This document shows, piece by piece, positions 1-64,000 of a DNA stretch of 64,000 nt. The stretch spans positions 62,001 through 126,000 of the forward strand of contig RXIF01000002.1 of the NCBI GenBank assembly GCA_004212075.1, read 5' to 3'. Within the stretch, counting starts at the first letter, position 1, and every line of letters begins with the position of its first letter. The notes under the pieces are model-generated. The model had not been told where the DNA came from, made no database searches, and saw only the letters and a program-made list of their open reading frames with translations. The translations under genes and the position numbers were made by a program. Source of the stretch: Candidatus Methanoliparum thermophilum (lineage in GTDB: Archaea > Halobacteriota > Methanoliparia > Methanoliparales > Methanoliparaceae).

Positions 1-1
1 A

Positions 2-826
2 TGGAATCTAGAATTGGCTCTTATGGAGGGTAATGTGGCGTTGCTTGTGGTAGAAGCGATAGTATCGAGCGTTAAATCTAATTTGATAGGTAGAAAAAAA
101 AAATTGCTTGCTCATACAGATGAAATAGTCGAAGATGTATTGTATGAGAGTATAAAGAATGTTATAAAGAACGATGGCCTTTCTTTCGATGAGATAATAG
201 AAAAGAGCGATAAACCTGTAGTAATCCTGTTTGTAGGAGTTAATGGTACAGGTAAGACTACTACTATAGCAAAAGTTGCAAAGAGGCTTAAAGATAAAGG
301 CTATTCTGTTGTGCTTGCATCAGGCGATACTTACAGGACTGGTGCGTTAGAGCAACTTGAAATTCATGGAGAACGGCTTGGTTTAAAGGTTATAAAACAT
401 CAATACGGTTCAGATCCTTCTGCAGTTATTTATGATGCCATAGAGCATGCAAAGGCGAGAGGTATAGATGTGGTCTTGGCTGATACAGCAGGTAGGATGC
501 ATACAAATTCTAATCTGATGAGAGAACTACAAAAAATTAAAAGGATCAACTCACCGGATTTGACTATATTCGTGGATGAAGCTATTGCAGGTAACGATGC
601 TTTAGAACGGGCTAAACTCTTTGACGAAGCGATTGGATTGGACGGAACTATATTGACGAAGTTAGATACTGATGCAAAAGGTGGTACAGCTATTTCCATA
701 TCATATATCACAGGTAAACCTATATTTTTCTTTGGCACAGGTCAATCATACGACGATTTAATCATTTTTCAAGAAGATTGGTTGTTGAATAAGATATTTG
801 GTAATGATAGTGAGGAGGAAAATTGA
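2..826 (+). CDS. ftsY: Signal recognition particle receptor FtsY (5' partial)
   Basis: FtsY is the membrane-associated SRP receptor GTPase that docks the SRP-ribosome complex at the translocon. The frame is open to the left edge, so the N-terminus is missing; the first visible residues belong to the four-helix N domain (ELALMEGNVALLVVEAIV). The NG domain follows: P-loop GVNGTGKTTT, the DTYRTGALEQL motif, DTAGRM, and the TKLDTDAKGGTAIS guanine-specificity and closing-loop segment. An in-frame TTG at 14 could be mistaken for a start, but coding continues upstream of it. It lies just upstream of ffh on the same strand with a 230-bp AT-rich spacer. The identity is certain; only the real start is out of view. 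Confidence 0.95.
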   Translation, partial: WNLELALMEGNVALLVVEAIVSSVKSNLIGRKKKLLAHTDEIVEDVLYESIKNVIKNDGLSFDEIIEKSDKPVVILFVGVNGTGKTTTIAKVAKRLKDKGYSVVLASGDTYRTGALEQLEIHGERLGLKVIKHQYGSDPSAVIYDAIEHAKARGIDVVLADTAGRMHTNSNLMRELQKIKRINSPDLTIFVDEAIAGNDALERAKLFDEAIGLDGTILTKLDTDAKGGTAISISYITGKPIFFFGTGQSYDDLIIFQEDWLLNKIFGNDSEEEN

Positions 827-1056
827 TTAATAGGGGAAGATGAAAGTTATCATAAAATTCTTGTTTTAAATCATTTGTGACCATATTTACCTATTTTAAC
901 GAATAACATAAATATTAAATAAAAGCAGATCAAAAAATATTATTAAATAAACAAGTTTTGCAAGATTATCATATATTAAGATACTATAAAAATCTAAGAT
1001 GCTACATACCTTTTAAAGACAAAATTTGATAGATCTAGAATAAAGAGGTAATAATA

Positions 1057-2394
1057 ATGATTTTGGGTAATTTGGGCAACTCTCTTAAAGAAACATTTAA
1101 TAAATTGGCAAGATTAAACAAGATAGATAAAAAAATAGCGGAAGAGATCATAAAAGATGTCCAACGGGCTCTTTTACAGGCAGATGTAAATGTAAAGCTC
1201 GTTATGAAACTATCTGAAAATATAAAAAAGAGAGCGTTGAAAGAAGAAGTTTTAGAAGGATTTGATGCAAAGGAGCACATTTCTAAGATAATTTATGAAG
1301 AGTTCTCAAATATTCTAGGTAAAGTTACAGAGATTGAGTTAAAACGTCAGAACATAATGATGGTTGGTCTTCAAGGATCTGGTAAGACGACATCAACCGC
1401 AAAACTCGCCAAATATTTCCAAAGAAAAGGACTGAAGACGTGTGTTATTTGTGCAGATACTTTCAGACCTGGCGCTTACGATCAGCTATCGCAGCTGTGT
1501 AAAGTTCATAGTATTCCTTTTTATGGTGAAAAAGGGAATGAAAACGCTGTAGATGTGGTAAAAAATGGTCTGAATGAGATGAAAGAGTACGAAGTCAAGA
1601 TCGTAGATACGGCAGGAAGACATGCTCTTGAAGACGACCTGATACAGGAAATGAAAGAGATCAATGCAGTACTTAAGCCGGATCATAAATTCTTGGTTCT
1701 GGATGCAGCAATAGGTCAGGAGGCGGAGGTTCAATCCAGAAAATTCAGCGAAGCTATCGGAATAACCGGAGTGATAATCACAAAATTAGACGGAACGGCA
1801 AAAGGTGGCGGAGCGTTGTCTGCAGTATCCGAGACAGGTAGCAGTATTGCTTTTATCGGTGTGGGTGAAAGAATCGATGATTTAGAAAAGTTTGATCCAG
1901 ATAGTTTCATATCCAAGCTGGTTGGGCTGGGCGATCTTAAATCCCTGATGGAACGGGTACAAGAATCGGTTAAACCCGATGAGATGGCTGTAGAAGAGGT
2001 GCTTAAAGGAAAATTTACGTTAAAAGAGATGTATAAACAGTTTGAGGCGATAAACAAGATGGGACCGTTTAATCAGCTCCTTCAGATGATCCCTTTTGGT
2101 GGATTTGGGATTGATTTAAAAGACAAAGATTATGAGAAGACCAAGTATAAACTGGATAGATACAAGATAATAATGGACTCTATGACAGAGTATGAACTTG
2201 AGAATCCCGCCTGTTTTGATAGTAGTAGGATTCGGCGTGTCGCTATCGGGTCGGGATCAGATATTGCAGAGGTAAGAGATCTTTTAAATTATTACAAGAC
2301 GCTGAAAAAAGCGTTCGGTATGTTTAAAGGGGGAAACATACGAGGATTGCCTGGTAAATTTATGAAGATGTTTGGCAGGGAGATAAAGATATGA
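1057..2394 (+). CDS. ffh: Signal recognition particle 54 kDa protein
   Basis: SRP54 binds signal sequences as they emerge from the ribosome and pairs with FtsY in a GTP-dependent complex. The 445-residue length is normal for archaea. An N-terminal helical N domain is followed by a G domain with [32 protein letters not shown] and [14 protein letters not shown]. The methionine-rich M domain that binds 7S RNA and signal peptides covers about residues 300-435 ([20 protein letters not shown]). The ATG is preceded by AAGAGGTAATAAT, a usable ribosome binding site. The SRP RNA is not in this window. Confidence 0.97.
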
Positions 2395-2415
2395 GAGATC
2401 TTATTTTATTATCTA

Positions 2416-2817
2416 TCATTCTATGCGTAATTCATAGAAGAAAGAATTTTTATAATTTATGATTGATACCTTGCTACAATACTTTTTAAAATCTATTATC
2501 TCACCATTTAACGGTTTTATTATTATATTGGCAGATATTCTCCTACCAAGTTTACAAATTTCCGGTTGAATCTCTTCTGGTGGGTTGATAGAGACTAGTA
2601 GTCTAGCATTTTTGTATAATGATATTTTTGGATCGAAGATATCGTCTATAACGATCTTAAAAGGGGCATTTTCTACTATAAAAATATCTGTGGCGATATA
2701 TTCGGTATCCTTATAAAGTAATATTCCAAGCTGGAAATTTTTGCCAACGCCGATCTCGATTACTTTATTATTCCCATATTTTTTTATAATATATTCTGCC
2801 AAATCGCTATATAGCAT
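2416..2817 (-). CDS. UPF0146 family protein
   Basis: This 133-residue protein matches the archaeal UPF0146 family of short Rossmann-like proteins that resemble methyltransferases but lack a complete SAM site. The N-terminal VIEIGVGKNFQLG segment resembles a glycine-rich nucleotide loop. It is followed by the family pattern ATDIF, DDIFDP, LYKNARLLVSINPPEEIQ and IIKPLNGE. No catalytic role is known for the family. The gene converges on ffh from the right with a 21-bp gap and is divergent from the acetyltransferase gene that follows. Confidence 0.8.
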   Translation of the reverse strand: MLYSDLAEYIIKKYGNNKVIEIGVGKNFQLGILLYKDTEYIATDIFIVENAPFKIVIDDIFDPKISLYKNARLLVSINPPEEIQPEICKLGRRISANIIIKPLNGEIIDFKKYCSKVSIINYKNSFFYELRIE

Positions 2818-2860
2818 AAATCAATATAAGATTGTTTAATTGATTATAGATAAAAGTTTT

Positions 2861-3352
2861 ATGAAGGTGAATAAAAGATTGTATATTCCTCAAGTAATAA
2901 TCAGACAGTTTAGCATCAACGATTTTCCAGAAGTAAGAGCGTTAGAATTAGACGCATTTAACGAAGATAACTCTATGTATTATATAGAACTGTATCAATT
3001 TTTCCCAGATAGTTTTTATGTGGCAACCGTTAACAACAAGGTAGTCGGCTTTGTAGTAGGATTAATCATTGAAAGAGTTGGACGGATATTCAGCCTGGCA
3101 GTGTTAAGAGATTATAGAGGCAGCGGTATTGGTAAAGCCTTATTAGAAAAAATAATCGATGTTTTAGAGAGAAAAGGAGTAAAAAAGATAAGATTGGAAG
3201 TTAGAGAGGATAATGAGGTTGCTAAAAGACTTTATAAAAGTATGAATTTTAAAGAGGTAGATATCATCCCCTATTATTACAAAGATGGATGTTCTGCAAT
3301 AGTGATGGAGAGGGAGGGATTTTCATGGAAGAACTATTCAAGAAACTTATAG
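2861..3352 (+). CDS. GNAT family N-acetyltransferase (RimI-like)
   Basis: A single GNAT domain transfers an acetyl group from acetyl-CoA to an amine; RimI-like members often act on protein N-termini. The acetyl-CoA pyrophosphate loop is RDYRGSGIGKALLEKI, preceded by the beta4 strand RIFSLAVL and followed by VKKIRLEVREDNEVAKRLYKSMNF, the classic C-terminal half. I chose the ATG at 2861; an upstream in-frame TTG at 2840 would add seven residues. The 3' end overlaps the next gene by 28 nt, which points to co-translation. The substrate is not predictable from sequence. Confidence 0.85.
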   Translation: MKVNKRLYIPQVIIRQFSINDFPEVRALELDAFNEDNSMYYIELYQFFPDSFYVATVNNKVVGFVVGLIIERVGRIFSLAVLRDYRGSGIGKALLEKIIDVLERKGVKKIRLEVREDNEVAKRLYKSMNFKEVDIIPYYYKDGCSAIVMEREGFSWKNYSRNL

Positions 3353-3588
3353 AACGAGTCAAAATAGATCTTGGGATCGATGCACATCTTGAAAAAGAGA
3401 GGAATGAGACTGATAACAAAGTAACGGTCTACCTTTGGGATGATGACATTACAGAGGTATTCTGCATATTAGATTTTTATCTTGATGAGAAGAGAGTTTA
3501 TCCGTTATTCTTTCCAACGATAAACATAGATATGCCAAAATTGCTCTCTATATTAAAAGAAGAGTTAGATGGATGGGAGATTCTATAA
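3325..3588 (+). CDS. Hypothetical protein, 87 aa
   Basis: I do not recognise this protein. It is an 87-residue acidic alpha/beta protein with no cysteine pair, membrane segment or known motif. The start at 3325 is supported by GGGAGGGATTTTC just upstream, inside the end of the acetyltransferase gene. A longer reading from 3289 lacks such a site. It abuts hisS with no gap (stop at 3588, ATG at 3589), so the three genes from 2861 probably form an operon. Confidence 0.65.
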   Translation: MEELFKKLIERVKIDLGIDAHLEKERNETDNKVTVYLWDDDITEVFCILDFYLDEKRVYPLFFPTINIDMPKLLSILKEELDGWEIL

Positions 3589-4839
3589 ATGATCGAGAAA
3601 CCTAGAGGAACGAGAGATTTTCTTCCTGAAGAGATGAATATAAGAAGAATTGTAGAGAAAAAGATGAGAGATGCTGCTGAAAGGTGGGGTTATGTAGAGA
3701 TCAAGACACCAACTTTCGAACATCTCGAACTGTTCACGTTAAAATCAGGAGAGAGTATAATCGATGAGATATATGCGTTCAAAGACAAAGGGGGAAGAAT
3801 GCTTGCGTTACGCCCGGAGATCACTGCACCAGTCATCAGAATTTATATCAATAAGATGCAAAATAGACAAAAACCGTTAAGATTATACTATTTTGATAAT
3901 TGTTTCAGATATGAAAGACCACAAAAAGGCCGTTTTAGAGAGTTTTGGCAATTTGGCATTGAATTAATAGGTGGAAGGAGAGATTTAGCTAATTTTGAAA
4001 TGATCGCTCTTTCTGTGGATATCTTAAGATCTATCGGTCTGAATAATTTTGATCTTCATTTAGGTGATGTTTTTCTCCTTAAAAGATCTATAACACGGAA
4101 TAATAACGATATAGATGAAGAAAAACAGCGAAAGATATTCCGATTAATTGATAAAAAAGATTATAACACACTTAATGCCTTTTTAGATGACGAGAGGATA
4201 GATGGGGAAGGTTTGTTCGCTTTATTAGATTTAAAGGATCTATCTACTATAGATGATATAAAAAAAATCTTTGGTGAGGAAGAGAAGGAGGAGATAGAAG
4301 ATATTTTAAAGATATTAGATCTTTTGAGCATATACGATATACATCCCATATTAGATTTTTCTATCGCAAGAGGCTTGGATTATTACAGCGGTATAGTCTT
4401 TGAGATTTATTCTCGCGGGCTTGGTGCCCAGAAACAGATATGTGGTGGTGGTGAGTACGAACTGATCGAATTGTTTGGAGGAAAATCTGAAAACACTAGG
4501 GGTTTTGCCCTCGGTTTTGATAGAATTATGGAAGTTGTTAAAGAAGAGCGCAAAAACGATAAGAGGATACTCGTTGTTTCCACCGAAGAATGTAGAAGGC
4601 ATGCTATCACTCTTTCAAAAGAGCTCAGAAAGCGGTTTATAGTAGAAACTGATATTATGGGACGAAACTTAAAGGCTCAACTCTCCTATGCAAACTCTGT
4701 CGGAATAAATTTTGCGATTATAATTGGAAGAAAAGAGGTAGAAGAGAATCGGTTTACGTTGAAAAATTTAACAAGTGGAGAACAGTTTTATCTGACGATA
4801 GACAGACTGATCGAGATGTTACAAACCTTTGGTTTGTAG
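3589..4839 (+). CDS. hisS: Histidyl-tRNA synthetase
   Basis: This class II synthetase charges tRNA-His. Visible motifs are the N-terminal KPRGTRDFLPEE, motif 1 region, motif 2 FDNCFRYERPQKGRFREFWQ, the histidine-specific ARGLDYYSGIVFEI, and motif 3 with ENTRGFALGFDRIM. The C-terminal anticodon-binding domain runs from about residue 325 (RILVVSTEE). The 416 residues are normal. The last six codons, LQTFGL plus the TAG stop, lie inside a palindromic repeat (4820-4838), so the native C-terminus appears to have been replaced or extended by the element. Confidence 0.95.
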   Translation: MIEKPRGTRDFLPEEMNIRRIVEKKMRDAAERWGYVEIKTPTFEHLELFTLKSGESIIDEIYAFKDKGGRMLALRPEITAPVIRIYINKMQNRQKPLRLYYFDNCFRYERPQKGRFREFWQFGIELIGGRRDLANFEMIALSVDILRSIGLNNFDLHLGDVFLLKRSITRNNNDIDEEKQRKIFRLIDKKDYNTLNAFLDDERIDGEGLFALLDLKDLSTIDDIKKIFGEEEKEEIEDILKILDLLSIYDIHPILDFSIARGLDYYSGIVFEIYSRGLGAQKQICGGGEYELIELFGGKSENTRGFALGFDRIMEVVKEERKNDKRILVVSTEECRRHAITLSKELRKRFIVETDIMGRNLKAQLSYANSVGINFAIIIGRKEVEENRFTLKNLTSGEQFYLTIDRLIEMLQTFGL

Positions 4840-4860
4840 CTCACGAATCGAAGATTCGTG
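4820..4860. repeat. Palindromic element, two hairpins
   Basis: The first unit, TACAAACC-TTT-GGTTTGTA (4820-4838), forms the 3' end of hisS including the stop codon. The second unit, CACGAATC-GAA-GATTCGTG (4842-4860), follows after a GCT-type linker. Both stems are perfect 8-bp inverted repeats with 3-nt loops. The pair may also act as a transcription terminator between the convergent genes, but it belongs to the dispersed family seen at 13 loci. Confidence 0.85.
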
Positions 4861-4875
4861 ATGTTGGATCTTCTC

Positions 4876-6696
4876 TTATTTTAATCTTTCTAAATATTCT
4901 TCATATTCGACCAATTTGGCTAAAGTGATCGCACCCCTTTCTAGATTAGGATATGGGAAATACACACCAGTGTTTAATTTTATTAATCTGCTCGTCCCTT
5001 CAAATGCAAGGGTTGTAATTATAGGTTTTTTATAGGTTTGTACCCAGTTTAAAACGAGCATTCCTAAGAGATAATCGAGCATCTCTAATATTTTTTCGGT
5101 ATTTACAAGTTTTTTAGATATAATCAAGGATGAGATAGAGGCAACGATATCAGGGATAAATTTTTCTATAAGAGATACTATATCCTTTTTGTTGTATGTC
5201 ATTATCGAGTTTATAAGAGGATTCATTAAGGACACAAACTCTTTTGCATCTTTTTCGTCTCCTGCTGATGCATAATAACCTATTGTAGGTCCTATCAAAT
5301 TTAGAATTATCGAGACATACTCATTAATATCTATCCTATTCGAGAATAAGATTTTTTCTACCATATTTGTGATAGATCCTTTAATATCTATAATCTTTCC
5401 TCCTACTAAAGTCGTGATCACTCTTATAAATGAATAAAGGATGTATCGAATGCTCTTTGGTAGATCTATCCTCGTGAAAATATCTCTGATATCTAAATCA
5501 AAGCTTTCAATTAGTCTCGATATATGGGAAATTCCTCCCATACCGACTAAAATCAATGAATCAATCTCATTTAATTCTAAAACCTTCTCTATCGCTTTTA
5601 GATAAGCTACAAAGTTTCTATCTCCAGCAGGATCGATAGGGTTTCCATGGCTCCATCGAGGAGGAAATATACTATTAAAATAATCGATAACATCTTTAGA
5701 TAATTCGATAACATTCAACCCATTTTGTGCACAAAAATCTGAAGCAACCACACCGATGCTACCGCCCTCTGTTATTATAGCGACATTCCTGCCTTTAGGT
5801 CTTATTCCCGATTCTATCTCTGATAAAAACCCTATAGAGACATCCAATAATTCCTCTTCACTCTTTACCCTGATTACTCCTGACTTTTTGAAAGCTGTAT
5901 CATAAAATTCGTCAATCCCACAAAATGCTCCCGAATGGGACATTATCGCTCTCGCTGTAACTTCACTCTTTCCAGGTTTTAACACAACAACCGGTTTTTT
6001 TGGTGTTACCTCTTTAACCTTCTTGATAAATCTTCTTCCATCATTTAATCCTTCTATATAAGCCATGATCACTTTTACTTCAGGATCGTTGCCAAAATAT
6101 TCTATATAATCTTCTATTTGTATATCTATCGCTCTGCCACAGCTAACATATCTGTGAAATCCAATTCCACGAGCATAAGCGGACTCTGCTATCGCGACAC
6201 CTAACCATCCACCTTGAGATACGAAAGCAAAGGGACCATCTTTTATTAAGATTGGAAACATAGAAGCTACTAAATTAGAAGAAGCACTCCACATACCCAT
6301 GCAATTTGGTCCCACAAAAGGAATATTCCCCTTTCTTGCTATATTTAAAACCTCATCCTCTAATATCTTTCCTTCTTCCCCCATCTCAGCAAATCCGGCA
6401 GATATAATAATTGCAGCCTTTATACCCTTCTCAACGCAGTCTTCCATTACTGTAGGTACATTAGGCCCCGGAATAACAAAAATAGCAAGATCAACAGGGC
6501 CAGGTATATCTGTAACTCTTTTAAATGCTTTATAGCCAAGTATTTTCTCTTCTTTTATATTTACAGGATAGATATCTCCTTTAAATTTACTGCTTACTAT
6601 GCTTAAGAAGGTGGAAAATCCCCATTTATTTATATTGTTGGTTGCGCCTATGACAGCGATCGATCTCGGATTGAATAACGGTTCCAAATTTTTCAT
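4876..6696 (-). CDS. ADP-forming acyl-CoA synthetase, alpha-subunit-like, with insertion
   Basis: Archaeal ADP-forming acyl-CoA synthetases convert acyl-CoA, ADP and Pi to acid, CoA and ATP. This protein has the CoA-binding Rossmann domain (FNPRSIAVIGAT, GPNCMG) and the succinyl-CoA-ligase-like domain with the phospho-histidine site MSHSGAFCG. The ATP-grasp beta domain is absent and no beta gene is adjacent. At 606 residues it is about 130 longer than a usual alpha subunit. The excess is at about residues 390-550, a helix-rich hydrophobic segment (SFIRVITTLVGG, YVSIILNLIG, LLGMLVLNW) between LILVGMGG and KPIITTLAFEG. Whether it is catalytic with a remote beta subunit is unknown. Confidence 0.8.
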   Translation of the reverse strand: MKNLEPLFNPRSIAVIGATNNINKWGFSTFLSIVSSKFKGDIYPVNIKEEKILGYKAFKRVTDIPGPVDLAIFVIPGPNVPTVMEDCVEKGIKAAIIISAGFAEMGEEGKILEDEVLNIARKGNIPFVGPNCMGMWSASSNLVASMFPILIKDGPFAFVSQGGWLGVAIAESAYARGIGFHRYVSCGRAIDIQIEDYIEYFGNDPEVKVIMAYIEGLNDGRRFIKKVKEVTPKKPVVVLKPGKSEVTARAIMSHSGAFCGIDEFYDTAFKKSGVIRVKSEEELLDVSIGFLSEIESGIRPKGRNVAIITEGGSIGVVASDFCAQNGLNVIELSKDVIDYFNSIFPPRWSHGNPIDPAGDRNFVAYLKAIEKVLELNEIDSLILVGMGGISHISRLIESFDLDIRDIFTRIDLPKSIRYILYSFIRVITTLVGGKIIDIKGSITNMVEKILFSNRIDINEYVSIILNLIGPTIGYYASAGDEKDAKEFVSLMNPLINSIMTYNKKDIVSLIEKFIPDIVASISSLIISKKLVNTEKILEMLDYLLGMLVLNWVQTYKKPIITTLAFEGTSRLIKLNTGVYFPYPNLERGAITLAKLVEYEEYLERLK

Positions 6697-6873
6697 AATT
6701 TTTATGTTTAATCATATCTCTTATAAATTTGTTTAATTTCATTATGATAGAACGTATGGAAAACATCAAACAGTATTGCGTTGATAAGTGATGCCACGTA
6801 TATCTTCTCTACATATATACGATTGAATGACATCCATACAGAGCAATTAATCAGTGAGTCTTTTTTATTTTAT

Positions 6874-8817
6874 TTACATGATTACCAATAAAAATCTTGC
6901 AAATAAACCGCCTATTAAAAAGGCGAAGACTGTCTCGAATAATACGATATATATTGCTTTTTTTATGCCTATCTCCCTGACAAGAGCGGCAATTGTTGCC
7001 AAACAAGGAGCATATAACATTGTAGTAAGAGTAAATGTCAGCATTTGAGGTGCAGTCATTATTGCAGATATATTTGTTGTTCCAAATAGAGTTAAAAGCA
7101 TAGTAACGGTTAATTCTTTTCTGACAATACCAAATATCAATACAACACCTGCTAATGGAGGAATTAATAGCCATTCTTCGATTAAAGGACTCAATATATC
7201 TGCTATGGTGCCTGTCAATCCAAACGTATTAAGCAATCCGATAACAAGACTACCGAGGATTATAATAGGAAACGCTATCTTTACAAAATTCATAGTTCTA
7301 TATGTTGCCTGACTTGCTATCACCTTTAAAGATGGTCTCCTAAGAGGTGGCATCTCCATTATAAGACCTAATGGTTCTCCTGGTGCAAATTTATATGCTA
7401 TCTTTCCGAAAAAAGCTATGATAACAAGAATAATAACATAAAGAAGAAAAACATACTCTATACCAAGGTTTTTCCCAACGATACTCATTATCACGATATT
7501 AATCGCGGAACAGGGAACCAAAGTAGATAGAAATATCGAGATCTCTCTCTCTCTTTCCCCCTCAATTATCCTACATCCGAGACATCCTGGTACATTGCAA
7601 CCAAACGAGATGATCAAAGGTATTATTGCCTTTCCATGGACTCCAATCTTGTGCATCAATCCATCCGACAGAAATGCGGCTCTGGCAATATACCCAGTAT
7701 CTTCTATTATCCCGAATAAGAGATAGAACGGTATTATGTACGGAAGAACGATCGTTAATCCGGCAACGAACCCTTCATATATCAAGCCTAAAACACTTGT
7801 GGTAGTAAAAAGATTTAATAAAATCGATTCAAGGAATGCGCTAACAAAATCACCGAATGAGAATATACAATAGAATATAGATAAAAATAAGATTATAAAA
7901 AATATAGAGCCGGTGAAATAATTTGTAAAAAATCTATCTAGTCTATCTATAAACGATTCTTCTGTCTTCAATATCGTCTGTACTTCGTTTACTATCTTAG
8001 TTACAACGAAATATCTTTCTGCTGAGATATATGTGAAGAGATCATCTTTAACACGATCTTTAAGATGTTGGATTATATCATCTACACCTTTTATTTCTAC
8101 ATCTTTTGGTTCGGTTCCTTCTAAGATCTTTATTGCTAACCAACGTTTAGGATATCCTTTATATCTTTCTTCGTTTAATCTTTCACATATCCTTTCGATC
8201 GCATCTTCTAACTCTTTCCTATACTCTATCTTCTTTTGTGGTTTTAATCTGTTTTCATGCAGAACCAAGGTTCCCGCACCTCCTGGCGATTTCTCAACCA
8301 GGAGTGAAGAACGTCTGTTTTCATAGACATATATTGCCTTATCAAGTAATTCTGAAAATCCTTCCCCTTTTATTGCAATTGTTTGAACTACTGGCACTCC
8401 TAAAATCTTGCTAAGTTTATCAATATCGATATAGATGCCTTTAGATCTCGCAAGATCGGCCTGATTTAGTGCTATTAACAGAGGTATCCTCATCTCTATC
8501 AATTGCAAAGTTAAATAAAGGTTTCTTTCAAGCGTGGACGCATCTAAAACGTTTATAACTATATCTGGATTATTTTTAAATATGTAATCCCTTGTTATCT
8601 CCTCTTCCGATGAAAAAGATGAGAATGAATAGATACCAGGGAGATCTATGATATCAATCAAATAATCTCTAAATTTCAATCGTCCTTCTGCCAGCTCTAT
8701 AGTTGTTCCAGGCCAATTTCCTATATGTTGGTGTAATCCTGTCAGATTATTAAAGATTACGCTTTTTCCTACGTTTGTATTTCCTACAAGAGCTATTTTT
8801 ATCTTCTTTTCATTCAT
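6874..8817 (-). CDS. feoB: Ferrous iron transport protein B
   Basis: FeoB is the membrane Fe(II) transporter with a cytosolic GTPase domain. Residues 1-165 show G1 GNTNVGKS, G3 DLPGIYS and G4 NQAD. The C-terminal half holds the two Gate repeats and about eight membrane segments (VLPYIIPFYLLFGIIED, ISFGCNVPGC with the conserved Cys, FGIVRKELTVTML). It overlaps the upstream DtxR-type gene by 8 nt. Residues about 171-190, just after the G domain, are encoded by a palindromic repeat (8259-8304) inserted in frame, which lengthens the linker to the membrane domain. Confidence 0.95.
   Translation of the reverse strand: MNEKKIKIALVGNTNVGKSVIFNNLTGLHQHIGNWPGTTIELAEGRLKFRDYLIDIIDLPGIYSFSSFSSEEEITRDYIFKNNPDIVINVLDASTLERNLYLTLQLIEMRIPLLIALNQADLARSKGIYIDIDKLSKILGVPVVQTIAIKGEGFSELLDKAIYVYENRRSSLLVEKSPGGAGTLVLHENRLKPQKKIEYRKELEDAIERICERLNEERYKGYPKRWLAIKILEGTEPKDVEIKGVDDIIQHLKDRVKDDLFTYISAERYFVVTKIVNEVQTILKTEESFIDRLDRFFTNYFTGSIFFIILFLSIFYCIFSFGDFVSAFLESILLNLFTTTSVLGLIYEGFVAGLTIVLPYIIPFYLLFGIIEDTGYIARAAFLSDGLMHKIGVHGKAIIPLIISFGCNVPGCLGCRIIEGEREREISIFLSTLVPCSAINIVIMSIVGKNLGIEYVFLLYVIILVIIAFFGKIAYKFAPGEPLGLIMEMPPLRRPSLKVIASQATYRTMNFVKIAFPIIILGSLVIGLLNTFGLTGTIADILSPLIEEWLLIPPLAGVVLIFGIVRKELTVTMLLTLFGTTNISAIMTAPQMLTFTLTTMLYAPCLATIAALVREIGIKKAIYIVLFETVFAFLIGGLFARFLLVIM
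8259..8304. repeat. Palindromic element inside feoB
   Basis: GCAGAACC-AA-GGTTC is followed by CTCCTGG (8280-8286) and its inverted partner CCAGGAG (8298-8304). The core GCACCTCCTGGCGATTTCT recurs at 10570-10588 with one change. In feoB it is read in frame and encodes KSPGGAGTLVLHE. It lies in the poorly conserved linker after the GTPase domain, where an insertion could be tolerated. Confidence 0.75.
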
Positions 8818-9460
8818 AATCTTTTTTCACCAGTATTTTTTTGGCAAGACCTTTTCCTATCGCGATCTCAGATTGTTTTACTTTTATCTTGACCGGGCCT
8901 GTAGAAATTTTATTAATTACTTCTATATAGTTTCCTGGAACCAGACCTAATTCGTTAAGTCTCATTTTTGCTTTTTTTCCACAAAGAAAATCTATAATTT
9001 TTGCCTTTTGGCCTATTTCAAGACTATCTAACATGGATGTAAAACAATCATCACAATTTTTATCATCACATTTCGGTATAGTTTTACCATCTGGACATTC
9101 TGTAGGACAACTTAAATATTTACATAGCGCATCGGTACTCTCTCTTGATATCGCATGTTCCAGCTCACATGCTTCATTATGAATCTCTTTCCTCTTTAAA
9201 ATTGTTGAAAGAAATGTTTCAAGCAACCTATGCTTTCTTTTTAACTCTTTTGCCTTTTTAAATCCTTTATTTGTTAATTCTATATTTTTATATCTCTTAT
9301 AATCCAAAAACCCTTTTTTAGAAAGTTTCTTCACCATCTCACTCGTACTTGCCATACTAACATCTAATCTTTCAGATATATTCTTCGTAGATAATCGTTC
9401 TCCCTCTTCCATAAGATCATACATTGCTTCTAGATATTCTTCTTCACTCTTACTAAGCAT
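8810..9460 (-). CDS. DtxR/IdeR-family metal-dependent repressor with FeoA domain
   Basis: This metalloregulator binds DNA when loaded with Fe(II) or Mn(II). An N-terminal winged helix (residues 1-65, SKSEEEYLEAMYDL and RLDVSMASTSEMVKKL) precedes the dimerisation and metal-binding helix with ACELEHAISRE, then a cysteine-bearing CP-TECPDGKTIPKCDDKNC stretch. The C-terminal FeoA/SH3-like domain is at about residues 140-215 (MRLNELGLVPG). It is co-transcribed with feoB (8-nt overlap). A palindromic TTAGG-N4-CCTAA site sits in its promoter, so autoregulation by iron is likely. Confidence 0.92.
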   Translation of the reverse strand: MLSKSEEEYLEAMYDLMEEGERLSTKNISERLDVSMASTSEMVKKLSKKGFLDYKRYKNIELTNKGFKKAKELKRKHRLLETFLSTILKRKEIHNEACELEHAISRESTDALCKYLSCPTECPDGKTIPKCDDKNCDDCFTSMLDSLEIGQKAKIIDFLCGKKAKMRLNELGLVPGNYIEVINKISTGPVKIKVKQSEIAIGKGLAKKILVKKDYE

Positions 9461-9492
9461 AAATACTAAAATAATAATCTTGTATATAAAAC

Positions 9493-9506
9493 TTAGGGTA
9501 ACCTAA
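9493..9506. promoter_or_regulatory. Putative DtxR-family operator upstream of the dtxR-feoB operon
   Basis: TTAGGGTAACCTAA is a palindrome with half-sites TTAGG and CCTAA, close to the DtxR/IdeR iron-box consensus. It lies 33 bp upstream of the regulator start on the minus strand, next to an AT-rich TATA-like stretch (9479-9492). Binding of the metal-loaded repressor there would block transcription factor B/TBP recruitment. This is inferred from the site sequence and context. Confidence 0.75.
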
Positions 9507-9519
9507 TTTTATATGTATT

Positions 9520-10539
9520 TTAAGAGAACAAAAATATTTTAAGATTTAAAAATAGCCGTTCAAGATGGATAAAGTCGTATCTTCCTCTTACTATATCATG
9601 CTCTATATCTGCAATAAGCAGTGTTATTATCGCCTTTTTTCTCTCGCTGATTTTTATATTCTTTATCTTTTTAATAGTAGATTCTATGATCTCTTTACTG
9701 TCGTAACCTTCTATCAAAGTAATTTTTTCGATCTCTTTTTTGATATCTGCATTGTTCTGCTCAAATAATTTATCTATCAAAATATCCAATTCTGATCTTC
9801 CAATCTCTTTTATTGAATACCGTATTGCATCTGAATTTATTAATCCGTATTCTCTTGATGCAAATTGTATCACATCTATTCCAAACTCGATATCGTTTGA
9901 TAGTTCATTATTTATCGATTCTACTCCATCTTTGGTGACTTTTATGCCTTCTTTATCCAAAATATTTAACAAGATACTCGATACAAGGTTCTTATCCAAT
10001 TTAGGTACGAATATATCGACACATCTTGATCTTATCGGCGAAATTATGTTAAATTTTGATGTAGTGGCAAATATAAATCTGCACGTATTTGAATATCTCT
10101 CCATTATCCGCCTTAATGCATCCTGAGCATCCTTCCTTAGATTTTCTGCATTATCTATAAAAATTAACTTATAATCTGCATTAAAAGGTAATATAGATGC
10201 GTATTTTTTTATCGAGTCCTTAAAGATAGATATAACAGGTTTGTCCCTCTTATAAAATCTTGAAAATCTTGCCTCTTTATCCAGATAAGATCTTCCAAGA
10301 TCGAAAAAATCAGATGCGTTCAGTATGGTAAAATTATCTGCTACCAGATCGCCGTATAACTCGTTGGCAAGGGCAAGAACAAGCATAGTTTTACCAACCC
10401 CTTTGGACCCGTTTATTAGAATATGAGGGAGATTTTTACTCTCTACCAATCTTTCTAATCTACCAACTACTCTCTCCTGCCCTACGATCTCATCAAACCT
10501 TTTTGGTCTGTATTTCTCCGACCAGAGTATGTCACTCAT
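9520..10539 (-). CDS. rfcS: Replication factor C small-subunit-like protein
   Basis: Clamp-loader small subunits form the AAA+ core that loads PCNA. The protein begins MSDILWSEKYRPKRFDEIVG, the usual RFC box II start. It has a Walker A at residues 44-51 (GSKGVGKT) and an arginine finger SRC at 171-173. The Walker B is degenerate: FIDNAENL instead of a DEAD-type motif, losing the catalytic Glu (Asn130). It may therefore be the non-hydrolysing paralogue of a two-RFCS clamp loader. The open frame extends to 10602, but those 21 extra codons come from a palindromic repeat, so I place the start at 10539. Confidence 0.85.
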   Translation of the reverse strand: MSDILWSEKYRPKRFDEIVGQERVVGRLERLVESKNLPHILINGSKGVGKTMLVLALANELYGDLVADNFTILNASDFFDLGRSYLDKEARFSRFYKRDKPVISIFKDSIKKYASILPFNADYKLIFIDNAENLRKDAQDALRRIMERYSNTCRFIFATTSKFNIISPIRSRCVDIFVPKLDKNLVSSILLNILDKEGIKVTKDGVESINNELSNDIEFGIDVIQFASREYGLINSDAIRYSIKEIGRSELDILIDKLFEQNNADIKKEIEKITLIEGYDSKEIIESTIKKIKNIKISERKKAIITLLIADIEHDIVRGRYDFIHLERLFLNLKIFLFS

Positions 10540-10551
10540 TTTTTTGATAAT

Positions 10552-10660
10552 GTAGAACCTACGGTTCCTGCACCTCCTGGTGATTTCTGTTTCTGGATAC
10601 ACAGTCCAGCATTGCGCTGTTACGAATCGAAGATTCGTTACAAACTAAAGGTTCGTAACA
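10552..10660. repeat. Composite palindromic element array
   Basis: The array contains GTAGAACC-TAC-GGTTC, then the core GCACCTCCTGGTGATTTCT shared with the feoB copy. A weak ACAG...CTGT hairpin follows, then TACGAATC-GAA-GATTCGT (10621-10638) and an imperfect TTACAAAC/GGTTCGTAAC hairpin. It fills the whole spacer between the rfcS-like and Cas4-like genes. Read upstream of rfcS it gives a spurious 21-codon N-terminal extension. Confidence 0.75.
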
Positions 10661-10667
10661 TTTGTTT

Positions 10668-11459
10668 TCAGAAAAATTTTGATAATAAACTTCTTGTTAC
10701 TATACACTCATCTTTATATATACAATGCTCACAGAATACTCTATCCTCGCGTTCAGGTAGTCTTCCTCTTCGTATCTTCTTTATCTTTTCTTTAATATTG
10801 AGAACAAGCCGTCTATCATATCTATTTATTTCGACTAATACAGGTCTTCCGCATCTAAAATATTCTACGACACCCTTACTGATAATTCTTCCTGTCTCTT
10901 CTTCTAATAACATAATATATGCTGTTAACTGAGCTCTATCTTCTTTCCAGATGCTTATACTTGGAGAATTTCCGGTTTTTACAATATTTGGAATCTCTTC
11001 ATCGTTAAATATCACAATTTTATCTATTATTCCATGTAGACCCAATCTATCCAAGTATATTCTTCTTTCGACCTCTATGGGTGTCATTAATTGTTTTATC
11101 AGCAATCCATCTGTATTTAACCTGTTCCATAACCGTTCTGCAATCTTTTTAATCTCTCTCTTTACATCCTCTTTTGCAGTACAGATAATTTCTTGATCGA
11201 TATTCTTTAAACCATCTTTATATATCTCTTTTATTCTATCCTCACTCTTTACAAGAGATTTTAAGAGCAACTGTTCTATAGTCTCCCTGTCCTCCCAATC
11301 TATCGAATAAAGGAGATCATCTAACGAGATCTCTTTGATAAAAAGGTGTTTAACAAATCTTTCATCTATCATCTCCCACCTATCTCGATCTCCTTCTCGG
11401 AAATACACGATTCGAGGACAGATCATATATTGCCTAATATCTGATGCGGATACGTTCAT
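10668..11459 (-). CDS. Cas4/Dna2-like PD-(D/E)XK exonuclease (not CRISPR-linked)
   Basis: This protein has the Cas4-like layout: an N-terminal SASDIRQYMICPRIVYF with the first cluster Cys, the nuclease strand GIIDKIVIF with the metal-binding Asp, IVKTGNSPS, the DRAQLTAYIMLLEE helix, and a C-terminal FCEHCIYKDEC trio. Together these suggest a [4Fe-4S] RecB-like nuclease. The Glu expected in the ExK motif is Ile here (I-V-K), as in some archaeal Cas4-like relatives. No cas1 or cas2 is nearby, so a repair or recombination role is more likely than spacer acquisition. Confidence 0.75.
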   Translation of the reverse strand: MNVSASDIRQYMICPRIVYFREGDRDRWEMIDERFVKHLFIKEISLDDLLYSIDWEDRETIEQLLLKSLVKSEDRIKEIYKDGLKNIDQEIICTAKEDVKREIKKIAERLWNRLNTDGLLIKQLMTPIEVERRIYLDRLGLHGIIDKIVIFNDEEIPNIVKTGNSPSISIWKEDRAQLTAYIMLLEEETGRIISKGVVEYFRCGRPVLVEINRYDRRLVLNIKEKIKKIRRGRLPEREDRVFCEHCIYKDECIVTRSLLSKFF

Positions 11460-11469
11460 CTTCTTCCTT

Positions 11470-12423
11470 CTATCTTATATCTTCTAAAAGCGATAGAGAT
11501 CTTATGTACTCTCCTCTTGCCTCTCTTGTGGTTCCAACAACTAAAATTTTTTTATCATCCCAATATTCTAAGACACCACTTGCTTCTATCCTTTCCCCTT
11601 TAAAACACTGACCTACGTAAGTATGGGTGAATGATACTACCATATCCACTCCTTCATCTTTTTTATCTAATTCGTAGATTGCCGGGCTATCGAATGCATA
11701 TTTATCTCCTATTACGGTAGACTCTATCTTCTTTCTGCATATCTTTCTTTTTTGGATCGGGAGATAGATATCTTTTATCTCATCCCAACTTCGTACGTAT
11801 AATAAATCAAAGTATCTATTGTTAATCAACCCTCTATTCTCTTTTCTCTTCTCATGGATGATAAACTCATTAAAAGATATCTCAGGTCTTCTTTTATTAT
11901 AAATAAATCTCCATGTATCCTCATCTATCTCGTTTATCTCCCTTTGCTTCTTCAATTTTATTATTCTATCTCTTGCTTTATACCATTCATTACCGTAAAC
12001 CACAAAATCTATATCCGAATCATCATTTTGTAGTCCAACAAGCCGTGATCCTGTAATACCCATACAATCTTCCCTTACCCCCTCTTTTATTAAGAGGTTT
12101 ACAAGTAATCTTAACTCTTCCGATTTGTTTGTTGCATCTTTAAGCCTTTCTTCAGGTTTTAATAACGTTTTAACATCTTTTTCAGATATTAGAAGAATAT
12201 CACCTACGAGGTACTCGGGTTTTTTACTTTTTATAAAACTGATAGCCTCATCAAAATCAAATTTCTTGTATCTTTTACCATTGTTATCTTTTACACGTTC
12301 GCCTTTAGGATCGGGCACGTATCTTAACATACAATTTATACCGTTCCTATTATCGTATTCTACCACAGATAATATCCAATCATCTTTGCTAATCACAAAA
12401 TCTCTGATCCTTGTCTTTATCAT
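11470..12423 (-). CDS. Predicted archaeal nucleotidyltransferase (COG2413-like)
   Basis: A pol-beta-type nucleotidyltransferase core is visible at about residues 125-145: GITGSRLVGLQNDDSDIDFV gives the GS-x9-DxD pattern that binds two metal ions. The N-terminal 100 residues and C-terminal 120 residues are family-specific; the latter include FTHTYVGQCFKGERIEASGV. I chose the ATG at 12423, preceded by GGGTG; an upstream ATG at 12435 is possible. It ends 10 bp before the Cas4-like gene in the same direction. The substrate is unknown. Confidence 0.7.
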   Translation of the reverse strand: MIKTRIRDFVISKDDWILSVVEYDNRNGINCMLRYVPDPKGERVKDNNGKRYKKFDFDEAISFIKSKKPEYLVGDILLISEKDVKTLLKPEERLKDATNKSEELRLLVNLLIKEGVREDCMGITGSRLVGLQNDDSDIDFVVYGNEWYKARDRIIKLKKQREINEIDEDTWRFIYNKRRPEISFNEFIIHEKRKENRGLINNRYFDLLYVRSWDEIKDIYLPIQKRKICRKKIESTVIGDKYAFDSPAIYELDKKDEGVDMVVSFTHTYVGQCFKGERIEASGVLEYWDDKKILVVGTTREARGEYIRSLSLLEDIR

Positions 12424-12521
12424 AAAAACACCCATCTTACATCTATTTTATATTCGAATCCATTATGTCAAAGATTTCTTAGTAAGAGAGAAAAAATTAA
12501 AAAATTTTAATAGGAAATAAG

Positions 12522-13307
12522 TTATTCCATAACCCATTTCGTAAAATCGTCCATAGATAATAAGAATCTTTCTTTAGAATAGTATCGGGTCTTTACATCT
12601 ATATCTTTTATCTCTCTTAACTCTTTATCCATCCCTATTGAAAAAGAAAAGATAGACCCTGGATAAGTTGGTATACATGCCAGATAAGTATAAACATATT
12701 TAAAGACTCTCTTCATATTATCGATCGTTTTAAGATGCACTTTTCTATCGGATATAGGGCTTTCTGTCTGTGTAACAAGAATACTGCTTAATTTATGGGC
12801 ATATTCATAAAATTCTCTCGAAAAAAGTCCCTCTGCATACGGTGTAGGATCGGTAGAGTCGATTATTATGATATCTCTCCTCTTATTAGATTTTTTAACG
12901 AATTCTATTCCGTCGTCTATTATTACATTTATCCTATCTAAAGCCGAAGCTACTTCTGGAAGAAATCGTTTAGATACTTCGATAACTTTTTCATCTATCT
13001 CTACAAGCTCTATGTTTGCATGTTTGTTAAACCTCAATATCTCTCTTGCTACACCACCATCCCCTCCTCCAATTATCAAGATATCATCCGATTTTTTTGA
13101 TATAGCCAGAGCGGGGTATGTTATCATCTCATGATATATGAAATCATCCTTCTCTGTCGTCTGTACTGCACCGTCCAAAACGAGCATGTTTCCTAGATGC
13201 TTTGTCTCATAGATCTCTATATATTGATACTTGGATTTTTCATCAAATAGCTTCTTTTTTATAGGGATAAGCGGTGCATATGGATGATCCTCAACAAAGT
13301 ATTCCAA
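12522..13307 (-). CDS. speE: Polyamine aminopropyltransferase (spermidine synthase)
   Basis: SpeE transfers the aminopropyl group from decarboxylated SAM to a diamine. The 261-residue protein has the beta-hairpin N-domain (LGNMLVLDGAVQTTEKDDFIYHE), the SAM-type loop ILIIGGGDGGVAREILR, the acidic VEIDE, and the catalytic DSTDPTPYAEGLFSREFY. The start overlaps the 3' end of speD by 17 nt, so the two are translated together. Confidence 0.95.
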   Translation of the reverse strand: MEYFVEDHPYAPLIPIKKKLFDEKSKYQYIEIYETKHLGNMLVLDGAVQTTEKDDFIYHEMITYPALAISKKSDDILIIGGGDGGVAREILRFNKHANIELVEIDEKVIEVSKRFLPEVASALDRINVIIDDGIEFVKKSNKRRDIIIIDSTDPTPYAEGLFSREFYEYAHKLSSILVTQTESPISDRKVHLKTIDNMKRVFKYVYTYLACIPTYPGSIFSFSIGMDKELREIKDIDVKTRYYSKERFLLSMDDFTKWVME

Positions 13308-13665
13308 CTGAGACCCCTCGCTTTAATTCATTCAACGTAATATTCTCTGGATCGAATATTCTTCTAACAACTTCTAATGTGTTATATGGTTCTACGTCCT
13401 TACCACAGGTAAATATATCGATAGCGGCATAATTATACTCCGGCCAAGTATGTACAGATATATGTGACTCTGATATTATGGCGACCCCACTTATTCCTTG
13501 AGGAGAAAATTTATGTGTATGAAGAGAGAGAAGCGTTGCTTTGCAAGATTTAACACTTTCTTCTAAAAATTCTCGTACTAATGTCTCATTATCTATATTT
13601 TTACATCCCCATGCATCTATTATTATTTGCACACCCAAAGACTCTATTTTTGTCATTTTTGTCAC
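13291..13665 (-). CDS. speD: S-adenosylmethionine decarboxylase proenzyme, prokaryotic type
   Basis: The 124-residue proenzyme self-cleaves at the Glu-Ser bond in SESHISVHTWPE to create the pyruvoyl cofactor. Other conserved features are the Cys/His region LSLHTHKFSPQG and AAIDIFTCGKDVEPY. It feeds decarboxylated SAM to the overlapping speE product. A GAGGTGAC site lies just upstream of the ATG on the minus strand, a strong ribosome binding site. Confidence 0.95.
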   Translation of the reverse strand: MTKMTKIESLGVQIIIDAWGCKNIDNETLVREFLEESVKSCKATLLSLHTHKFSPQGISGVAIISESHISVHTWPEYNYAAIDIFTCGKDVEPYNTLEVVRRIFDPENITLNELKRGVSVGILC

Positions 13666-14048
13666 CTCTTAGCCATTTTTATGATTAAAAATGCCTTTAA
13701 TTAAGGTAGATATAAGATTAACTAATGGTTAATAAAGATTTTCTTATTTAAATATTTTTCTTATAATATGTTTGGCAAAAAACTGTTTTTTTATGTTTAT
13801 TTCAATTTTAAATTAAATATTTTTATTATTTTTGTTATTCTTTCTTGTTTTTTTGATATAAATATATTTCTTTCGTAAAAAAGATGTCTTTTCTAATTAT
13901 AAGCCATAAAATCTTATAAAAAAAATAAAAACTGTTATTTTTACTTTATTAAAAATTTAAAAAAGATTAAAAAAGATCATAAATGATAGCTCAAAGCAAA
14001 ATAATATATAGTTTACTTTTTATAGAAACACAAGGAGGGGATAAAAGT
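13666..14048. other. AT-rich divergent promoter region between speD and mer
   Basis: About 380 bp with very few G or C bases and long A and T tracts. I see no convincing gene. It must hold both the leftward speD promoter and the rightward mer promoter. AATATATAG at 14003-14011 is the best TATA box for mer, about 40 bp before its ATG. An open frame from 13983 overlaps this region but has no ribosome binding site. Confidence 0.5.
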
Positions 14049-15032
14049 ATGAGTTTTGGAATAGAATTTTTACCAAATATGGAAGTAGAAAAGATCGTAA
14101 ACTACTCATGTTTGGCAGAAGAAAACGGATTTGAGAATATTTGGGTAACAGACCATTATAACAACAGGAACGTTTATGCGGTACTAGCAATGATTGCAGC
14201 AAATACAAATAGGATAAAAATAGGTCCTGGCGTTACAAACAGCTATCAGATTCATCCTGCCGTAACGGCTTCTGCGGTAGCAACGATTAATGAATTATCC
14301 AAAGGACGTGGTGTGTTAGGTATAGGTCCTGGTGATAAAACAACTCTCAGTAAGCTTGGCATAAAGTTTGAAAAACCAGCTAAAAGATTAAAAGAAGCGG
14401 TGGATATAATAAAAGGATTATGGGCAGGAGAGTCGGTAAAATACGATGGAGAGTTTTTTGATATAAATGGTGCAAAGATGGATTTCAAGACAGAAGATAT
14501 TCCTATATACATAGGTGCACAGGGTCCTGTAATGTTAAAGATAGCTGGTATGATCGGAGATGGTGTTTTGATAAATGCATCAAACCCCAAAGATTTCGAG
14601 GTATCGATACCTCTCTGTAAAGAAGGGATGAAAGAGGTTGGTAGGGAAGATTTTGATATAGTTGCTTATACATGTTTCTCGATAGATAAAGAGTCTAAAA
14701 AAGCTAAAAATGCTGCAAAAATCGTTGTTGGATTTATTGTAGCAGGAAGCCCGGATATCGTATTTGAAAGACATAATATCGATTTAGAAGATGTTAAAAA
14801 GATAAGAGAAGCATTAGGACGGTTTGATTTTGGCACTCTTAAAAAATCTGTTACTGATGAGATGTTAGATGCTTTCTCTATATGTGGCTCTCCAGAAGAA
14901 TGTATAGAGAAGATAGAAAAACTTTATAAGGTAGGGGTAACTCAGATCGTTGCAGGAAGTCCGGTAGGCCCAAATATGGAGACGTCGATAAAAATAATCG
15001 GTGAAGAGATATTACAAACCAAGGGTTTGTAA
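14049..15032 (+). CDS. mer: 5,10-methylenetetrahydromethanopterin reductase
   Basis: Mer is the F420-dependent luciferase-fold enzyme interconverting methylene- and methyl-H4MPT in methanogenesis or its reverse. The match to known Mer is strong throughout: FGIEFLPN, VTDHYNNRNVYAVLA, GPGVTNSYQIHPAVTASA, GIGPGDKTTL, IPIYIGAQGPVMLK, DGVLINASNPKDFE, AYTCFSIDKE, IVAGSPVGP. The ATG at 14049 is chosen because GGAGGGG lies eight bases upstream and MSFGIEF fits family N-termini. The final residues LQTKGL and the stop come from a palindromic repeat. The presence of mer argues against an ANME-1 affiliation. Confidence 0.95.
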   Translation: MSFGIEFLPNMEVEKIVNYSCLAEENGFENIWVTDHYNNRNVYAVLAMIAANTNRIKIGPGVTNSYQIHPAVTASAVATINELSKGRGVLGIGPGDKTTLSKLGIKFEKPAKRLKEAVDIIKGLWAGESVKYDGEFFDINGAKMDFKTEDIPIYIGAQGPVMLKIAGMIGDGVLINASNPKDFEVSIPLCKEGMKEVGREDFDIVAYTCFSIDKESKKAKNAAKIVVGFIVAGSPDIVFERHNIDLEDVKKIREALGRFDFGTLKKSVTDEMLDAFSICGSPEECIEKIEKLYKVGVTQIVAGSPVGPNMETSIKIIGEEILQTKGL

Positions 15033-15053
15033 ACCGCAAATCGGAGATTTGTG
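15013..15053. repeat. Palindromic element, two hairpins, at the 3' end of mer
   Basis: TACAAACC-AAG-GGTTTGTA (15013-15031) supplies the last codons and TAA stop of mer. CGCAAATC-GGA-GATTTGTG (15035-15053) follows with one wobble pair. The arrangement matches the hisS 3' copy, with the same order of units and same reading frame. Confidence 0.85.
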
Positions 15054-15162
15054 ATAATTAAAAATAGATAAATAAATATCGTTGTGCAATTATAGAATCA
15101 AATCCAAATTTTAACTTTATTTTTTTATTTATATATACTAAAATAAGACTGGGGTAGATTAC

Positions 15163-16110
15163 ATGATTGATTTGGTTAGATTGAAAGATGTCGTATCAAG
15201 TGGGCGTTGTACCGGATGTGCAGCCTGTACTATAGCATGTACGAGAAGTGGTATCGAGGTAGATGAGTTTGCCATCATAAACGAGGAATTGTGCAGATCA
15301 TGCGATACTTGCGGCGATGTCTGTCCTGTTATCGGTGGCTCTCCTGTAGATGAGTTTGACAATATTATTGCTGTCTATAAATCAAGATCTAATAATATAG
15401 AAGGACAGAATGGTGCAACCGTTTCGGGAATACTGAATTCTTTATTTGAGGCAGGAGAGATAGATGCTGTAATCGGTGTAGAAAGAGATGAGGAATGGAA
15501 GGCAAGTCCTGTTGTTATAACGAATAAAAAAGATATCTCAAGGATTGCAGGAACTAAATATACTTATGTACCTATATTCAAAGCATTTAAAGATGCAGTA
15601 AACGAAGGTTTTACAAATATTGCCATTGTTGGAACGCCATGCCAGGTAAATGCTGCAAGAAGGATAAAAAATTCAAATATAACCAGTGTAAAAGATAAAA
15701 TAAGTGTTATAATTGGCTTATTTTGTTTAGAATCTTTTTATTATGATGGGCTCTGTAAGCAAGTAATAGAAAAAGAGTTGGGTATCGATTTAAAATCCGT
15801 AAAAAAGATGGAGGTAAGTAAAGGCAAGTTTATTGTTATGGGAGATGATGAAAAGAGCATTCCAGTAAAGGATTTAGGAAAATATGTCAGACTTCCGTGT
15901 CATAAATGCGTAGATTTCAGTGCATATTATGCAGATATATCTGTTGGATCGGCAGGTGCACCAGATGGTTGGAATACTTCTATTGTACGGACTGAAAGGG
16001 GTATAAAGGTCTTAGATATTTCTAAAAATGATCTTGAGATAGAGGAAGGGAGTATCGATGCCGCTAAAAAATTGAGCGACCGCAAAAGAAAGATGGCAAA
16101 AGAGAAGTAA
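15163..16110 (+). CDS. FrhB/FpoF-family F420-dependent oxidoreductase subunit
   Basis: FrhB-family proteins bind FAD and exchange electrons between F420H2 and iron-sulfur partners. The N-terminus carries two cluster motifs, CTGCAACTIAC and CRSCDTCGDVCPV. Next comes the FrhB core with NGATVSGILNSLFEAGEIDAV, AGTKYTYVPI, IAIVGTPCQVNAARR and GLFCLESFYY. A late CHKCVDFSAYYADISVGS segment is typical of the family. The 315-residue protein starts 130 bp after mer, suggesting it links F420 chemistry to ferredoxin or to Mer; the partner is not defined by sequence alone. Confidence 0.88.
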   Translation: MIDLVRLKDVVSSGRCTGCAACTIACTRSGIEVDEFAIINEELCRSCDTCGDVCPVIGGSPVDEFDNIIAVYKSRSNNIEGQNGATVSGILNSLFEAGEIDAVIGVERDEEWKASPVVITNKKDISRIAGTKYTYVPIFKAFKDAVNEGFTNIAIVGTPCQVNAARRIKNSNITSVKDKISVIIGLFCLESFYYDGLCKQVIEKELGIDLKSVKKMEVSKGKFIVMGDDEKSIPVKDLGKYVRLPCHKCVDFSAYYADISVGSAGAPDGWNTSIVRTERGIKVLDISKNDLEIEEGSIDAAKKLSDRKRKMAKEK

Positions 16111-16191
16111 GATCATTAAATAAGGACCATATTTAAAATACTTAGGATAAAGACGTATACGTACAAATAAGCTTAAGACTTATTAAAAAAT

Positions 16192-16713
16192 ATGAAAAGG
16201 GCTTTTTATATTGGGCGTTTTCAACCGTACCATAAAGGGCACCATGCGATCATAGATATGATCTCTAAAGAGGTAGATGAGATCATTATAGGGATAGGTA
16301 GTGCCCAATTAAGCCATACGCTGAACGACCCTTTTACTGCAGGAGAGCGAGTAATGATGATTACTCGCTCTCTATGCAATTTAAATATAATGTATTATGT
16401 AATACCTATAGAAGATATAAACAGGCATGCTCTCTGGGTCTCACATATTAAGTCTATGGTTCCCCCTTTTAACACTGTTTATTCTAACAACCCGCTTGTT
16501 ATAAGACTTTTTGAGGAAGAAGGGATAGAAGTAAAAACTTTTCCATTATTGAACCGAGAAGAGTATATGGGTGAAAAGATAAGAGAAAGAATATTGAACG
16601 ATGAAAAATGGGATGATCTTGTGCCAAAAGCCGTTTTTGAAGTTATTGAAGAGATAAAAGGAAAGGATAGGTTAAAAAGAATAAAGATGAGTGATAGACA
16701 TATGAGTTTTTAG
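16192..16713 (+). CDS. nadM: Nicotinamide-nucleotide adenylyltransferase
   Basis: NadM makes NAD from NMN and ATP. The HxGH nucleotidyltransferase motif is in FYIGRFQPYHKGHHA. The core IIGIGSAQLSHTLNDPFTAGERVMM, split here by function, matches archaeal NadM, and the C-terminal MGEKIRERIL replaces the ISxSxxR-like loop. The 173-residue length is typical. An exact 13-bp inverted repeat (16343-16372) lies within the conserved TAGERVMMITRSL region. Confidence 0.93.
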   Translation: MKRAFYIGRFQPYHKGHHAIIDMISKEVDEIIIGIGSAQLSHTLNDPFTAGERVMMITRSLCNLNIMYYVIPIEDINRHALWVSHIKSMVPPFNTVYSNNPLVIRLFEEEGIEVKTFPLLNREEYMGEKIRERILNDEKWDDLVPKAVFEVIEEIKGKDRLKRIKMSDRHMSF

Positions 16714-16719
16714 TTAATT

Positions 16720-16878
16720 TTAATCTATATCCAATAAACTCTCATCAAACTCTCCTTGAAAACTAAATCCACAATCTTTGCATGTCAATTTTTTATCTGA
16801 ATATATGATATGCCCCTCTTCTATATAATAACCATCAAGCCATCCCAAGCAGATGGGACATATATTATCTTTGACCAT
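16720..16878 (-). CDS. Small zinc-ribbon protein, 52 aa
   Basis: A 52-codon gene begins MVKDNICPICLGWLDGYY and contains CPIC at residues 7-10 and TCKDCGF near residues 33-38, giving a four-cysteine zinc ribbon. The tail is acidic (GEFDESLLDID). It converges on nadM with 6 bp between the stops. The function is unknown; comparable tiny zinc ribbons often assist RNA or protein complexes. The intact frame and spaced CxxC pairs support it as real. Confidence 0.7.
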   Translation of the reverse strand: MVKDNICPICLGWLDGYYIEEGHIIYSDKKLTCKDCGFSFQGEFDESLLDID

Positions 16879-17132
16879 TAAAATATGATGTAATTATCTT
16901 ATTCTGATATAAATAGTTAATTGATAATGTTATCCACGTTTTGGCAATTAATGACCCAGTATTCATCTTATTAATTCTATTTGGGATATAAGTAACATGC
17001 TTTTCCCATTTTTATAAATCTTTGTAACATGATACTAATAATCAGAAATTTTTAAGGTAATGTTTTAAAATATTTGTATTAAAAAGAGAGTAACTAAATA
17101 GGTTTAAATATTAAAAATTTTAATACATTTGA

Positions 17133-17600
17133 AAATATCACAAAAAGGATGGTAGATGGAACGGAGATTTTATATTCCAGATTGATAAGATACCATTAGA
17201 ATTATTAGAAAAACTACCTGAAGATTTACCTGAAGATTTAAAAGTAGCTAAAGATAAGATACAGAATCTTTTGAATGATTTGGGGCATGGAAACACTTTA
17301 TATGCATTTATAGGTCTTAAAAATGGTGCATGTACTGCTGCTCATCCAATCAAAAATCCAGATGAGGTCGATGTTGGATTCGTATTGATGGGTCACTATA
17401 ATCAATGGAAAAAATTAGCGAAAGCAGAGAGCGATGCAACCAAGCTCATTCTTACACGAAAGATGAAGCTCAAAGGGAAGATGAGCACGATAATGAAGTA
17501 TATCAAGTCAAAGGTACTAATGGGTAAGATTGCCTCGGAATTTCAGACGGAGTTCCCAGATGAGATAGCTCTTGAGTTTCTTGGACAGAAATCTTCTTAA
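17133..17600 (+). CDS. SCP2 sterol-carrier-like protein, start unresolved
   Basis: The C-terminal part (ACTAAHPIKNPDEVDVGF, LTRKMKLKGKMSTIMKYIK) matches SCP2-like lipid- or acyl-binding domains. Coding similarity extends upstream of the TTG at 17271 through GRWNGDFIFQIDKIPLELL, with the W-x-GDF motif expected near an SCP2 N-terminus. In that frame the first stop upstream is at 17130 and no ATG, GTG or TTG lies between it and this motif. An ATG at 17149 is one frame off. The gene is either N-terminally degraded, frameshifted, or starts at a non-standard codon. A fatty acyl carrier role would suit this organism but is inferred. Confidence 0.6.
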   Translation, partial: KYHKKDGRWNGDFIFQIDKIPLELLEKLPEDLPEDLKVAKDKIQNLLNDLGHGNTLYAFIGLKNGACTAAHPIKNPDEVDVGFVLMGHYNQWKKLAKAESDATKLILTRKMKLKGKMSTIMKYIKSKVLMGKIASEFQTEFPDEIALEFLGQKSS

Positions 17601-17666
17601 TATTTAATCTCCTTCTCTTTTTATATTATTTTATCAAAGATTAAGAGATTTCTATGCAATAAAGTA

Positions 17667-17731
17667 TTACAAATCGAAGATTTTTGATATTAAAAATCAA
17701 AGATTTTTAGTCCACGAATCAAAGATTCGTG
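17667..17731. repeat. Palindromic element array, three hairpins, at the 3' end of tmk
   Basis: TTACAAATC-GAA-GATTTTTGA, TAAAAATC-AAA-GATTTTTA (17691-17709) and CACGAATC-AAA-GATTCGTG (17713-17731). The last two overlap the final codons of tmk on the minus strand (SRIFDSWTKNL and stop). It is one of three copies in or at the end of tmk. Confidence 0.8.
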
Positions 17732-18407
17732 ATAATTCTTTAACTAGTTTTCTTTCAACTTGTTCTATATTTTCATTAGCATCAATCTTGATAAACCTAC
17801 CGGGTTCCTCTTCGGCAAGTTTTAGATAGTTCTTTTGGACTTCTTCTAAAAACTCTCTCTTTTCAAACAATATCAATCTTTGTTCTCGTTGTCTTATTCT
17901 CTCCATCGCTATATCTATATCTACTACCAACAAAATTGTATAATTAGGAGTTATGGAAAAAGGACTATGTATCTTTTTTAACCATTTTATCGGATCGTTA
18001 CGAATCTCTGATTCGTAGCTCACAAATCTTTGATTTGTGATGCTGAAATATTTTTTGAGAGTAACACCTTGATATGCATACCTACTATCTATATATCTAT
18101 CAACTATTACAATTTTTCCTTGCTCGAGAGATGGTCTGATTAATCTGGATATATGTTCAGAGTGGTCAGCCATGAAGAGAAAAGTCAACGATAGAGGATT
18201 AATATCAGAATTTAAAAATCTTTTTACTGTTATTCCAGTATCGTAATCTGTAGGTTCTTTCGTATAAACTATATTCTTATTTAATTTATTGCAAATCTTT
18301 GATTTGCGATTTACGAATCGAAGATTCGTAATATTTTTAACACTCTCTACCAGCGAGGTCTTTCCTGAACCGTCTATCCCTTCTATGCTTATTAATCTTC
18401 CATCCAT
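17697..18407 (-). CDS. tmk: Thymidylate kinase with two in-frame repeat insertions
   Basis: Tmk phosphorylates dTMP to dTDP. The P-loop is SIEGIDGSGKTS; VYTKEPT, the DRY of IVDRYIDSRYAYQGVTL, and the LID-like RIRQREQR are present. At 236 residues it is about 30 longer than archaeal relatives. Residues about 25-40 (NITNLRFVNRKSKIC) and 122-137 (SITNQRFVSYESEIR) are encoded by palindromic repeats at 18290-18331 and 17999-18039, in the same relative frame. They interrupt SLVESVKN/NIVYTKEPT and LKKYF/NDPIKWLKKIH. The C-terminus is also repeat-derived. The enzyme should still fold if the insertions sit in surface loops. Confidence 0.9.
   Translation of the reverse strand: MDGRLISIEGIDGSGKTSLVESVKNITNLRFVNRKSKICNKLNKNIVYTKEPTDYDTGITVKRFLNSDINPLSLTFLFMADHSEHISRLIRPSLEQGKIVIVDRYIDSRYAYQGVTLKKYFSITNQRFVSYESEIRNDPIKWLKKIHSPFSITPNYTILLVVDIDIAMERIRQREQRLILFEKREFLEEVQKNYLKLAEEEPGRFIKIDANENIEQVERKLVKELSRIFDSWTKNL
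17999..18039. repeat. Palindromic element inside tmk (second insertion)
   Basis: TACGAATC-TCT-GATTCGTA (17999-18017), GCT linker, CACAAATC-TTT-GATTTGTG (18021-18039). Both units have 8-bp stems and 3-nt loops. Read on the minus strand they encode SITNQRFVSYESEIR, which is absent from other thymidylate kinases by my knowledge of the family. Confidence 0.85.
18290..18331. repeat. Palindromic element inside tmk (first insertion)
   Basis: GCAAATC-TTT-GATTTGC (18291-18307) and TTACGAATC-GAA-GATTCGTAA (18311-18331). On the minus strand they encode ITNLRFVNRKSKICN, near-identical in pattern to the other tmk insertion, so both elements entered in the same orientation and frame. Confidence 0.85.
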
Positions 18408-18608
18408 ACAATAAACCTATCTATAATATCTTAAATTATTAAGAGATCTAATCTTTTCAATATTTTGTCTTTATATAAAGTAATCTTATGAGTATTATAT
18501 AAATCATATTTAAAATAAAATTACTTTTTAAAAGGGTTAGTTATAAAGCCGATTCTTAATTTAATTTTATAGTTTTATTTTATATCATACAATCAAAATT
18601 TTATATAG

Positions 18609-18622
18609 TTATATATATATAT
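18609..18622 (+). promoter_or_regulatory. Candidate TATA box for a small ORF
   Basis: A run of alternating TA bases lies about 50 bp upstream of the ATG at 18670. Transcription starting about 25 bp downstream would give a short leader that contains the GGTG ribosome binding site at 18659-18662. Such TA runs are common in this AT-rich spacer, so the call is tentative. Confidence 0.35.
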
Positions 18623-18669
18623 TACTAACCATAATACATTGTTAATATAATTAAAAAAGGTGCAAAAAT

Positions 18670-18771
18670 ATGGGTTTAGTTGAGAAATATTGTGAGGCGG
18701 TAACTATAGCCATAATAGACAATTGTTTCGACTTTATTCCAAAGATGATTGATGCGATCTGTCCAAAATGA
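18670..18771 (+). CDS. Candidate small protein, 33 aa, three cysteines
   Basis: A 33-codon frame beginning MGLVEKYCEAVTIAII has cysteines at residues 8, 19 and 31 and an amphipathic, hydrophobic middle (VTIAIIDNCFDFIPKMI). AAAGGTGC is placed seven bases before the ATG, and a TA-rich promoter-like stretch lies upstream. It is alone in a 400-bp spacer, convergent with the GTPase gene. It could be a small membrane-associated or metal-binding peptide, or a chance frame. Confidence 0.4.
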   Translation: MGLVEKYCEAVTIAIIDNCFDFIPKMIDAICPK

Positions 18772-18778
18772 CGACAAT

Positions 18779-18802
18779 GCTCACAAATATTTGATCTATG
18801 AT
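18779..18802. repeat. Decayed palindromic element unit
   Basis: GCTCACAAATATTTGATCTATGAT matches the GCT-CACAAATC-NNN-GATTTGTG-AT consensus at most positions but no longer forms a perfect stem. It lies between the 33-aa frame and the 3' end of the GTPase gene and shows that older copies degrade. Confidence 0.55.
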
Positions 18803-18805
18803 ATC

Positions 18806-19801
18806 TTATACCTTATTCATTATCGTCCTTTTTTTTGTGTTTTTGTTATTCTTTTTGACCAACAACAAGATCTTTTCCATGAGTTCTGAGATATTATCAC
18901 CCGTTTTTGCCGATATAGAGATATCAACGATATCTGAATCAACTCTTTTTATATCTGTCTTATTTGCTACCGTAATCATTGGCCGATCGAAATTTTGTTT
19001 AATCTCGTTCAAGAGTTTAATTTGTTCTGTCACGGTATAACCACACGTCTCTGTTAGATCCAAGATAAAGAGAATGATGCTATTGACCTGTTCGATCGCA
19101 AGAAATGCTAACCATTCCATATTATTTCTCTTTGAGTCTGGCCTGTCCAAAATTCCTGGAACGTCTACAACCTGATATCTATCCCGTCCATTATAAAAAT
19201 GACCGGCAACGATTTCCTTAGTCGTGAATGGATAACTTGCGATGGTTGGTCTTCCCGTACTTATAATATTAACGACGGTCGATTTACCTACGTTGGGATA
19301 TCCTGTAACGATAATGATAGGCTCATCTAAATTTATATCGGGTATCTTGTTTAATTTTTTTCTAGCCTCGTTTAAAAAATAGAGATCGTTACTTAGCCCG
19401 TTGATTATAGACACACTTCTTCCATAGAACTCTTTTCTTATACCCTCTCGGTTAGTCCCTCTTTTTTTAAGATCTTTTATATATCCTCTTGACAATTTTT
19501 TAATCGTTTTATTAGCCGTCGATATCCTACTTAATGATACTTTCAATCTATCTACTCCTACTGTAAGATCTATTAACCTGGTATAAAACTCAGACAGCCC
19601 GTCTAAATCTGGATAGCTCTGTACTATATATGATAACATTTTAGATATATAATTGGTAACAGCGGTTATCATATCCGATTCTATAATGAACATACGAGTA
19701 CCGCTGTTGTATTGAATATTGGCCTTTTTACTAGCCTTTTTGAATGCAAAATCTATTATCTCCGTCTCGTTTGGTATATATGGTATTTTTTGTAGGGCCA
19801 T
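18806..19801 (-). CDS. Nog1-like GTPase
   Basis: An archaeal homologue of the ribosome-biogenesis GTPase Nog1. An N-terminal helical region of about 155 residues (LQKIPYIPNETEIIDFAF, RLKVSLSRI, GYIKDLKKRG) matches the Nog1 N-domain. The G domain follows: IIVTGYPNVGKSTVVN (G1), SYPFTTKEI (G2), DVPGILDRP (G3), ANKTDI (G4). The tail ends in a lysine-rich stretch. It probably acts in large ribosomal subunit assembly. The next gene upstream is separated from it by a triple palindromic element. Confidence 0.9.
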   Translation of the reverse strand: MALQKIPYIPNETEIIDFAFKKASKKANIQYNSGTRMFIIESDMITAVTNYISKMLSYIVQSYPDLDGLSEFYTRLIDLTVGVDRLKVSLSRISTANKTIKKLSRGYIKDLKKRGTNREGIRKEFYGRSVSIINGLSNDLYFLNEARKKLNKIPDINLDEPIIIVTGYPNVGKSTVVNIISTGRPTIASYPFTTKEIVAGHFYNGRDRYQVVDVPGILDRPDSKRNNMEWLAFLAIEQVNSIILFILDLTETCGYTVTEQIKLLNEIKQNFDRPMITVANKTDIKRVDSDIVDISISAKTGDNISELMEKILLLVKKNNKNTKKRTIMNKV

Positions 19802-19824
19802 TTTTCTCCTTTTGAAAACAAATG

Positions 19825-19889
19825 TTACGAAGCCTTGCTTCGTAGCTCACAAATCTTCGATTTGTGATGCAGGAACTTTGGTTCTGCAT
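19825..19889. repeat. Palindromic element array, three different hairpins
   Basis: TACGAAGC-CTT-GCTTCGTA (19826-19844), then CACAAATC-TTC-GATTTGTG (19848-19866), then ATGCAGGAAC-TTTG-GTTCTGCAT (19867-19889). This is the fullest copy and shows the modular order: a TACGAATC-type unit, a CACAAATC-type unit, and a GCAGGAAC-type unit. The final T pairs into the stop codon region of the aconitase X gene. Confidence 0.85.
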
Positions 19890-21082
19890 TATAAGAGAGA
19901 CTCATTGATACACTCTTCAGTGGTGCCTATCTTTGTCGATATTTTATTCATTGTAGGCATATAGTTGTATGCTTTACCAGAATTGACCATTGCACAAGAA
20001 TAACCTTCCAATGGACTGACTACGGGGCAGGTATCACATATAACTCGCGCACCACTACTCTCTATCTCATCAGTTAACTCTTTATAATTATCTTTTATGC
20101 AACGAGAGGTACATATCATAAGATCTTTTTTTATTTTTTTTCTTTTATTCTTCAGTAATGAATTGATTCTTTTTAACTCGGATACAGAACAATGAGGACA
20201 ACCGATAACTATCAAGTCAGCATCTTTCTTTTTTGTTTTTTTGGTATAAACTTCGTCTATCTCTTTCTTGGTTATCTCGATCTCTTCATTGACATGTCCA
20301 GCATTCGAAGATTTTCGTATATTATTTAAAATATTTTTCTTATTATGCTTTCCGTAATAGAATAGTACAACAGATCCAGAAGATGCTAACCCTGCACCCA
20401 GTTGTTTTAATTCATCATCTAAAGGATCAGATGGTAGATAAAAGTATGGTATTTTATCTTTCACCAAACTACCAACCAAAAAACCAAGAATACCATAATC
20501 TGAGTCCTGAATCTTCTCTTTAACAGTAATCGAGATATTAGGCAATCTGTTCTCTTCCAAAAAATAACCATAATTTGGGGTTTTTCCTATAATAGCGGAT
20601 GCTAAAGCACTTATTCCACTTTCTCTATTTGTTTTAGCTTTTAATACCGAGTTAGCATAGACTATAGCCGAAGATTCTGCCCATGAAAGATTTTCTCCTG
20701 GTTTTATATATCTAAGATAGTACGGCGTACAGGTACAGACATCGGATACACCCATCTTTTTGTAGATTGATAGTATCTCCATCTGCCTCTCGGCAAATAT
20801 AGGATCGATATTCATCGATCTCCACCTCACTCTATCGAGACCAATCGGGTTTAAAGTGGTGTTAACAGCCACTTTTACATCTGTTGAGAGATCTTTTAAG
20901 AATTCCAATCCAGCATCTCCTAGGTTTTTATAAGATGCTCCTGAAACATGAGCATTCTCTATTTTTATTAATTTATCTGCTTTGTATATATCACCTATAG
21001 CCACCAAAATCTCCATCGCTTTTTTTTTGCCCCAGCCTTCTTCTCCATCTAGTATTTTTTCCTCATCTTTTGTTAGATACAT
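19889..21082 (-). CDS. Aconitase X catalytic subunit, probable phosphomevalonate dehydratase large subunit
   Basis: Archaeal aconitase X large subunits dehydrate (R)-5-phosphomevalonate in the modified mevalonate pathway. The 397-residue protein has the family pattern: LTKDEEKILDGEEGWG, VSGASYKNLGDAGLEFL, CTCTPYYLRYIKPGENLSWAESSA, IGCPHCSVSELKRI, CDTCPVVSPL. Cysteines in CTCTP and CDTCP are likely iron-sulfur ligands. The small subunit (about 130 aa) is not adjacent. Placement near GGGP synthase supports a role in isoprenoid lipid supply. Confidence 0.88.
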   Translation of the reverse strand: MYLTKDEEKILDGEEGWGKKKAMEILVAIGDIYKADKLIKIENAHVSGASYKNLGDAGLEFLKDLSTDVKVAVNTTLNPIGLDRVRWRSMNIDPIFAERQMEILSIYKKMGVSDVCTCTPYYLRYIKPGENLSWAESSAIVYANSVLKAKTNRESGISALASAIIGKTPNYGYFLEENRLPNISITVKEKIQDSDYGILGFLVGSLVKDKIPYFYLPSDPLDDELKQLGAGLASSGSVVLFYYGKHNKKNILNNIRKSSNAGHVNEEIEITKKEIDEVYTKKTKKKDADLIVIGCPHCSVSELKRINSLLKNKRKKIKKDLMICTSRCIKDNYKELTDEIESSGARVICDTCPVVSPLEGYSCAMVNSGKAYNYMPTMNKISTKIGTTEECINESLL

Positions 21083-21172
21083 AACTATAACCTATGTTTA
21101 TCAGTAAACTTAATATATTATATCGGATACTAAATGTTATATTGAATATCATGGTAACTGTGTTAAATCTTT

Positions 21173-21243
21173 GCCAGGGTGGCAGAGTGGCTATGCAATC
21201 GGCTGCAGACCGATGTACCTCGGTTCAAATCCGGGCCCTGGCT
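21173..21243 (+). tRNA. tRNA-Cys (GCA)
   Basis: The 7-bp acceptor stem GCCAGGG/CCCTGGC closes a cloverleaf with anticodon stem ATCGG/CCGAT and loop CTGCAGA, giving anticodon GCA. The T arm has GGTTCAAATCC. Position 73 is T, the Cys identity base. CCA is not encoded. The D arm is GCAG...TGC with a GGC loop. No intron is present. Confidence 0.95.
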
Positions 21244-21246
21244 TAA

Positions 21247-21909
21247 TCAAATCGTGCTTAAATAAGCATCTAGATCTTCATAAACAACGTTTCCAACGAC
21301 TATTGTTGCATATTTTCTCATCTCGTTTGCCCTCTCTTTATTATTTATCCCACCGCCGTAAAATAATTTTGCATCTTTAATAGACTCTTTAACTGTTTTT
21401 ACAACCTCTTTATTGCCGTAACTGCCACTATATTCGATGTAAATTATTGGAAACTTAAAAAATCGTTCAGCCATCATGGAATACGCGACTATATCCTTGA
21501 TATCAAGATCATATATTGCCCTTGTCAATCTGCATACGGCAGAATTTTGGTTTAAAACGATATATGCCTCGGGTATTATCTTATCCCATTGCATATCAAA
21601 ATTTTGATTTCTGATCCAATCTTTATGATAACTACATATCCATTTTGCATCTATAGAATTTAAGACGGATGGGACAAAGATATAGTCAACGTCATCAAGG
21701 ATGCAATATGGTGACGACGGCTCTTGTATCTTTGGGATATCATAATCTTTAATCATGTTATATAATCTTAACGCATTCTCTTTATTAACTCCAAGCGTAC
21801 CGGAGATCATAATAGCATCTGTTCCACTGTTTATCACGGTTTTTATAATTTTTTTAGTGTTTTTTTTGTCAGGATCGAGTTTTGTTATATGTTTCCAACT
21901 TGTCCACAT
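21247..21909 (-). CDS. Geranylgeranylglyceryl phosphate synthase
   Basis: This TIM-barrel enzyme joins geranylgeranyl diphosphate to glycerol-1-phosphate, the first committed step of archaeal ether lipids. The start MWTSWKHITKLDPDK matches group I family N-termini. TDAIMISGTLGV, PSSPYCILDDVDYIFVPSVL, YIEYSGSYG and FYGGGI are the phosphate- and substrate-binding strands. I use the ATG at 21909, just downstream of the stop of the CNNM gene. An ATG at 21939 would overlap that gene by 29 nt. Confidence 0.92.
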   Translation of the reverse strand: MWTSWKHITKLDPDKKNTKKIIKTVINSGTDAIMISGTLGVNKENALRLYNMIKDYDIPKIQEPSSPYCILDDVDYIFVPSVLNSIDAKWICSYHKDWIRNQNFDMQWDKIIPEAYIVLNQNSAVCRLTRAIYDLDIKDIVAYSMMAERFFKFPIIYIEYSGSYGNKEVVKTVKESIKDAKLFYGGGINNKERANEMRKYATIVVGNVVYEDLDAYLSTI

Positions 21910-21910
21910 T

Positions 21911-22903
21911 CTATCTATCTCGTGATAGGTCAAATTCATCCTCTATCTCTCCAACAATTTCTTCCAATATATCTTCTGTTGTTAATACACCTACTACTTC
22001 TCTTTTACTGTTGAGAACAATTGCTATCTGTGTTCCGCCTCTTAAATCTGTAAGAATCTTCGAAACTTTCCTTTTTTCGGATACAAAGTAGGGTTTTCTC
22101 ATTATATCTTTCAAGATTACATCTTCTCTTGCGTATAAAAAAGGAAGCAAATCTTTTGCATGGATGACTCCTACTATATTATTAATGTCACCCTCGTAAA
22201 GTAATATTCTCGAATGTCCCGATTTAATAATACATTTTAATACATTCTCTATCGGAGAATTTACATCTATGCTTACTATCTTCTCTTTTTTTGTCATTAC
22301 ATCCTTAGCCATAAAATCTGCAAACTTAAAGACGTTATCCATAATCTCTTTCTCTACCCCTTCTATGGCACCCTCCTCTCTTCCTATATTTATCCATTCT
22401 TTTAATTCTTCTTCAGAGATGGCAGACTCTTCTTCAAAATTACTTATCTTAAATATACCATGCGATATTAATGAAAGAAGATAAACAAATGGAGCTAAAA
22501 TTAAAGATATAACGTATAGATACCTAGACACTGCCAATGCAACTCTTTCACTATTTTTAGTCGCAAAAAATTTTGGTATCACCTCACCAAATATTAAAAG
22601 TAACAAGACAACAATTCCTGTAGCAATACCAATACCTTTGCTTCCAAATATCTTTATAGCTATAGAGGTAGCGATAGCAGATGCTGCAACATTCACCAAA
22701 TTGTTACCTATTAGTATTGTTATTATAGTATTCTCTTCAGCATCTTTAAGCTTTTTTAACGATTTAGATCCCGAAACTTTGGAATCAACTAAACTTCTGA
22801 CCCTTGCTTCACTTATAGATAAGATAGCTACCTCTGATGATGAAAAAAAACCTGATAAAAATAGCAAGATAGGAAAAAGAACGACTTCAAATGATATATT
22901 CAT
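21911..22903 (-). CDS. CNNM/CorC-type membrane protein (DUF21 plus CBS pair)
   Basis: The protein combines an N-terminal DUF21 membrane domain (about residues 1-165, four hydrophobic segments, with SGFFSSSEVAILSI and GEVIPKFFATKNSERVA) with a cytosolic CBS pair (about 190-320, DVMTKKEKIVSID and VVGVLTTEDILEEIVGEI). Members export or regulate Mg2+ or related ions, with adenosine nucleotides sensed by the CBS pair. It lacks the C-terminal CorC domain, being 330 residues long. It is transcribed immediately ahead of the GGGPS gene. Confidence 0.88.
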   Translation of the reverse strand: MNISFEVVLFPILLFLSGFFSSSEVAILSISEARVRSLVDSKVSGSKSLKKLKDAEENTIITILIGNNLVNVAASAIATSIAIKIFGSKGIGIATGIVVLLLLIFGEVIPKFFATKNSERVALAVSRYLYVISLILAPFVYLLSLISHGIFKISNFEEESAISEEELKEWINIGREEGAIEGVEKEIMDNVFKFADFMAKDVMTKKEKIVSIDVNSPIENVLKCIIKSGHSRILLYEGDINNIVGVIHAKDLLPFLYAREDVILKDIMRKPYFVSEKRKVSKILTDLRGGTQIAIVLNSKREVVGVLTTEDILEEIVGEIEDEFDLSRDR

Positions 22904-23347
22904 TCAAACAGGTATCTCCAAGATTTTTCTATTAATTTTATAAATTTTTTCTTTGATAAATTTTTTATTTTTATCTTATATAATCTTTTTTATAATACCT
23001 GCAAAACTATCAAGATAAGCACTTCAATAAATAGATGTTAAAGCCAGAGCTTTTATCTTGATATCTTTCTTCTTCCTCCGAAAAATTATTTTAGAGCCAA
23101 GAAGATCATATTATCGGGAAAGGATGCAATATAAGAGATAGAGATTGAGAAGAGTGTAGAATAATGAAAAGCTGGTAAAGAGCTCCACATCTCTTAAATA
23201 CTATCAAACGAAGATGCCGCAATTGGAATAATTTAGAAATTAGTAGATTAGATTGTATATTAATTTTGTAAATAATAAACAAAAAATTTTAATAAAACCA
23301 ATATCTATTTATAGCATTAAACTATTGTTATTAAAGAGGATAATTAA
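22904..23347. other. Spacer with a repeat and the promoter of the catabolic island
   Basis: The 444-bp spacer contains a ~62-bp repeat with inverted ends (23003-23066). A weak 34-codon minus-strand frame around 23090-23195 has no ribosome binding site. A CTATTTATAG stretch at 23305-23314 could be a TATA box for the thiolase gene, whose ATG follows AAAGAGGATAATTAA. Confidence 0.45.
23003..23066. repeat. MITE-like repeat, copy 1
   Basis: An 11-bp inverted repeat TATCAAGATAA (23008-23018) and TTATCTTGATA (23053-23063) encloses AAAGCCAGAGCTTT, itself a small hairpin. A second copy lies at 33869-33930 in the same orientation. No transposase gene is linked, so it would be a non-autonomous element. 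Confidence 0.7.
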
Positions 23348-24535
23348 ATGAGAGATGTTGCAATAATTGGGTCGGCCCAGACAAGATTTGGAAAATTAGA
23401 AAAAAGTAATACCGAACTCTTCTGTGATGCGGCGCTGGAGGCGATGGAAGAGGCAAACGTGGATCAGAAAGATATAGAAGCGGTTTTTGTGGGTACCGTC
23501 TTTCCTGATTTTGAGGAGGGGCAGGTCAACATAGGTGGCCATTTAGTCGGATCTTTACATCTAGGTAACATACCATCAACAAGGTTTGAAGGGGCGTGCT
23601 GTTCTGCCACTGTAGCGATAAGAGATGCATACATATGGGTCGCATCCGGATACTATGATATCGTCCTGGCCGGAGGAACTGAGAAGGCCCTCTCAATGGG
23701 GACACCGTTCGCAACAAGGACGTTTGCAATGGCGAACGATTGTAAATACGAAGGAAACGTTGGAATAACTTTTCCTGGTGTCTTCGCGATGGCTGCGAGG
23801 CGTTACTCAAAGATCTATGATATACCACTGGATAAGCTCAGGGAAAAGATGGCTCATGTATCGATAAAGAATCACAAGCATGGCGCGTTGAATCCTCTGG
23901 CACAGTTCTATCAGAAGATGGGAAATTTAAAGGTTGAAGACGTGATGAATGCGAGGATGGCATGTGATCCTCTAACGCTTTTGGATTGTTGTCCCTTCTC
24001 CGATGGTGGAGCCGCAACGATCATTGCATCCGCAGATATCGCGAGGAGATATACAGATGAACCGATTTACATTTTGGGTGTAGGACAGGGATCCGCTGGT
24101 CATCTAGGTTCACAAGCAGATATTACTAAACCAGCATCCCGTGTTTTTTCGGCGAGAAACGCTTTTAAACAGGCTGGATTAGGACCAAAAGATATAGACA
24201 TAGTAGAGATTCATGATTGTTTTACTTCTGCAGAGATCATAGCAAGCGAGGCTATTGGATTCTTTGATTGGGGTAAGGGGGCAGATGCGGTGGAGTCTGG
24301 TCAGACAGATATTGGGGGGAGACCCGTCATAAATCCTGACGGCGGACTCATAGGAAAAGGACATCCTATAGGAGCTACGGGTGCGTCTCAGGTCCATACG
24401 ATTGTCGAGGAAATGAAAGGGAAGGCACCAAAAGGAAACCAGGTCGATCCAGTGCCAGAGATTGGAATGACGGATACGCTTGGTGGAGGATTCAACACAC
24501 TGGCTCATCTTATACTTGGGAGATCGAGGAGGTGA
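23348..24535 (+). CDS. Thiolase (acetyl-CoA C-acyltransferase, archaeal SCPx-type)
   Basis: Thiolases cleave 3-ketoacyl-CoA with CoA or condense acetyl-CoA units. The nucleophilic Cys is in FEGACCSATVAIRDAY. The other active-site elements are VEIHDCFT and the GKGHPIGATG histidine loop, with DTLGGGFNTLAHL at the C-terminus. The 395-residue length is typical. The DUF35 partner follows by 7 bp, the usual archaeal pairing. Codons here are noticeably more G+C-rich than in neighbouring genes, suggesting strong expression or recent transfer. In context it is the thiolytic step of acyl-CoA degradation. Confidence 0.93.
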   Translation: MRDVAIIGSAQTRFGKLEKSNTELFCDAALEAMEEANVDQKDIEAVFVGTVFPDFEEGQVNIGGHLVGSLHLGNIPSTRFEGACCSATVAIRDAYIWVASGYYDIVLAGGTEKALSMGTPFATRTFAMANDCKYEGNVGITFPGVFAMAARRYSKIYDIPLDKLREKMAHVSIKNHKHGALNPLAQFYQKMGNLKVEDVMNARMACDPLTLLDCCPFSDGGAATIIASADIARRYTDEPIYILGVGQGSAGHLGSQADITKPASRVFSARNAFKQAGLGPKDIDIVEIHDCFTSAEIIASEAIGFFDWGKGADAVESGQTDIGGRPVINPDGGLIGKGHPIGATGASQVHTIVEEMKGKAPKGNQVDPVPEIGMTDTLGGGFNTLAHLILGRSRR

Positions 24536-24542
24536 ATGAAGG

Positions 24543-24965
24543 ATGAAGGAATATTATGTCTTGACGGCAAAGGATTTTTATGATGGGTTGAAAGAGGACA
24601 AGCTTCTCGGATTGAGATGCAAGGAATGTGGACAGATAACGTGCCCTCCTTTGCCTACTTGTCAGTGGTGTGGTTCCAGAGATCTGGAGAAAACTGAACT
24701 GAGCGGAAGAGGGGAGATATTGACGTTTACACTCATAGACGTACCTCCGGAAGGATTCGAGCCACATTATATCGTCTGTATGGTGAAATTGGATGAGGGA
24801 CCAACGATCATGGGGAGGCTCGATTATGATGCGGAGAAGGCCACGGTGAAGTATGAGAGATCTCAAGAACTGATCGGGAAAAAGGTGAAGGTAGGACACG
24901 TCGTTCTTCCTGCTGACAAATACTCGGCAGGTGAGAGGGTTGTACCATTGTTTAAACCGATTTAA
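24543..24965 (+). CDS. DUF35 zinc-ribbon/OB-fold partner of thiolase
   Basis: This 140-residue protein has a rubredoxin-like zinc ribbon (CKECGQITCPPLPTCQWCGS, about residues 28-47) followed by an OB-fold (GRGEILTFTLIDVPPEGF, VGHVVLPADKYSAGERVVPLF). In archaea DUF35 proteins bridge thiolase and HMG-CoA synthase or accompany SCPx thiolases, with the OB fold holding CoA. It is co-transcribed with the thiolase and shares its G+C-rich codon use. Confidence 0.9.
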   Translation: MKEYYVLTAKDFYDGLKEDKLLGLRCKECGQITCPPLPTCQWCGSRDLEKTELSGRGEILTFTLIDVPPEGFEPHYIVCMVKLDEGPTIMGRLDYDAEKATVKYERSQELIGKKVKVGHVVLPADKYSAGERVVPLFKPI

Positions 24966-24982
24966 ATTATGGAGAGGTTAAA

Positions 24983-25756
24983 ATGTCTTTACAAAAAAGA
25001 GTGGCATTGGTTACTGGTGGTTCTGGAGGACTCGGCCGGGTACATGCCTTAACATTGGCCCAAAATGGTGCTGATGTTGCTGTAACTGGTAATAGGAATA
25101 TAGATAAGGCAGAATCCGTGGCTAACGAGATAAGAGCGTTGGGTAGAAAAGCCCTGGCGATCAAGGTGGATGTATCTAACGAGGATGAAGTCAATGAAGG
25201 AGTAGAAAAGATCAAAAAAGAGTTAGGTTCGGTAGATATCTTGGTAAATAATGCTGCTTCTGGTATAGTACGGGCTACTCTGATAGAAAAGACAGCAAAA
25301 GAAGATTGGGATCAAGATTTACGTGTGAATCTTACAGGAGCTTTCAACTGCATTAAAGCAGTGATTCCAGATATGAAGAAGAATAACTGGGGTAGAATAA
25401 TCAATATCTCATCGGTTACCGGAACCATGGGTGGTAGCGGGCAGTGTAGTTATGCTACAACCAAAGCAGGACTCATCGGTCTGACCAAGACTGTTGCTCT
25501 AGAAGGAGCACGATACAATATAACTTGCAATGCCTTAGTTTTAGGAGTTTTTGGTGGAAGAGGAAGAGAAGATAGCAGTTTTTATGATGTTGCTGAGCCA
25601 TTTAGAGAGCGAATCATAAAAAGAACGGCTATGCGTAGGCCGGGAGATCCAAAAGAGCTGAGCAATGTGCTTGCCTTCTTAGCATCTGATGAGGCAAGTT
25701 ATGTTACAGGAGATGCAATCGTAGTAGGTGGTGGTATCGATCTTTTTACATTTTAG
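24983..25756 (+). CDS. Short-chain dehydrogenase/reductase (3-hydroxyacyl-CoA or 3-oxoacyl type)
   Basis: A classical SDR of 257 residues. The NAD(P)-binding loop is TGGSGGLGRVHALTL; NNAAS and the catalytic Ser-Tyr-Lys (ISSVTGTMGGSGQCSYATTK) are intact. It resembles FabG-like enzymes but sits in a catabolic cluster between thiolase and 3-hydroxyacyl-CoA dehydrogenase genes, so it may oxidise a 3-hydroxyacyl- or ring-derived hydroxyacyl-CoA of opposite stereochemistry. The exact substrate is open. Confidence 0.85.
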   Translation: MSLQKRVALVTGGSGGLGRVHALTLAQNGADVAVTGNRNIDKAESVANEIRALGRKALAIKVDVSNEDEVNEGVEKIKKELGSVDILVNNAASGIVRATLIEKTAKEDWDQDLRVNLTGAFNCIKAVIPDMKKNNWGRIINISSVTGTMGGSGQCSYATTKAGLIGLTKTVALEGARYNITCNALVLGVFGGRGREDSSFYDVAEPFRERIIKRTAMRRPGDPKELSNVLAFLASDEASYVTGDAIVVGGGIDLFTF

Positions 25757-25781
25757 AATCGAGATTTAAAGGTAAGGTATA

Positions 25782-26639
25782 ATGGATATTAAAAAAGTCT
25801 GTGTTATAGGTGCAGGGGTAATGGGTAGTGGTATAGCTCAGGTTTGTGCACAATCTGGTTATGAAACAAACGTTATTGATATTTCAGATGATATTCTCAA
25901 AAGAGGATTGGAAAACATAAAAAAAAGTTTATCTAAGTTTGTTGAGAAAGGAAAGATCACAAAAGAGATGATGGATGAGACGGTTGGACGAATAAAACTA
26001 AGTACAAGCAGAGAAGAGGGGGCAAAAGATGCCGATTTAGTTATAGAGGCGGCTTCAGAGATTATTGATATTAAAAAAGATATTTTTTCTGATTTGGATA
26101 AAATATGCCCAGAACATACCATTCTTGCCAGTAATACATCGACAATACCGATATCTCTCTTAGGCTCTGTGACCAGAAGGCAGGATAAGGTTATAGGGAT
26201 TCATTTTATGAATCCTGTACCTTTGATGAGGGGTGTTGAGGTTATCAAATCTTTGGTAACATCTGAAGATACTTTAAATATATCTTTAAAATTTGTAAAT
26301 TCTATCGGTAAAGAATCTGTCGTCGTTAAAGATTCACCAGGTTTTATATCTAACAGGATTATGACAATCTTTGTTAATGAGGCAGTAAAGTTATATGAGG
26401 CTGGATTATCTACCATAGAGGATATCGATAAAATGGTAAGATTATCGTTCAATTGGCCGATGGGTCCATTCCAACTGATAGATTTGATAGGTGTAGATAT
26501 CGTCCATGATATGTTAGAATCAATCTATCAAGAGACCGGATGGGAGAGATATAAACCTACACCACTATTGAAAAGAATGAAAGAAGTTGGTTGGCTTGGA
26601 AGAAAGTCTAATAAAGGCTTCTATGATTATTCAGAGTGA
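25782..26639 (+). CDS. 3-hydroxyacyl-CoA dehydrogenase (3-hydroxybutyryl-CoA dehydrogenase type)
   Basis: This NAD-dependent enzyme oxidises (S)-3-hydroxyacyl-CoA. It has the Rossmann loop VIGAGVMGSGIAQVCAQSG, the catalytic-His segment GIHFMNPVPLM, DSPGFISNRIM and the C-terminal dimer domain NWPMGPFQLIDLIG. The 285-residue stand-alone length matches PaaH/Hbd. It is followed directly by enoyl-CoA hydratase, giving consecutive beta-oxidation steps. Confidence 0.94.
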   Translation: MDIKKVCVIGAGVMGSGIAQVCAQSGYETNVIDISDDILKRGLENIKKSLSKFVEKGKITKEMMDETVGRIKLSTSREEGAKDADLVIEAASEIIDIKKDIFSDLDKICPEHTILASNTSTIPISLLGSVTRRQDKVIGIHFMNPVPLMRGVEVIKSLVTSEDTLNISLKFVNSIGKESVVVKDSPGFISNRIMTIFVNEAVKLYEAGLSTIEDIDKMVRLSFNWPMGPFQLIDLIGVDIVHDMLESIYQETGWERYKPTPLLKRMKEVGWLGRKSNKGFYDYSE

Positions 26640-26644
26640 TAAAA

Positions 26645-27424
26645 ATGGTATATGATACGATAATATATGAGAAGAAACCGCCTATTGCAAAGGTTACATT
26701 GAATAGGCCCGATGTTCTGAATGCTATAAATGAGAAGATGATCGCGGAGTTAGATGAAATAACAGATGATATTGAAAAATCTGATGATATAAAAGTAGTA
26801 GTAATTACAGGATCAGGCAGAGCATTTGCTGCCGGAGCCGATATAACTATGTTCAAAGAGAGAAATTATCTGGAGATTAAGAGAGTAATCGATAAAGGAA
26901 AGAATGTTCTAACAAAGATTGAGAAGATAAGAAAACCTTTTATAGCAGGTATAAACGGATTTGCTCTTGGTGGAGGTTGTGAGATATCTATGGCGTGCGA
27001 CATCAGGATAGCATCGGATAAGGCAAAGTTTGGGCAACCAGAGATCAATTTAGGTATAATTCCCGGATGGGGTGGAACACAGCGGTTACCCAGGCTTGTT
27101 GGAAAAGGTTTTGCAAAATTAATGAATCTAACAGGGGATATGATCAATGCTGACGAGGCTAAGATCGTTGGACTGGCCGATAAGGTTGTACCTGCAGATA
27201 AATTGGATGAAGAAGTCATGAAATTAGCCGAAAAATTGGCTTCTAAACCACCGATAGCGGTTGGTTGCGTAATAGATTCTGTTAATAAGGGGGTAGAGAT
27301 GCCTTTGGCAGAGGGGTTGTCATTTGAGACGGACGAGTTTTTGCTATCTATCATGTCAGAAGATGCTAAGGAGGGAATATCTGCATTCTTAGAGAAGAGA
27401 AAAGCCAATTTTAAAGGGAGATAA
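26645..27424 (+). CDS. Enoyl-CoA hydratase
   Basis: Crotonase-fold hydratase of 259 residues. The oxyanion-hole strands are AFAAGADITMF and GFALGGGCEISMACD. Both catalytic glutamates are present, in GGGCEISM and FGQPEINLGIIPG. The ATG at 26645 is preferred because GTGAT lies five bases upstream; a GTG at 26636 overlapping the preceding stop is possible. It hydrates trans-2-enoyl-CoA for the adjacent dehydrogenase. Confidence 0.93.
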   Translation: MVYDTIIYEKKPPIAKVTLNRPDVLNAINEKMIAELDEITDDIEKSDDIKVVVITGSGRAFAAGADITMFKERNYLEIKRVIDKGKNVLTKIEKIRKPFIAGINGFALGGGCEISMACDIRIASDKAKFGQPEINLGIIPGWGGTQRLPRLVGKGFAKLMNLTGDMINADEAKIVGLADKVVPADKLDEEVMKLAEKLASKPPIAVGCVIDSVNKGVEMPLAEGLSFETDEFLLSIMSEDAKEGISAFLEKRKANFKGR

Positions 27425-27425
27425 T

Positions 27426-28523
27426 ATGATAGAAGAGTTTTACGATTCAGGAAGGATAAGAGAGTATATACAGAGGGGTAAGAGGATTATAGGGACTTTT
27501 TGTAGTTATACTCCAGAAGAGATTATCCATGCTGCTGGACTTGTTCCTGTCCGTTTATTTGGAGAGACTGTTGATATAATGAATGCTTATTCTTATATAC
27601 CAAATTGGCTATGCTATTATAGTAAAAGAACCTTTGAAGAAGGATTAATTGGTAATTATGACTTTTTAGACGGTTTTGTTTTCCTGACATCCGACGATAC
27701 GAATCAGTTGATGTATTCGATATGGAAGAAGAATATAAAAGTAGAATACTCATACATGCTGCAGTTTCCTTTTTCAGTAGACGGGACATCTAAGAATTTC
27801 TTTACAAAAGTATTGGAGAAGTTTAAAAGGTCTTTAGAAGATCATTATTCTGTTGATATAACCGATAAAGATCTGAAAGACTCTATAGAGGTTTATAACA
27901 GATATAGATCTCTACTCAAAGAACTCTATAAGTATAGGTTTTATACACCGCCAAAGATTTCTGGATCCGATGTTTTAAAGATAAATCTTGCTGGTTATTC
28001 TATGCTTAAAGAAGAGTTCAACGATAAAATAGAGGAATATATAAATAAATTATCCGATGAAGAAGGATTACCTGACAAACCAAGGCTTTACGTTACTGGA
28101 ATTCCTATCTACGATCCTTTAGTCTTTGAAATGATAGAGAGTTGCGGTTTTACAATCGTTTTCGATGATCTTTGTAACGGATCTAGAAATTTTGATTTTG
28201 AGATAAATGAGACCATTTCAAATCCTATTGAAGCAATTGCAGAGGGATATTTGTTAAAACCCACTTGTGGCACTTGCAGTAGGCAAAAAAGTCTTGCTAT
28301 CGATGAGAGATTATCGTACATAAACGAACGATTAAAGACTTTAAATCCGGATGGTATAGTCATTATAGGCGATAAAGGTTGTGAATTATGTGCATTCTCG
28401 CAGGTGGAGTTAAGAAAAGAGTTGGCAAAGATAAAACCTGTATTATATTTAGAGATAGATTTTCCTCTCGCGAAAGAACAACACAGAACCAGGATAGAGG
28501 CTTTCCTGGAATCGCTCTCTTAA
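27426..28523 (+). CDS. 2-hydroxyacyl-CoA dehydratase/benzoyl-CoA reductase subunit (HgdB/BcrC-like)
   Basis: The 365-residue protein belongs to the HgdB/HadC/BcrC family that holds a [4Fe-4S] cluster for ATP-driven radical dehydration or ring reduction. It has IIGTFCSYTPEEIIHAAGLVP, NWLCYYSK (Cys63) and KGCELCAF (Cys319/Cys322). The position that usually reads SCDT is SDDT (residues 89-92), so one expected cluster cysteine is Asp. Length and order (small subunit, larger subunit, activator) resemble both HadCB-I and BcrCBD. Which chemistry it performs cannot be read from sequence alone. Confidence 0.82.
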   Translation: MIEEFYDSGRIREYIQRGKRIIGTFCSYTPEEIIHAAGLVPVRLFGETVDIMNAYSYIPNWLCYYSKRTFEEGLIGNYDFLDGFVFLTSDDTNQLMYSIWKKNIKVEYSYMLQFPFSVDGTSKNFFTKVLEKFKRSLEDHYSVDITDKDLKDSIEVYNRYRSLLKELYKYRFYTPPKISGSDVLKINLAGYSMLKEEFNDKIEEYINKLSDEEGLPDKPRLYVTGIPIYDPLVFEMIESCGFTIVFDDLCNGSRNFDFEINETISNPIEAIAEGYLLKPTCGTCSRQKSLAIDERLSYINERLKTLNPDGIVIIGDKGCELCAFSQVELRKELAKIKPVLYLEIDFPLAKEQHRTRIEAFLESLS

Positions 28524-28535
28524 AGGTTGATAAAG

Positions 28536-29777
28536 ATGCAGAAACAGAAGATTAATCTTTTAGGGTTTGGAAAACTCTTTGGTCCAACGTATAAGAGGCA
28601 TCTGGAGAGGCAGAATGAGCTTCTAGAAAAAAAAAGGCCTTGTGGCTGGTTTTTTGGCTATCATCCTTCAGAACTGAATTACGTCTTTGATATAGTAAAT
28701 ATCTTTCCAGAGCAATATTCGGCGTATTGTGCATCGAGAGGCGATAGTCCAAGGATGATAGACGATTATTACAGCATGGGTTACGGTCCTTTTCTTTGTG
28801 ATTATTTTAAATGTTCAGTTGCGGCAATAGATAAACCTGAATTGGCAACAAAGCCATTAATGCCAAGACCAGATTTTACAGTAGATCATCATTCTATATG
28901 TTTCGGTCATAGAGATATGGCAGAGATCCATGCAAGAATGTATGGAGTTAAAAGATATAGCTTGGCTTTTCCTTACATAAGAAAAGAAGATATTGGATCG
29001 TTTGATGATATAACAAAAATAACAGAATGGATGGATAAAGATCTTCTTGAATATACTATCCAAGTACTCAGAGATTTTGTTACTTTTTTAGAAGAAGTGA
29101 CAGGTGAGGATTTTGATGATGATAAGTTTAAATCTGTAATGAAGGTATCAGAAGAGACATCAAGATATTTTATAGAAATATTTAAACTATTTATGTCTAA
29201 ACCTACTCCAGGAAGCCAAATAGATTTAGCAAATTATCCTTTCATCGGATTTTTTGTTCACGGGAGCAAATATGGATTGGATTATGTTAAGAACTGTTAT
29301 GAATTGATAAAAGAAAGAGTAAATAAAAAAGAGGGGGTTGTACCGGAGGAAAAGTTTAGATTAATGACCCATGGGATCATGCCCTGGCATACTCTATCTT
29401 TGTATAATTATCTAGAAGAATCAGGAGCTACTTTTCCGTTAAACCCTTATGCGCACTGTTCAGCTGTTTTGCATGATTCTACTAAACCTTTCGAAAGTTT
29501 GGCAAGAAGAGTAAGTACTTTCTGTAATGTAGAGCATGAACTAATGTTAGATGCTTTGATTAAAAAGGCAAAAGATGCCGATTTGGATGGAGCGATTTTA
29601 TTTGAGAATACAGGATGCAGGATAGTCAGTGGCGTGATGAGACCTATCAAAAAGGCTTTGTATGAAGAGTTGGGAATACCTAGTCTGATCGTTGAGGCAC
29701 CACAATGTGATTTGAGAGCAATGCCACCTGAAAGAATGAAGACTCAATTTGATGCATTTATAGAATCATTGAGGTAA
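28536..29777 (+). CDS. 2-hydroxyacyl-CoA dehydratase/benzoyl-CoA reductase subunit (HgdA/BcrB-like)
   Basis: The 413-residue partner subunit shows FPEQYSAYCASRG, the two-cysteine FLCDYFKCSV, then ENTGCRIVSGV and VEAPQCDLRAMPPERMKTQ, matching the BcrB/HadB arrangement of cluster ligands and the D-x-R near the C-terminus. ATG at 28536 follows AAAGGTTGATAA. It lies 12 bp after the BcrC-like gene and 9 bp before the activator, so the three are one unit. Confidence 0.82.
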   Translation: MQKQKINLLGFGKLFGPTYKRHLERQNELLEKKRPCGWFFGYHPSELNYVFDIVNIFPEQYSAYCASRGDSPRMIDDYYSMGYGPFLCDYFKCSVAAIDKPELATKPLMPRPDFTVDHHSICFGHRDMAEIHARMYGVKRYSLAFPYIRKEDIGSFDDITKITEWMDKDLLEYTIQVLRDFVTFLEEVTGEDFDDDKFKSVMKVSEETSRYFIEIFKLFMSKPTPGSQIDLANYPFIGFFVHGSKYGLDYVKNCYELIKERVNKKEGVVPEEKFRLMTHGIMPWHTLSLYNYLEESGATFPLNPYAHCSAVLHDSTKPFESLARRVSTFCNVEHELMLDALIKKAKDADLDGAILFENTGCRIVSGVMRPIKKALYEELGIPSLIVEAPQCDLRAMPPERMKTQFDAFIESLR

Positions 29778-29786
29778 GTAGATTAG

Positions 29787-30593
29787 ATGTACTTTTGTGG
29801 ATTAGATATTGGATCTTGCATGAGCAAGATTGTATTGATAGATGAGAACGAAGATATCGTCTGTTATAGATCTTCTAAGAGTGGGTTTGAGATAAGAAAG
29901 ACGATCTCTAATCTATATGAATCCGTTTTAAAAGATCAAAATATCAGAAAAGATCAGGTCAAATATATCGTTGCGACTGGTTATGGTAGGAATGTTGCTT
30001 TAGCCTTTTTTGCAGACGATAAAGTGACAGAGATTACCTGTCATGCCAAAGGTGTGCATAAAATATTTCCAAAATGTCATACAGTTATAGATATCGGCGG
30101 ACAGGACTCAAAAGCGATAAGATTGGATATAGACGGTAGAGTGTCCACTTTTGTGATGAACGATAAATGTGCTGCAGGAAGTGGCAGGTTTTTAGAAGTG
30201 ATGAGCAACGCTATAGGAGTATCTGTGGATGATTTAGGTTTATTGTCGATGAAATCCAAGAATAAAGCCACTATTAGCAGTACTTGTACCGTTTTTGCTG
30301 AGACTGAGGTAATTTCTATGATTGCATCTGAGGTAAAGAGAGAAGATATAATAGCAGGAATACATGATGCTATTGCTACAAAGGTGAGTGCATTGACTAG
30401 AAGTACAGGTATTGAGGATGAGGTAGTCATGACCGGTGGTGTAGCCAAAAATATTGGTGTTGTAAAGTCTTTGGAAGAGAAGATAGGCCATGTCATCTAC
30501 GTTCCTCCGGAACCACTTATAACCGGAGCTTTGGGTGCTGCTTTGATAGCAAAGGATAGATACGAATCGAAGATTTGTGATGCAGAAACGTAG
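29787..30593 (+). CDS. ATP-dependent activator of dehydratase/benzoyl-CoA reductase (HgdC/BcrD-like)
   Basis: This ASKHA-fold ATPase forms a dimer bridged by one [4Fe-4S] cluster and injects electrons at low potential into its partner. Conserved elements are CGLDIGSCMSK, VIDIGGQDSKA, MNDKCAAGSGRFLE (Cys128), SSTCTVFAETEV (Cys167), VMTGGVAKN and GALGAAL. A single ATPase gene implies a homodimeric activator as in 2-hydroxyacyl-CoA dehydratases, rather than the BcrAD heterodimer. The last residues, RYESKICDAET, and the stop are encoded by a palindromic repeat. Confidence 0.9.
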   Translation: MYFCGLDIGSCMSKIVLIDENEDIVCYRSSKSGFEIRKTISNLYESVLKDQNIRKDQVKYIVATGYGRNVALAFFADDKVTEITCHAKGVHKIFPKCHTVIDIGGQDSKAIRLDIDGRVSTFVMNDKCAAGSGRFLEVMSNAIGVSVDDLGLLSMKSKNKATISSTCTVFAETEVISMIASEVKREDIIAGIHDAIATKVSALTRSTGIEDEVVMTGGVAKNIGVVKSLEEKIGHVIYVPPEPLITGALGAALIAKDRYESKICDAET

Positions 30594-30600
30594 TTTTGCT
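30561..30600. repeat. Palindromic element at the 3' end of the activator gene
   Basis: TACGAATC-GAA-GATTTGTG (30561-30579) is followed by GCAGAAAC-GTA-GTTTTGC (30582-30599). It encodes the C-terminal YESKICDAE and stop of the activator. The peptide matches the YESEIR and RKSKIC segments of the tmk insertions. Confidence 0.8.
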
Positions 30601-30636
30601 TAGATTTTAAATTTTGATAAAAAGAAGGGAGTAAAA

Positions 30637-32394
30637 ATGGATAAAAAAAAGACGACAAAAGAGATTTTAAAAGAAAAAATTAGAGAAGGAAAGACCCCTT
30701 TGTATGATCAAGAGACGATAAAAAAAACTGATAAAAAATTCGAGATGTGGAAAAATACAAAAGTAAGCGAAAAAGATAGAGAAAAATGGGAGATAGTACC
30801 ACAAACAATATTAGGATCAGAAATTCCTAGAAAACTGTTATATACTCCTTTAGATGTGGCAAACTTGGATTATATAGAAGATATAGGATTTTCTGGAGAT
30901 GAGCCATTCACACGTGGTTGTTATCCTAACATGTACAGGGGAAGAGTATTCACGATGCGGCAACTCTCTGGGGCAGGATCTCCAGAAGATGTCAATAAAA
31001 GGTTAAAATTTCTGTTAGAATCTGGCGCAACCGGAACTAATCTGGCATTGGATCTGCCTACAGTTCAGATGTTCGATTCGGATGAGCCTGAATCGATAGG
31101 CCAAGTAGGGACGGTTGGCGTACCGATTGATTGTGTCCAGGATATGGAGACAATCTACGATGGTATCCCGATCGATGAGATCAGCTCTTCTATCGTTACC
31201 CATTATCCTAGAAACACCGCTATTATATTTCCTATGTTTTTAGTAATGGCAGAAAGAAGAGGATATGATTGGAAAAAACTACCAGGAAGTGTGCAGAACG
31301 ATGTCACAATGGAATGTATCGTTAGACGGGCACCGGAATATATACCTCCTGCCGATGCTTTTAGAGTACAGTGTGATAATATAGAGTTTATAAGAAACGA
31401 AGTACCTAGATGGAATTATATTACCTTGAATGGATATAATCTGCGCGAATATGGAACATCAAGCATTACAGAGATGGCTGTTGCTTTTGCTAATGGCATA
31501 GCAATTATCGAGGAGATGCAAAAGAGAGGATACGATCCTGATTGGATATCAGAAAGAATAGCATTCTTTTGGAGCGTAGGAAACGATTTTTTTGAAGAAA
31601 TAGCAAGATTACGTGCTGCAAGGAGACTATGGTACAAAATAATGAAATATAAATTTGATTCAAAACAATCGAGATCTCAGTTAGAGAGATGCCATGTACA
31701 GACATCTGGCATCTCATTGCAACGTATAGAGCCTTATAATAACGTTATAAGAGCTGCATATCAGGCTTTGGCAGCGATTTTAGGAGGTTGCCAATCTTTA
31801 CATGTAGATTCATATACTGAGGCTTATTCTGTACCTTTGGAAGAAGATTCGTTACTATCACTAAGAACTCAGCAGATTATTGATGTAGAGACGGGTGTTA
31901 CACAAGTTGTAGATCCCATGGCAGGATCGTTCTATATAGAGAACTTAACGGATATTATGGAGGAAAAGATACTAGAAGAGATAGAGGAAATTGAAAAACA
32001 AGGTGGTTATGTCAAGATTATCGAGAGCGGATGGATCCATAATAGAATTTCGAGATTTATAGAGGAGGAGCGTAGAAAGATCGATGATGGTACGATCAAG
32101 GTCGTAGGATATAATTATTATAGACAGCCGGATGTAAAGGAGCCTCCAATCAAATGCCAAGAGGTATCCGAAGAGATAAGAGAGAATCAGATTAAGAAAT
32201 TAAAAAAATGGAGAGCAGAAAGGGATAACGATAAAGTAGAGAGCTGTCTTGATGAGATTGTGGATGCATGCAGATCTGGAGAGAATGTAACTTACAAAAC
32301 GCTTGCGGCTGCAAGAGCTGGTGCTACAGAAGGAGAGATGAGAAAAAAGTTTACAGAAGCATTTGGTCTATGGAAACAACCATTAGTTTTATAG
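30637..32394 (+). CDS. B12-dependent acyl-CoA mutase large subunit, divergent
   Basis: The 585-residue protein is the TIM-barrel catalytic subunit of the methylmalonyl-CoA mutase family, without the B12 domain. MYRGRVFTMRQLSGAG, SVQNDV and HVQTSG align with family motifs. At the specificity sites it has Leu110 (Tyr89 of methylmalonyl-CoA mutase; Phe in isobutyryl-, Ile in 2-hydroxyisobutyryl-CoA mutase), Arg230 (Arg207, which binds the substrate carboxylate), and Asn268 (His244). Ala137 rules out the Asp of 2-hydroxyisobutyryl-CoA mutase. The combination suggests a carboxylated acyl-CoA with a larger or different side chain. Paired with the small subunit 11 bp downstream. Confidence 0.85.
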   Translation: MDKKKTTKEILKEKIREGKTPLYDQETIKKTDKKFEMWKNTKVSEKDREKWEIVPQTILGSEIPRKLLYTPLDVANLDYIEDIGFSGDEPFTRGCYPNMYRGRVFTMRQLSGAGSPEDVNKRLKFLLESGATGTNLALDLPTVQMFDSDEPESIGQVGTVGVPIDCVQDMETIYDGIPIDEISSSIVTHYPRNTAIIFPMFLVMAERRGYDWKKLPGSVQNDVTMECIVRRAPEYIPPADAFRVQCDNIEFIRNEVPRWNYITLNGYNLREYGTSSITEMAVAFANGIAIIEEMQKRGYDPDWISERIAFFWSVGNDFFEEIARLRAARRLWYKIMKYKFDSKQSRSQLERCHVQTSGISLQRIEPYNNVIRAAYQALAAILGGCQSLHVDSYTEAYSVPLEEDSLLSLRTQQIIDVETGVTQVVDPMAGSFYIENLTDIMEEKILEEIEEIEKQGGYVKIIESGWIHNRISRFIEEERRKIDDGTIKVVGYNYYRQPDVKEPPIKCQEVSEEIRENQIKKLKKWRAERDNDKVESCLDEIVDACRSGENVTYKTLAAARAGATEGEMRKKFTEAFGLWKQPLVL

Positions 32395-32405
32395 GAGGGT
32401 CAAAA

Positions 32406-32813
32406 ATGAATGAAAAGAAGATTAAGGTATTATTATCTGCTTATAGTCTTGAAACGCATTCTAGAGGGATTATCACCGTAGCAAGTATCCTCAGAGATGC
32501 TGGAATGGAGGTTATCTATATAGGTAACAATCGACCTGAAAGTATAATAGAGTCTGCCATTCAAGAGGATGTCGATGTGGTAGGGATAACCTCAATGTGC
32601 GGTGGTGCTCTACAGCTTGGAAGGGAGTTAATGAGGACCGCAGATGAAAAAGGTGTGAAAGATAGGATGAAATTTGTATTGGGCGGGATTTTTCCACCAG
32701 AAGAGGAGGCTGATCTTAAAAAAATAGGGTTCGAATTACTCTTTAAACCTGGAGCAACTTCCGACGAGATCGTCAATGGGATAAGATCTATAGTTGGTAG
32801 CAGCACGTCTTAA
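32406..32813 (+). CDS. B12-binding small subunit of the acyl-CoA mutase
   Basis: A 135-residue Rossmann-like cobalamin-binding domain. The base-off motif reads ETHSRG (residues 16-21) in place of DxHxxG: the axial His18 is kept and Asp is replaced by Glu. SMCGGALQLGRELM and FVLGGIFP are the usual following loops. GGAGGGTC lies just upstream of the ATG, supporting 32406 over a longer frame from 32268. Together with the large subunit it forms the split mutase. Confidence 0.88.
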   Translation: MNEKKIKVLLSAYSLETHSRGIITVASILRDAGMEVIYIGNNRPESIIESAIQEDVDVVGITSMCGGALQLGRELMRTADEKGVKDRMKFVLGGIFPPEEEADLKKIGFELLFKPGATSDEIVNGIRSIVGSSTS

Positions 32814-32816
32814 CAT

Positions 32817-32856
32817 CACAAATCTTCGATTTGTGAGCTACGAACAAGAGTTCGTA
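32817..32856. repeat. Palindromic element, two hairpins
   Basis: CACAAATC-TTC-GATTTGTG (32817-32835), AGC linker, then TACGAAC-AAGA-GTTCGTA (32839-32856). It separates the convergent mutase small subunit and meaB genes and could act as a bidirectional terminator. Confidence 0.8.
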
Positions 32857-32867
32857 ATATCAAAATA

Positions 32868-33818
32868 CTAAATATTTATATCTTTTAAAATCTTTTTTAT
32901 TATCTCATCTTTGGCAACATACGGTGTAATCTCCTTTGATACAAGTTTTTTAATGTATAAATCTAATATCTCATCCTTATTGATATTTTCTAATATTTTT
33001 CTTTTTACATCATCTATTATAAGATTTAATAATTCTTCTTTAATCTTATCTCTCTCTTTCTCGTACAAAGATCCTCTCTCTTTTTGATAAACCCAATGTT
33101 TCTCTATCGCACTTATGAGATCTACTACTCCCTCATTCTTTAAGGCTACAGTCTTAATTACTAATGGTTTCCACTCTTTAGAAGAGAGGTTAAATACTGT
33201 TTTTAAATCCATTACAAGCTGATCCGCACCGGCCAAATCTGCCTTGTTAACCACCACTATATCTGGAATCTCGAACATTCCCGCTTTTATTGTCTGTATT
33301 ACATCACCTAGTCCAGGTACTACTACAACAATAGTAGTATGAGCAAGTCTTGCTATATCTACTTCAACTTGGCCTGCACCTACCGTCTCGATCAAGACTA
33401 TGTCGTATCCCGCAGCATCGAAGACCTTTGTTATCTCGTGAGTGGATTTAGACAATCCACCATACGATCCTCTCGTACCTATGCTCCTGATAAAGGTATT
33501 CTCGTCTAAAAAACAATCTTGCATTCTTATCCTATCTCCTAAGATCGCACCACCATGAAAAGGGCTCGTCGGGTCTATCGCAATTACTGCTACCTTTTTA
33601 TCTATATTCCATTCTTTTACCATCTGGTTTATCAAGGTGGATTTACCAACACCAGGGGGACCAGTAATCCCAATAATTTGGCATCGGCCTGTATATGGGT
33701 ATAATCTGTCTATAATATAGGAAACTTTAGGATCCCTATTATCTACAAGTGTTATAATCTTTGAAATTGTCTTTTTATCTCCTGATAAAACCTTTTTGAC
33801 AAGATCATTCTCATCCAT
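32868..33818 (-). CDS. meaB: MeaB/ArgK-family mutase chaperone GTPase
   Basis: MeaB protects and reloads B12 acyl-CoA mutases. The G motifs are ITGPPGVGKSTLINQM, IDPTSPFHGGAILGDRIRM, ETVGAGQVEVD and VVVNKADLAGAD. The start at 33818 (MDENDLVKK) is preferred; the frame extends to 33890 without a ribosome binding site. It converges on the mutase genes and presumably serves that enzyme. Confidence 0.93.
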   Translation of the reverse strand: MDENDLVKKVLSGDKKTISKIITLVDNRDPKVSYIIDRLYPYTGRCQIIGITGPPGVGKSTLINQMVKEWNIDKKVAVIAIDPTSPFHGGAILGDRIRMQDCFLDENTFIRSIGTRGSYGGLSKSTHEITKVFDAAGYDIVLIETVGAGQVEVDIARLAHTTIVVVVPGLGDVIQTIKAGMFEIPDIVVVNKADLAGADQLVMDLKTVFNLSSKEWKPLVIKTVALKNEGVVDLISAIEKHWVYQKERGSLYEKERDKIKEELLNLIIDDVKRKILENINKDEILDLYIKKLVSKEITPYVAKDEIIKKILKDINI

Positions 33819-33868
33819 GCTTACGATAGTCTCTTTTAATATTATATATAACTTTATTCTTTTGATGG

Positions 33869-33930
33869 TGAAAACTGTCAGGATAAGCATCTCAATTTAA
33901 AGCCAGAGCTTTTATCTTGATATCTTTCTT
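33869..33930. repeat. MITE-like repeat, copy 2
   Basis: Shares AAAACT-TCA-GATAAGCA and TAAAGCCAGAGCTTTTATC with the copy at 23003, in the same orientation, ending in TTGATATCTTTCTT. Its left inverted end is partly diverged. The two copies flank the whole catabolic island. Confidence 0.7.
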
Positions 33931-34014
33931 ATATAGATGCTAAACATTTTATATTCTTAAATTGATAATCTTATATAAAAGATAAATGCCCATTCAGCAA
34001 TGGAGGGATGATAA

Positions 34015-34248
34015 GTGCAAAAAGATCAAACAAAGATTATGGAAATTTTGAGGGAGAAGAATATAAATTTTGAATATATCATCGACACCATATTTAAGGA
34101 TGACATATTACTCGGTAAAACGAAACGGCTGATAGCAATTGCAAGCGCCGTTGCAACAGGTTGCGATTTTTGTTTCGAGCATCATAAGAAAATAGCGGAA
34201 ACTGAAGGGGTAAGTAATGAAGAGATCGAAGAAGCCGTTCTGGTTTAA
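34015..34248 (+). CDS. Carboxymuconolactone decarboxylase-like (AhpD family) small protein
   Basis: A 77-residue protein with the AhpD-type helix: IAIASAVATGCDFCFEHHKK has the CxxC redox pair and following His. It is shorter than typical members (about 100-115). The GTG start at 34015 is supported by GGAGGGATGATAA. A thiol peroxidase or disulfide reductase-related function is likely; the partner is unknown. Confidence 0.75.
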   Translation: MQKDQTKIMEILREKNINFEYIIDTIFKDDILLGKTKRLIAIASAVATGCDFCFEHHKKIAETEGVSNEEIEEAVLV

Positions 34249-34276
34249 GATCATCTCTTTTATTTCGGGTGTATCT

Positions 34277-35578
34277 CTATAAAAAACTTTTATATTTAAA
34301 TAAAAGTTTTGTAATCTTCCTTATCTCATCACCCTGCTTTCTTGCCTCTTTTAAATGAGCCTCGAAGGCTTTTGAATCAACGACTCGCGGAAAGAACTTA
34401 TTAATCTCTCCACAGAGAGAGAGATCAAGATATCTTGCCTCTGCCTCGGTTAGACCATAAACTTTATATTTTCCTTTATCTTTTTTAAATACCGTATTTT
34501 CATCTATACCTATGGATAATATCTCTTTTGAAAGAGGTGTCTTCGGGATTGGCTCTGCTATACTTATAAAAAAATCGTGAAGCATAGCTTCTTCCATAAA
34601 ACTTTTCGTCTTCTCAAAATCCTCCTCTTCTTCACCAGGATAACCAACGATGAAGCTTCCTGCAACTTTAAGCCCGTATTCTTTTGCCATCTCCACACTT
34701 TGAAGGCATTTTTCAGCCGTTATTCCCTTTCTCATCTTTTTTAGTACTCTATCGCTACCAGATTCGATGCCGAAAAAGATCCATCCGATTGTATAATTCT
34801 TTACTGCGTCCAAGACCTCATCGTTTATATAATCTACCCTCAAATCTGGAACAGATACGTTCTTCCTTCCCATAATATCTGAAATTCCTTGTAATAGATC
34901 TATAAATGCAGAATTGTTTATTTTCTTATCAAACCCATATAAGCTTCCTGTTCCACCGCTTATTGATACTCTTTTACATCCTTTTTTTTTGAACGCTTTT
35001 ACCTCATCCAAGATATTTTCGATGCTTCTGCTCCTTATCTTCCTCTCAAAATATATTGGGACTTGACAAAATCCGCAATTTCCAATACATCCTCGATGCG
35101 TCTCTATATAGACATTTGCCCCTCTTATATTCTCTCTACTTATGTCATCAGGTATCAGAGGTAGAGGCCTGTCTATATTAAAAAGTGGCTTGGGAGATGT
35201 CTTTACAATCTCTCCATCTTCAAAGAATGCTAATCCTTTAACATCATCGCATATACCGTTATTTAGAACTTCTAATATTGTCTCTTCTCCTTCTCCAATA
35301 ACGACAGCATCTATGGGTATTTCTTTTAAAACCATCTCTGGGCAAGAGCTGATCGGGCCACCTACGATGATCTCTTTATCTTTATTCTCTATTAAGAATG
35401 CCTTTATACGTTCATCGATCAGGTGAAAGGTAGAATACAAACTCAACAAGATTATATCCGCAGATTTTCTATCTAAAACCTTAGATATGCTAACATCAAA
35501 ACCTTCATCCTTTAGTATGCCACCAATAAGCATCGGTGCATAAGTATAGTGATAGGGAGATACAAGTTCTATCTTCAT
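34277..35578 (-). CDS. B12-binding-domain radical SAM protein
   Basis: A cobalamin-type N-terminal domain (about residues 1-125, MLIGGILKDEGFDVSISK, IIVGGPISSCPE, VIGEGEET) precedes a radical SAM core with HRGCIGNCGFCQVP (CxxxCxxC cluster) and SISGGTGS. IFFGIESGSDRVLKKM is typical of this superfamily. Such proteins often methylate unreactive carbons. It lies about 1.5 kb downstream of mcrA, so it is a candidate for one of the McrA C-methylations, for example on Gln or Arg. That assignment is inference. The start at 35578 fits family N-termini better than 35602. Confidence 0.8.
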   Translation of the reverse strand: MKIELVSPYHYTYAPMLIGGILKDEGFDVSISKVLDRKSADIILLSLYSTFHLIDERIKAFLIENKDKEIIVGGPISSCPEMVLKEIPIDAVVIGEGEETILEVLNNGICDDVKGLAFFEDGEIVKTSPKPLFNIDRPLPLIPDDISRENIRGANVYIETHRGCIGNCGFCQVPIYFERKIRSRSIENILDEVKAFKKKGCKRVSISGGTGSLYGFDKKINNSAFIDLLQGISDIMGRKNVSVPDLRVDYINDEVLDAVKNYTIGWIFFGIESGSDRVLKKMRKGITAEKCLQSVEMAKEYGLKVAGSFIVGYPGEEEEDFEKTKSFMEEAMLHDFFISIAEPIPKTPLSKEILSIGIDENTVFKKDKGKYKVYGLTEAEARYLDLSLCGEINKFFPRVVDSKAFEAHLKEARKQGDEIRKITKLLFKYKSFL

Positions 35579-35669
35579 CTTAAAAAGACTCTTTTTAATC
35601 AATGTTTGACCGTCGCTTCTTTATTTTTATAGTTATTCGTATATTAAGAAACGGATATAGAATGACTAA

Positions 35670-36041
35670 CTATCTTTCTTCAACCTTCTTGATGACAAAG
35701 ATATCTGGTCTCGGTTTATCTCCAGAAAATTCTTTTTTACACCGAGAACAGAGCTCACGTGCCGTGAGTCCGACTATCTCTTCAGATCCAGGAAGTTTTC
35801 TGGCATAGATGATATCAGGTTTGATAGATAAAGAGTTGGCAATATCCTCCAATAGATTTTTTATATTATCATTCGAGACTTCTACGCTGGCTAGTAATAA
35901 ACCTCTTAAGTCAGAGGCAAAACCAACACAGCCACATACCATACTAAAAAACTTTGCTTCGGGGACAAAAATAGAAAATCCGGTAATTTTTCTTAACGTC
36001 TCTTCAAGATTCTTCCTTGCACTTATTATCTCTTCTTTCAT
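35670..36041 (-). CDS. Hypothetical cysteine-containing protein, 123 aa
   Basis: I do not recognise this protein with certainty. It has FSMVCGCVGFASDLRGLL near residue 35 and LCSRCKKEFSGDKPRPD near residue 97, two cysteine pairs that could hold a metal. It starts inside the last codons of the U32-like gene (38-nt overlap), so it is translated with it. A methanogenesis-marker protein is possible, but I cannot support a specific one. Confidence 0.6.
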   Translation of the reverse strand: MKEEIISARKNLEETLRKITGFSIFVPEAKFFSMVCGCVGFASDLRGLLLASVEVSNDNIKNLLEDIANSLSIKPDIIYARKLPGSEEIVGLTARELCSRCKKEFSGDKPRPDIFVIKKVEER

Positions 36042-37029
36042 TATCTATAACCTTCAATGCGCTATTAGTGACCATTTTGCAATAGTTACAATCGATACAT
36101 AACTTATCGCAATCTCTCCAATAATCTATGCATCCTTCAAGCTTTTTATTATCTATAAAATAGAGATCTCTCAACTCAGATGGACAATCCAAGATCTCTA
36201 ATAAATTTCCATCGTAATTTCCACTACAGTATATATTCATACAATTAACTATCCACGATACAGTATTTGCTCTTCCTGTTATCTTAAAAAAAGGAGTGAT
36301 CTCCTCATATTTCTTAATATCCTCCGGTCTTATCCAAGGAGACTTTATTATCTGTTCAGGATCCCTTACACGTATCGATATACATTTATCAAAATAGTAA
36401 TCTCCAAAAATAGGAGGTTTCATTCCTGCCGTTGTTACATGAGAGAACAGGTTAAAATGTGAATATCTAAACGGACATTTATACAAGCATCCTTCATTGA
36501 CCATAAGCCTTAGATCACAACTGACGCTCTTCTTTATAGCGTTTAACATCTTAAAATCTCTGTTGATATCCGGATCAAGAGTAATCACATCAGCCCCCAT
36601 ATTCTCGAAAAATCTTGCCCGTTGAGGAGAATTAACCATGGATATGCAGGATACAACCGTTTTCATCGAAAAATCGTTTAATAATTCGATAATATAAGGT
36701 TCAGCAACGGTTATTGAGTCTATCCCGATATTGTTAAGCTGGTTCAGATACCATAAAATGGTATTATAACCATGCGGTGTTAGATGCGTGCCACCAAAAC
36801 AAGAAGGGTTTATAACTACGTCGATCTCTATCTTATATTCATGAGCAAGATCTGCCATCTCTTTTAGATCTGTGATAAGCGGGGAATATAGTGTCACTCT
36901 ACCGCTACCTACTATATCAGAAGGACCTGCCAAATAGAACTCATGAATGTTATTAAGATTCTTATTTGATCTTGCCTCAGATATGATCCTTTCTAATGCA
37001 TACTTATGTCCTGGATGAGGAATAGACAA
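36004..37029 (-). CDS. U32 peptidase-family (UbiV-like) iron-sulfur protein
   Basis: The 341-residue protein has the U32 TIM-barrel layout: EFYLAGPSDIVGSGRV, DVVINPSCFGG, ITVAEPYIIELL, SISM-type MVNSPQRARFFENMGAD, and the cysteine set MVNEGCLYKCPF. C-terminal cysteines (CIDYWRDCDKLCIDCNYC) add further metal sites. Members such as UbiU/UbiV and RlhA act in oxygen-independent hydroxylation. Placement between mcrA and the radical SAM gene suggests a role connected to MCR or its cofactor, which is not proven. Confidence 0.75.
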   Translation of the reverse strand: MSIPHPGHKYALERIISEARSNKNLNNIHEFYLAGPSDIVGSGRVTLYSPLITDLKEMADLAHEYKIEIDVVINPSCFGGTHLTPHGYNTILWYLNQLNNIGIDSITVAEPYIIELLNDFSMKTVVSCISMVNSPQRARFFENMGADVITLDPDINRDFKMLNAIKKSVSCDLRLMVNEGCLYKCPFRYSHFNLFSHVTTAGMKPPIFGDYYFDKCISIRVRDPEQIIKSPWIRPEDIKKYEEITPFFKITGRANTVSWIVNCMNIYCSGNYDGNLLEILDCPSELRDLYFIDNKKLEGCIDYWRDCDKLCIDCNYCKMVTNSALKVIDNERRDNKCKEES

Positions 37030-37112
37030 TCTCGTTTAAAACGACTCCAAAATAGTAATATTACGGGTTGATAATTACCGGTTTTGAGTAAAAAATAAAA
37101 AAAAGGAGAGTT

Positions 37113-38777
37113 TTACCTTGCAGGTATTATTAAACTCCTCTCTCCTGCCGGATAGAACTCTCTAAGTGCTCCTCTGGCAAATTCTTCTCTAACTTTGCTG
37201 AAATCAAACTTGAGAGACGGATCTGCAAATGTCACTTTCACGATAGGACTGAGAACGTACGCGTCTCCAACAGCATAGTGAGCAGCAGCAGAAATTCCTG
37301 CATACTCTCCCTGATGACCGACGTTCATTGCATAATTCGGGTAGTTCGGTCCTCTTAGCTCAAGCGGTGCACCCTCGTCTCCTCGTATTGAGAAGGTGTT
37401 TGTGGAACCACACTGGTCCTGCAGATCGTAACCGTAGAATCCGAGCCTTCCGTGTTTCTCCTTGTGGAGAAGCATGTGGAGATACCATCCGCTAAGACCC
37501 GCCTGTGCATGTCCAGTCGCAAGAGAACAGCTGATCGCTGTGCCTGCCGCGCCTACACCTGCTCTCTGAGAACCTCCAAAGTGATCTTCCAAGAGCGTTG
37601 GGTACTCCTCATACTGCTCTAATGCATAAAGTGTTACTTCTGTAGCAATATCCAAAACTGTATCCATAGTCGCAGGTGCTTTTCCAATTCCGCCGTATTT
37701 CTTGTTTATGTAATCTACACCATAATAGGTGAAATCGTCCAATATATCATCCGTATATGCCGCAGTTGCATACTGAGTGAATCCGACACCACCAGACATG
37801 TAAGAACCTAACCAGATCTGGTCGTAAAGCATCGTTCCAGCTGCCACAACTTCTAAAGAAGCCCTTGCAGGATCTTCCGGATAAATCCTATTCGTTTGTA
37901 CTATATCCCCTAATATACCAAACTGCAATCCACCAGGCTCGTTTGGTCCTCGTGCCCTCCTTGACGGAAGGATAGATGCCAAGTCCACAGCTGCAGCATG
38001 TTTAGCCGCGTAAGCGAAATCTGCTACCGCAGCCTCACCCGCACAGAGCCTGTAGGCATCGATCATTGCCATAGATATCTGCATAGCAGACCATCTCTTC
38101 GTTGTACCACCATCACAAGTTCTAACAACGGTCGTGGGTATATGAACCGCCTGCCAGAGACTCTTACCAATGGCCTCTTTCAATTGTTTTGCTTGATCTT
38201 CAGGGAATAATTTGTTAATATCTATCAAGTACTGGTCTTCTATCTCATCGGCTATATTATCATCACCTGTAAATATTTTAACGTAACAATCATCTACCAA
38301 TCCAGGATGTGTTTCTACCATATGTTCTTGAACCACAGCAGCACCAGGCATGGCATGATTAATTATATGTAGATACTCGTTGATCGTTTCTGGGGTAACC
38401 TCTTTACCTAATCTCTTCTCGAGAACGTTGTGTGCCGTATCGAGACCAACTATGACCGTCCTTCTTATATCATCCCAGAACTGCTGCATAGCAGCATTGT
38501 TTACAAAGTGTAGATCATCCCCTTCACAGTAAGTATCCGTCGTGGATAACTTATAAGGCATCAAGACACGCTGCCCGAGTGGTATACCACCAAGATGTGC
38601 CATCGGATCGTATCCTGATATTCCTCTCTCCTTAGATATTTTTTCTCCCCATTCTTTAAACTCTTTTTTCCGTGCAGACTGTTCTATTCCCAGCCCTACT
38701 TTTGTCATTTTTCTGCCTTTTGGATCCTCTGCAAATTTCTTAGACAATGCTTTTATAAACTTTTTATCCTCTACCAT
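37113..38777 (-). CDS. mcrA: Methyl-coenzyme M reductase alpha subunit
   Basis: McrA carries the catalytic site that forms or activates methane with nickel cofactor F430. The 554-residue sequence is canonical: Gln150 (F430 ligand, VVQEHM), His260 (methyl-His position), [11 protein letters not shown] with the methyl-Arg site, [11 protein letters not shown] with Phe333 and Tyr336, GGSQRAG with Gln404 (methyl-Gln site), and [11 protein letters not shown] with the thioglycine Gly449, Asp454 and Cys456. These all match methane-type MCR rather than divergent alkyl-CoM reductases. AGAGGTGTG precedes the ATG. Last gene of mcrBDCGA. Confidence 0.98.
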
Positions 38778-38796
38778 TATTCACACCTCTTTATTT

Positions 38797-39561
38797 TTAT
38801 ATATTAAGTTGGAATCCTGCCATAGATCTGGATTTATGAATCCTCTGTATAAAGTCAAGAACCTCTTTATCGATCGTTTCTTTTTCAGAACCATCTTTTC
38901 TGTATATAGTAGTTCTCTTAGTTCTTTCATCTTCAGATAACGGTTTTCCTACAGATATTCTCTTATCTAAAGGCTCACCTATTTGGTTCTTAACATAATA
39001 TACGTTACCATCATCACCAAGCTCTGTTCTTCTGAGCATATCGAACATCAAACCATTCTCAAGCAATCTTAGAGAATGACCATGGACGGTTGCACCTCTC
39101 ATGCTACACAAAGCAGGCTCATAAACCTCCGTCTCTAATAGATCCTTTGCAATCTTCTCAACATCTCTCTCCCTAGCCTCAACAATCCATCTACCTGATA
39201 AGGTTCCTACATCTACTCCTCTGTATCTATAATGCATCATCCATGCTCTAACATAAGGCGTAGATGGGGCAAAATACATAGAGTCGGTAAATTGAGCGTA
39301 TCTTATTCGATCACCGGCTTTTGCTCCATCAGTCGGTTTTACTAATTCTCTAATAGGACAATCAGGTTCTCCTATCTCCTCTAATGGCGGATGAACACTT
39401 TTATACGCCTCTCCAGGAGCCTTATGACCCATTATCAACACAACGTCCTCATCAGACACTTCCCTCAATTTTTCAAGCTCTTTAGTAGGATCCATGTGTT
39501 TTTGTCTGTTTTTACTAACAACAGACGCGCCAGGGTAATATTGTTTTTTATACTCTACCAT
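38797..39561 (-). CDS. mcrG: Methyl-coenzyme M reductase gamma subunit
   Basis: McrG is the 254-residue gamma subunit of the hexameric MCR. VVSKNRQKHMDPTKELEKLR, IMGHKAPGEAYKSVHPPLEE, TDSMYFAPSTPYVRAWM and SGRWIVEARERDVE are family signatures, and CSMRGATVHGHSLRL contacts the F430 site. It is 19 bp upstream of mcrA and 21 bp downstream of mcrC in the operon. Confidence 0.97.
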   Translation of the reverse strand: MVEYKKQYYPGASVVSKNRQKHMDPTKELEKLREVSDEDVVLIMGHKAPGEAYKSVHPPLEEIGEPDCPIRELVKPTDGAKAGDRIRYAQFTDSMYFAPSTPYVRAWMMHYRYRGVDVGTLSGRWIVEARERDVEKIAKDLLETEVYEPALCSMRGATVHGHSLRLLENGLMFDMLRRTELGDDGNVYYVKNQIGEPLDKRISVGKPLSEDERTKRTTIYRKDGSEKETIDKEVLDFIQRIHKSRSMAGFQLNI

Positions 39562-39582
39562 TTTTAAAATCCTCCATTCAAT

Positions 39583-40245
39583 CTAAAATCTTTTTTTAAT
39601 AATGTTATATCTCTTTAACAAAGGATTTATCTTACTTATAATCTCATCCAGTTTTTTTTGAGGACAGGCTTGTCCTCTAATCACTCCGCTTATGATTGCA
39701 GCAACGGTTCCTTCTGTCTTGATATCTTCCTCTTTCGGCATGACATATTCGGTCTTAACGCCAACTTTTGCGAAATCTTCAAAATCTACCGGAGCTTGTG
39801 ATATTACGATAGCAGGCCTATCTACATACCGTAGTATGGTTCTTACTTTATAGACAACATGACTTCTTATGTTACCGTGATGAAGTATAACCAGCTTAGC
39901 TGACCTTATCTGGTTGATCTCTTTCTCGTTTACTCCAAAATTTGGCCCTAAACCTCTTGTCTGTCCAGGAGCATCCGGTGGAGCCCCAGCACCAGAATTT
40001 AAAACCAAGACATTAACATCCATCTGTTCTTTCCTTAATGCGGTGGTAATATCACAGACAGGAGAAGTTATATGCCTTCTACCGGGGGACATCGCTACAA
40101 CAACTATGTCAGGGCTACCTGCCTCGGCAAACGTTCCTCTTTGGGCGATTCCACCACCTTTTCCGAGGCCCATACCCTCTCTACAAACCACGATCTTTGT
40201 CTCTCTTCCAAATTCTCCAGGATGCGTCAAAAAGCGGGTTCTCAT
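39583..40245 (-). CDS. mcrC: Methyl-coenzyme M reductase operon protein C
   Basis: McrC is part of the ATP-dependent complex that reduces F430 nickel and activates MCR. The 220-residue protein has VVCREGMGLGKGGGIAQRGT, VVAMSPGRRHITSPVCDIT and NSGAGAPPDAPG, all typical. Its start overlaps the mcrD stop by 4 nt (ATGA). Presence of mcrC and mcrD within the operon is the methanogen arrangement. Confidence 0.95.
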   Translation of the reverse strand: MRTRFLTHPGEFGRETKIVVCREGMGLGKGGGIAQRGTFAEAGSPDIVVVAMSPGRRHITSPVCDITTALRKEQMDVNVLVLNSGAGAPPDAPGQTRGLGPNFGVNEKEINQIRSAKLVILHHGNIRSHVVYKVRTILRYVDRPAIVISQAPVDFEDFAKVGVKTEYVMPKEEDIKTEGTVAAIISGVIRGQACPQKKLDEIISKINPLLKRYNIIKKRF

Positions 40246-40691
40246 TTAGTTCCTAATTCGTATATATCGTTGGATTTAGGATCAACAAGCCCAATAATCC
40301 GTTCATCTTTGATTATACCATACTTTGCATAATCGCTTACTGTCATCTTATCTCTGAAAAATTTACCTTTTCTGATAGATGCTTTACATGGTATAACAGT
40401 ATTAACAATGTTTTCTACATCTTTTAGAATGGTTTCGCTCTCTAACTCTAACATAATTCGACCAAGAGCAATTTTTATCTCGAATACGATACCGCCCACT
40501 TGTATCTCCCTTCTATCCGTCGAAACACCCTGATATGATACTTCTCCTGGAAGTCTTGGACCCTGAATAGCAATTCTCTTAACCCCTTTTAACTCGGCTA
40601 ACGTGTTAAGAACTTTTTCCGCTGAACTAGCACCCAAAAGCCTCTGAGGAATAATTTCGATCTGAATACTGGGTAAATCAGTTATTGACAT
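40242..40691 (-). CDS. mcrD: Methyl-coenzyme M reductase operon protein D
   Basis: McrD binds apo or immature MCR and probably helps F430 insertion. The 149-residue protein has IQIEIIPQRLLGASSAEKVL, AIQGPRLPGEV and VGGIVFEIKIALGRIMLE with CKASIRKGKFFRDK. It is the second gene of the operon, 32 bp after mcrB, and is translationally coupled to mcrC. Confidence 0.95.
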   Translation of the reverse strand: MSITDLPSIQIEIIPQRLLGASSAEKVLNTLAELKGVKRIAIQGPRLPGEVSYQGVSTDRREIQVGGIVFEIKIALGRIMLELESETILKDVENIVNTVIPCKASIRKGKFFRDKMTVSDYAKYGIIKDERIIGLVDPKSNDIYELGTK

Positions 40692-40723
40692 GGCTGGACA
40701 AGATTAAGTAATTATTTATCCTT

Positions 40724-42058
40724 TTAAATATCCTTTTTTATCTCTTTAGCCCCTTCAGCAACGAATTTTATCGGTTCAACAAATTCAGGAATTCTTCCGT
40801 ATATATCACCAATCACCTTAGACGTTGATTCTGGAGAGAACATCTGAGTACCTGCATCTAAAGCCATTGCTGCAGCCACTATAGGAATTGCAAAACCTGC
40901 AGAATGTCTAGTAACTATATGGTTACCATTGAATATACCAGGACCACCACCACCATATATCGAGTGACTGAAGAAACTCATACTTACACCTGTACCTTCT
41001 ACCCTACCAAAATCACAAGCAGGCAAGCCTGTCGCCCTCTCTAAGAGATCGTTGAAGTAGATCAAGTTGGAAGATACACCTTGTGCAGCCCTCATGGCAC
41101 CTTGATTGACCATAGTAGATGCCAGTAAACCTGCTGCAGCATATGCGTTCCATAATGGGACATCATCTGTTGTGTAGAAGACGAATCCGCTCGGTAATTT
41201 TGTATCTGGTTTAATTACTCCATCTTCAACCGCCCTGGCAACGACACTCTGAACAACCGAGCCGGTCGTTCCATCTTTACCATTCTCTTTTACTAGATCG
41301 TATACAAGGTTATTGGCATTCAACCCTTGATATGCAAATCCTAACAGATGGAATCTTTCAAAAGGACCTATAGCATTACCCATCTCGAACATTGCAGTCT
41401 GTTCAAACAGAGAGGCAAGAGCGGCAGCATTAATAGCATTTTTCTTCGTAATTGCAACATAATGGTTTACACCTATGTTTCTCAATGCATAACCAAGACC
41501 CTCATCGTTCTGCGGAATATTTAACATAGAACTGACGTTAGCTCCATCAAGAGTCATCGTGTGTGGGTATGAACCCCATACAGCTGCTTTTACATAGGGT
41601 GCATCGAACATATCAACATTGAAAAATTCGATGAGAGCCTGTGTTGTAGCTGCTGCAGCACTGGTTATACCTGCAACAAACTCTCCTCCTACCTCAATCC
41701 TGACGGAAGGTACCTGTAACAACAATAGATTACCATTGCTTAAAACTTCCATATTAGTATCGTCGTCTTCTCTTATCTGCACTAATTCTTTTATCTTGGC
41801 AGCAATATTATCAGCATTACCAACGATGTCGTACTTCATCGCTCTGCTTCGTATTTTTTTTTCTTTACCACCGAGTTTTCCGCTTGCAAGAGATTTCTCT
41901 ATTCCGCCAAGGTTTATTGCAACCGTTCGTTTCGTTGTGTTTATAATCTTCCGAATCGTCGGATTTAAAAGAGGACTTACTGCCTCTATCGGGACATCAG
42001 ACTCTATTAGTTTTCCCCTATCACTGTATAAATCTATTTTGTCTTTATATTTTGCCAT
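40724..42058 (-). CDS. mcrB: Methyl-coenzyme M reductase beta subunit
   Basis: McrB binds coenzyme B and lines the active site. The 444-residue sequence keeps the conserved core: [70 protein letters not shown] and [17 protein letters not shown], including the Phe and Tyr of the active-site channel. It opens the operon. CGGGGGTAAAT precedes the ATG. The promoter lies in the 150-bp AT-rich spacer to 42208. Confidence 0.97.
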
Positions 42059-42208
42059 TTATTTACCCCCGTTTATAACACAGTCAGAAAATCTTTGTTT
42101 TTAAAAATTTTCTTCATCCTATGCTTTAATAGAATAATTTATTGGGTTGCTTCTTACTTAATCATTGCCTGTATATATAACTTTCGTCATATCTTTTATC
42201 CGTAAGTA

Positions 42209-42945
42209 TCACAAAAATAGTTCGTTTGCCACCTTTTTAACTGCTTTTAAAAAGGATGTGACGGATTTTTTGAATAATGTTTGAGACTCGCGTAATTTCA
42301 TTATTTCGCAATCGCATGAAATGGTTGATATAATCTGCTGGCCTGTCACACTCTCTATCTCTTTAACTATATCTTCCTCGTTATCTCCTTTAAAAACCTT
42401 GTTTAGTATCAGATACCTAGGCATAGATATAATCTCGTGAATCTCGTTTATCATTTTTTTAGTTCCATAAACATCTGAGTTATCCGTAGTTAAGACTATT
42501 ATTACAAAATCTGAGATGATGATCGCATTTGTTGAAGAATATCTAATTCCTGGACTGTATCGAGCAACAGATAATCCATCTTATCCTTTAAAGAGTCTCT
42601 TCCGTTGAGCAGTCTGTTGAGTATCCTTATCTGGTGGATTCTATCCGTCATCATCGATTCTTTTATATCTTTGATATCAGAAGAAGCGAATGCCAGACAC
42701 AGGTTATCACTAAATCCATCTATATCTACTAAAACATCGTTTATATCTCTGCATCGTTCTTCCAAGAAATCGTTTATATAGCACCTCGGTCTAACACTAA
42801 AATGAGACAACAGCGAAGGAGATCTCAAATCAAAATCGACTAAACAGATTTTTTTACCCATACTTGCCAGATATTCTGCCAAATTAATTATAATGCTTGT
42901 CTTACCTGTTTCGCCTCTATATGAATGTATTGTTACGGTCTTTAT
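42209..42945 (-). pseudogene. ParA/MinD-like ATPase, frameshifted
   Basis: The deviant Walker A SYRGETGKTS lies upstream of the first TTG, so coding extends to about 42945. KKICLVDFDLRSPSLLSHF is the second ParA motif. Near 42556 the frame breaks: DYLLLDT continues as VQELDIL and stops, while the neighbouring frame gives the expected SPGIRYSSTNAIIISDFV leading into the 81-residue C-terminal piece. One missing base explains this. The 5' end has GGGAGGT but no ATG, GTG or TTG in frame, only ATA or TTA. It may be a pseudogene, an assembly error, or use unusual decoding. Confidence 0.7.
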
Positions 42946-42960
42946 TTTTAATATACCTCC

Positions 42961-43284
42961 CTAAAAATAAAAAATAACTTTTCTTCCCTCCCTTCTCTTT
43001 TGGAGATATCCATACCTGACTAACTGGTTGAGATAAGCGCTCTCTATTGATCGCTCTCTACCAGTTTCTAAAGAAACATCTTCTGCAGTAGCCTCTTTAA
43101 GTTTATTAATTGCCATAGCGGTCTTTCTAATATGATCAGGCAGTTTCAATAATTCGAATACATCTAATGGTTTATATTCGCGTTTATTTTCTTCAATAAT
43201 GAAAAGAATATAATACAGAACGTTTAAAATATTATCAATCTTGTCGTTCAGCTCTTTTAACAAAGTTGTCTCATCTTTTGGCAT
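42961..43284 (-). CDS. Winged-helix regulator with N-terminal coiled coil
   Basis: A 107-residue protein. Residues 1-40 are a heptad-like helix (LLKELNDKIDNILNVLYYIL). The rest forms a winged helix: LKLPDHIRKTAMAINKLKEA, AEDVSLETGRERSIESAYLN and a wing YLQKRREGRKVIFYF. It ends exactly before the GGGAGGT that precedes the ParA-like gene, so the two are an operon. It is immediately upstream of the mcr operon on the same strand, and a regulatory role for either neighbour is possible. Confidence 0.7.
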   Translation of the reverse strand: MPKDETTLLKELNDKIDNILNVLYYILFIIEENKREYKPLDVFELLKLPDHIRKTAMAINKLKEATAEDVSLETGRERSIESAYLNQLVRYGYLQKRREGRKVIFYF

Positions 43285-43684
43285 ATTTTATTTACTGGAT
43301 CGCTATCTTTATATGGCATCTTATTTAAATACCCTCACATTGTTAAATTGTTATAATATGAATTCTTATATTGACAATATATAAATTTAACTAATTTATG
43401 TAAAATATTAACAGTTATAATTACTACGTCTCTTTATATATAATTTTTTAAAGAAGATAAAAAGCAAAATTTTAAGAAATCTTATGTTATATCTTATACT
43501 ATATAAATAATTATTAATATTTGAATTATAATCAATTAAATGGTAATATTTAACATCTCTGATAGATCTATCTAGCTATAATATAGTATTTTTTTTACTA
43601 ACTATTTATATTAGTTACTATAGCCTAATAAATTATATAAAGTCTTGGATAATATATTTAAAATACATAAATGGATGATAGTAT
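43285..43684. other. AT-rich divergent spacer with the tbp promoter
   Basis: 400 bp of very AT-rich sequence between two divergent genes. Apart from the TATA box at 43633 I find no gene, hairpin element or RNA. A strongly AT-rich composition is typical of archaeal promoter spacers. Confidence 0.5.
43633..43641 (+). promoter_or_regulatory. TATA box of the tbp gene
   Basis: TTATATAAA lies 44 bp before the tbp ATG, close to the archaeal box A consensus. A start about 25 bp downstream would leave a leader of roughly 20 nt. No clear ribosome binding site is present, consistent with a short-leader transcript. Confidence 0.5.
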
Positions 43685-44245
43685 ATGAATGAGAATGATC
43701 TTGATGTCAAAATAGAGAATATTGTTGCGAGTATAGAGGGCATTGCTGAATCATTTGATTTAAATAAGATCAAAGAAGAGATCCCGGATACAGAATACAA
43801 TAAAAATAAATTTCCTGGGTTGGTTTACAGGGTTAAAGACCCAAAAGCAGCATTTCTTATATTTTCGTCTGGTAAAATTAACTGTACTGGATCAAGAAGT
43901 ATAGAAGATGTAGAGAAATCATGTAAAATACTAGTAAAAGATCTTGAATTGATAGGATATAAACCAATAAAACCAGAGATTATAATACAGAACGTAGTTG
44001 CCTCTGCAAATCTTAAATCAGAGGTTAATCTTAACGAGATTGCATCTGCATTGACGGATGATATAGAGTACGAGCCTGAACAGTTTCCAGGAATGGTCTA
44101 TAGGCTGAGAGATATGAATATAGTCGTTTTAATTTTTGGTTCTGGAAGATTGGTCATCACAGGAGCAAGGGATACAGAGAGCGTCTATATTGCAGCTAAA
44201 AAAGTTCGTGATAAACTTTTATCGTTAGGAATCCTAAAATCTTAA
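43685..44245 (+). CDS. tbp: TATA-box binding protein
   Basis: The 186-residue protein has the two TBP direct repeats: IENIVASIEGIAESFDLNKI with FPGLVYRVKDPKAAFLIFSSGKI is mirrored by IQNVVASANLKSEVNLNEI with FPGMVYRLRDMNIVVLIFGSGRL. These bind the minor groove of archaeal promoters. The acidic archaeal C-terminal tail is short. Its stop is directly followed by the ATG of the DUF92 gene. Confidence 0.97.
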   Translation: MNENDLDVKIENIVASIEGIAESFDLNKIKEEIPDTEYNKNKFPGLVYRVKDPKAAFLIFSSGKINCTGSRSIEDVEKSCKILVKDLELIGYKPIKPEIIIQNVVASANLKSEVNLNEIASALTDDIEYEPEQFPGMVYRLRDMNIVVLIFGSGRLVITGARDTESVYIAAKKVRDKLLSLGILKS

Positions 44246-45601
44246 ATGGGTAATGGTAATATAATATCAAATTTAAATAGCAAAAAAGAAGTATTCATCT
44301 CTGTATTTCTTGCTATCCTATCTTTTTTTATACCATTACTCGATAAAAAAGTAATAATATTAATTTTAGCTCTATCTCTTGGATTTTTTTTATATATAAA
44401 GGTAAAAATAGTTTATTATCATCTGTTTGAGTCGTTGATTATCTTTTCATGTCTGACCATTATCGGTTTACCCGAATTTTTTATAAGTTATGCTATAATA
44501 ATCTTCTTATTAATATATTGGATAAAAAAGATATATAAAGACGATAAAGATGAGGATTTTCTAATAATACGAGATGTTGCAAATCGAAGATTTGCGGCTC
44601 ACAAACCTTTGGTTTGTGATGTTTTTATAATATTCTTCTCTATTGTTTTGATATTTTTATTCACTCTATTCTACGAACAAATCGGGCTATCAATGATACA
44701 GACCAACCTGGTATTTTTAATATCCATATTGGGGATAATCTTAGCAATACTCTTCTCTACACTCACAGATTATGAAAGGTATGGTTGGGTAATCCCTTCT
44801 ATGTCGATATTTATGATGTGGGTATTTTATTCTTTTGCGTGGATCTGTTCATATATACCTCCACCAAAACGTTACGTAGTCTTCGTTCTTGCCTTGATGA
44901 TAGCGATAGGATATATATCGGTTAAGACAAATCTTTTAGACATATCAGGCGTGCATAGCAGCACTCTGCTTGGCTTGACCGTTATGATTTTTGGAGGCTT
45001 AAGATGGTTTTTCATTCTATTATCCTTCTATATCGTTGGATGCATATCTACGAGATACAAATATGATTATAAATATTCGCTAGGGATAGTAGAAGGGAAA
45101 AAAGGAGAGAGAGGCTACGCCAACGTCTTTGGTAATGGACTTGCAGGTACGATCTGCGCTATAAGCTATGGTATATCACACAGTATAAGTACATTGACAG
45201 GATCGTTTCTCTTATTATTGGCTTTTATTGGATCTATTGCAACAGCAACAGGAGACACCATGGCAAGTGAGATAGGAGAGACTTACAAAGGTAAGACTGT
45301 ATCGATCATAAATTTAAAGCCTGTACCTGCAGGAACTAACGGTGGAATATCAAAATTGGGAGAATTATCTGCTTTAATTGGAGCTTTTATAATCTATTCG
45401 GTTGCTTTAATATCAAATCTACCTATAAATAACTTAGATAGTCTGGTTGCAATCATATTTGGTAGTTTCATTGGAGTAAATATAGATAGCATTTTAGGTG
45501 CTACTATAGAGGATAAGTACCTCAATAATAGCCTTGTAAATCTCATTGCCACATCTATGGGTGGATTGTCTACTGTTCTAATTTATGTGATGATCAGGTA
45601 A
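44246..45601 (+). CDS. DUF92/TMEM19-family membrane protein with repeat insertion
   Basis: A polytopic membrane protein of 451 residues with about ten hydrophobic segments. The DUF92 core is residues about 230-450, with GVHSSTLLGLTVMIFGGLRW, GNGLAGTI, ATATGDTMASEIG and LKPVPAGTNGGISKLGELS. Relatives phosphorylate isoprenols such as phytol, which would fit archaeal lipid or side-chain recycling. Residues about 111-125 (VANRRFAAHKPLVCD), in the loop after the first hydrophobic cluster, come from a palindromic repeat inserted in frame. tbp and this gene are co-transcribed. Confidence 0.85.
   Translation: MGNGNIISNLNSKKEVFISVFLAILSFFIPLLDKKVIILILALSLGFFLYIKVKIVYYHLFESLIIFSCLTIIGLPEFFISYAIIIFLLIYWIKKIYKDDKDEDFLIIRDVANRRFAAHKPLVCDVFIIFFSIVLIFLFTLFYEQIGLSMIQTNLVFLISILGIILAILFSTLTDYERYGWVIPSMSIFMMWVFYSFAWICSYIPPPKRYVVFVLALMIAIGYISVKTNLLDISGVHSSTLLGLTVMIFGGLRWFFILLSFYIVGCISTRYKYDYKYSLGIVEGKKGERGYANVFGNGLAGTICAISYGISHSISTLTGSFLLLLAFIGSIATATGDTMASEIGETYKGKTVSIINLKPVPAGTNGGISKLGELSALIGAFIIYSVALISNLPINNLDSLVAIIFGSFIGVNIDSILGATIEDKYLNNSLVNLIATSMGGLSTVLIYVMIR
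44578..44618. repeat. Palindromic element inside the DUF92 gene
   Basis: GCAAATC-GAA-GATTTGC (44579-44595), a GGCT linker, and CACAAACC-TTT-GGTTTGTG (44600-44618). The whole is read through without a stop and encodes ANRRFAAHKPLVCD, which parallels the peptide ITNxRFVxYESxI of the tmk copies. Confidence 0.85.
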
Positions 45602-45626
45602 TATCAAAATATTATGATAAATCTCA

Positions 45627-46145
45627 TTATAAACCCAGTTTTTTGTATTTTTTTGATAATTCACCGTAAGAATTTCTCATCATCTCGCTATCTATCCATA
45701 TCTCCAGATCATCCGAGATTTTGCCCTTAATTTTAGCTGGTACTCCTGCTATAAATGATTCGTCAGGGATCTTCATACCTTCAAGGACGACAGATCCACC
45801 TGCGATTACGCATCTGTCATTTATCTCAACATCGTGTAAGACAGTAGCATTCATACCTATTAGAACATTATTTCCAATCTTCTTACCATGAAATACTGCA
45901 GAATGTCCTATTATTACGTTATCTCCTATCTCGACACCACCAGTACCATGTATCACGACGTTATCCTCTATATGAACATTCTTTCCTACATTAATCCTGC
46001 CAAAATCTGCTCTTAAAACAGCGCCAGGCCAGACACTAGAATCTTCTCCTATCTCCACATCACCAACTATATAAGAAAACTCGTTGATATATGCAGAATC
46101 TGCAATTTTGGGTATCTTCCCATCAAAAGTCCGTATCATATCCAA
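45627..46145 (-). CDS. Gamma-class carbonic anhydrase-like hexapeptide protein
   Basis: A left-handed beta-helix trimer of the Cam/CamH type. Hexapeptide repeats run from about residue 30 to 150. The three metal ligands are VVIHGTGG, IIGHSAVFHGKKIG (two histidines). The 172-residue length matches CamH without signal peptide. It would hydrate CO2 or act in acyl-CoA/carnitine-related chemistry as some family members do. It could start at the second Met (46139). Confidence 0.88.
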   Translation of the reverse strand: MDMIRTFDGKIPKIADSAYINEFSYIVGDVEIGEDSSVWPGAVLRADFGRINVGKNVHIEDNVVIHGTGGVEIGDNVIIGHSAVFHGKKIGNNVLIGMNATVLHDVEINDRCVIAGGSVVLEGMKIPDESFIAGVPAKIKGKISDDLEIWIDSEMMRNSYGELSKKYKKLGL

Positions 46146-46185
46146 TCGATATATTTGTTATTATTTTTATCTATATATATGTATG

Positions 46186-47034
46186 TTAAAAATCAAAATC
46201 TTTGAATAGATCTGATGCAATTTTTTTGACCTTTTCTATTCTCTCGCTCGATCTGGCAGGTCTATATCTCACTTTTTTCATAGGTTTGATAAGGTCTTTT
46301 ATCTGATTAGTGGAGATCTCTTTAAGGTAGGATACTGTAGTAATCTCAACCGCATCAAGATACTTTTCAGGCTCATATACATATATGTTCCATGGCTCGA
46401 CACCTATAACCAGATCTAACTCTTTAAAAAAGGAGTTCCATGGCAAAGCTATATCTCCATAGCTTTCTATGATCACTAAATCAAAATCTTTCCTTATCTT
46501 ACTATATATCGAGTATATCGCCTTATCATAGTAGTATCTTACTAACGTATTGAACGTTTCTATATCCTCTATATCGTATATATCATCCGCATTGTCTTTC
46601 AGATTCTTCAAAAATTTTTCTTTATCGAGAGATTCAAAAGATGCTATTTTATTATTCAATAGGATAGTTTTTAGATGATTATCGTCCAGGAACGTGATCC
46701 TGTCCACCAAAAAATTAGGTATTCTTGTCAAAGGATCTATCAACGCTGGTTCATTCCAGAGACGATGAACAGGATTTATTAATTCCTCCTTTATCGGTTT
46801 ATCAATCTTACCGTCCAATTCTTTTTTTAATAATTTTGCATCGTTTGAGTATAATCTTCCTTCTTCCAAAGTATCACATACCTGGTCGTAATGTCTCCAT
46901 ATATTATTTCCAGATAATGGTTTAAATCCGGTTGCGTTGATGCCGTTCTCTAAAAAATATCTTAAAAAAGCACGAGATATTGTCGTTTTTCCAGATACCT
47001 CATCTCTAAATCCTACGATCATAAGGTTTGGCAT
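46186..47034 (-). CDS. P-loop NTPase, dethiobiotin-synthetase-like (archaeal)
   Basis: The 282-residue protein starts MPNLMIVGFRDEVSGKTTIS, a P-loop of the deviant SIMIBI type, followed by GFKPLSGNNIWRHYDQ, which resembles the dethiobiotin synthetase fold. Later, FDLVIIESYGDIALPWNSFF gives the Walker B region. No biotin gene is nearby. The family is archaeal and uncharacterised as far as I know. Confidence 0.65.
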   Translation of the reverse strand: MPNLMIVGFRDEVSGKTTISRAFLRYFLENGINATGFKPLSGNNIWRHYDQVCDTLEEGRLYSNDAKLLKKELDGKIDKPIKEELINPVHRLWNEPALIDPLTRIPNFLVDRITFLDDNHLKTILLNNKIASFESLDKEKFLKNLKDNADDIYDIEDIETFNTLVRYYYDKAIYSIYSKIRKDFDLVIIESYGDIALPWNSFFKELDLVIGVEPWNIYVYEPEKYLDAVEITTVSYLKEISTNQIKDLIKPMKKVRYRPARSSERIEKVKKIASDLFKDFDF

Positions 47035-47090
47035 GGTTTTACTTCTCTTTTGCTTTTATAAATAATTTCCATAAAAGATATTCTTGGTTA

Positions 47091-47660
47091 TTATTTTATC
47101 TCCTTGAATTCGGAAACAGGTGCACCACAAACAGGACAGGTTTTAGGAGGCGCTTCTCCGATGCTTATAAACCCACAATTTTCGCAGATAAAATATTTTT
47201 CCTCATCTATATCCTTATTTTCCTCTATAATTGGCAAAAATTGTTCTAGTAAGCTTTTATGTCCTTTTTCAACTTTAATGATCCAATTAAATGCTATTCC
47301 AGCCTCACTTTTCCCATATTCTATTGCTTTTTTAGCTAATGCAGGATATACGTCATTAATATCACAATCTTCCTCATCTATTCTCTTTTTAATAGCCTTT
47401 GTGATATCTCCTATCTCACCTAAGCCGTCTATAATATTCATAGAATGGATCGTTTCTGACTCTGCTACCGCCCTAAAAAACTTTGCCAGATTTGATAACC
47501 CGTTATCTTCTGCCGATCGTGCAAATGCTAAGTAAACCGTTCTTTCCAAGCTTTCCCGTCCTAATGCATACCTCATTCCTTCTTCCAAATCTGATATACC
47601 TCTACCACCAATAAAACATTCTTTGGACAGCAGATACTCAGCAATATCTTTTTCATCCAT
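47091..47660 (-). CDS. Rubrerythrin
   Basis: Rubrerythrin reduces peroxide. The N-terminal ferritin-like four-helix domain has the diiron ligands in EEGMRYALG, AVAESETIHSM and FNWIIKVEKGHKSLLEQF. The C-terminal rubredoxin-like domain has FICENCGFIS and TCPVCGAPVSEF. I place the start at Met7 of the longer frame (47660). An oxidative-stress defence function suits a strict anaerobe. Confidence 0.92.
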   Translation of the reverse strand: MDEKDIAEYLLSKECFIGGRGISDLEEGMRYALGRESLERTVYLAFARSAEDNGLSNLAKFFRAVAESETIHSMNIIDGLGEIGDITKAIKKRIDEEDCDINDVYPALAKKAIEYGKSEAGIAFNWIIKVEKGHKSLLEQFLPIIEENKDIDEEKYFICENCGFISIGEAPPKTCPVCGAPVSEFKEIK

Positions 47661-47748
47661 AAGTATAAAAGTTATCACTATTTAATATAAATACATCTGT
47701 ATCATTAAGGTTAGATTTAAATAATCCGAAAAATTATAAAGAACGAAT

Positions 47749-48024
47749 ATGTTTGCACGGGCAAAGATTATCGTAAAAGGAAAGGTACAAGGGGTATTCT
47801 ACAGGGTATTTACCCAAAAGAATGCATTAAAATTAGGATTAAAAGGTTGGACGAGGAATCTTCCCAACGGAGATGTGGAGATTATCTGTGAGGGAGATAA
47901 AGAGAGTATAGAAGAACTGATAAAAAAACTATGGGAAGGACCTCCTCTCTCTAAAGTAGATAATGTTGAGATATGTTGGGAAGAGTATAAGTCCGAATTT
48001 AAGGATTTTACCATCAAATACTGA
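47749..48024 (+). CDS. acyP: Acylphosphatase
   Basis: A 91-residue acylphosphatase with the active-site loop GKVQGVFYRVFTQ (Arg) and GLKGWTRNLPNGDVEI (Asn). It hydrolyses acyl-phosphates. It converges on the acyl-CoA synthetase gene with a 14-bp gap. Confidence 0.93.
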   Translation: MFARAKIIVKGKVQGVFYRVFTQKNALKLGLKGWTRNLPNGDVEIICEGDKESIEELIKKLWEGPPLSKVDNVEICWEEYKSEFKDFTIKY

Positions 48025-48038
48025 TAAAATACATCTAT

Positions 48039-49988
48039 CTACTCTTTATCTTCTCTTCGCTTTTTCCCAAAATAGTATGAGTAATGTGCATAATATGGTC
48101 CCATCTTTTTTATCTCCTCCTCTCTTAGCTGTTTTTTCAAAATTTTACCTGTGGCAGTTTTAGGCAGCGAGTCTCTAAATTCTATCTGTTTAGGAACAGC
48201 ATACGGCGGAAGTTTCTTTCTCAAATAATCTAAAATATCTTCTTCTCTAAGTTTATCTTCGTATCCTTTTCCTGGGACTATTATAACCTTTATCAGATCA
48301 CTCCCTGGCCTGGAAGGATCTGGATAGCCTATGGTTGCCACCTCTTCTACACCAGGATATCCGTATAACATATCATCGATCTCTCTTGGATATACCTTAT
48401 AACCGGATACGTTTATCATATCTTTGACCTTATCTACTATAAACATTCGTCCCCATTCATCTATCTTTACTACATCACCCGTATGAATGAATCCGTCTTC
48501 ATCAATGCCTGAACCGATATCAGGCCAATAGCCGAGCATCTGCCACGGTGCTCTTAAGCACATCTCACCAAACATCTCTTCTTTCACTACTACATCGATA
48601 GGTATCTCTTCTTCGGTAAAAATATCCCTGATTTTTACATCTGTATCTACTGCAGGAACTCCTATCGTACCCATTATCTCTTTTTTTCTCCCGTCCAGAG
48701 TGGTTAATGTATTTCTAGATATGAATATTATAATCCTATTTATCAGCAATCCAAGATCCTTAGGAGATAATAGGTTTAATATACTCTTTATCTGCTGATA
48801 TATCTCGATCGTCTTAAAAAAATTGTTTAAAAGTTGGAATACCTCACCTGTCCGTTCTTCACTACCAAAAATCGGAGTAAGAACTGATATTAACGATGGA
48901 ACATGTGTTACAGGAGCAAATTCTGCCAAGCCATATGCCTCCATCATGATACTTCTAGTCTTTTCTTCGAATTGCATATGAATCATTGGTGAAAGAGGCA
49001 TAGAACCTGATACGGCAATAAGTCCAAGATCCTCCACATCATCCTCTTTTAAAACCTTCATGTATTGAACAGGAGCACCAAAACAGATCACTGGATTATA
49101 CTTCCGAGCTAATTTGACAAACTCTTTCGTATCTCTCGGATCGGTTATTAATAAGACGCCATATCCGTGCCTTAAGCCTATAATCGTCATTCCATGCCCA
49201 TAGGTATGATATTGGGGTAAAGGCATCAGTATCCGTAACAACCCGTCACATAGATTAATGATCGGTTCAGGTAGTATCGATCCAAAAAAACTTACCGTAT
49301 GTGCAACCAATCCATAATGAGAGAGCATTACACCTTTTGGAATACCTGTAGCGCCACCTGTATATGATATAATAGCGATATCCCTCTTTGGATCGATATC
49401 TACTTTAGGTGGGTTAGGAGGATATTTATCGATCAAGTCTGTGAGCCATAATACATCTTTTTCAAGATGATCTGGTTTATTTAAAGAGTAGTCTTCTTTT
49501 TTTGTAAGGATTATATTATTTATTCGTGTTAATTCTGCCACTTTTTTAATTTTAGTTATTAAGTCTCCTTCGTTCACGTTTGTATAACAACAAATTACAT
49601 TCTGGCATTCAGTCATCTTGAACTTGTTAGCCAAACCATCTACCGAATCTATTACGCTAGCCGGTAGATGTATCGCACCGATTTTGGTGATTGCAAAATC
49701 TGATATAACGTATTGGATAGAAGTAGGAAGAACAGTAGCTACTACGTCTCCTTTTTTAATACCTAAATCTGCTAATGCTGTGGCAAGCCTATCCACATGA
49801 TCTTTCAACTCTTTAAACGTTATCTCGTAATCGAATTGAGCCAATGCCATATTATTAGGCCATTTTTCAGCTGGCTCGTCGAGATGATACTCGGTATATG
49901 TCTTTATCGGATAAGGCTCGAATGTTTCAGGAAGCGACATGAAATCATATAGTCTTAACCAAGGCTTTTTCAAATATTTTATCTTCAT
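48039..49988 (-). CDS. AMP-forming long-chain acyl-CoA synthetase with insertion
   Basis: This enzyme activates a carboxylic acid with ATP and CoA. Conserved motifs: YTGGATGIPKG (209-219), EAYGLAE, IHTGDVVKIDEWGRMFIVDK, and the lysine motif LPKTATGKIL. The 649 residues include an extra segment of about 75 residues (about 364-438, LISVLTPIFG to RKKEIMG) between EFAPVTHVPS and TIGVPAVDTDV, rich in amphipathic helix. It may bind the membrane or lipid. It likely activates fatty acids derived from alkanes for the beta-oxidation genes at 23-27 kb. Confidence 0.92.
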   Translation of the reverse strand: MKIKYLKKPWLRLYDFMSLPETFEPYPIKTYTEYHLDEPAEKWPNNMALAQFDYEITFKELKDHVDRLATALADLGIKKGDVVATVLPTSIQYVISDFAITKIGAIHLPASVIDSVDGLANKFKMTECQNVICCYTNVNEGDLITKIKKVAELTRINNIILTKKEDYSLNKPDHLEKDVLWLTDLIDKYPPNPPKVDIDPKRDIAIISYTGGATGIPKGVMLSHYGLVAHTVSFFGSILPEPIINLCDGLLRILMPLPQYHTYGHGMTIIGLRHGYGVLLITDPRDTKEFVKLARKYNPVICFGAPVQYMKVLKEDDVEDLGLIAVSGSMPLSPMIHMQFEEKTRSIMMEAYGLAEFAPVTHVPSLISVLTPIFGSEERTGEVFQLLNNFFKTIEIYQQIKSILNLLSPKDLGLLINRIIIFISRNTLTTLDGRKKEIMGTIGVPAVDTDVKIRDIFTEEEIPIDVVVKEEMFGEMCLRAPWQMLGYWPDIGSGIDEDGFIHTGDVVKIDEWGRMFIVDKVKDMINVSGYKVYPREIDDMLYGYPGVEEVATIGYPDPSRPGSDLIKVIIVPGKGYEDKLREEDILDYLRKKLPPYAVPKQIEFRDSLPKTATGKILKKQLREEEIKKMGPYYAHYSYYFGKKRREDKE

Positions 49989-50126
49989 TATATACTCCTC
50001 TTTGTTATAAGATAATTGTAAATAATCTATATTATAAAATACGAAAGGATGATATATAAATATTTTTGATGCTATAATCTTAAAAAATTTATTAGCCTAA
50101 AGTCTAAACGTATAACTAGGATAATG

Positions 50127-50876
50127 TTACAAGTCTTTGACTTGTAATGGCTCTTTCGTTATCTTTAAGAAGATATCCTCCAATGTTGATGTTGGTGGGC
50201 TTCTATACATATCTCTAAGTTCTTTAAGGGTTCCTGTCGTTATTAAATTGCCTTTGTTGAATACTCCAACAGTTGTACAGAGCCTTTCTGCCACGTCTAG
50301 TATATGGGTGGATAACAATATTGTACAACCACCTTCTGCTTTTTCACGAATAATATCTTTAAAATTCTTCTGGCTCATCGGGTCCAGCCCGTTTAACGGC
50401 TCGTCCAATAGCAATACCTTTGGATCATTTATTAATGTCGCCATTATCGCCACTTTCTGCCTCATACCATGGGATAACGATCCTATATAACTTTTTAATT
50501 TATCTTTTAAATCAAATATCTCACCATAATCTATTATCCGTCTTTCTAACGTATCTTTTTTTACTCTTTTGAGACTACCAATAAAGGTTAGAAACTCCTC
50601 AATGGTTAGATACTCGTAAAGACTTGGGTCTTCTGGTAAATATCCTGTGTATTGTTTGTAATTATTTACATCATTCTCGCCAAGCACAAATATCTCCCCA
50701 TAAGTCGGTTTAAGAAGCCCAATAATCATTTTAATTGTTGTACTTTTTCCTGCACCGTTAGGTCCTAAAAGACCAAATATTTCGCCTTTATTGATGATTA
50801 AATTGAGATTATCAACCGCTACAAAATCACCAAACTTTTTAGTCAGGTTAATTGTCCGTATTGCCTCTTCAATCAT
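50127..50876 (-). CDS. ABC transporter ATP-binding protein
   Basis: A single ABC ATPase of 249 residues: Walker A LLGPNGAGKSTT, Q-loop region GYLPEDPSLYEYLT, signature LSHGMRQKV, Walker B VLLLDEPLNGLDP, and H-loop LSTHILD. It resembles ABC-2 type exporters. The permease is not in the window. The last residues, LQVKDL, and the stop are encoded by a palindromic repeat, matching hisS and mer in pattern. The gene sits 11 bp downstream of aroD on the same strand. Confidence 0.9.
   Translation of the reverse strand: MIEEAIRTINLTKKFGDFVAVDNLNLIINKGEIFGLLGPNGAGKSTTIKMIIGLLKPTYGEIFVLGENDVNNYKQYTGYLPEDPSLYEYLTIEEFLTFIGSLKRVKKDTLERRIIDYGEIFDLKDKLKSYIGSLSHGMRQKVAIMATLINDPKVLLLDEPLNGLDPMSQKNFKDIIREKAEGGCTILLSTHILDVAERLCTTVGVFNKGNLITTGTLKELRDMYRSPPTSTLEDIFLKITKEPLQVKDL
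50128..50148. repeat. Palindromic element unit at the 3' end of the ABC gene
   Basis: TTACAAGTC-TTT-GACTTGTAA, a perfect 9-bp stem with a 3-nt loop. Read on the minus strand it encodes LQVKDL and the stop codon. This is the rightmost copy I find in the window. Confidence 0.8.
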
Positions 50877-50887
50877 GATAAATCACT

Positions 50888-51583
50888 TTATGAAAGAATT
50901 CTTAATATACTTTTTAAATCTTGAATCGATATCTGACCAGGAGCCTTCGCCTCACAAACATATGTATAAGCAAAGATCGATCCATAAAATGGCAGAGAGA
51001 TTCTTGATATCCTGCCTATCTCACCCATAGATATACTTACGATGGGTATCTTTTTTGAATACTCTATGGTCAATTCTTCTAATAAAAAGACATCATATAT
51101 ATCCGTTGCCATGAACGCAACTTTTGGGATATCACCGATACTAGCACATTCTTCAATGATATCCTTTATCAATCTTTTTTGAGGTGTCTTTTTAAAATCA
51201 TGGTAAGAAACTATCAGTTTTTTGTTAAAATCTTTGCAGAAATCTTTGATCTTATCTAAATTCTTAGATCTTAACTCTATATCAAGATAATCTGAGAAAT
51301 GCAACACTTTTTCAAATAGATCGGCTTGATCCTCCTCCTTACAAAACCCACCCTCTTTATCCGATCTACACGTAGCAATAATCGGTTTTTTTGATCTTTC
51401 TGCAAAATCGGAGAAGGATTTAAAGAAACTCCTGTTTTTTTGCTCAACTAGATCCAACCGCAACTCTACTATATCTGTCCCGGCATTATCTGCAACAATC
51501 GCTTCTTCTATATTTTTAACGGTCGTAACTATATAGAACTTTCTATCTAAAGATCCATGATATGTTACATAGAGATCGTTCAT
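50888..51583 (-). CDS. aroD: 3-dehydroquinate dehydratase, type I
   Basis: Type I dehydroquinase acts by a Schiff-base lysine in the shikimate pathway. Landmarks are DIVELRLDLVE, IATCRSDKEGG, LDIELRSK, LIVSYHDFKKTP (catalytic His) and IPKVAFMATD (Lys), with SMGEIGRISRI near the end. The 231-residue length fits. It follows the DHQ synthase II gene with a 14-bp gap. Confidence 0.93.
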   Translation of the reverse strand: MNDLYVTYHGSLDRKFYIVTTVKNIEEAIVADNAGTDIVELRLDLVEQKNRSFFKSFSDFAERSKKPIIATCRSDKEGGFCKEEDQADLFEKVLHFSDYLDIELRSKNLDKIKDFCKDFNKKLIVSYHDFKKTPQKRLIKDIIEECASIGDIPKVAFMATDIYDVFLLEELTIEYSKKIPIVSISMGEIGRISRISLPFYGSIFAYTYVCEAKAPGQISIQDLKSILRILS

Positions 51584-51597
51584 TTTCTATATACTAT

Positions 51598-52716
51598 CTA
51601 TCTTTCTATGATAAATTCCTCAATCTCTGACCCAAAATGTCTACCTTTCTTTGTAAGATAGGCAAGAACTTCGTCCTCTTCCTTGATCTGTGATACAGAT
51701 ATAGGTTTTCCATCTGATTTAACAAGATTCACCGTCTCGGCATTCTGTAATATCACTTCTATCTTACCGTTACCGTCTTTCTCGGCAGATATCAAGATTA
51801 GAGGCCTTTTTTCTATCTTGACCCGTCCAATCACTGCTTTTTTGATACTCCCATTACTGCTAACTATTAAGACTTCGTCCCCTCCTTTTAATTCAGAAAG
51901 ATAGTTCGTCCTCTCTCCATTCATTACATAAGAATGAATAGCACCAGCATTTACCCTGAATGGTCTAGATGAGACATATTCTGACTCGTTTACCTCAGCT
52001 TGAACTAAAAAAAATCCAGATGAAAACGAGCCGATCAACATACCTTCCCCTTCGTTCATGATAGAACAGGTATCGATGCATACTCGATCCCCCATCCCGA
52101 CCTTGCTGACCTTTACCACCTTGACAGGTTCTAATTTGATAGAAAAAGATCTCTCTCTCAGATCAGAGACACTTTTTATCATATTCCTATCTGTTTTATC
52201 TTTAAGCGACAATAAGACCCCATCTACACCCTTCTCCATCGTCTCAAATGCTACCTTTGCATCCTCTACCGTCTCGACACCCATTATAATCTTCGTCTTA
52301 GCATTCTGCAATCCGGTTATTATGTTCTCTGTAGGTACTATCTTCCAATCTCTTCCTATAACGATCAGATAATCACATAACCTTCCCAACTCTACAGCAC
52401 GTTCCTCATACTCTTTGTTTAATATGCATATATAATATGCAATAATCTTATCCTTCTTTTTTATATCTTCTATCTTTTTAAGATCCATCGAATCTGATAA
52501 GTCTTTAGGTAAAGGTTTAGTCCCATCCCCTTCACTACCTCTTCCTACTATCACTATATCCCCATCGTTATAGTTTGCAATCCGAATATTACCTATCGTC
52601 TTTGCTAGTTCTATATCATCGGTCAGTATCGTATCTACACCCAATTCCAAGCAATCAACGATCAAATCTTTTTTATTTTTTTGATCTATCTCTACCCATA
52701 ACTCCTTCCTCTGCAT
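51598..52716 (-). CDS. 3-dehydroquinate synthase II (archaeal)
   Basis: This NAD-dependent archaeal enzyme (MJ1249 family) converts 2-amino-3,7-dideoxy-heptulosonate to 3-dehydroquinate. The 372-residue protein has the family elements KELWVEIDQKNK, GAIHSYV, YLSELKGGDEVLIV and the C-terminal GRHFGSEIEEFIIER. It works with the aldolase-type enzyme encoded just upstream, replacing the DAHP route. Confidence 0.92.
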   Translation of the reverse strand: MQRKELWVEIDQKNKKDLIVDCLELGVDTILTDDIELAKTIGNIRIANYNDGDIVIVGRGSEGDGTKPLPKDLSDSMDLKKIEDIKKKDKIIAYYICILNKEYEERAVELGRLCDYLIVIGRDWKIVPTENIITGLQNAKTKIIMGVETVEDAKVAFETMEKGVDGVLLSLKDKTDRNMIKSVSDLRERSFSIKLEPVKVVKVSKVGMGDRVCIDTCSIMNEGEGMLIGSFSSGFFLVQAEVNESEYVSSRPFRVNAGAIHSYVMNGERTNYLSELKGGDEVLIVSSNGSIKKAVIGRVKIEKRPLILISAEKDGNGKIEVILQNAETVNLVKSDGKPISVSQIKEEDEVLAYLTKKGRHFGSEIEEFIIER

Positions 52717-52725
52717 GCTTTAACC

Positions 52726-53523
52726 TCAACCGAGCCGTTCTAACGCCTCTTTGACACTTAAGCCTTTATGAACTATATCTTTTATTGCTAATGTGATAGC
52801 AGTTGGATTATCATGTTGAAATAGATTTCTTCCAATCGATACGCCTATCGCACCAGCATCTATAGCTCCTTTTACCATCTCTAACAACTTTATATCGGAA
52901 TCTATCTTAGGACCTCCTGCAATTACAACCGGTACAGAACAACCCTCTATAACCCTAGAAAAAGAATCTTGATCACCAGTATAATTTGTCTTTATGATAT
53001 CCGCACCGAGTTCAGCCCCGACCCTTGCCACATGGGATACCACTCTCGAATCGAACTGGTCTGGTATTCTCTCTCCCCTCGGGTACATCATAGCAAGGAG
53101 AGGCATGCTCCACTCATCACATTCTTTACTTATTCTTCCGAATTCTTTGAGTTGATCCGCTTCTGTCTTGGATCCTATATTTATATGGATGCTCACCATA
53201 TCCGCACCCAATCTTAGCGCCTCTACTACATCACAGACTATTACTTTATCGTCCGGATCTAATCCAATAGACGTAGAAGCGCTCATATGCACTATCAAAC
53301 CTATATCTTTACCGTAACCTCTGTGACCCTTGCTAATCATCCCTTTATGCATCAAAACAGCGTTTGCCCCGCCTTCTGCAACCATGTTTATAGTTTCAGA
53401 TAGTTTTGTAAGACCTTTAACCGGTCCCATAGATACTCCGTGATCTAATGGTACTATTATGGTTCTCTTTGTATTCCTGTCTCTAATCCTATCCATCCTT
53501 ATTAATTTTCCAATATCTGTCAT
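52726..53523 (-). CDS. 2-amino-3,7-dideoxy-D-threo-hept-6-ulosonate synthase
   Basis: A class I aldolase-like enzyme (MJ0400 family) that starts archaeal aromatic amino acid synthesis from 6-deoxy-5-ketofructose phosphate and aspartate semialdehyde. It has [44 protein letters not shown] (Schiff-base Lys) and [12 protein letters not shown]. It opens the three-gene aro unit. Confidence 0.93.
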
Positions 53524-53612
53524 GTATTTACACCTTGTATTTTAGATACTTTGCTATATGTTAGCACATAACAAACCAATAATAACACAACTGGTATTTA
53601 AATTTTTTTAGA

Positions 53613-54467
53613 TTATATCTTCGTGATCACTCCTACGTTGTTAAAGAAAAATTTATCACCAAACGCTTGAGCTAACTTAACAGCAGTTTTCATTCCTGTA
53701 CAATGAGAGACACCTAGCTTTTCAATACCAGATGCTTTAAGATTATCAATCGTAAAATTTAAACGATCATCAGAAGATGCCATAAGATGCGTACCACCTA
53801 CTATTGCATAAATTTTTTCTATGCCTGTAAGCTTCTTGGCATAGTCTACTGTATTGATTATTCCCCGATGAGCACAGCCTAAAATAATTATTAAACCTCT
53901 TTTGTCTTTAATAAAAATTGCTTGATCATCCCAAAGCGAATCAGGATGATACTCATTCTTCTCTTTATCTTTGATATAAAGAGTCTGATCGATCTTCTCA
54001 TATTCATTAGCCATAGGGATCTCACCACTTGTTACAATATTCTCAGTGATCCATACCGGTTCTCTAGTCAAATTGAATGATGCTCCTAAACTTTCTAGCT
54101 CGTCTCTCTGAAATGGAATTCCTATATATATGGGATCTTTCTTCGGTACCATACTATATTTAGAAGCCCATACGTCAGGATGTGCAATTATTTCCACATT
54201 TTTTCTCATTCTTTTTAACACATCTCTCAATCCTCCTGCATGATCGTAATGTCCATGGCTAAGCACAATATTATCAATCTTAGATAAATCTATTCCGATC
54301 AAATCCGCATTATGAACTGTCGAGATACTTGCCCCGGTATCAAATAGAATCTTATGATCATCCGCTTCAATTAGTATGCTCAAACCCCATTCACCCAATC
54401 CACTATGTTTTATTATTGGATTGCTATTTTCACTTACTGTGTTCTCACTCAATGTTATAATCTTCAT
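53613..54467 (-). CDS. Metallo-beta-lactamase fold hydrolase (COG1237-like)
   Basis: The 284-residue protein has the metal-binding HGHYDHAGGL motif, an ILGCAHRGI histidine and ATHLM-type IVGGTHLM site near residue 225. Relatives include enzymes acting on dihydropterin-related compounds and tetrahydromethanopterin biosynthesis, so a cofactor role is possible. The start at 54467 (MKIITLSENT) is chosen over the upstream ATG at 54500, which adds a poorly conserved tail. Confidence 0.8.
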   Translation of the reverse strand: MKIITLSENTVSENSNPIIKHSGLGEWGLSILIEADDHKILFDTGASISTVHNADLIGIDLSKIDNIVLSHGHYDHAGGLRDVLKRMRKNVEIIAHPDVWASKYSMVPKKDPIYIGIPFQRDELESLGASFNLTREPVWITENIVTSGEIPMANEYEKIDQTLYIKDKEKNEYHPDSLWDDQAIFIKDKRGLIIILGCAHRGIINTVDYAKKLTGIEKIYAIVGGTHLMASSDDRLNFTIDNLKASGIEKLGVSHCTGMKTAVKLAQAFGDKFFFNNVGVITKI

Positions 54468-54567
54468 TTTTACCATTTCATAAGCATCGCTGCCGCTCAT
54501 AATTCTTATCTTTATTATACTCTTTTATACCTATACTTATTTTTCTATGATTTTGATGACATACTAT

Positions 54568-55110
54568 CTAAGATACTCTATTTAATTTCTCTTTGTAAGC
54601 ATTAAACGTTCTATCATCGAATAAGACAAAATTTACGATCATTTCATTATCTTTTAAAAAATCTGCAACGGCGTTTATTGCAACCTCAGCTGCCAAGTCT
54701 ATAGGATACCCAAAAGCACCCGTACTTATAGATGGGAAAGATAGCTCCTTCAGTCCTTTATTTTTACCAAGTTCAAGGCTGCTTATGTAACACTTTCTTA
54801 AAGTCTCTGCTTCTCTATCCTTGCCACCTCTCCATATAGGACCAACGGTATGTATAACATATCTTGCATCTAAATCCCCACCGGACGTTATAACTGCTTT
54901 ACCCGATGGCAAAAATCGTCCAGGTAGATTTTTTACAATCTCTTTACACTCTTCTAAAATTTTTCTTCCGCCTCTTCTGTGTATTGCTCCATCTACTCCA
55001 CCACCACCCATTAAACTTGAGTTTGCAGCGTTTACAATAGCATCTACCTTCTCATTCGTTATATCTCCTTTTTTTAGTCTTATTATACCTTTTCCAATTT
55101 TTTTCTCCAT
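54568..55110 (-). CDS. Macro-domain ADP-ribose hydrolase
   Basis: A single macro domain of 180 residues. AIVNAANSSLMGGGGVDGAI is the ADP-ribose loop, with SISTGAFGYPIDLAAE near residue 118 and VLFDDRTFNAY at the end. It removes ADP-ribose or O-acetyl-ADP-ribose from proteins or nucleic acids. It lies next to the defence island. Confidence 0.92.
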   Translation of the reverse strand: MEKKIGKGIIRLKKGDITNEKVDAIVNAANSSLMGGGGVDGAIHRRGGRKILEECKEIVKNLPGRFLPSGKAVITSGGDLDARYVIHTVGPIWRGGKDREAETLRKCYISSLELGKNKGLKELSFPSISTGAFGYPIDLAAEVAINAVADFLKDNEMIVNFVLFDDRTFNAYKEKLNRVS

Positions 55111-55277
55111 TTTAACCTCCTTTAAACTTTATATACAATCCGATTTATTTTTTACCTTATAGATAAATTAAACCAAGTAGTATTCAGCTGTAACTCTTAT
55201 CTAATTTTCTGCTATCGAACTCAGCTACAAACGTATGCTGAAGGTAAGTTATATGTAACAAATCCGTAATAAGATTC

Positions 55278-56000
55278 ATGCGCATAAAACTTAAGATCTT
55301 GTCAAAGAAGGATAGAATCGTTTTGCCCCTTTACTATAACTACTACCTACAGAGCTTTCTCTATGCTAACATCTCACCCGAGCTTGCCTCTTTTCTCCAC
55401 GATAAGGGTTTTGAATATGAAAAAAGGAGCTTTAAGATGTTTACCTTTTCCAAGCTTATAGGCAGGTATGAGATAAAGAATGGTACGATAACATTCATAC
55501 TACCTGTGAAATTTATAATCTCAAGCCCTCTGGACCGCTTTGTGAGCGAGCTTGCCAATACAATGCTGACCAGCAAGCTTAAGTTGTTTGGGGAAGATAT
55601 ATACGTTGAAGAGATGGAGGTTCTTGGAAAGCCAGAGATAAAGAGCAGGATGGAGATAAGGATGATGACTCCTCTTGTTGCCTACAGTACGCTTATAACA
55701 CCAGAAGGCAGGAAAAAAACGTATTACTATAATCCTCTGGAACCTGAGTTTGCGGAGCTGATAGACAGAAACTTGAGGAAAAAGCATGAAGCATTTTACG
55801 GCAAAAAACCGCGGGCAAGAAAGACATCTATAAAACCTATAGTGTTCAATGAGAGGGTCTTAAAGTACAGGGATAATGTGATAAAGGGTTATACAGGAAA
55901 GTTCATCATAGATGGGAATAAAAAGCTTCTAGAGCTTGCATACGACTGTGGTTTAGGCTCAAAGAACTCCCAGGGCTTCGGGATGTTTGATCCTGCATGA
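55278..56000 (+). CDS. cas6: Cas6-family CRISPR RNA endoribonuclease (orphan)
   Basis: Cas6 cuts CRISPR precursor RNA at repeat hairpins. The protein is 240 residues with the C-terminal glycine-rich loop DCGLGSKNSQGFGMF and a RAMP-like double ferredoxin fold. There is no array, cas1/cas2 or effector gene in the window. The 3' end is followed by gene fragments, so the rest of a CRISPR locus may have been lost. Confidence 0.88.
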   Translation: MRIKLKILSKKDRIVLPLYYNYYLQSFLYANISPELASFLHDKGFEYEKRSFKMFTFSKLIGRYEIKNGTITFILPVKFIISSPLDRFVSELANTMLTSKLKLFGEDIYVEEMEVLGKPEIKSRMEIRMMTPLVAYSTLITPEGRKKTYYYNPLEPEFAELIDRNLRKKHEAFYGKKPRARKTSIKPIVFNERVLKYRDNVIKGYTGKFIIDGNKKLLELAYDCGLGSKNSQGFGMFDPA

Positions 56001-56238
56001 TATAATTGATCTATTCTGGTATAGTATATACAATCGGAGAAAAACTTACCAGAGATCCTTTATACTTCTTCAGCTGCGTCAACTCTATGTGAGCAAGAGT
56101 ATACTCCCTATAGATTCACGAAACACATACAGATGTCTTGAGAAGAAGCATAGCTTCTGTGCTCATGATATCAATGAAAGACCAATAGAGCCCGAGATGA
56201 TTAAAACAATAAGGATGGGACAACAGTTCATAGAATAG
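55987..56238 (+). pseudogene. Unassigned gene fragment after cas6
   Basis: An open frame from a TTG reads RRKTYQRSFILLQLRQLY and ends CAHDINERPIEPEMI with 83 codons. It overlaps the cas6 stop and lacks its own ribosome binding site. I do not recognise the family. It may be the C-terminal remnant of a CRISPR-associated or transposase gene whose front is gone. Confidence 0.35.
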
Positions 56239-56308
56239 ATGAATTATGTTTTCATCAGATGGTTGTGAACCAGAAAATATGCACTAAAACATATGTGCAA
56301 CAAAACAT

Positions 56309-56327
56309 GTATGCAATGAATGCATAC
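56309..56327. repeat. Perfect 7-bp inverted repeat
   Basis: GTATGCA-ATGAA-TGCATAC. Related ATGTGC/ATGCAC words occur just before it (56274-56300). It is not a member of the main palindromic family, since loop and stem differ. Confidence 0.5.
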
Positions 56328-56360
56328 TATCCTTTATGCAAGCCAACATAAAAATTCCAT

Positions 56361-56464
56361 TTAAGGTTGGAAAACCTGTTGAGAAGTGTTAAGTGAGTCC
56401 TGAAAGGTTACACTTCAGTGTTTTCAAAAGGGGATGTGGCGACACCCTCAACAACCTACCTTAA
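56361..56464. ncRNA. Candidate structured RNA or folded element
   Basis: Several nested helices can be drawn by eye: an outer stem TTAAGGT/ACCTTAA (56361-56367 with 56458-56464), a second stem TGTTGAG/CTCAACA (56377-56383 with 56447-56453), an internal AAGTGT/ACACTT hairpin (56384-56389 with 56410-56415), and GGG-A-TGT/ACA-CCC closing a GGCG loop (56431-56447). GGTTGGAAAACC forms a further small hairpin. It is intergenic, more G+C-rich than its surroundings, and between cas6 remnants and the AbiEi gene. The strand is not determined. Confidence 0.45.
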
Positions 56465-56509
56465 GAGTGCCAAAACTAGTTAGAATTTGATATAAATTTA
56501 AAGATATCT

Positions 56510-57392
56510 ATGCAAAAAGCAATGAAAACTTTAAATAAATATCAAAACTATTATTGCTGGATGACAAAAACAGAACAAATCTACAAGGTACTACTTAGAA
56601 AGAAAGTTGTTAGTACAGATGAAGTGGTCGCAGCGGCAGAGAAAGTTCTAAAAACAACTTTGCGCAGAGCCTATGTAGATAATGAGTACATCCGTAAATT
56701 AGAGAGCCAAAAAAAAGTTAGTGCGCATTAGACACGGACTGTATCTGATTTTAGATCCATTAGAAACGCCTACCTCATTCAGTATGGACAAAATCTTGGT
56801 CGGATCAAAGATCAGGAAGAGATATTATTTAGGGTATTATACAGCCCTAGAATTTTACGGCTGTGCATATTCAGCGTATAACGAAATGTATGTCTGTATC
56901 GATAAACAGGATAGATTGGATTCTTTTGAGTGCGCAAACCAGCGTTTTGTGCCTGTATTCACGAAAGATATTGCGAGTGGCGTTGAAGCAAAGAAGTATT
57001 TGGGTCAAAGAATCTATGTTTCATCGCGTGAGAGGACATTTTTGGACTGTGTTAATAAGCCGAAATATGCAGGCAGGTGGGAAGAGTGTCTGAAAAGTTT
57101 AGAAGGGTTAAGCGGTGTTAATGGACAGAAAATTTACAGACTACTGCATAAATTTGATTCGGATTTTCTTTACAGAAAAACAGGTTTTATTTTAGAACTG
57201 CTGCGTGACCACTCTCGCTAAAAATGGGTTTTGGTGAGAGGGTTATAGAAAAAGTTTGCAGGATGAGTGATGTGCTTTATGAGTTAAAGATCGCTCTCGC
57301 AGAGTTCATAATGCAATCGGGAGGGAGCTGGGACATAGCCGGATCCCAGCTAGTGAAAATAGGCGTGCCAGCCAAGTCTAAAACACCCTAAA
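56510..57392 (+). pseudogene. AbiEi-type antitoxin (type IV toxin-antitoxin), broken by frameshifts
   Basis: Three overlapping frames read as one protein. The first (56510-56731) holds the N-terminal winged helix EQIYKVLLRKKVVSTDEV. At an eight-A run near 56710 the frame slips, and the continuation LVRIRHGLYLILDP opens the central part (to 57221), with YYTALEFYGCA and ISSRERT-like VSSRERTFLDCVNKP. After a stop at 57219 another frame from 57224 (GERVIEKVCRMSDVL) continues to 57392. Removing one A would join the first two. No intact AbiEii toxin follows. Confidence 0.7.
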
Positions 57393-57393
57393 A

Positions 57394-57495
57394 GTGCATT
57401 ATTTCTGTATCACAAAATGCCCAGCTAGGTGCAATGCAGAGGGTATAGGTATTACCAAACGGTGTAATACATGTACTATTGAGGATTTTGAATAA
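57394..57495 (+). CDS. Doubtful cysteine-rich 33-aa frame
   Basis: From a GTG, the frame reads HYFCITKCPARCNAEG and CNTCTIEDFE, with five cysteines. It follows the broken AbiEi gene directly and may be a remnant of a longer zinc-binding protein or chance. There is no ribosome binding site. The following 165 bp, T-rich on this strand, shows nothing else. Confidence 0.2.
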   Translation: MHYFCITKCPARCNAEGIGITKRCNTCTIEDFE

Positions 57496-57662
57496 CTTTG
57501 ATTTTTACCATTTTGTTGTTTCCTGTTTTTTTCATTGTTTTGAGTTAAATCCTTCTATTTTTTCTTTCAAAACCAAGTTTTACTCTTGATCTACTTCGTT
57601 TTTACGCCTATTTATGCTTGTGGGTAATAAACTCACAACAGGTTTTGCATGGTCCTCTTATG

Positions 57663-58340
57663 TTATAGCCTCAAAAAATAGCCGTTCTTCCTTAGCCAAT
57701 CTTTATATCTTTCATAGTTGGGCATTAACATCTTAACCTTGTTCCAGAATGCTTTTGTATGATTTCTCTCTTCTATATGAACAAGTTCATGGATAACAAC
57801 GTAATCTATCACAGGTAAAGGAGCCATAATAAGCCGCCATGGGAAATTTAAGTTTCCGTTAGAAGAAGAGGAACCCCACCTTTTTTGTGCATTGGTAATG
57901 TTGACTTTACTGTATTTGAAGCCTCTTTGTTGTGCATACCACCTAACTCTTTCTGAAATTTTCTCATAAGCCATATTTTTGTACCATTCAATAAGCACAT
58001 CTCTCGCCTGTGGTAATGCATTTCTTGAAAGATAAAATCCATTCTCAAATTTCAATGGCACTTCTTGAGTATCCACTATTCTTAATCTGTAACATCTCCC
58101 CAAGTATAAAAAGCCTTCACCATTAACAAACTCTTTTGGGGAAAATTTCGGATCTTTCGCTTCTATTTCTCTTTTTTTTTCTTCGATCCATTTTTTATGT
58201 TTAAGAACAACCCCCATTATCGTTTTATCACTAGCCTCAAAGGGAGCTCTTACAATTAGTGTAGCATCGTCTGTTATGTGTAAAGCAATGGTTTTTCTTT
58301 TTGTACGTATTATTTTTTCAATATCAATATCAATATCCAT
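57663..58340 (-). CDS. YgjP-like metallopeptidase (DUF45/M48-related)
   Basis: A 225-residue zinc hydrolase with VIHELVHIEERNHTKAFW, which has the HExxH motif and the distal His, and KRWGSSSSNGNLNFPWRL upstream of it. This family is frequently the last gene of type I restriction operons. It follows hsdR by four bases; I place the start at 58340, after GTGAT, rather than at 58370, which would overlap hsdR. Confidence 0.85.
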   Translation of the reverse strand: MDIDIDIEKIIRTKRKTIALHITDDATLIVRAPFEASDKTIMGVVLKHKKWIEEKKREIEAKDPKFSPKEFVNGEGFLYLGRCYRLRIVDTQEVPLKFENGFYLSRNALPQARDVLIEWYKNMAYEKISERVRWYAQQRGFKYSKVNITNAQKRWGSSSSNGNLNFPWRLIMAPLPVIDYVVIHELVHIEERNHTKAFWNKVKMLMPNYERYKDWLRKNGYFLRL

Positions 58341-58344
58341 AAAA

Positions 58345-61300
58345 TCACTTCCCATAAATGTGATAAGCAAGCTCCATCAACTTCTGGGCTATTTCATTTA
58401 TTTTTCTGAATAAAATTTTTTCACTCCCTAACTTAGGAAGCAGAATTTGTAAAATAATGTCTGATTTTAATTCCTTTTGCTTTGTGTAGTTCTCCCAAAA
58501 GTCCACCACTTGAATCTCTCTCCTGATGATCTCGATCACATCCCTAGTTAAATCAATCAGAAAGTCAACATCTTCATCGCTCGGCGTTTTAATAGGATTT
58601 TTACCGTATATCTCTTGTTTTAGCAGCCCGAAAAATGGCATCTCTTTTTTTGGCTCAAAATCGAAGGTATTCTCGGATTCTCTTCCTCGTTTTATCGCTT
58701 CTCTAATTTTTTCAAGCTCGATGGCAAGAATATCCCAGTTATCTCTGTATTCCTCAAGGATCCTTTTTAATCTATCAGAAAACCTTTCATAAAACTCAGG
58801 GTCTTCTTCATAATGTTTTTCAATATGTTCTATGATGGCATATCTAAGTTCTTCAGCTCTCGCTTTGCTTGATTTTTCCTTCTTTAATTTGTTGATGAAT
58901 TTATCGTCAAGAAGAGGAGTTGGGGGTATTTTCGGCTCAACACCTTTTGATATGAGGTACTCTTCAACAATCTCTCTTATCTTTCTGCTTGCATCCTTTA
59001 CACTTAGTTTGTCATCCCTATATCTGTTTCTCGCGGACTCTTTTATAAAAGAGAGAATTTTTAAATCCGTAACATATTTTAGGGCTTCCGGATCAGGGAG
59101 CACAGCATCCATTGCCCTGTTAAATCTTCTTACAAGCATTATAAATTCGTTTCTTACCTCTTCATCAACAAGAAGGTCAATGCATTCATCTATGTTATCT
59201 CTCCAGTTTTCAATTTCGTGTTTTTTAAAGAAATCTTCGATAAGGTTATGGGTAAATTTTAAATCATCAACGCTTTTGGCTTTATCCTCAACAACCTGTG
59301 TAATTTCCTTTATATCTTCATCGGCATAAATGGCGAGAGACTCTCTCAAATGCTTTAAAACTCCGACATAATCCACAACAAAACCACAGCTCTTGTTTTT
59401 GTAAACTCTGTTCACTCTTGCGATTGCCTGTAATAGATTGTGTTCTTTTATCACGTTATCTAAATACATAACTTGCTCAATTGGGGCATCAAAGCCCGTA
59501 ATGAGCATACTCTGAACAACTAAAATACCAACATCCCCAGAAATACCTGTGTCATCTGTTTTATCAAAGGGAAGTTTGAAGCTCTTTATTATCTTTTCAT
59601 GCTCGTTTGTGTCGGTGTAAGGATGATACTCTGGAGGATCATTAGCCAGTCCAGACATAACCACGCCAACTTTTAATCTTTCAAGCTGATTTATATCTAT
59701 TCTGCTTCGATTGTTTTTTCTCAGTTCCTTTATTTTCTCCTTCAATGCATTTTCAAAGGCTTCTTTATATCTTATTGTAGCAAGCCTTGAGACAGTCACG
59801 ACTTGAGCCTTAAATCCATTTGGAAAGACGTGGGCAATATAGTGGTCTATCATATCCTTTGCCTTATCCCTTATCACATTTTCATCTTCAAGATACGCCC
59901 GCCATGTATATCTCCCCATAATCTTTGCCTTTTCGCCGGCATCAAGCACTGAGAAGACATCCTCAAACCTTGCGTTTGCTGCTTCTTCATCAGAAAGTTC
60001 TGCACTGTGGACTCTGCCTTCATAAACAATTTCGACAGTTACGCCATCATCAACCGACTGCCTTATGCTGTATTTGTCTATGTATTCACCAAAAGTTGTC
60101 TCAGTTTTTTCAATAGGTGTCCCTGTATAGGCTATCTTTACAGCGTTGGGCAGAGCTTTTCTCAGATTGGCCCCCAGGAATTTGTATTGTGTTCTGTGTG
60201 CTTCGTCAATCATGATAAGAATGTTCGGGGATGTATTTAACAGAGGGAATTCCGTTTTAAGTTCTCTTTCTTGAAATTTGTGAATCATGCCCATAACAAG
60301 GTCTGGAGTGTCGGTCTTTAAAAGGTCCTGTAACTCTTTTATGCTCCCTGCAGGATGGACCGTAAAGCCCACACTTTTTGATGTTTCTTTTAATTGTCTT
60401 TCTAGATCTTTTCTATCTGTTATAAAAACAACCTTGAAGTTGCCAAACTCAGGGTTATGATACATTTCCCTAACAGTAAACATCATGGTTAATGATTTAC
60501 CAGAGCCCTGGGTGTGCCAGACAATCCCTCCTCTTTCTTCAGGAGTTTTTCCTTCTTTTATCTTTTTTACGATCTTCTTAACAGCTCTGAACTGCTGGTA
60601 TCTTGCCACAACCTTGATAACACCACCCTTAGGATCCTCTTTGAAAATGGTAAACGTATGGAGAAGATCTAAGATGTTGCCCTTTGTAAGCATCCCCTGA
60701 ACTAAAACCTGTTGACTGGTTACATTTCTCTCAGGATTTATGTCTGATAGAGTGTAAGGGTACGGATCTTTCCATTCTACAAAGTGTTCATATTCTGCAG
60801 TTATAGTGCCATACTTTGCGGTTTGATTAGATGTACCGATCGTAAAGAGATTGTACCAGAAGAGTTTTTCATTCCCCTCTTTTTCTCCCCTTCTGTTGGA
60901 GTATCTTCTAAGCTGGGTTATTGCCTCCGCGATGGGGTCTGCAATGGCTGGAGATTTGCATTCCACGACCACCAAAGGCAAGCCATTCACAAAGAGAACA
61001 ATATCTGGTATTACGTGCTTCTCTGTTCCTGGAACATTTACCTTAAACTGTGAGATCGCTATAAAAGAGTTATTCTCTGGATTTCTAAAGTCTATAAACC
61101 TGACTGTTGGGCTTTTCTCTCCTGTCTTCCTATTCTCTGACACAGAAGTATTTTCAAGGAGCAAATCGTGGATTTCTCGGTTTGCCTCTAAAAGAGAATT
61201 GGCTGTTGGTGTTGTTATTCTTCGGACAACTTCATTTATTTGGTCTTCTTCTATCCAGGGGTTTATTCTTTTGATTGACTGTTTTAAAACATCTTCAAGA

Positions 61301-61494
61301 ATTACCTCTCTGAAACTTTCACGCCAATTTATGCTTTCACCATAAGCAGGTTCAAATGATGAATTGAAAGAAACGATTTCTTTTATCTCTTCAGGATTAT
61401 CTTTATTCTGTCTGTAAACCTTCCAGCCCAGCCTCTGGAGATGAGCAAGAAACGGGTTTTCTACATAATGTTCTTCATCAAGTTTGCGGTACAT
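58345..61494 (-). CDS. hsdR: Type I restriction enzyme R subunit
   Basis: HsdR is the ATP-driven translocase and nuclease of type I restriction. The nuclease core is GLPLVVVECKSP with the upstream Asp (PDIVLF). The helicase has TQGSGKSLTM (motif I), MIDEAHR (motif II), AYTGTPIEK (motif III) and QAIARVNR (motif VI). The 1049-residue length is normal. The gene starts within the 3' end of the DUF262 gene (17-nt overlap). Confidence 0.95.
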   Translation of the reverse strand: MYRKLDEEHYVENPFLAHLQRLGWKVYRQNKDNPEEIKEIVSFNSSFEPAYGESINWRESFREVILEDVLKQSIKRINPWIEEDQINEVVRRITTPTANSLLEANREIHDLLLENTSVSENRKTGEKSPTVRFIDFRNPENNSFIAISQFKVNVPGTEKHVIPDIVLFVNGLPLVVVECKSPAIADPIAEAITQLRRYSNRRGEKEGNEKLFWYNLFTIGTSNQTAKYGTITAEYEHFVEWKDPYPYTLSDINPERNVTSQQVLVQGMLTKGNILDLLHTFTIFKEDPKGGVIKVVARYQQFRAVKKIVKKIKEGKTPEERGGIVWHTQGSGKSLTMMFTVREMYHNPEFGNFKVVFITDRKDLERQLKETSKSVGFTVHPAGSIKELQDLLKTDTPDLVMGMIHKFQERELKTEFPLLNTSPNILIMIDEAHRTQYKFLGANLRKALPNAVKIAYTGTPIEKTETTFGEYIDKYSIRQSVDDGVTVEIVYEGRVHSAELSDEEAANARFEDVFSVLDAGEKAKIMGRYTWRAYLEDENVIRDKAKDMIDHYIAHVFPNGFKAQVVTVSRLATIRYKEAFENALKEKIKELRKNNRSRIDINQLERLKVGVVMSGLANDPPEYHPYTDTNEHEKIIKSFKLPFDKTDDTGISGDVGILVVQSMLITGFDAPIEQVMYLDNVIKEHNLLQAIARVNRVYKNKSCGFVVDYVGVLKHLRESLAIYADEDIKEITQVVEDKAKSVDDLKFTHNLIEDFFKKHEIENWRDNIDECIDLLVDEEVRNEFIMLVRRFNRAMDAVLPDPEALKYVTDLKILSFIKESARNRYRDDKLSVKDASRKIREIVEEYLISKGVEPKIPPTPLLDDKFINKLKKEKSSKARAEELRYAIIEHIEKHYEEDPEFYERFSDRLKRILEEYRDNWDILAIELEKIREAIKRGRESENTFDFEPKKEMPFFGLLKQEIYGKNPIKTPSDEDVDFLIDLTRDVIEIIRREIQVVDFWENYTKQKELKSDIILQILLPKLGSEKILFRKINEIAQKLMELAYHIYGK

Positions 61495-63340
61495 TTTTCC
61501 CCCTTTGAGTTATCTCATCAAATACTTTCAAATTATAAATCTCTTCCAATATTTTTTGATATAATTCCTGTCTCTCATCAATATCTTTTTTCTTGAAATG
61601 TTCGTGTGTTTTGAATGGCAACCCGGAATCTTCTTTATATGTAATAAATTTGGGATTGTGTTCATAGCACCGAGGAGTCAAGGTTTTAGCTAAAAGATTC
61701 TGACCGAAATAATGAGGGAGTTTTTGTTCATATGGCAGAGCTCCATAGCTCTGATTAAATTCTTCAGGTAACAAGAGTAGTGCCCCTATTTTGTTTCTAT
61801 AATTTTCAAACTCATCCTTTTGTTCAAATTCATCCCGATAATCTTCAAACTTATCAGCCCATATGTGCTCTATTTGGAAAGGCTGATTTATATACTTCTT
61901 AAATTCATTAGATATTCCGCTTTTTTCTTCAATATGGCTTGTTATTCTTGCAAGCAGAAACTTAATAAATCTTTTGTTTTGGCCATGCATTCTCAAATTT
62001 TTTACGCCGTCAAGTTTCTGATCAATCTGCTCTGCTTTTTGTTTTAATATTTGTGCTAAATCGTTTACATCTTTGTTTCTTATTTCTTTAACAAGAGTGT
62101 ACATTGTATATCGTATCGAGCTTTGGGAATAGTTTTTATAATTTACCGACCGAAATACTGTGAACATCTCAAGATACATAGCTACCAAAGAGAATTTTTT
62201 CTTTATTGTTTCTGGATTATCCTGTAGTGTTATCGGCGCCATAAGAAGAGGGTAAAATATAGATGGTGCAAGCCTTCTTTCATTGATATAAAAAATATTT
62301 TCCAGTTCTTTATTGAATTCGTTTGCTGCTTTGTTAATTTCCACATAAACATCTACAAAAAAACTCATATTTTTCTCAACAAAATCACGGAAACTTTGCT
62401 CGTTTATTAACCCTACTTTATTTTTATTATCTCTAACCCACTGATGAAACCTAGTTCCAATCTTTTCAAAATCTTCGTTAGCTGCACCTTCTCTTCCAGG
62501 TCTAATAGTTTCAGCATATTTTGCCCTTAGCCATGCTTTACAAAATTCTAAATCCTCGTCTTTTGATATAGCTCTAAGTTCACCTATTTTCTTTTTCCAA
62601 AGCACATTCAACTTTTGCTTTTGTGTATTATCCGACAAATTTGAAAGAAGGTAACCTTTAAGCATTTCCGTAGGGGTTAGATTTAGCCCTCTATCATTCA
62701 TTGTCTCAAAGATGATATAGGCATCGTCATCAGAACAAGTTGTAACTTCAACAAAAACTACATTATCAACAAGCCAGTCAATAAAGTAAGGCAATGCTTT
62801 ACCTTTTAAATCTTCAGGGAATAATTCTTGAATATCATTGTATCTCTCCATAAGATTTTGCACAGATTCATCTTTTTCTATAGCCTTATAATTCTCTCCG
62901 TTTCCATTATATAAAGCCTCAAGACATTCTTTTCTCTCTGGAACTTGGAGGTTAAATGATTTTTCACCATATCTTTCAGAAAAAATAAGATCTGGTATAG
63001 TTGTTACTTTATCTTGATCTTGCCTGATCTTTTGTAAGTTATTCAGGTAAATAAGTAATAAAGTTATTGAAGTTAATCTTTGCTGACCATCAATTATTGA
63101 GTTTCCATCTTCCTTTGAACTTATAATAATGGGACCTAGATAATATTGTGGATAGTTTTGCACCTTTTTTCTGTCATCTGTTTCTTTATGATCTGCAAAA
63201 AATTTTGTTGTAAGATCACTTATTAATTGTTCTATTTGTTTCCTTTCCCACTTATATTCCCTCTGGAAAAAATCAATAAAATACTTTTTTTTGTCTAAAA
63301 CCTCTCTTACGCTCTTAAGTTTAGCATCAATATTGTTCAT
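61478..63340 (-). CDS. DUF262/DUF1524 GmrSD-like protein in the type I operon
   Basis: The 620-residue protein has the DUF262 N-terminus FFQREYKWERKQIEQLISDL and SIIDGQQRLTSITLLL, a ParB-like NTPase fold, and a C-terminal DUF1524 HNH-like region with IEHIWADKFEDY and NKIGALLLLPEEFN. GmrSD-type enzymes cut modified DNA. Here it is embedded between hsdS and hsdR with overlaps at both ends (4 nt and 17 nt), so it is expressed as part of the restriction system. Confidence 0.85.
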   Translation of the reverse strand: MNNIDAKLKSVREVLDKKKYFIDFFQREYKWERKQIEQLISDLTTKFFADHKETDDRKKVQNYPQYYLGPIIISSKEDGNSIIDGQQRLTSITLLLIYLNNLQKIRQDQDKVTTIPDLIFSERYGEKSFNLQVPERKECLEALYNGNGENYKAIEKDESVQNLMERYNDIQELFPEDLKGKALPYFIDWLVDNVVFVEVTTCSDDDAYIIFETMNDRGLNLTPTEMLKGYLLSNLSDNTQKQKLNVLWKKKIGELRAISKDEDLEFCKAWLRAKYAETIRPGREGAANEDFEKIGTRFHQWVRDNKNKVGLINEQSFRDFVEKNMSFFVDVYVEINKAANEFNKELENIFYINERRLAPSIFYPLLMAPITLQDNPETIKKKFSLVAMYLEMFTVFRSVNYKNYSQSSIRYTMYTLVKEIRNKDVNDLAQILKQKAEQIDQKLDGVKNLRMHGQNKRFIKFLLARITSHIEEKSGISNEFKKYINQPFQIEHIWADKFEDYRDEFEQKDEFENYRNKIGALLLLPEEFNQSYGALPYEQKLPHYFGQNLLAKTLTPRCYEHNPKFITYKEDSGLPFKTHEHFKKKDIDERQELYQKILEEIYNLKVFDEITQRGKNVPQT

Positions 63341-64000
63341 GTTGGCACCTCTTTTTCCTTAGTTTTGTCATTTTCTTCTATCAAATGGTTAACCCTGATT
63401 TTGCCAGTAAGCAAGTCCTCCATCAAGCCCTGCTTTATTCTTTCAAGTTTCTCTTTATATCTTTCTTCTTTTTCTATTATTTCGTCTATCTGGGAGAGGA
63501 TTAAAGCGATGCGGTGTTGTTCGGGGAGGGGAGGAAGAGGAAATTCATGAGTTTTTAAGATATTCCAACTTGTTCTCGGCATTTTAGTTCCGAAAATTTT
63601 TGACTCTGCTAATTTTAAAAATTGTTCGGATTGAATCACTAAATACAAAAAATCCCTGATTATTTCAGGGCTATTAGGCATTATTACATATATTTCTGTT
63701 GAGCACCAGCCATCAAACCTGGCATACCAATATTTTCTTAAGTTAGGTCTCAACTTGCCAAATAAAATATCTCCCTTCTTGAACACACTTGCATTTCCTT
63801 TTATTTTTTCAGATGGAGTAAATCCACTGACATATCCACCTTCTTTTTCTATATTTTCAAGTCCGATATATTTCTGGTTGTTTGGTGGGAACATTTTTTT
63901 ATTTCTCAATTTGACAACATCTCCCAACTTCACCACCCCCCACTCCTCTGGTATCTTGCCAAGTGGTGAGTCCTTGAACCTGTGCGTCTCCTCACTCCTT
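63337..64000 (-). CDS. hsdS: Type I restriction specificity subunit (5' partial)
   Basis: HsdS sets the DNA target of the type I complex. The visible part has FKDSPLGKIPEEWGVVKLGD at its start, the standard opening of a specificity repeat, one target-recognition domain with FKKGDILFGKLRPNLRK and LPPLPEQHRIALILSQIDEII, and the C-terminal coiled conserved region with GLMEDLLTGKIRV. The frame is open to the right edge, so the first half-subunit and hsdM lie beyond the window. Confidence 0.9.
   Translation of the reverse strand, partial: RSEETHRFKDSPLGKIPEEWGVVKLGDVVKLRNKKMFPPNNQKYIGLENIEKEGGYVSGFTPSEKIKGNASVFKKGDILFGKLRPNLRKYWYARFDGWCSTEIYVIMPNSPEIIRDFLYLVIQSEQFLKLAESKIFGTKMPRTSWNILKTHEFPLPPLPEQHRIALILSQIDEIIEKEERYKEKLERIKQGLMEDLLTGKIRVNHLIEENDKTKEKEVPT

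Follow-up and report, generated by a model that had tools for sequence, protein, structure and literature searches.

The GC42 cluster of yeast mitochondria is a palindromic hairpin of ~42 nt that is accompanied by short direct repeats and has no coding capacity (PMC4478555). The Rickettsia palindromic elements (RPEs) are 105–146 bp long with one long stem and terminal repeats of ~12 bp and have no established target duplication, while Correia/NEMIS and RUP are MITEs of about 100–200 bp with 2-bp TA duplications (PMC2229807). Among archaea, palindromic repeats with coding potential inside genes are attributed to Methanocaldococcus jannaschii (Suyama et al. 2005, as cited in PMC2229807). It has long been an open question how hairpin-only elements such as RPEs, yeast GC clusters and double-hairpin elements move.

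Here, a 64,000-nucleotide stretch of the Candidatus Methanoliparum thermophilum genome (the window) was analysed, in which the initial annotation had listed hairpin units at 13 loci. Hairpin units were found at all 13, that at 18779 being badly decayed and those at 50128 and 30561 single or partly decayed. The hairpin types, which had been taken as one family, are real but belong to two different elements, namely a 43-bp double hairpin (the core element) and a 64–75-bp element (unit 2). With a small genome and a close relative at hand, it could be read directly where these elements end, which footprint and target preference they have, where empty sites lie and in what order copies nest.

Structure and copy number of the core element

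The core element spans 43 bp and has the order T-hairpin-GCT-hairpin-A, with two 8-bp stems closing on 3-nt loops. Its sequence frame is TTAC..GTA-GCT-CAC..GTGA with TTAC..GTGA as the outer ends, and the linker between the two hairpins varies among copies (GCT, AAC, ACT, GCC and GTC). When up to two mismatches are allowed, the window contains 23 occurrences of the half-element ACRAAYCNNNGRTTYGT, against 2.6 expected and a maximum of 6 in 100 shuffles. The search of the complete genome that had been proposed as a check brought up many more copies. In the 1,257,141 bases (1.26 Mb; 12 contigs, 86% complete), there were 51 exact pattern matches against 0 for the reversed control pattern, and a covariance model of the two-hairpin form detected ~45 distinct places at E ≤ 1.4e-4; these counts come from the pattern and model searches together with the stretches around matches in this genome. 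The mcr operon had been described as free of the elements and, consistent with this, the sole match there (38296) has two mismatches, which is within chance.

Each strand of the element folds into a pair of hairpins, with z near −7 for DNA and between −6 and −7 for RNA, and comparison of the element with Rfam gave no match. When pairs were counted in the aligned copies, 7 of 16 were changed on both sides; the accompanying figure of 98% paired is inflated because the aligned copies had been picked for pairing. The triloops were pure purine or pure pyrimidine in 62 of 62 cases. Once these were folded onto the purine strand, all departures from GAA were transitions (46 to 0), compared with 82 transitions and 27 transversions in the stems (loop versus stem, p = 4e-5), and the variation per site was 0.48 in loops versus 0.11 in stems. 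Furthermore, the purine or pyrimidine orientation of the loop was independent between the two hairpins of one copy (Fisher p = 0.47). This pattern fits a constraint on the folded form plus occasional hairpin flipping, and it may also be read as a single ancestral purine loop that has changed mainly by transitions and inversion. A perfect hairpin with a 13-bp stem (GAGAGCGAGTAATGATGATTACTCGCTCTC), located in an ORF at 16343–16372 of the window, is unrelated to this hairpin family.

Insertion footprint and nesting

The nearest relative, the metagenome-assembled genome UBA8915 (G001; DUJX, titled “Halobacteria archaeon”), belongs to the same genus and is syntenic at 82–85% identity across most of the window positions 1–22996 and 30500–33900. 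The element was absent from UBA8915 at 11 of the 11 window loci open to comparison. Four of these were clean empty sites, three for the core element with 45-bp insertions in the window (15012, 17998 and 18289) and one for unit 2 with a 66-bp insertion (8259); at some others (17667, 18779, 19825, 30561 and 32817), the alignment runs through rearranged spacer. One double-hairpin copy was seen in UBA8915 itself (L016), flanked by CA/CA. Setting filled against empty orthologous loci, as the initial annotation had suggested, defined the 43-bp ends and the 2-bp target duplication, the gain of 45 bp being made up of the 43-bp element and 2 bp repeating the dinucleotide of the opposite side.

An exact 2-bp direct repeat was found at 26 of the 32 unique core copies. 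When the copies nested in unit 2 were left out, the repeat was present at 19 of 24 copies against 7.3 expected from random re-pairing of left and right flanks (0 of 20,000 shuffles reached 19), the remaining five not matching at both bases. The signal was confined to boundary offset 0 and was lost when the right boundary was moved by at least one base. The duplicated dinucleotides among the 19 were TA (10), TG (5), AG (2), AC (1) and AA (1), and because they vary, the repeats are target duplications and not fixed ends. A preference for TR was observed (15 of 19 against a background of 14.7%, p = 7e-10), preceded by a purine run, which gives RAGA-TR. Thus, the empty sites in UBA8915 together with exact 2-bp repeats in the RAGA-TR context indicated mobile insertions with a 2-bp target-site duplication. 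Comparison of the genomes shows that the core element enters RAGA-TR-like targets as one defined unit and leaves a 2-bp direct repeat.

Unit 2 is a separate element of 64–75 bp with the arrangement GCAGAACC..GGTTCCTGCACCTCC..[AGTCCAGC..GCTGGACA]..GTGAAGAAC..TTTTC, and it inserts independently of the core element, as in the FeoB gene, where it adds 66 bp or 22 codons. Its 2-bp repeats match in ~5 of 13 copies, and a duplication is claimed for the FeoB case at most, where an 11-bp direct repeat offers an alternative reading. Unit 2 was also considered as a structured RNA, a candidate that was dropped for its weak fold (z −1.4 to −2.1). Within unit 2, two positions recur as sites of nested core elements, CTGCA^CCTCC and AACA^TTTG, with CA/TG repeats (L004, L006, L178, L184; L066). 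The chaining of hairpins in a preferred order, noted in the initial annotation, was borne out, and the modular chains are explained by nested insertion of core elements inside unit 2. In the window, a unit 2 carrying two nested core-type hairpins near its right end lies upstream of rfcS (10552..10669, + strand), and a deleted unit 2 (GAAAACAAATG...TGCAGGAAC..GTTCTGC; 19814..19887, − strand) holds a nested core at 19825–19867 with TG/TG; both are absent in UBA8915.

Single hairpins of 21 bp with 2-bp repeats were found in the window at the 3′ end of a gene for an ABC ATPase (50127..50147, no strand assigned; TG/TG), and the AACA site of unit 2 holds others in L188 and L081. They may be independent minimal insertions or deleted double elements, and the window copy is possibly a minimal mobile unit. 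Two other single hairpins are decayed, one of core type (17668..17686, + strand) adjoining the core element at 17690..17732, and a strongly decayed one at 18780..18800 (no strand assigned), where the alignment to UBA8915 is poor.

Copies inside genes and occurrence in relatives

The 32 copies were sorted into 13 inside ORFs, seven that end an ORF via their own stop codon and 12 in spacers. Because the element and its duplication together add 43 + 2 = 45 bp, the reading frame is kept, and a typical core copy is free of stop codons in two of its six frames. All 13 intragenic copies were in an open frame (~1.5e-5 if frames were unconstrained), a test that is weakened by the “inside” class itself being defined by an intact ORF and for which the comparison of flanks serves as a check. 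In that comparison, the copies not inside ORFs had different genes on either side, and a gene interrupted by a copy with a closed frame did not turn up. The intragenic copies encode a near-identical peptide, xTNQRFVxHxSxIRD, in 12 of 13 cases. Their hosts across the genome include CofE, IorA, mevalonate kinase, FlaI (archaellum ATPase), RqcH and an ABC ATPase and, by inspection, a CobN-like chelatase.

The initial annotation had placed copies in spacers, at gene ends and in frame within four genes. All three kinds of placement were found, the in-frame copies being in three window genes (FeoB, TMPK and a TIGR00297 membrane protein), while the RfcS copy at 10552 most likely precedes the true start of that gene. 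The FeoB gene, on the − strand, contains the 64-bp short form of unit 2 (8259..8322, + strand), which adds its 22 codons in frame between AT/AT flanks and has a clean empty site in UBA8915. TMPK, which was identified by its match to solved thymidylate kinases (E 5e-22), carries two core elements in frame, one at 17998..18040 (+ strand; 15-aa insert ITNQRFVSYESEIRN; flanks CG/TG) and the other at 18289..18331 (− strand; 15-aa insert ITNLRFVNRKSKICN; TA/TA). In comparison with the UBA8915 orthologues, the inserts in TMPK amount to exactly 15 + 15 aa and that in FeoB to 22 aa. Besides these inserts, the TMPK of M. thermophilum (17697–18407) is without a 14-residue stretch found in the UBA8915 protein. 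The TIGR00297 protein has one core element in frame (44577..44619, + strand; VANRRFAAHKPLVCD; TG/TG).

New C-termini are supplied by core elements, all on the + strand, in HisS, Mer and TMPK. The copy at the hisS 3′ end (4819..4861; TG/TG) provides the stop codon and is absent from the UBA8915 orthologue. The copy at the mer 3′ end (15012..15054; TA/TA) brings a new stop codon, and its empty site in UBA8915 reads GAGATAATTAAA. The last 11 codons and the stop codon of TMPK are those of the copy at 17690..17732 (TA/TA), and UBA8915 is without this element. In addition, a partly decayed hairpin pair lies at the 3′ end of the gene for an acyl-CoA dehydratase activase (30560..30600, + strand), and a 42-bp core element with one loop of four directly follows the gene for a methylmalonyl-CoA mutase C-terminal domain (32816..32857, − strand; flanks CA/TA); both are absent in UBA8915.

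Across the phylum, 394 genomes were scanned, and more than two matches were obtained only in the five genomes of the Methanoliparum family (51, 6, 24, 14 and 18) and in one outlier, G133 (7). A pattern scan of named genomes brought up NM1b, GoM_oil, GoM_asphalt and UBA8915, with no Rickettsia among the matches, and the pattern search of viral contigs found no copies. The genome set contained Candidatus Methanolliviera hydrocarbonicum NM1b (G002), Methanolliviera GoM_asphalt (G003) and Methanolliviera GoM_oil (G004); NCBI places Methanolliviera in the class Ca. Methanoliparia, and the window’s genome (G000) belongs to the same family-level group. Paired singletons in other genomes (for example Prevotella HAN020 and Planctomycetales) were set aside as isolated and at about the chance level estimated for the pattern. 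In Prevotella sp. HAN020 (L243, L229), one isolated well-formed double hairpin of similar type was seen along with a second partial match, which could be chance.

The genomes of the sister genus Methanolliviera have related, longer hairpin chains with stems that differ from the M. thermophilum type. Hairpin units of 47 bp, 48 bp and 100 bp, the last with four hairpins, were found present or absent between GoM_asphalt and GoM_oil, and this polymorphism indicated that hairpin units turn over within the family. No clean 2-bp repeat was found at these polymorphic units, and on present comparisons the 2-bp footprint is shown for the M. thermophilum type only. Among the compared pairs (L248/L249, L272/L273 and L280/L281), the 48-bp insert is apparently in a coding region, and the 100-bp unit is the four-hairpin one. 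A tandem array of near-identical hairpin units (GCGAATCAAAGATTTGCGAGTTT) is also present in GoM_asphalt (L278, about 3127–3219) and absent in GoM_oil. The outlier G133, from another family of the phylum and with ~56% GC, contains arrays of ~16 different perfect hairpins over ~430 bp (L250:14509–14930 and L252:9507–9900), with stems of 7–10 bp closing on C-loop-G and a few recurring linkers (ggc, acgt, tgtgcga). In L250, 15 of the 16 loops are pure purine or pyrimidine, a bias shared with the M. thermophilum hairpins.

Possible mechanisms and comparison with known systems

The elements are probably non-autonomous mobile DNA that is mobilised in trans, with 2-bp duplication, nesting and in-frame tolerance. 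Insertion, 2-bp duplication, target preference, nesting and frame compatibility are shown at the level of sequence. In the proposed mechanism, an enzyme supplied in trans would recognise either the hairpins in folded form or the short inverted ends, and the same enzyme would make a 2-nt staggered cut and join the element to the target, after which host repair would fill the 2-nt gaps. Intragenic copies would be translated as 15-residue inserts and not removed, and the elements would be selfish passengers tolerated where the frame remains open. A search for a mobiliser in the 86% complete M. thermophilum genome with the Y1_Tnp (PF01797), RVT_1, IS110 and rve models gave no gene. A more specific idea, that an archaeal transposition system recognises folded hairpins rather than long ends and moves units down to one 21-bp hairpin, is possible but doubtful. 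If it were true, the same architecture in the G133 arrays (C-loop-G closing and pure triloops) would point to archaeal hairpin elements as a broader class with an undescribed mobiliser in common. For the search for the enzyme, the elements offer a defined substrate, and they also provide a natural collection of 15-residue insertions that core archaeal enzymes tolerate.

Other routes of movement have to be weighed against this. Insertion of a hairpin RNA at new positions by reverse transcription or reverse splicing, a route suspected for yeast GC42, would account for the growth in copy number and agrees with the stable folding of the element RNA and with the mechanism proposed for GC42 (PMC4478555). 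We regard such RNA copy-and-paste as unlikely, because no RVT_1 gene was found in M. thermophilum, UBA8915 or NM1b, and the target preference with an exact 2-bp repeat is equally typical of a DNA transposase. The hairpin-only units, dimers and clusters also resemble REPs, which in part lie within genes (PMC3733652). As REP/REPIN-type elements, they would be moved with single-stranded hairpin DNA as the substrate of a RAYT or IS200-like Y1 transposase. Y1_Tnp genes are present in Methanolliviera GoM_asphalt and GoM_oil, but none was found in M. thermophilum, UBA8915 or NM1b, although the copies are most numerous in the first of these. Furthermore, Y1 transposition is not expected to produce a 2-bp target duplication, the conserved GTAG/CGTC tag is missing, and linkers and flanks are variable, all of which make this route quite improbable.

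Some readings do without mobility or translation of the copies. The location of 7 of 32 copies at gene ends and 12 of 32 in spacers would suit elements selected for a host function, as transcription terminators, RNA-processing sites or protein-binding sites; it seems very improbable that they are such, given the presence/absence differences between close relatives at every compared site, the copies inside genes and the lack of an Rfam match. Skipping of intragenic copies by ribosome bypassing, or their removal by splicing, comes to mind as short hairpin inserts in conserved genes resemble the 81 insert blocks of Magnusiomyces mitochondria (PMC5009743). All 13 intragenic copies, however, lie in an open frame with a gain of 45 bp, and the failure to find a gene split by a closed-frame copy favours translation, so that bypassing or splicing is thought highly improbable. 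What the sequences favour is that intragenic copies are predicted to be translated as 15-residue inserts. Least probable of all is that the palindromes are non-mobile, made and lost locally by replication template-switching and kept similar by gene conversion. The random loop orientation between the hairpins of a copy suggests that local palindrome inversion may occur, but such an origin is hard to square with a single 43-bp sequence whose ends are constant in unrelated surroundings and which has a 2-bp target repeat as well as clean empty sites, and a dispersed consensus is not expected from local errors.

Our literature search found no paper linking Methanolliviera with “palindromic”. Among described systems, REP/BIME mosaics likewise consist of small hairpin units in dimers and mosaics (PMC3733652), whereas the core element is without the GTAG/CGTC tag, has a target duplication and comes with no RAYT that we could find. 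The general features of MITEs are present, the core element being short and non-coding with inverted ends TTAC/TCAC, a 2-bp target duplication and empty sites. The IS630/mariner-type rule of an invariable TA does not hold, as TA makes up 10 of the 19 duplications beside TG, AG, AC and AA. Correia/NEMIS and RUP are similarly short, non-coding and mobile with inverted ends and short target duplications, but they are tied to TA, whereas the core element is 43 bp long and duplicates other dinucleotides too, and the Y1_Tnp, RVT_1, IS110 and rve models brought up no partner insertion sequence. The M. jannaschii repeats, compared here by description only, share an archaeal methanogen host, a palindromic form and the fusion of some copies into protein genes, although M. 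jannaschii is of a different class of archaea from the Ca. Methanoliparia host. With that report, as the citing survey presents it (Suyama et al. 2005, cited in PMC2229807), the general idea of palindromic coding repeats in methanogens is not new, contrary to what the initial annotation had supposed.

The likeness to RPEs in behaviour, which that annotation had pointed out, holds, since both are dispersed palindromes that occur in spacers, at the ends of genes and, with the frame kept, inside conserved ones (PMC2229807, PMC10969869), have no coding capacity for mobility and form several sequence families per genome. Membership among the RPEs is unsupported, as these are long-stem elements of 105–146 bp (PMC2229807), whereas the archaeal core fits two separate 8-bp stems into 43 bp and is flanked by an exact 2-bp duplication, and unit 2 has 64–75 bp. 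The GC clusters of yeast mitochondria and the core element are alike in that loops vary more than stems, units merge or shuffle and copies show presence/absence polymorphism. GC clusters are GC-rich and mitochondrial, whereas the archaeal element has a varying repeat dinucleotide and many in-frame gene copies, a comparison made by description; common descent with GC42 or other GC clusters is implausible given the host. As judged from published descriptions, the archaeal elements behave like RPEs and yeast GC clusters with membership in neither shown, and GC42 appears closest to the core element in size, structure and footprint, with no membership claimed.

Follow-up and report, generated by a model that had tools for sequence, protein, structure and literature searches.

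A 43-nt double-hairpin element in the thymidylate kinase gene of Candidatus Methanoliparum thermophilum, very probably a frame-neutral mobile DNA

The thymidylate kinase gene (tmk) of Candidatus Methanoliparum thermophilum, an archaeon whose relatives are oil-degrading, methane-making species, carries two palindromic segments within its reading frame and a third at its 3' end. This raises the questions of where such segments came from, how an enzyme gene can take them up without loss of frame, and whether the peptides that they encode are part of the protein. In this study, the locus was examined in a 64,000-nt stretch of contig RXIF01000002.1 (hereafter the window), in the source genome (G000; 1.26 Mb, 86% complete), in a second genome of the same genus (G001), and in genomes of Ca. 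Methanolliviera, which belongs to the same family within the class Methanoliparia. The combined data make it very probable that the segments are copies of a very small, non-autonomous, frame-neutral DNA element, mobilised in trans, whose inserts are translated and tolerated by the kinase.

Three element copies in the thymidylate kinase gene

The tmk product matched Pfam Thymidylate_kin (E 7.9e-38), and its top PDB fold matches were thymidylate kinases (TMKs; E ~1e-13). One double hairpin codes for residues 26-40 (ITNLRFVNRKSKICN) and another for residues 123-137 (ITNQRFVSYESEIRN), each segment measuring exactly 15 residues (45 nt), and the C-terminal tail SRIFDSWTKNL is encoded by a third copy (Table 1). 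When the protein was compared with its counterpart from the same genus (G001, L002; 76% identical over aligned residues), both peptides were found to be missing from the latter, which ends in RCIEAS. The original prediction of separate repeat-derived insertions in tmk, with a further copy replacing the C-terminus, is thereby confirmed and given exact spans; moreover, the close relative does not keep the peptides in the absence of the palindromes, but lacks both together.

Table 1. Coordinates of tmk and of the element copies in the window
Feature	Position	Strand	Evidence or remark
tmk, thymidylate kinase CDS, 236 aa	17697..18407	(-)	Pfam, PDB fold matches, alignment, model
Element 1, encodes TMK residues 26-40 on the minus strand	18289..18331	(+)	G001 empty site, 45 nt difference
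Duplication TA, left of element 1	18287..18288	.	Single copy in G001
Duplication TA, right of element 1	18332..18333	.	
Element 2, encodes TMK residues 123-137	17998..18040	(+)	G001 empty site ...GGGTCGCTG..., 45 nt difference
Flank CG, left of element 2	17996..17997	.	Empty site CG
Flank TG, right of element 2	18041-18042	.	One change
Element 3, provides last TMK residues and stop codon	17690..17732	(+)	
Duplication TA, left of element 3	17688..17689	.	
Duplication TA, right of element 3	17733-17734	.	
Copy at hisS 3' end, provides C-terminus MLQTFGL and stop	4819..4861	(+)	Duplication TG
Copy at mer 3' end, provides ILQTKGL and stop	15012..15054	(+)	Duplication TA; G001 empty site GAAGAGATAATTAAAAA
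Intergenic copy	19825..19867	(+)	Duplication TG
Copy within DUF92 membrane-protein gene, residues 110-124	44577..44619	(+)	Duplication TG

It had also been proposed that the inserts interrupt conserved tmk segments, and this did not hold, since no invariant TMK column falls inside either one. The invariant residues, among them E9, G10, D12, G13, G15, K16, T49, E51, P52, D103, R104, Y105, Q113 and P139, are all intact and outside the inserts. Insert 1 comes after helix 16-28, the first of the fold, and before strand 46-50, the second, and insert 2 follows helix 106-123. As shown by alignment and by an AlphaFold model (pLDDT 88.5), the inserts lie between conserved motifs of an intact TMK fold. 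They are among the weakest blocks of that model, with mean pLDDT of 49 (residues 31-40) and 72 (residues 121-130), while most of the core exceeds 90. These inserts probably form surface loops. Both are read in the same frame, as had been predicted, the element starting at codon position 2; their shared orientation is a weak call, because the element is near-symmetric and only the 3-nt spacer (GCT in one copy and ATT in the other, + strand) is informative.

We considered whether the peptides might instead be functional, lineage-specific TMK loops, with the palindromes either incidental or kept for regulation. Consistent with such a role, the tmk of Methanolliviera has a second, different, in-frame multi-hairpin array (~50 residues) at the second tmk site. 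The Methanolliviera gene also carries a 43-nt copy at a third place, in the lid region, with the duplication CT/CT. The peptides are, however, absent from the same-genus TMK, the same element and peptide pattern recurs in several unrelated genes, and the inserted segments are of low model confidence; we therefore hold this explanation to be very improbable. Given that the same-genus G001 lacks them, the second tmk loop has apparently taken up hairpins twice, independently. A 15-residue insert in the lid of the G001 TMK (TAKDDVIHSDVFKPI) was also considered as a decayed copy and rejected, since its DNA resembles the element no more than a shuffled sequence does.

A second intact tmk in the genome would have weakened the case of an essential enzyme bearing insertions. 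None was found in the full sense, but G000 does encode a second Thymidylate_kin-family protein (L209:655-1374, G000:C5; 239 aa; Pfam E 1.5e-22), which is about 30% identical. This paralogue is old, with a counterpart beside the intact tmk in G001 (L210, G001:C133), and the G000 TMK may thus not be strictly essential. In G001 the two TMK-like genes stand in tandem, and the second family protein has been kept across the genus.

Anatomy of the element and signs of its mobility

A typical 43-mer of G000 reads TTACGAATC-nnn-GATTCGTA-GCT-CACAAATC-nnn-GATTTGTGA, the consensus having been drawn from a gapless alignment of 32 copies (23 from G000 and 9 from relatives). The element is AT-rich and holds two hairpins side by side, each with a stem of 8-9 bp and a loop of 3 nt; the spacing from loop to loop is 22 nt in 22 of the 23 pairs first found in G000. 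Its termini are imperfect 9-bp inverted repeats, TTACGAATC on the left and GATTTGTGA (that is, TCACAAATC inverted) on the right. Of the stem cells, 97.3% were paired, 13 of the 17 stem pairs had changes on both sides, and the covariation score was 0.402 (compared with 0.163 for shuffled and at most 0.122 for slid controls). For the copies in tmk and mer, the predicted folding energy of single-stranded DNA was -10.6 to -12.5 kcal/mol, with z scores of -4.6 to -6.6. An Rfam scan of the window gave no match at the elements, its sole match being one tRNA.

In 21/23 copies of G000, the dinucleotide to the left of the 43-mer was the same as that to its right, whereas permutation gave a mean of 6.1 such copies (p<5e-5). 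The matching dinucleotides varied (TG 8, CA 6, TA 5, AG 1, AC 1), and TG and CA are largely one target in two orientations, owing to the near-symmetry of the element. Nine isolated copies from relatives (Methanolliviera and G001) likewise had matching dinucleotides, CT among them. Moreover, empty sites were recovered from G001 at both internal tmk positions (...TTTAGTTTACTTTTAATAC for site 1 and ...ATCGGGTCGCTGAAATAA for site 2) and in cofE (...GGATCATCGTCTTTTTTTC), each differing from the filled site by 45 nt; at mer (...GAAGAGATAATTAAAAA) the junction was exact, with an extra single-base difference downstream of the stop. From the matching flanks and the empty sites together, each event can be described as the insertion of 43 bp with duplication of 2 bp of target. 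At tmk site 2, where the flanks are CG and TG and the empty site is CG, a mutation has altered one of the two duplicated dinucleotides. The orthologues of hisS, the tmk C-terminus, the NFACT gene, mevalonate kinase and endonuclease V gave no clean empty-site alignment. Taken together, the duplications and empty sites bear the signature of a 43-nt element that has transposed repeatedly.

That the copies might be products of assembly or contamination has to be weighed, inasmuch as the genomes are draft, fragmented and at least partly metagenome assemblies; yet the element occurs in all five family assemblies, and the empty sites are single-locus with clean flanks, which leaves an artefact hardly credible. 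The covariation of the stems is open to two readings. Transposition may depend on recognition of the hairpins, or DNA polymerase may homogenise the arms by switching templates between them, the stems then being kept perfect without selection. Where copies differ, a change in one arm is indeed accompanied by the complementary change in the other, and the loops occur in both orientations. In one orthologous pair of Methanolliviera (L179:6044 vs L097), the loop is flipped from TTC to GAA with the inner stem unchanged, which suggests template switching or an inversion and speaks for some homogenisation of the arms. However, this flip is a single case, and template switching leaves the 2-bp duplications unexplained; it would complement transposition rather than replace it, and as the account of the perfect stems we consider it rather unlikely.

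Reading phase and the fate of the encoded peptides

Because 43 inserted plus 2 duplicated nucleotides make 45 nt, or 15 codons, the reading frame is kept at each insertion. The original prediction had invoked selection for frame- and structure-compatible insertions; its structural part stands, with the inserts lying between motifs, but there is no need to regard the surviving copies as a minority of lucky length, given that the anatomy itself confers neutrality. What differs among insertions is the phase in which the element is read. When the element began at codon position 2, 37/46 readings were stop-free, compared with 10/46 and 11/46 at codon positions 1 and 3, respectively.

All eight internal genic copies were stop-free, against 42% of readings open overall (p about 0.001), and all eight copies read in a stop-containing phase were at C-termini (Fisher p 1.6e-4 vs internal); the internal and C-terminal groups were drawn by the analyst from the phase table, and these p values are accordingly summary figures rather than blind tests. 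The internal copies reside in tmk (two copies), cofE, iorA, the mevalonate kinase gene, the NFACT/Rqc2 gene, the DUF92 membrane-protein gene and a small secreted-protein-like gene, in the last of these near the N-terminus. The C-terminal hosts are hisS, mer, tmk, one unknown gene, and genes for glutaredoxin-like, ubiX-like, endonuclease V-like and CoaE-like kinase proteins. In HisS and Mer, to which the element supplies the tails, the Pfam domains were matched to or nearly to the end.

As judged from these copies, the phase pattern bears the stamp of purifying selection acting on a translated product, and selection on the 43-nt insertions acts on the phase read, that is, on whether it is stop-free. 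Since internal copies are stop-free and stop-phase copies occur only at C-termini, the element-encoded peptides are very probably translated, and in TMK we infer that they are kept in the mature protein as tolerated loop extensions. A special RNA-level fate for the peptide, as had been suggested, is not needed.

Removal from the mRNA (intron-like, by the archaeal splicing endonuclease) or bypass in translation would leave the protein without the peptides, and the perfect, covarying hairpins could be taken as a sign of it, though a requirement at the DNA level would also produce covariation. A further point in its favour comes from the Methanolliviera assembly GoM_oil, where a hairpin element with 24-nt spacing in ileS (L178:9223-9280, G004:C6) adds 49 nt relative to L046 (NM1b) and shifts the frame; such a copy would have to be removed or recoded, provided that the gene is functional and correctly assembled. 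The gene runs on in another frame for ~800 codons, and no second ileS was found. The copy is explained by a fault in the assembly, by damage to the gene or by a genuine exception (recoding). However, excision would make frame and stops irrelevant, and hence the phase pattern speaks against it: the internal copies are 45 nt and stop-free, and copies with in-frame stops are confined to C-termini, where the stop is used. We thus regard excision or bypass as improbable and favour translation of tolerated inserts.

Spread, mobilisation and comparison with known systems

Double hairpins numbered 23 in 292.5 kb of G000, compared with 0 in a dinucleotide-based shuffle, and the genome thus holds at least 23 copies; because most of this sequence was picked around hairpin matches, the figure is not a genome density. 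The hairpin-core pattern was found 64 times in G000 and 8 times in G001, and three Methanolliviera genomes held 109, 61 and 78 occurrences; the reversed pattern, used as a control, gave none. In a sample of 295 genomes of the phylum, the strict double-hairpin pattern occurred in 5/5 family members and in only two others. An insertion at the C-terminus of the CoaE-like kinase (L138:4938-4980) is common to G000 and G001 (L156), its sequences having diverged; some insertions are therefore older than the split between the two.

Other repeats were seen alongside. A longer, modular intergenic family (GAAAACAGACGTTCTTCACT...GGAGGTGCAGGAACCTTGGTTCTGC; window 8248-8278, 10622-10669 and 19814-19890; L139:4445, L131:4615) holds the 43-nt element in places. 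A single hairpin, CACAAATCTTYGATTTGTG, also occurs in Oscillospiraceae, Bacteroidetes and Haloferax; as its flanks and array layout differ there, it was rejected as the same element and is provisionally regarded as a repeat of its own. The hairpin CACAAATCTTTGATTTGTG belongs to a repeat of three hairpins (CGGCACAAATC...GCCG, CTGAAAATCCTG...CAG, CCAATAACTGCCC...TTGA) present in dozens of copies, often contig-terminal, in Oscillospiraceae SUG144, Clostridia E04__bin30 and others (L035-L127).

Longer relatives of the element were found in Methanolliviera, where 330 kb contained 45 arrays of two to six hairpins vs 1 in a shuffle. A class with 23-nt spacing often abuts start codons and has ATGA/ATGA flanks in many copies, and for a class with 24-nt spacing the empty site differs by 51 nt. 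A clean 2-bp duplication was not seen in all of these longer classes, whose ends can be placed with less certainty than the ends of the 43-mer. In a 44-nt class of double hairpins, the element stops right before the ATG of several genes (L164, L166, L168, L171, L172, L177) and often has ATGA at either side, which looks like insertion directed to start codons. Two orthologous arrays (L168:4108 vs L173:18634) differ by exactly 48 nt, or two hairpins, gained or lost as modules within the array.

We propose that a 43-bp non-autonomous element has inserted repeatedly, mostly at pyrimidine-purine dinucleotides, each insertion duplicating 2 bp of target, and that the mobilising factor would act in trans, probably on the hairpins (as DNA or RNA) as the structure that it sees. 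In a gene-dense genome, the 43+2 frame neutrality could have favoured the spread of the family. The domains Y1_Tnp, DDE_Tnp_1, DDE_3, rve, RVT_1 and Transposase_20 (0/6) were not found in the recovered part of G000 (86% complete), and Y1/RAYT, DDE_Tnp_1, IS630-type DDE_3, rve, RVT_1 and IS110-type partners were accordingly set aside for this genome. Y1_Tnp was likewise absent from G001 and G002 and present in G003 and G004. Element plus duplication amounts to 45 nt here and apparently to 48 and 51 nt in Methanolliviera. A broader view, which we offer tentatively as possible but short of probable, is that these subclasses, with lengths in multiples of three, form a class of minimal frame-neutral transposons served by an unfamiliar structure-recognising enzyme; if so, minimal transposons would colonise coding DNA without shifting the frame and seed loops of 15-17 residues across the proteomes of an archaeal family.

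Protein-coding palindromes are already known, including in one archaeon; a search of open-access papers returned none describing such elements in Methanoliparia. The palindromic repeats of M. jannaschii are reportedly ~100-bp members of old, diverged families, mostly extragenic, of which a few lie inside coding regions and leave these unbroken. Coding palindromes in that archaeon were reported by Suyama et al. 2005, as cited in PMC2229807; they share with the present element an archaeal host and a palindromic structure, and are set apart from it by description.

Rickettsia palindromic elements (RPE) and their Wolbachia equivalents are palindromic selfish repeats found in frame in conserved protein genes, and one host enzyme, Gmk, is translated and active with its insert (PMC2229807, PMC10969869). 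RPE are the closest functional analogue, the 43-nt element also being in frame in several unrelated conserved genes. However, RPE are stem-loop palindromes of 105-150 bp from alphaproteobacteria, with target duplication listed as '?' (PMC2229807), whereas the present element, as compared by description only, is 43 bp with two hairpins and an archaeal host, and its 2-bp duplication is backed by empty sites.

In anatomy, the element comes closest to GC42 of yeast mitochondria, a hairpin of about 42 nt with an AG direct repeat, presence/absence polymorphism, and stems conserved relative to loops; such GC clusters merge into longer arrays, have no known enzyme, and in S. cerevisiae are intergenic or intronic (PMC4478555). 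Both are mobile and consist of two adjacent hairpins of ~40 nt in all. The GC clusters differ in being GC-rich and mitochondrial with AG or ACT repeats, whereas the element described here is AT-rich, has a variable dinucleotide and is often genic.

The small bacterial MITEs RUP and Correia/NEMIS are ~100-155 bp long with TA termini and a 2 bp duplication, and a transposase partner has been proposed for RUP. They are non-autonomous, with terminal inverted repeats and a TA-type target duplication (PMC2229807). The 43-nt element shares the terminal inverted repeats and the target-site duplication (21/23 copies, with empty sites), but is only 43 bp, uses many dinucleotides, and has no partner among the six transposase/RT domains sought in G000; it differs from REP/BIME in that their RAYT-type Y1 transposase was not found in G000.

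New here are the small size of 43 bp, a 2-bp duplication that varies between copies and is matched by empty sites, the 15-codon neutrality that results, and the occurrence as a family in Methanoliparia. This exact anatomy lets a transposon live in essential genes, and the natural filled and empty pairs in related archaea provide test material for how proteins accept new loops. Annotators should bear in mind that where a Methanoliparia protein has a lineage-specific insert of 15 residues or an odd C-terminus, a transposon is its likely source, and an element this small points to a transposition enzyme that acts on it.
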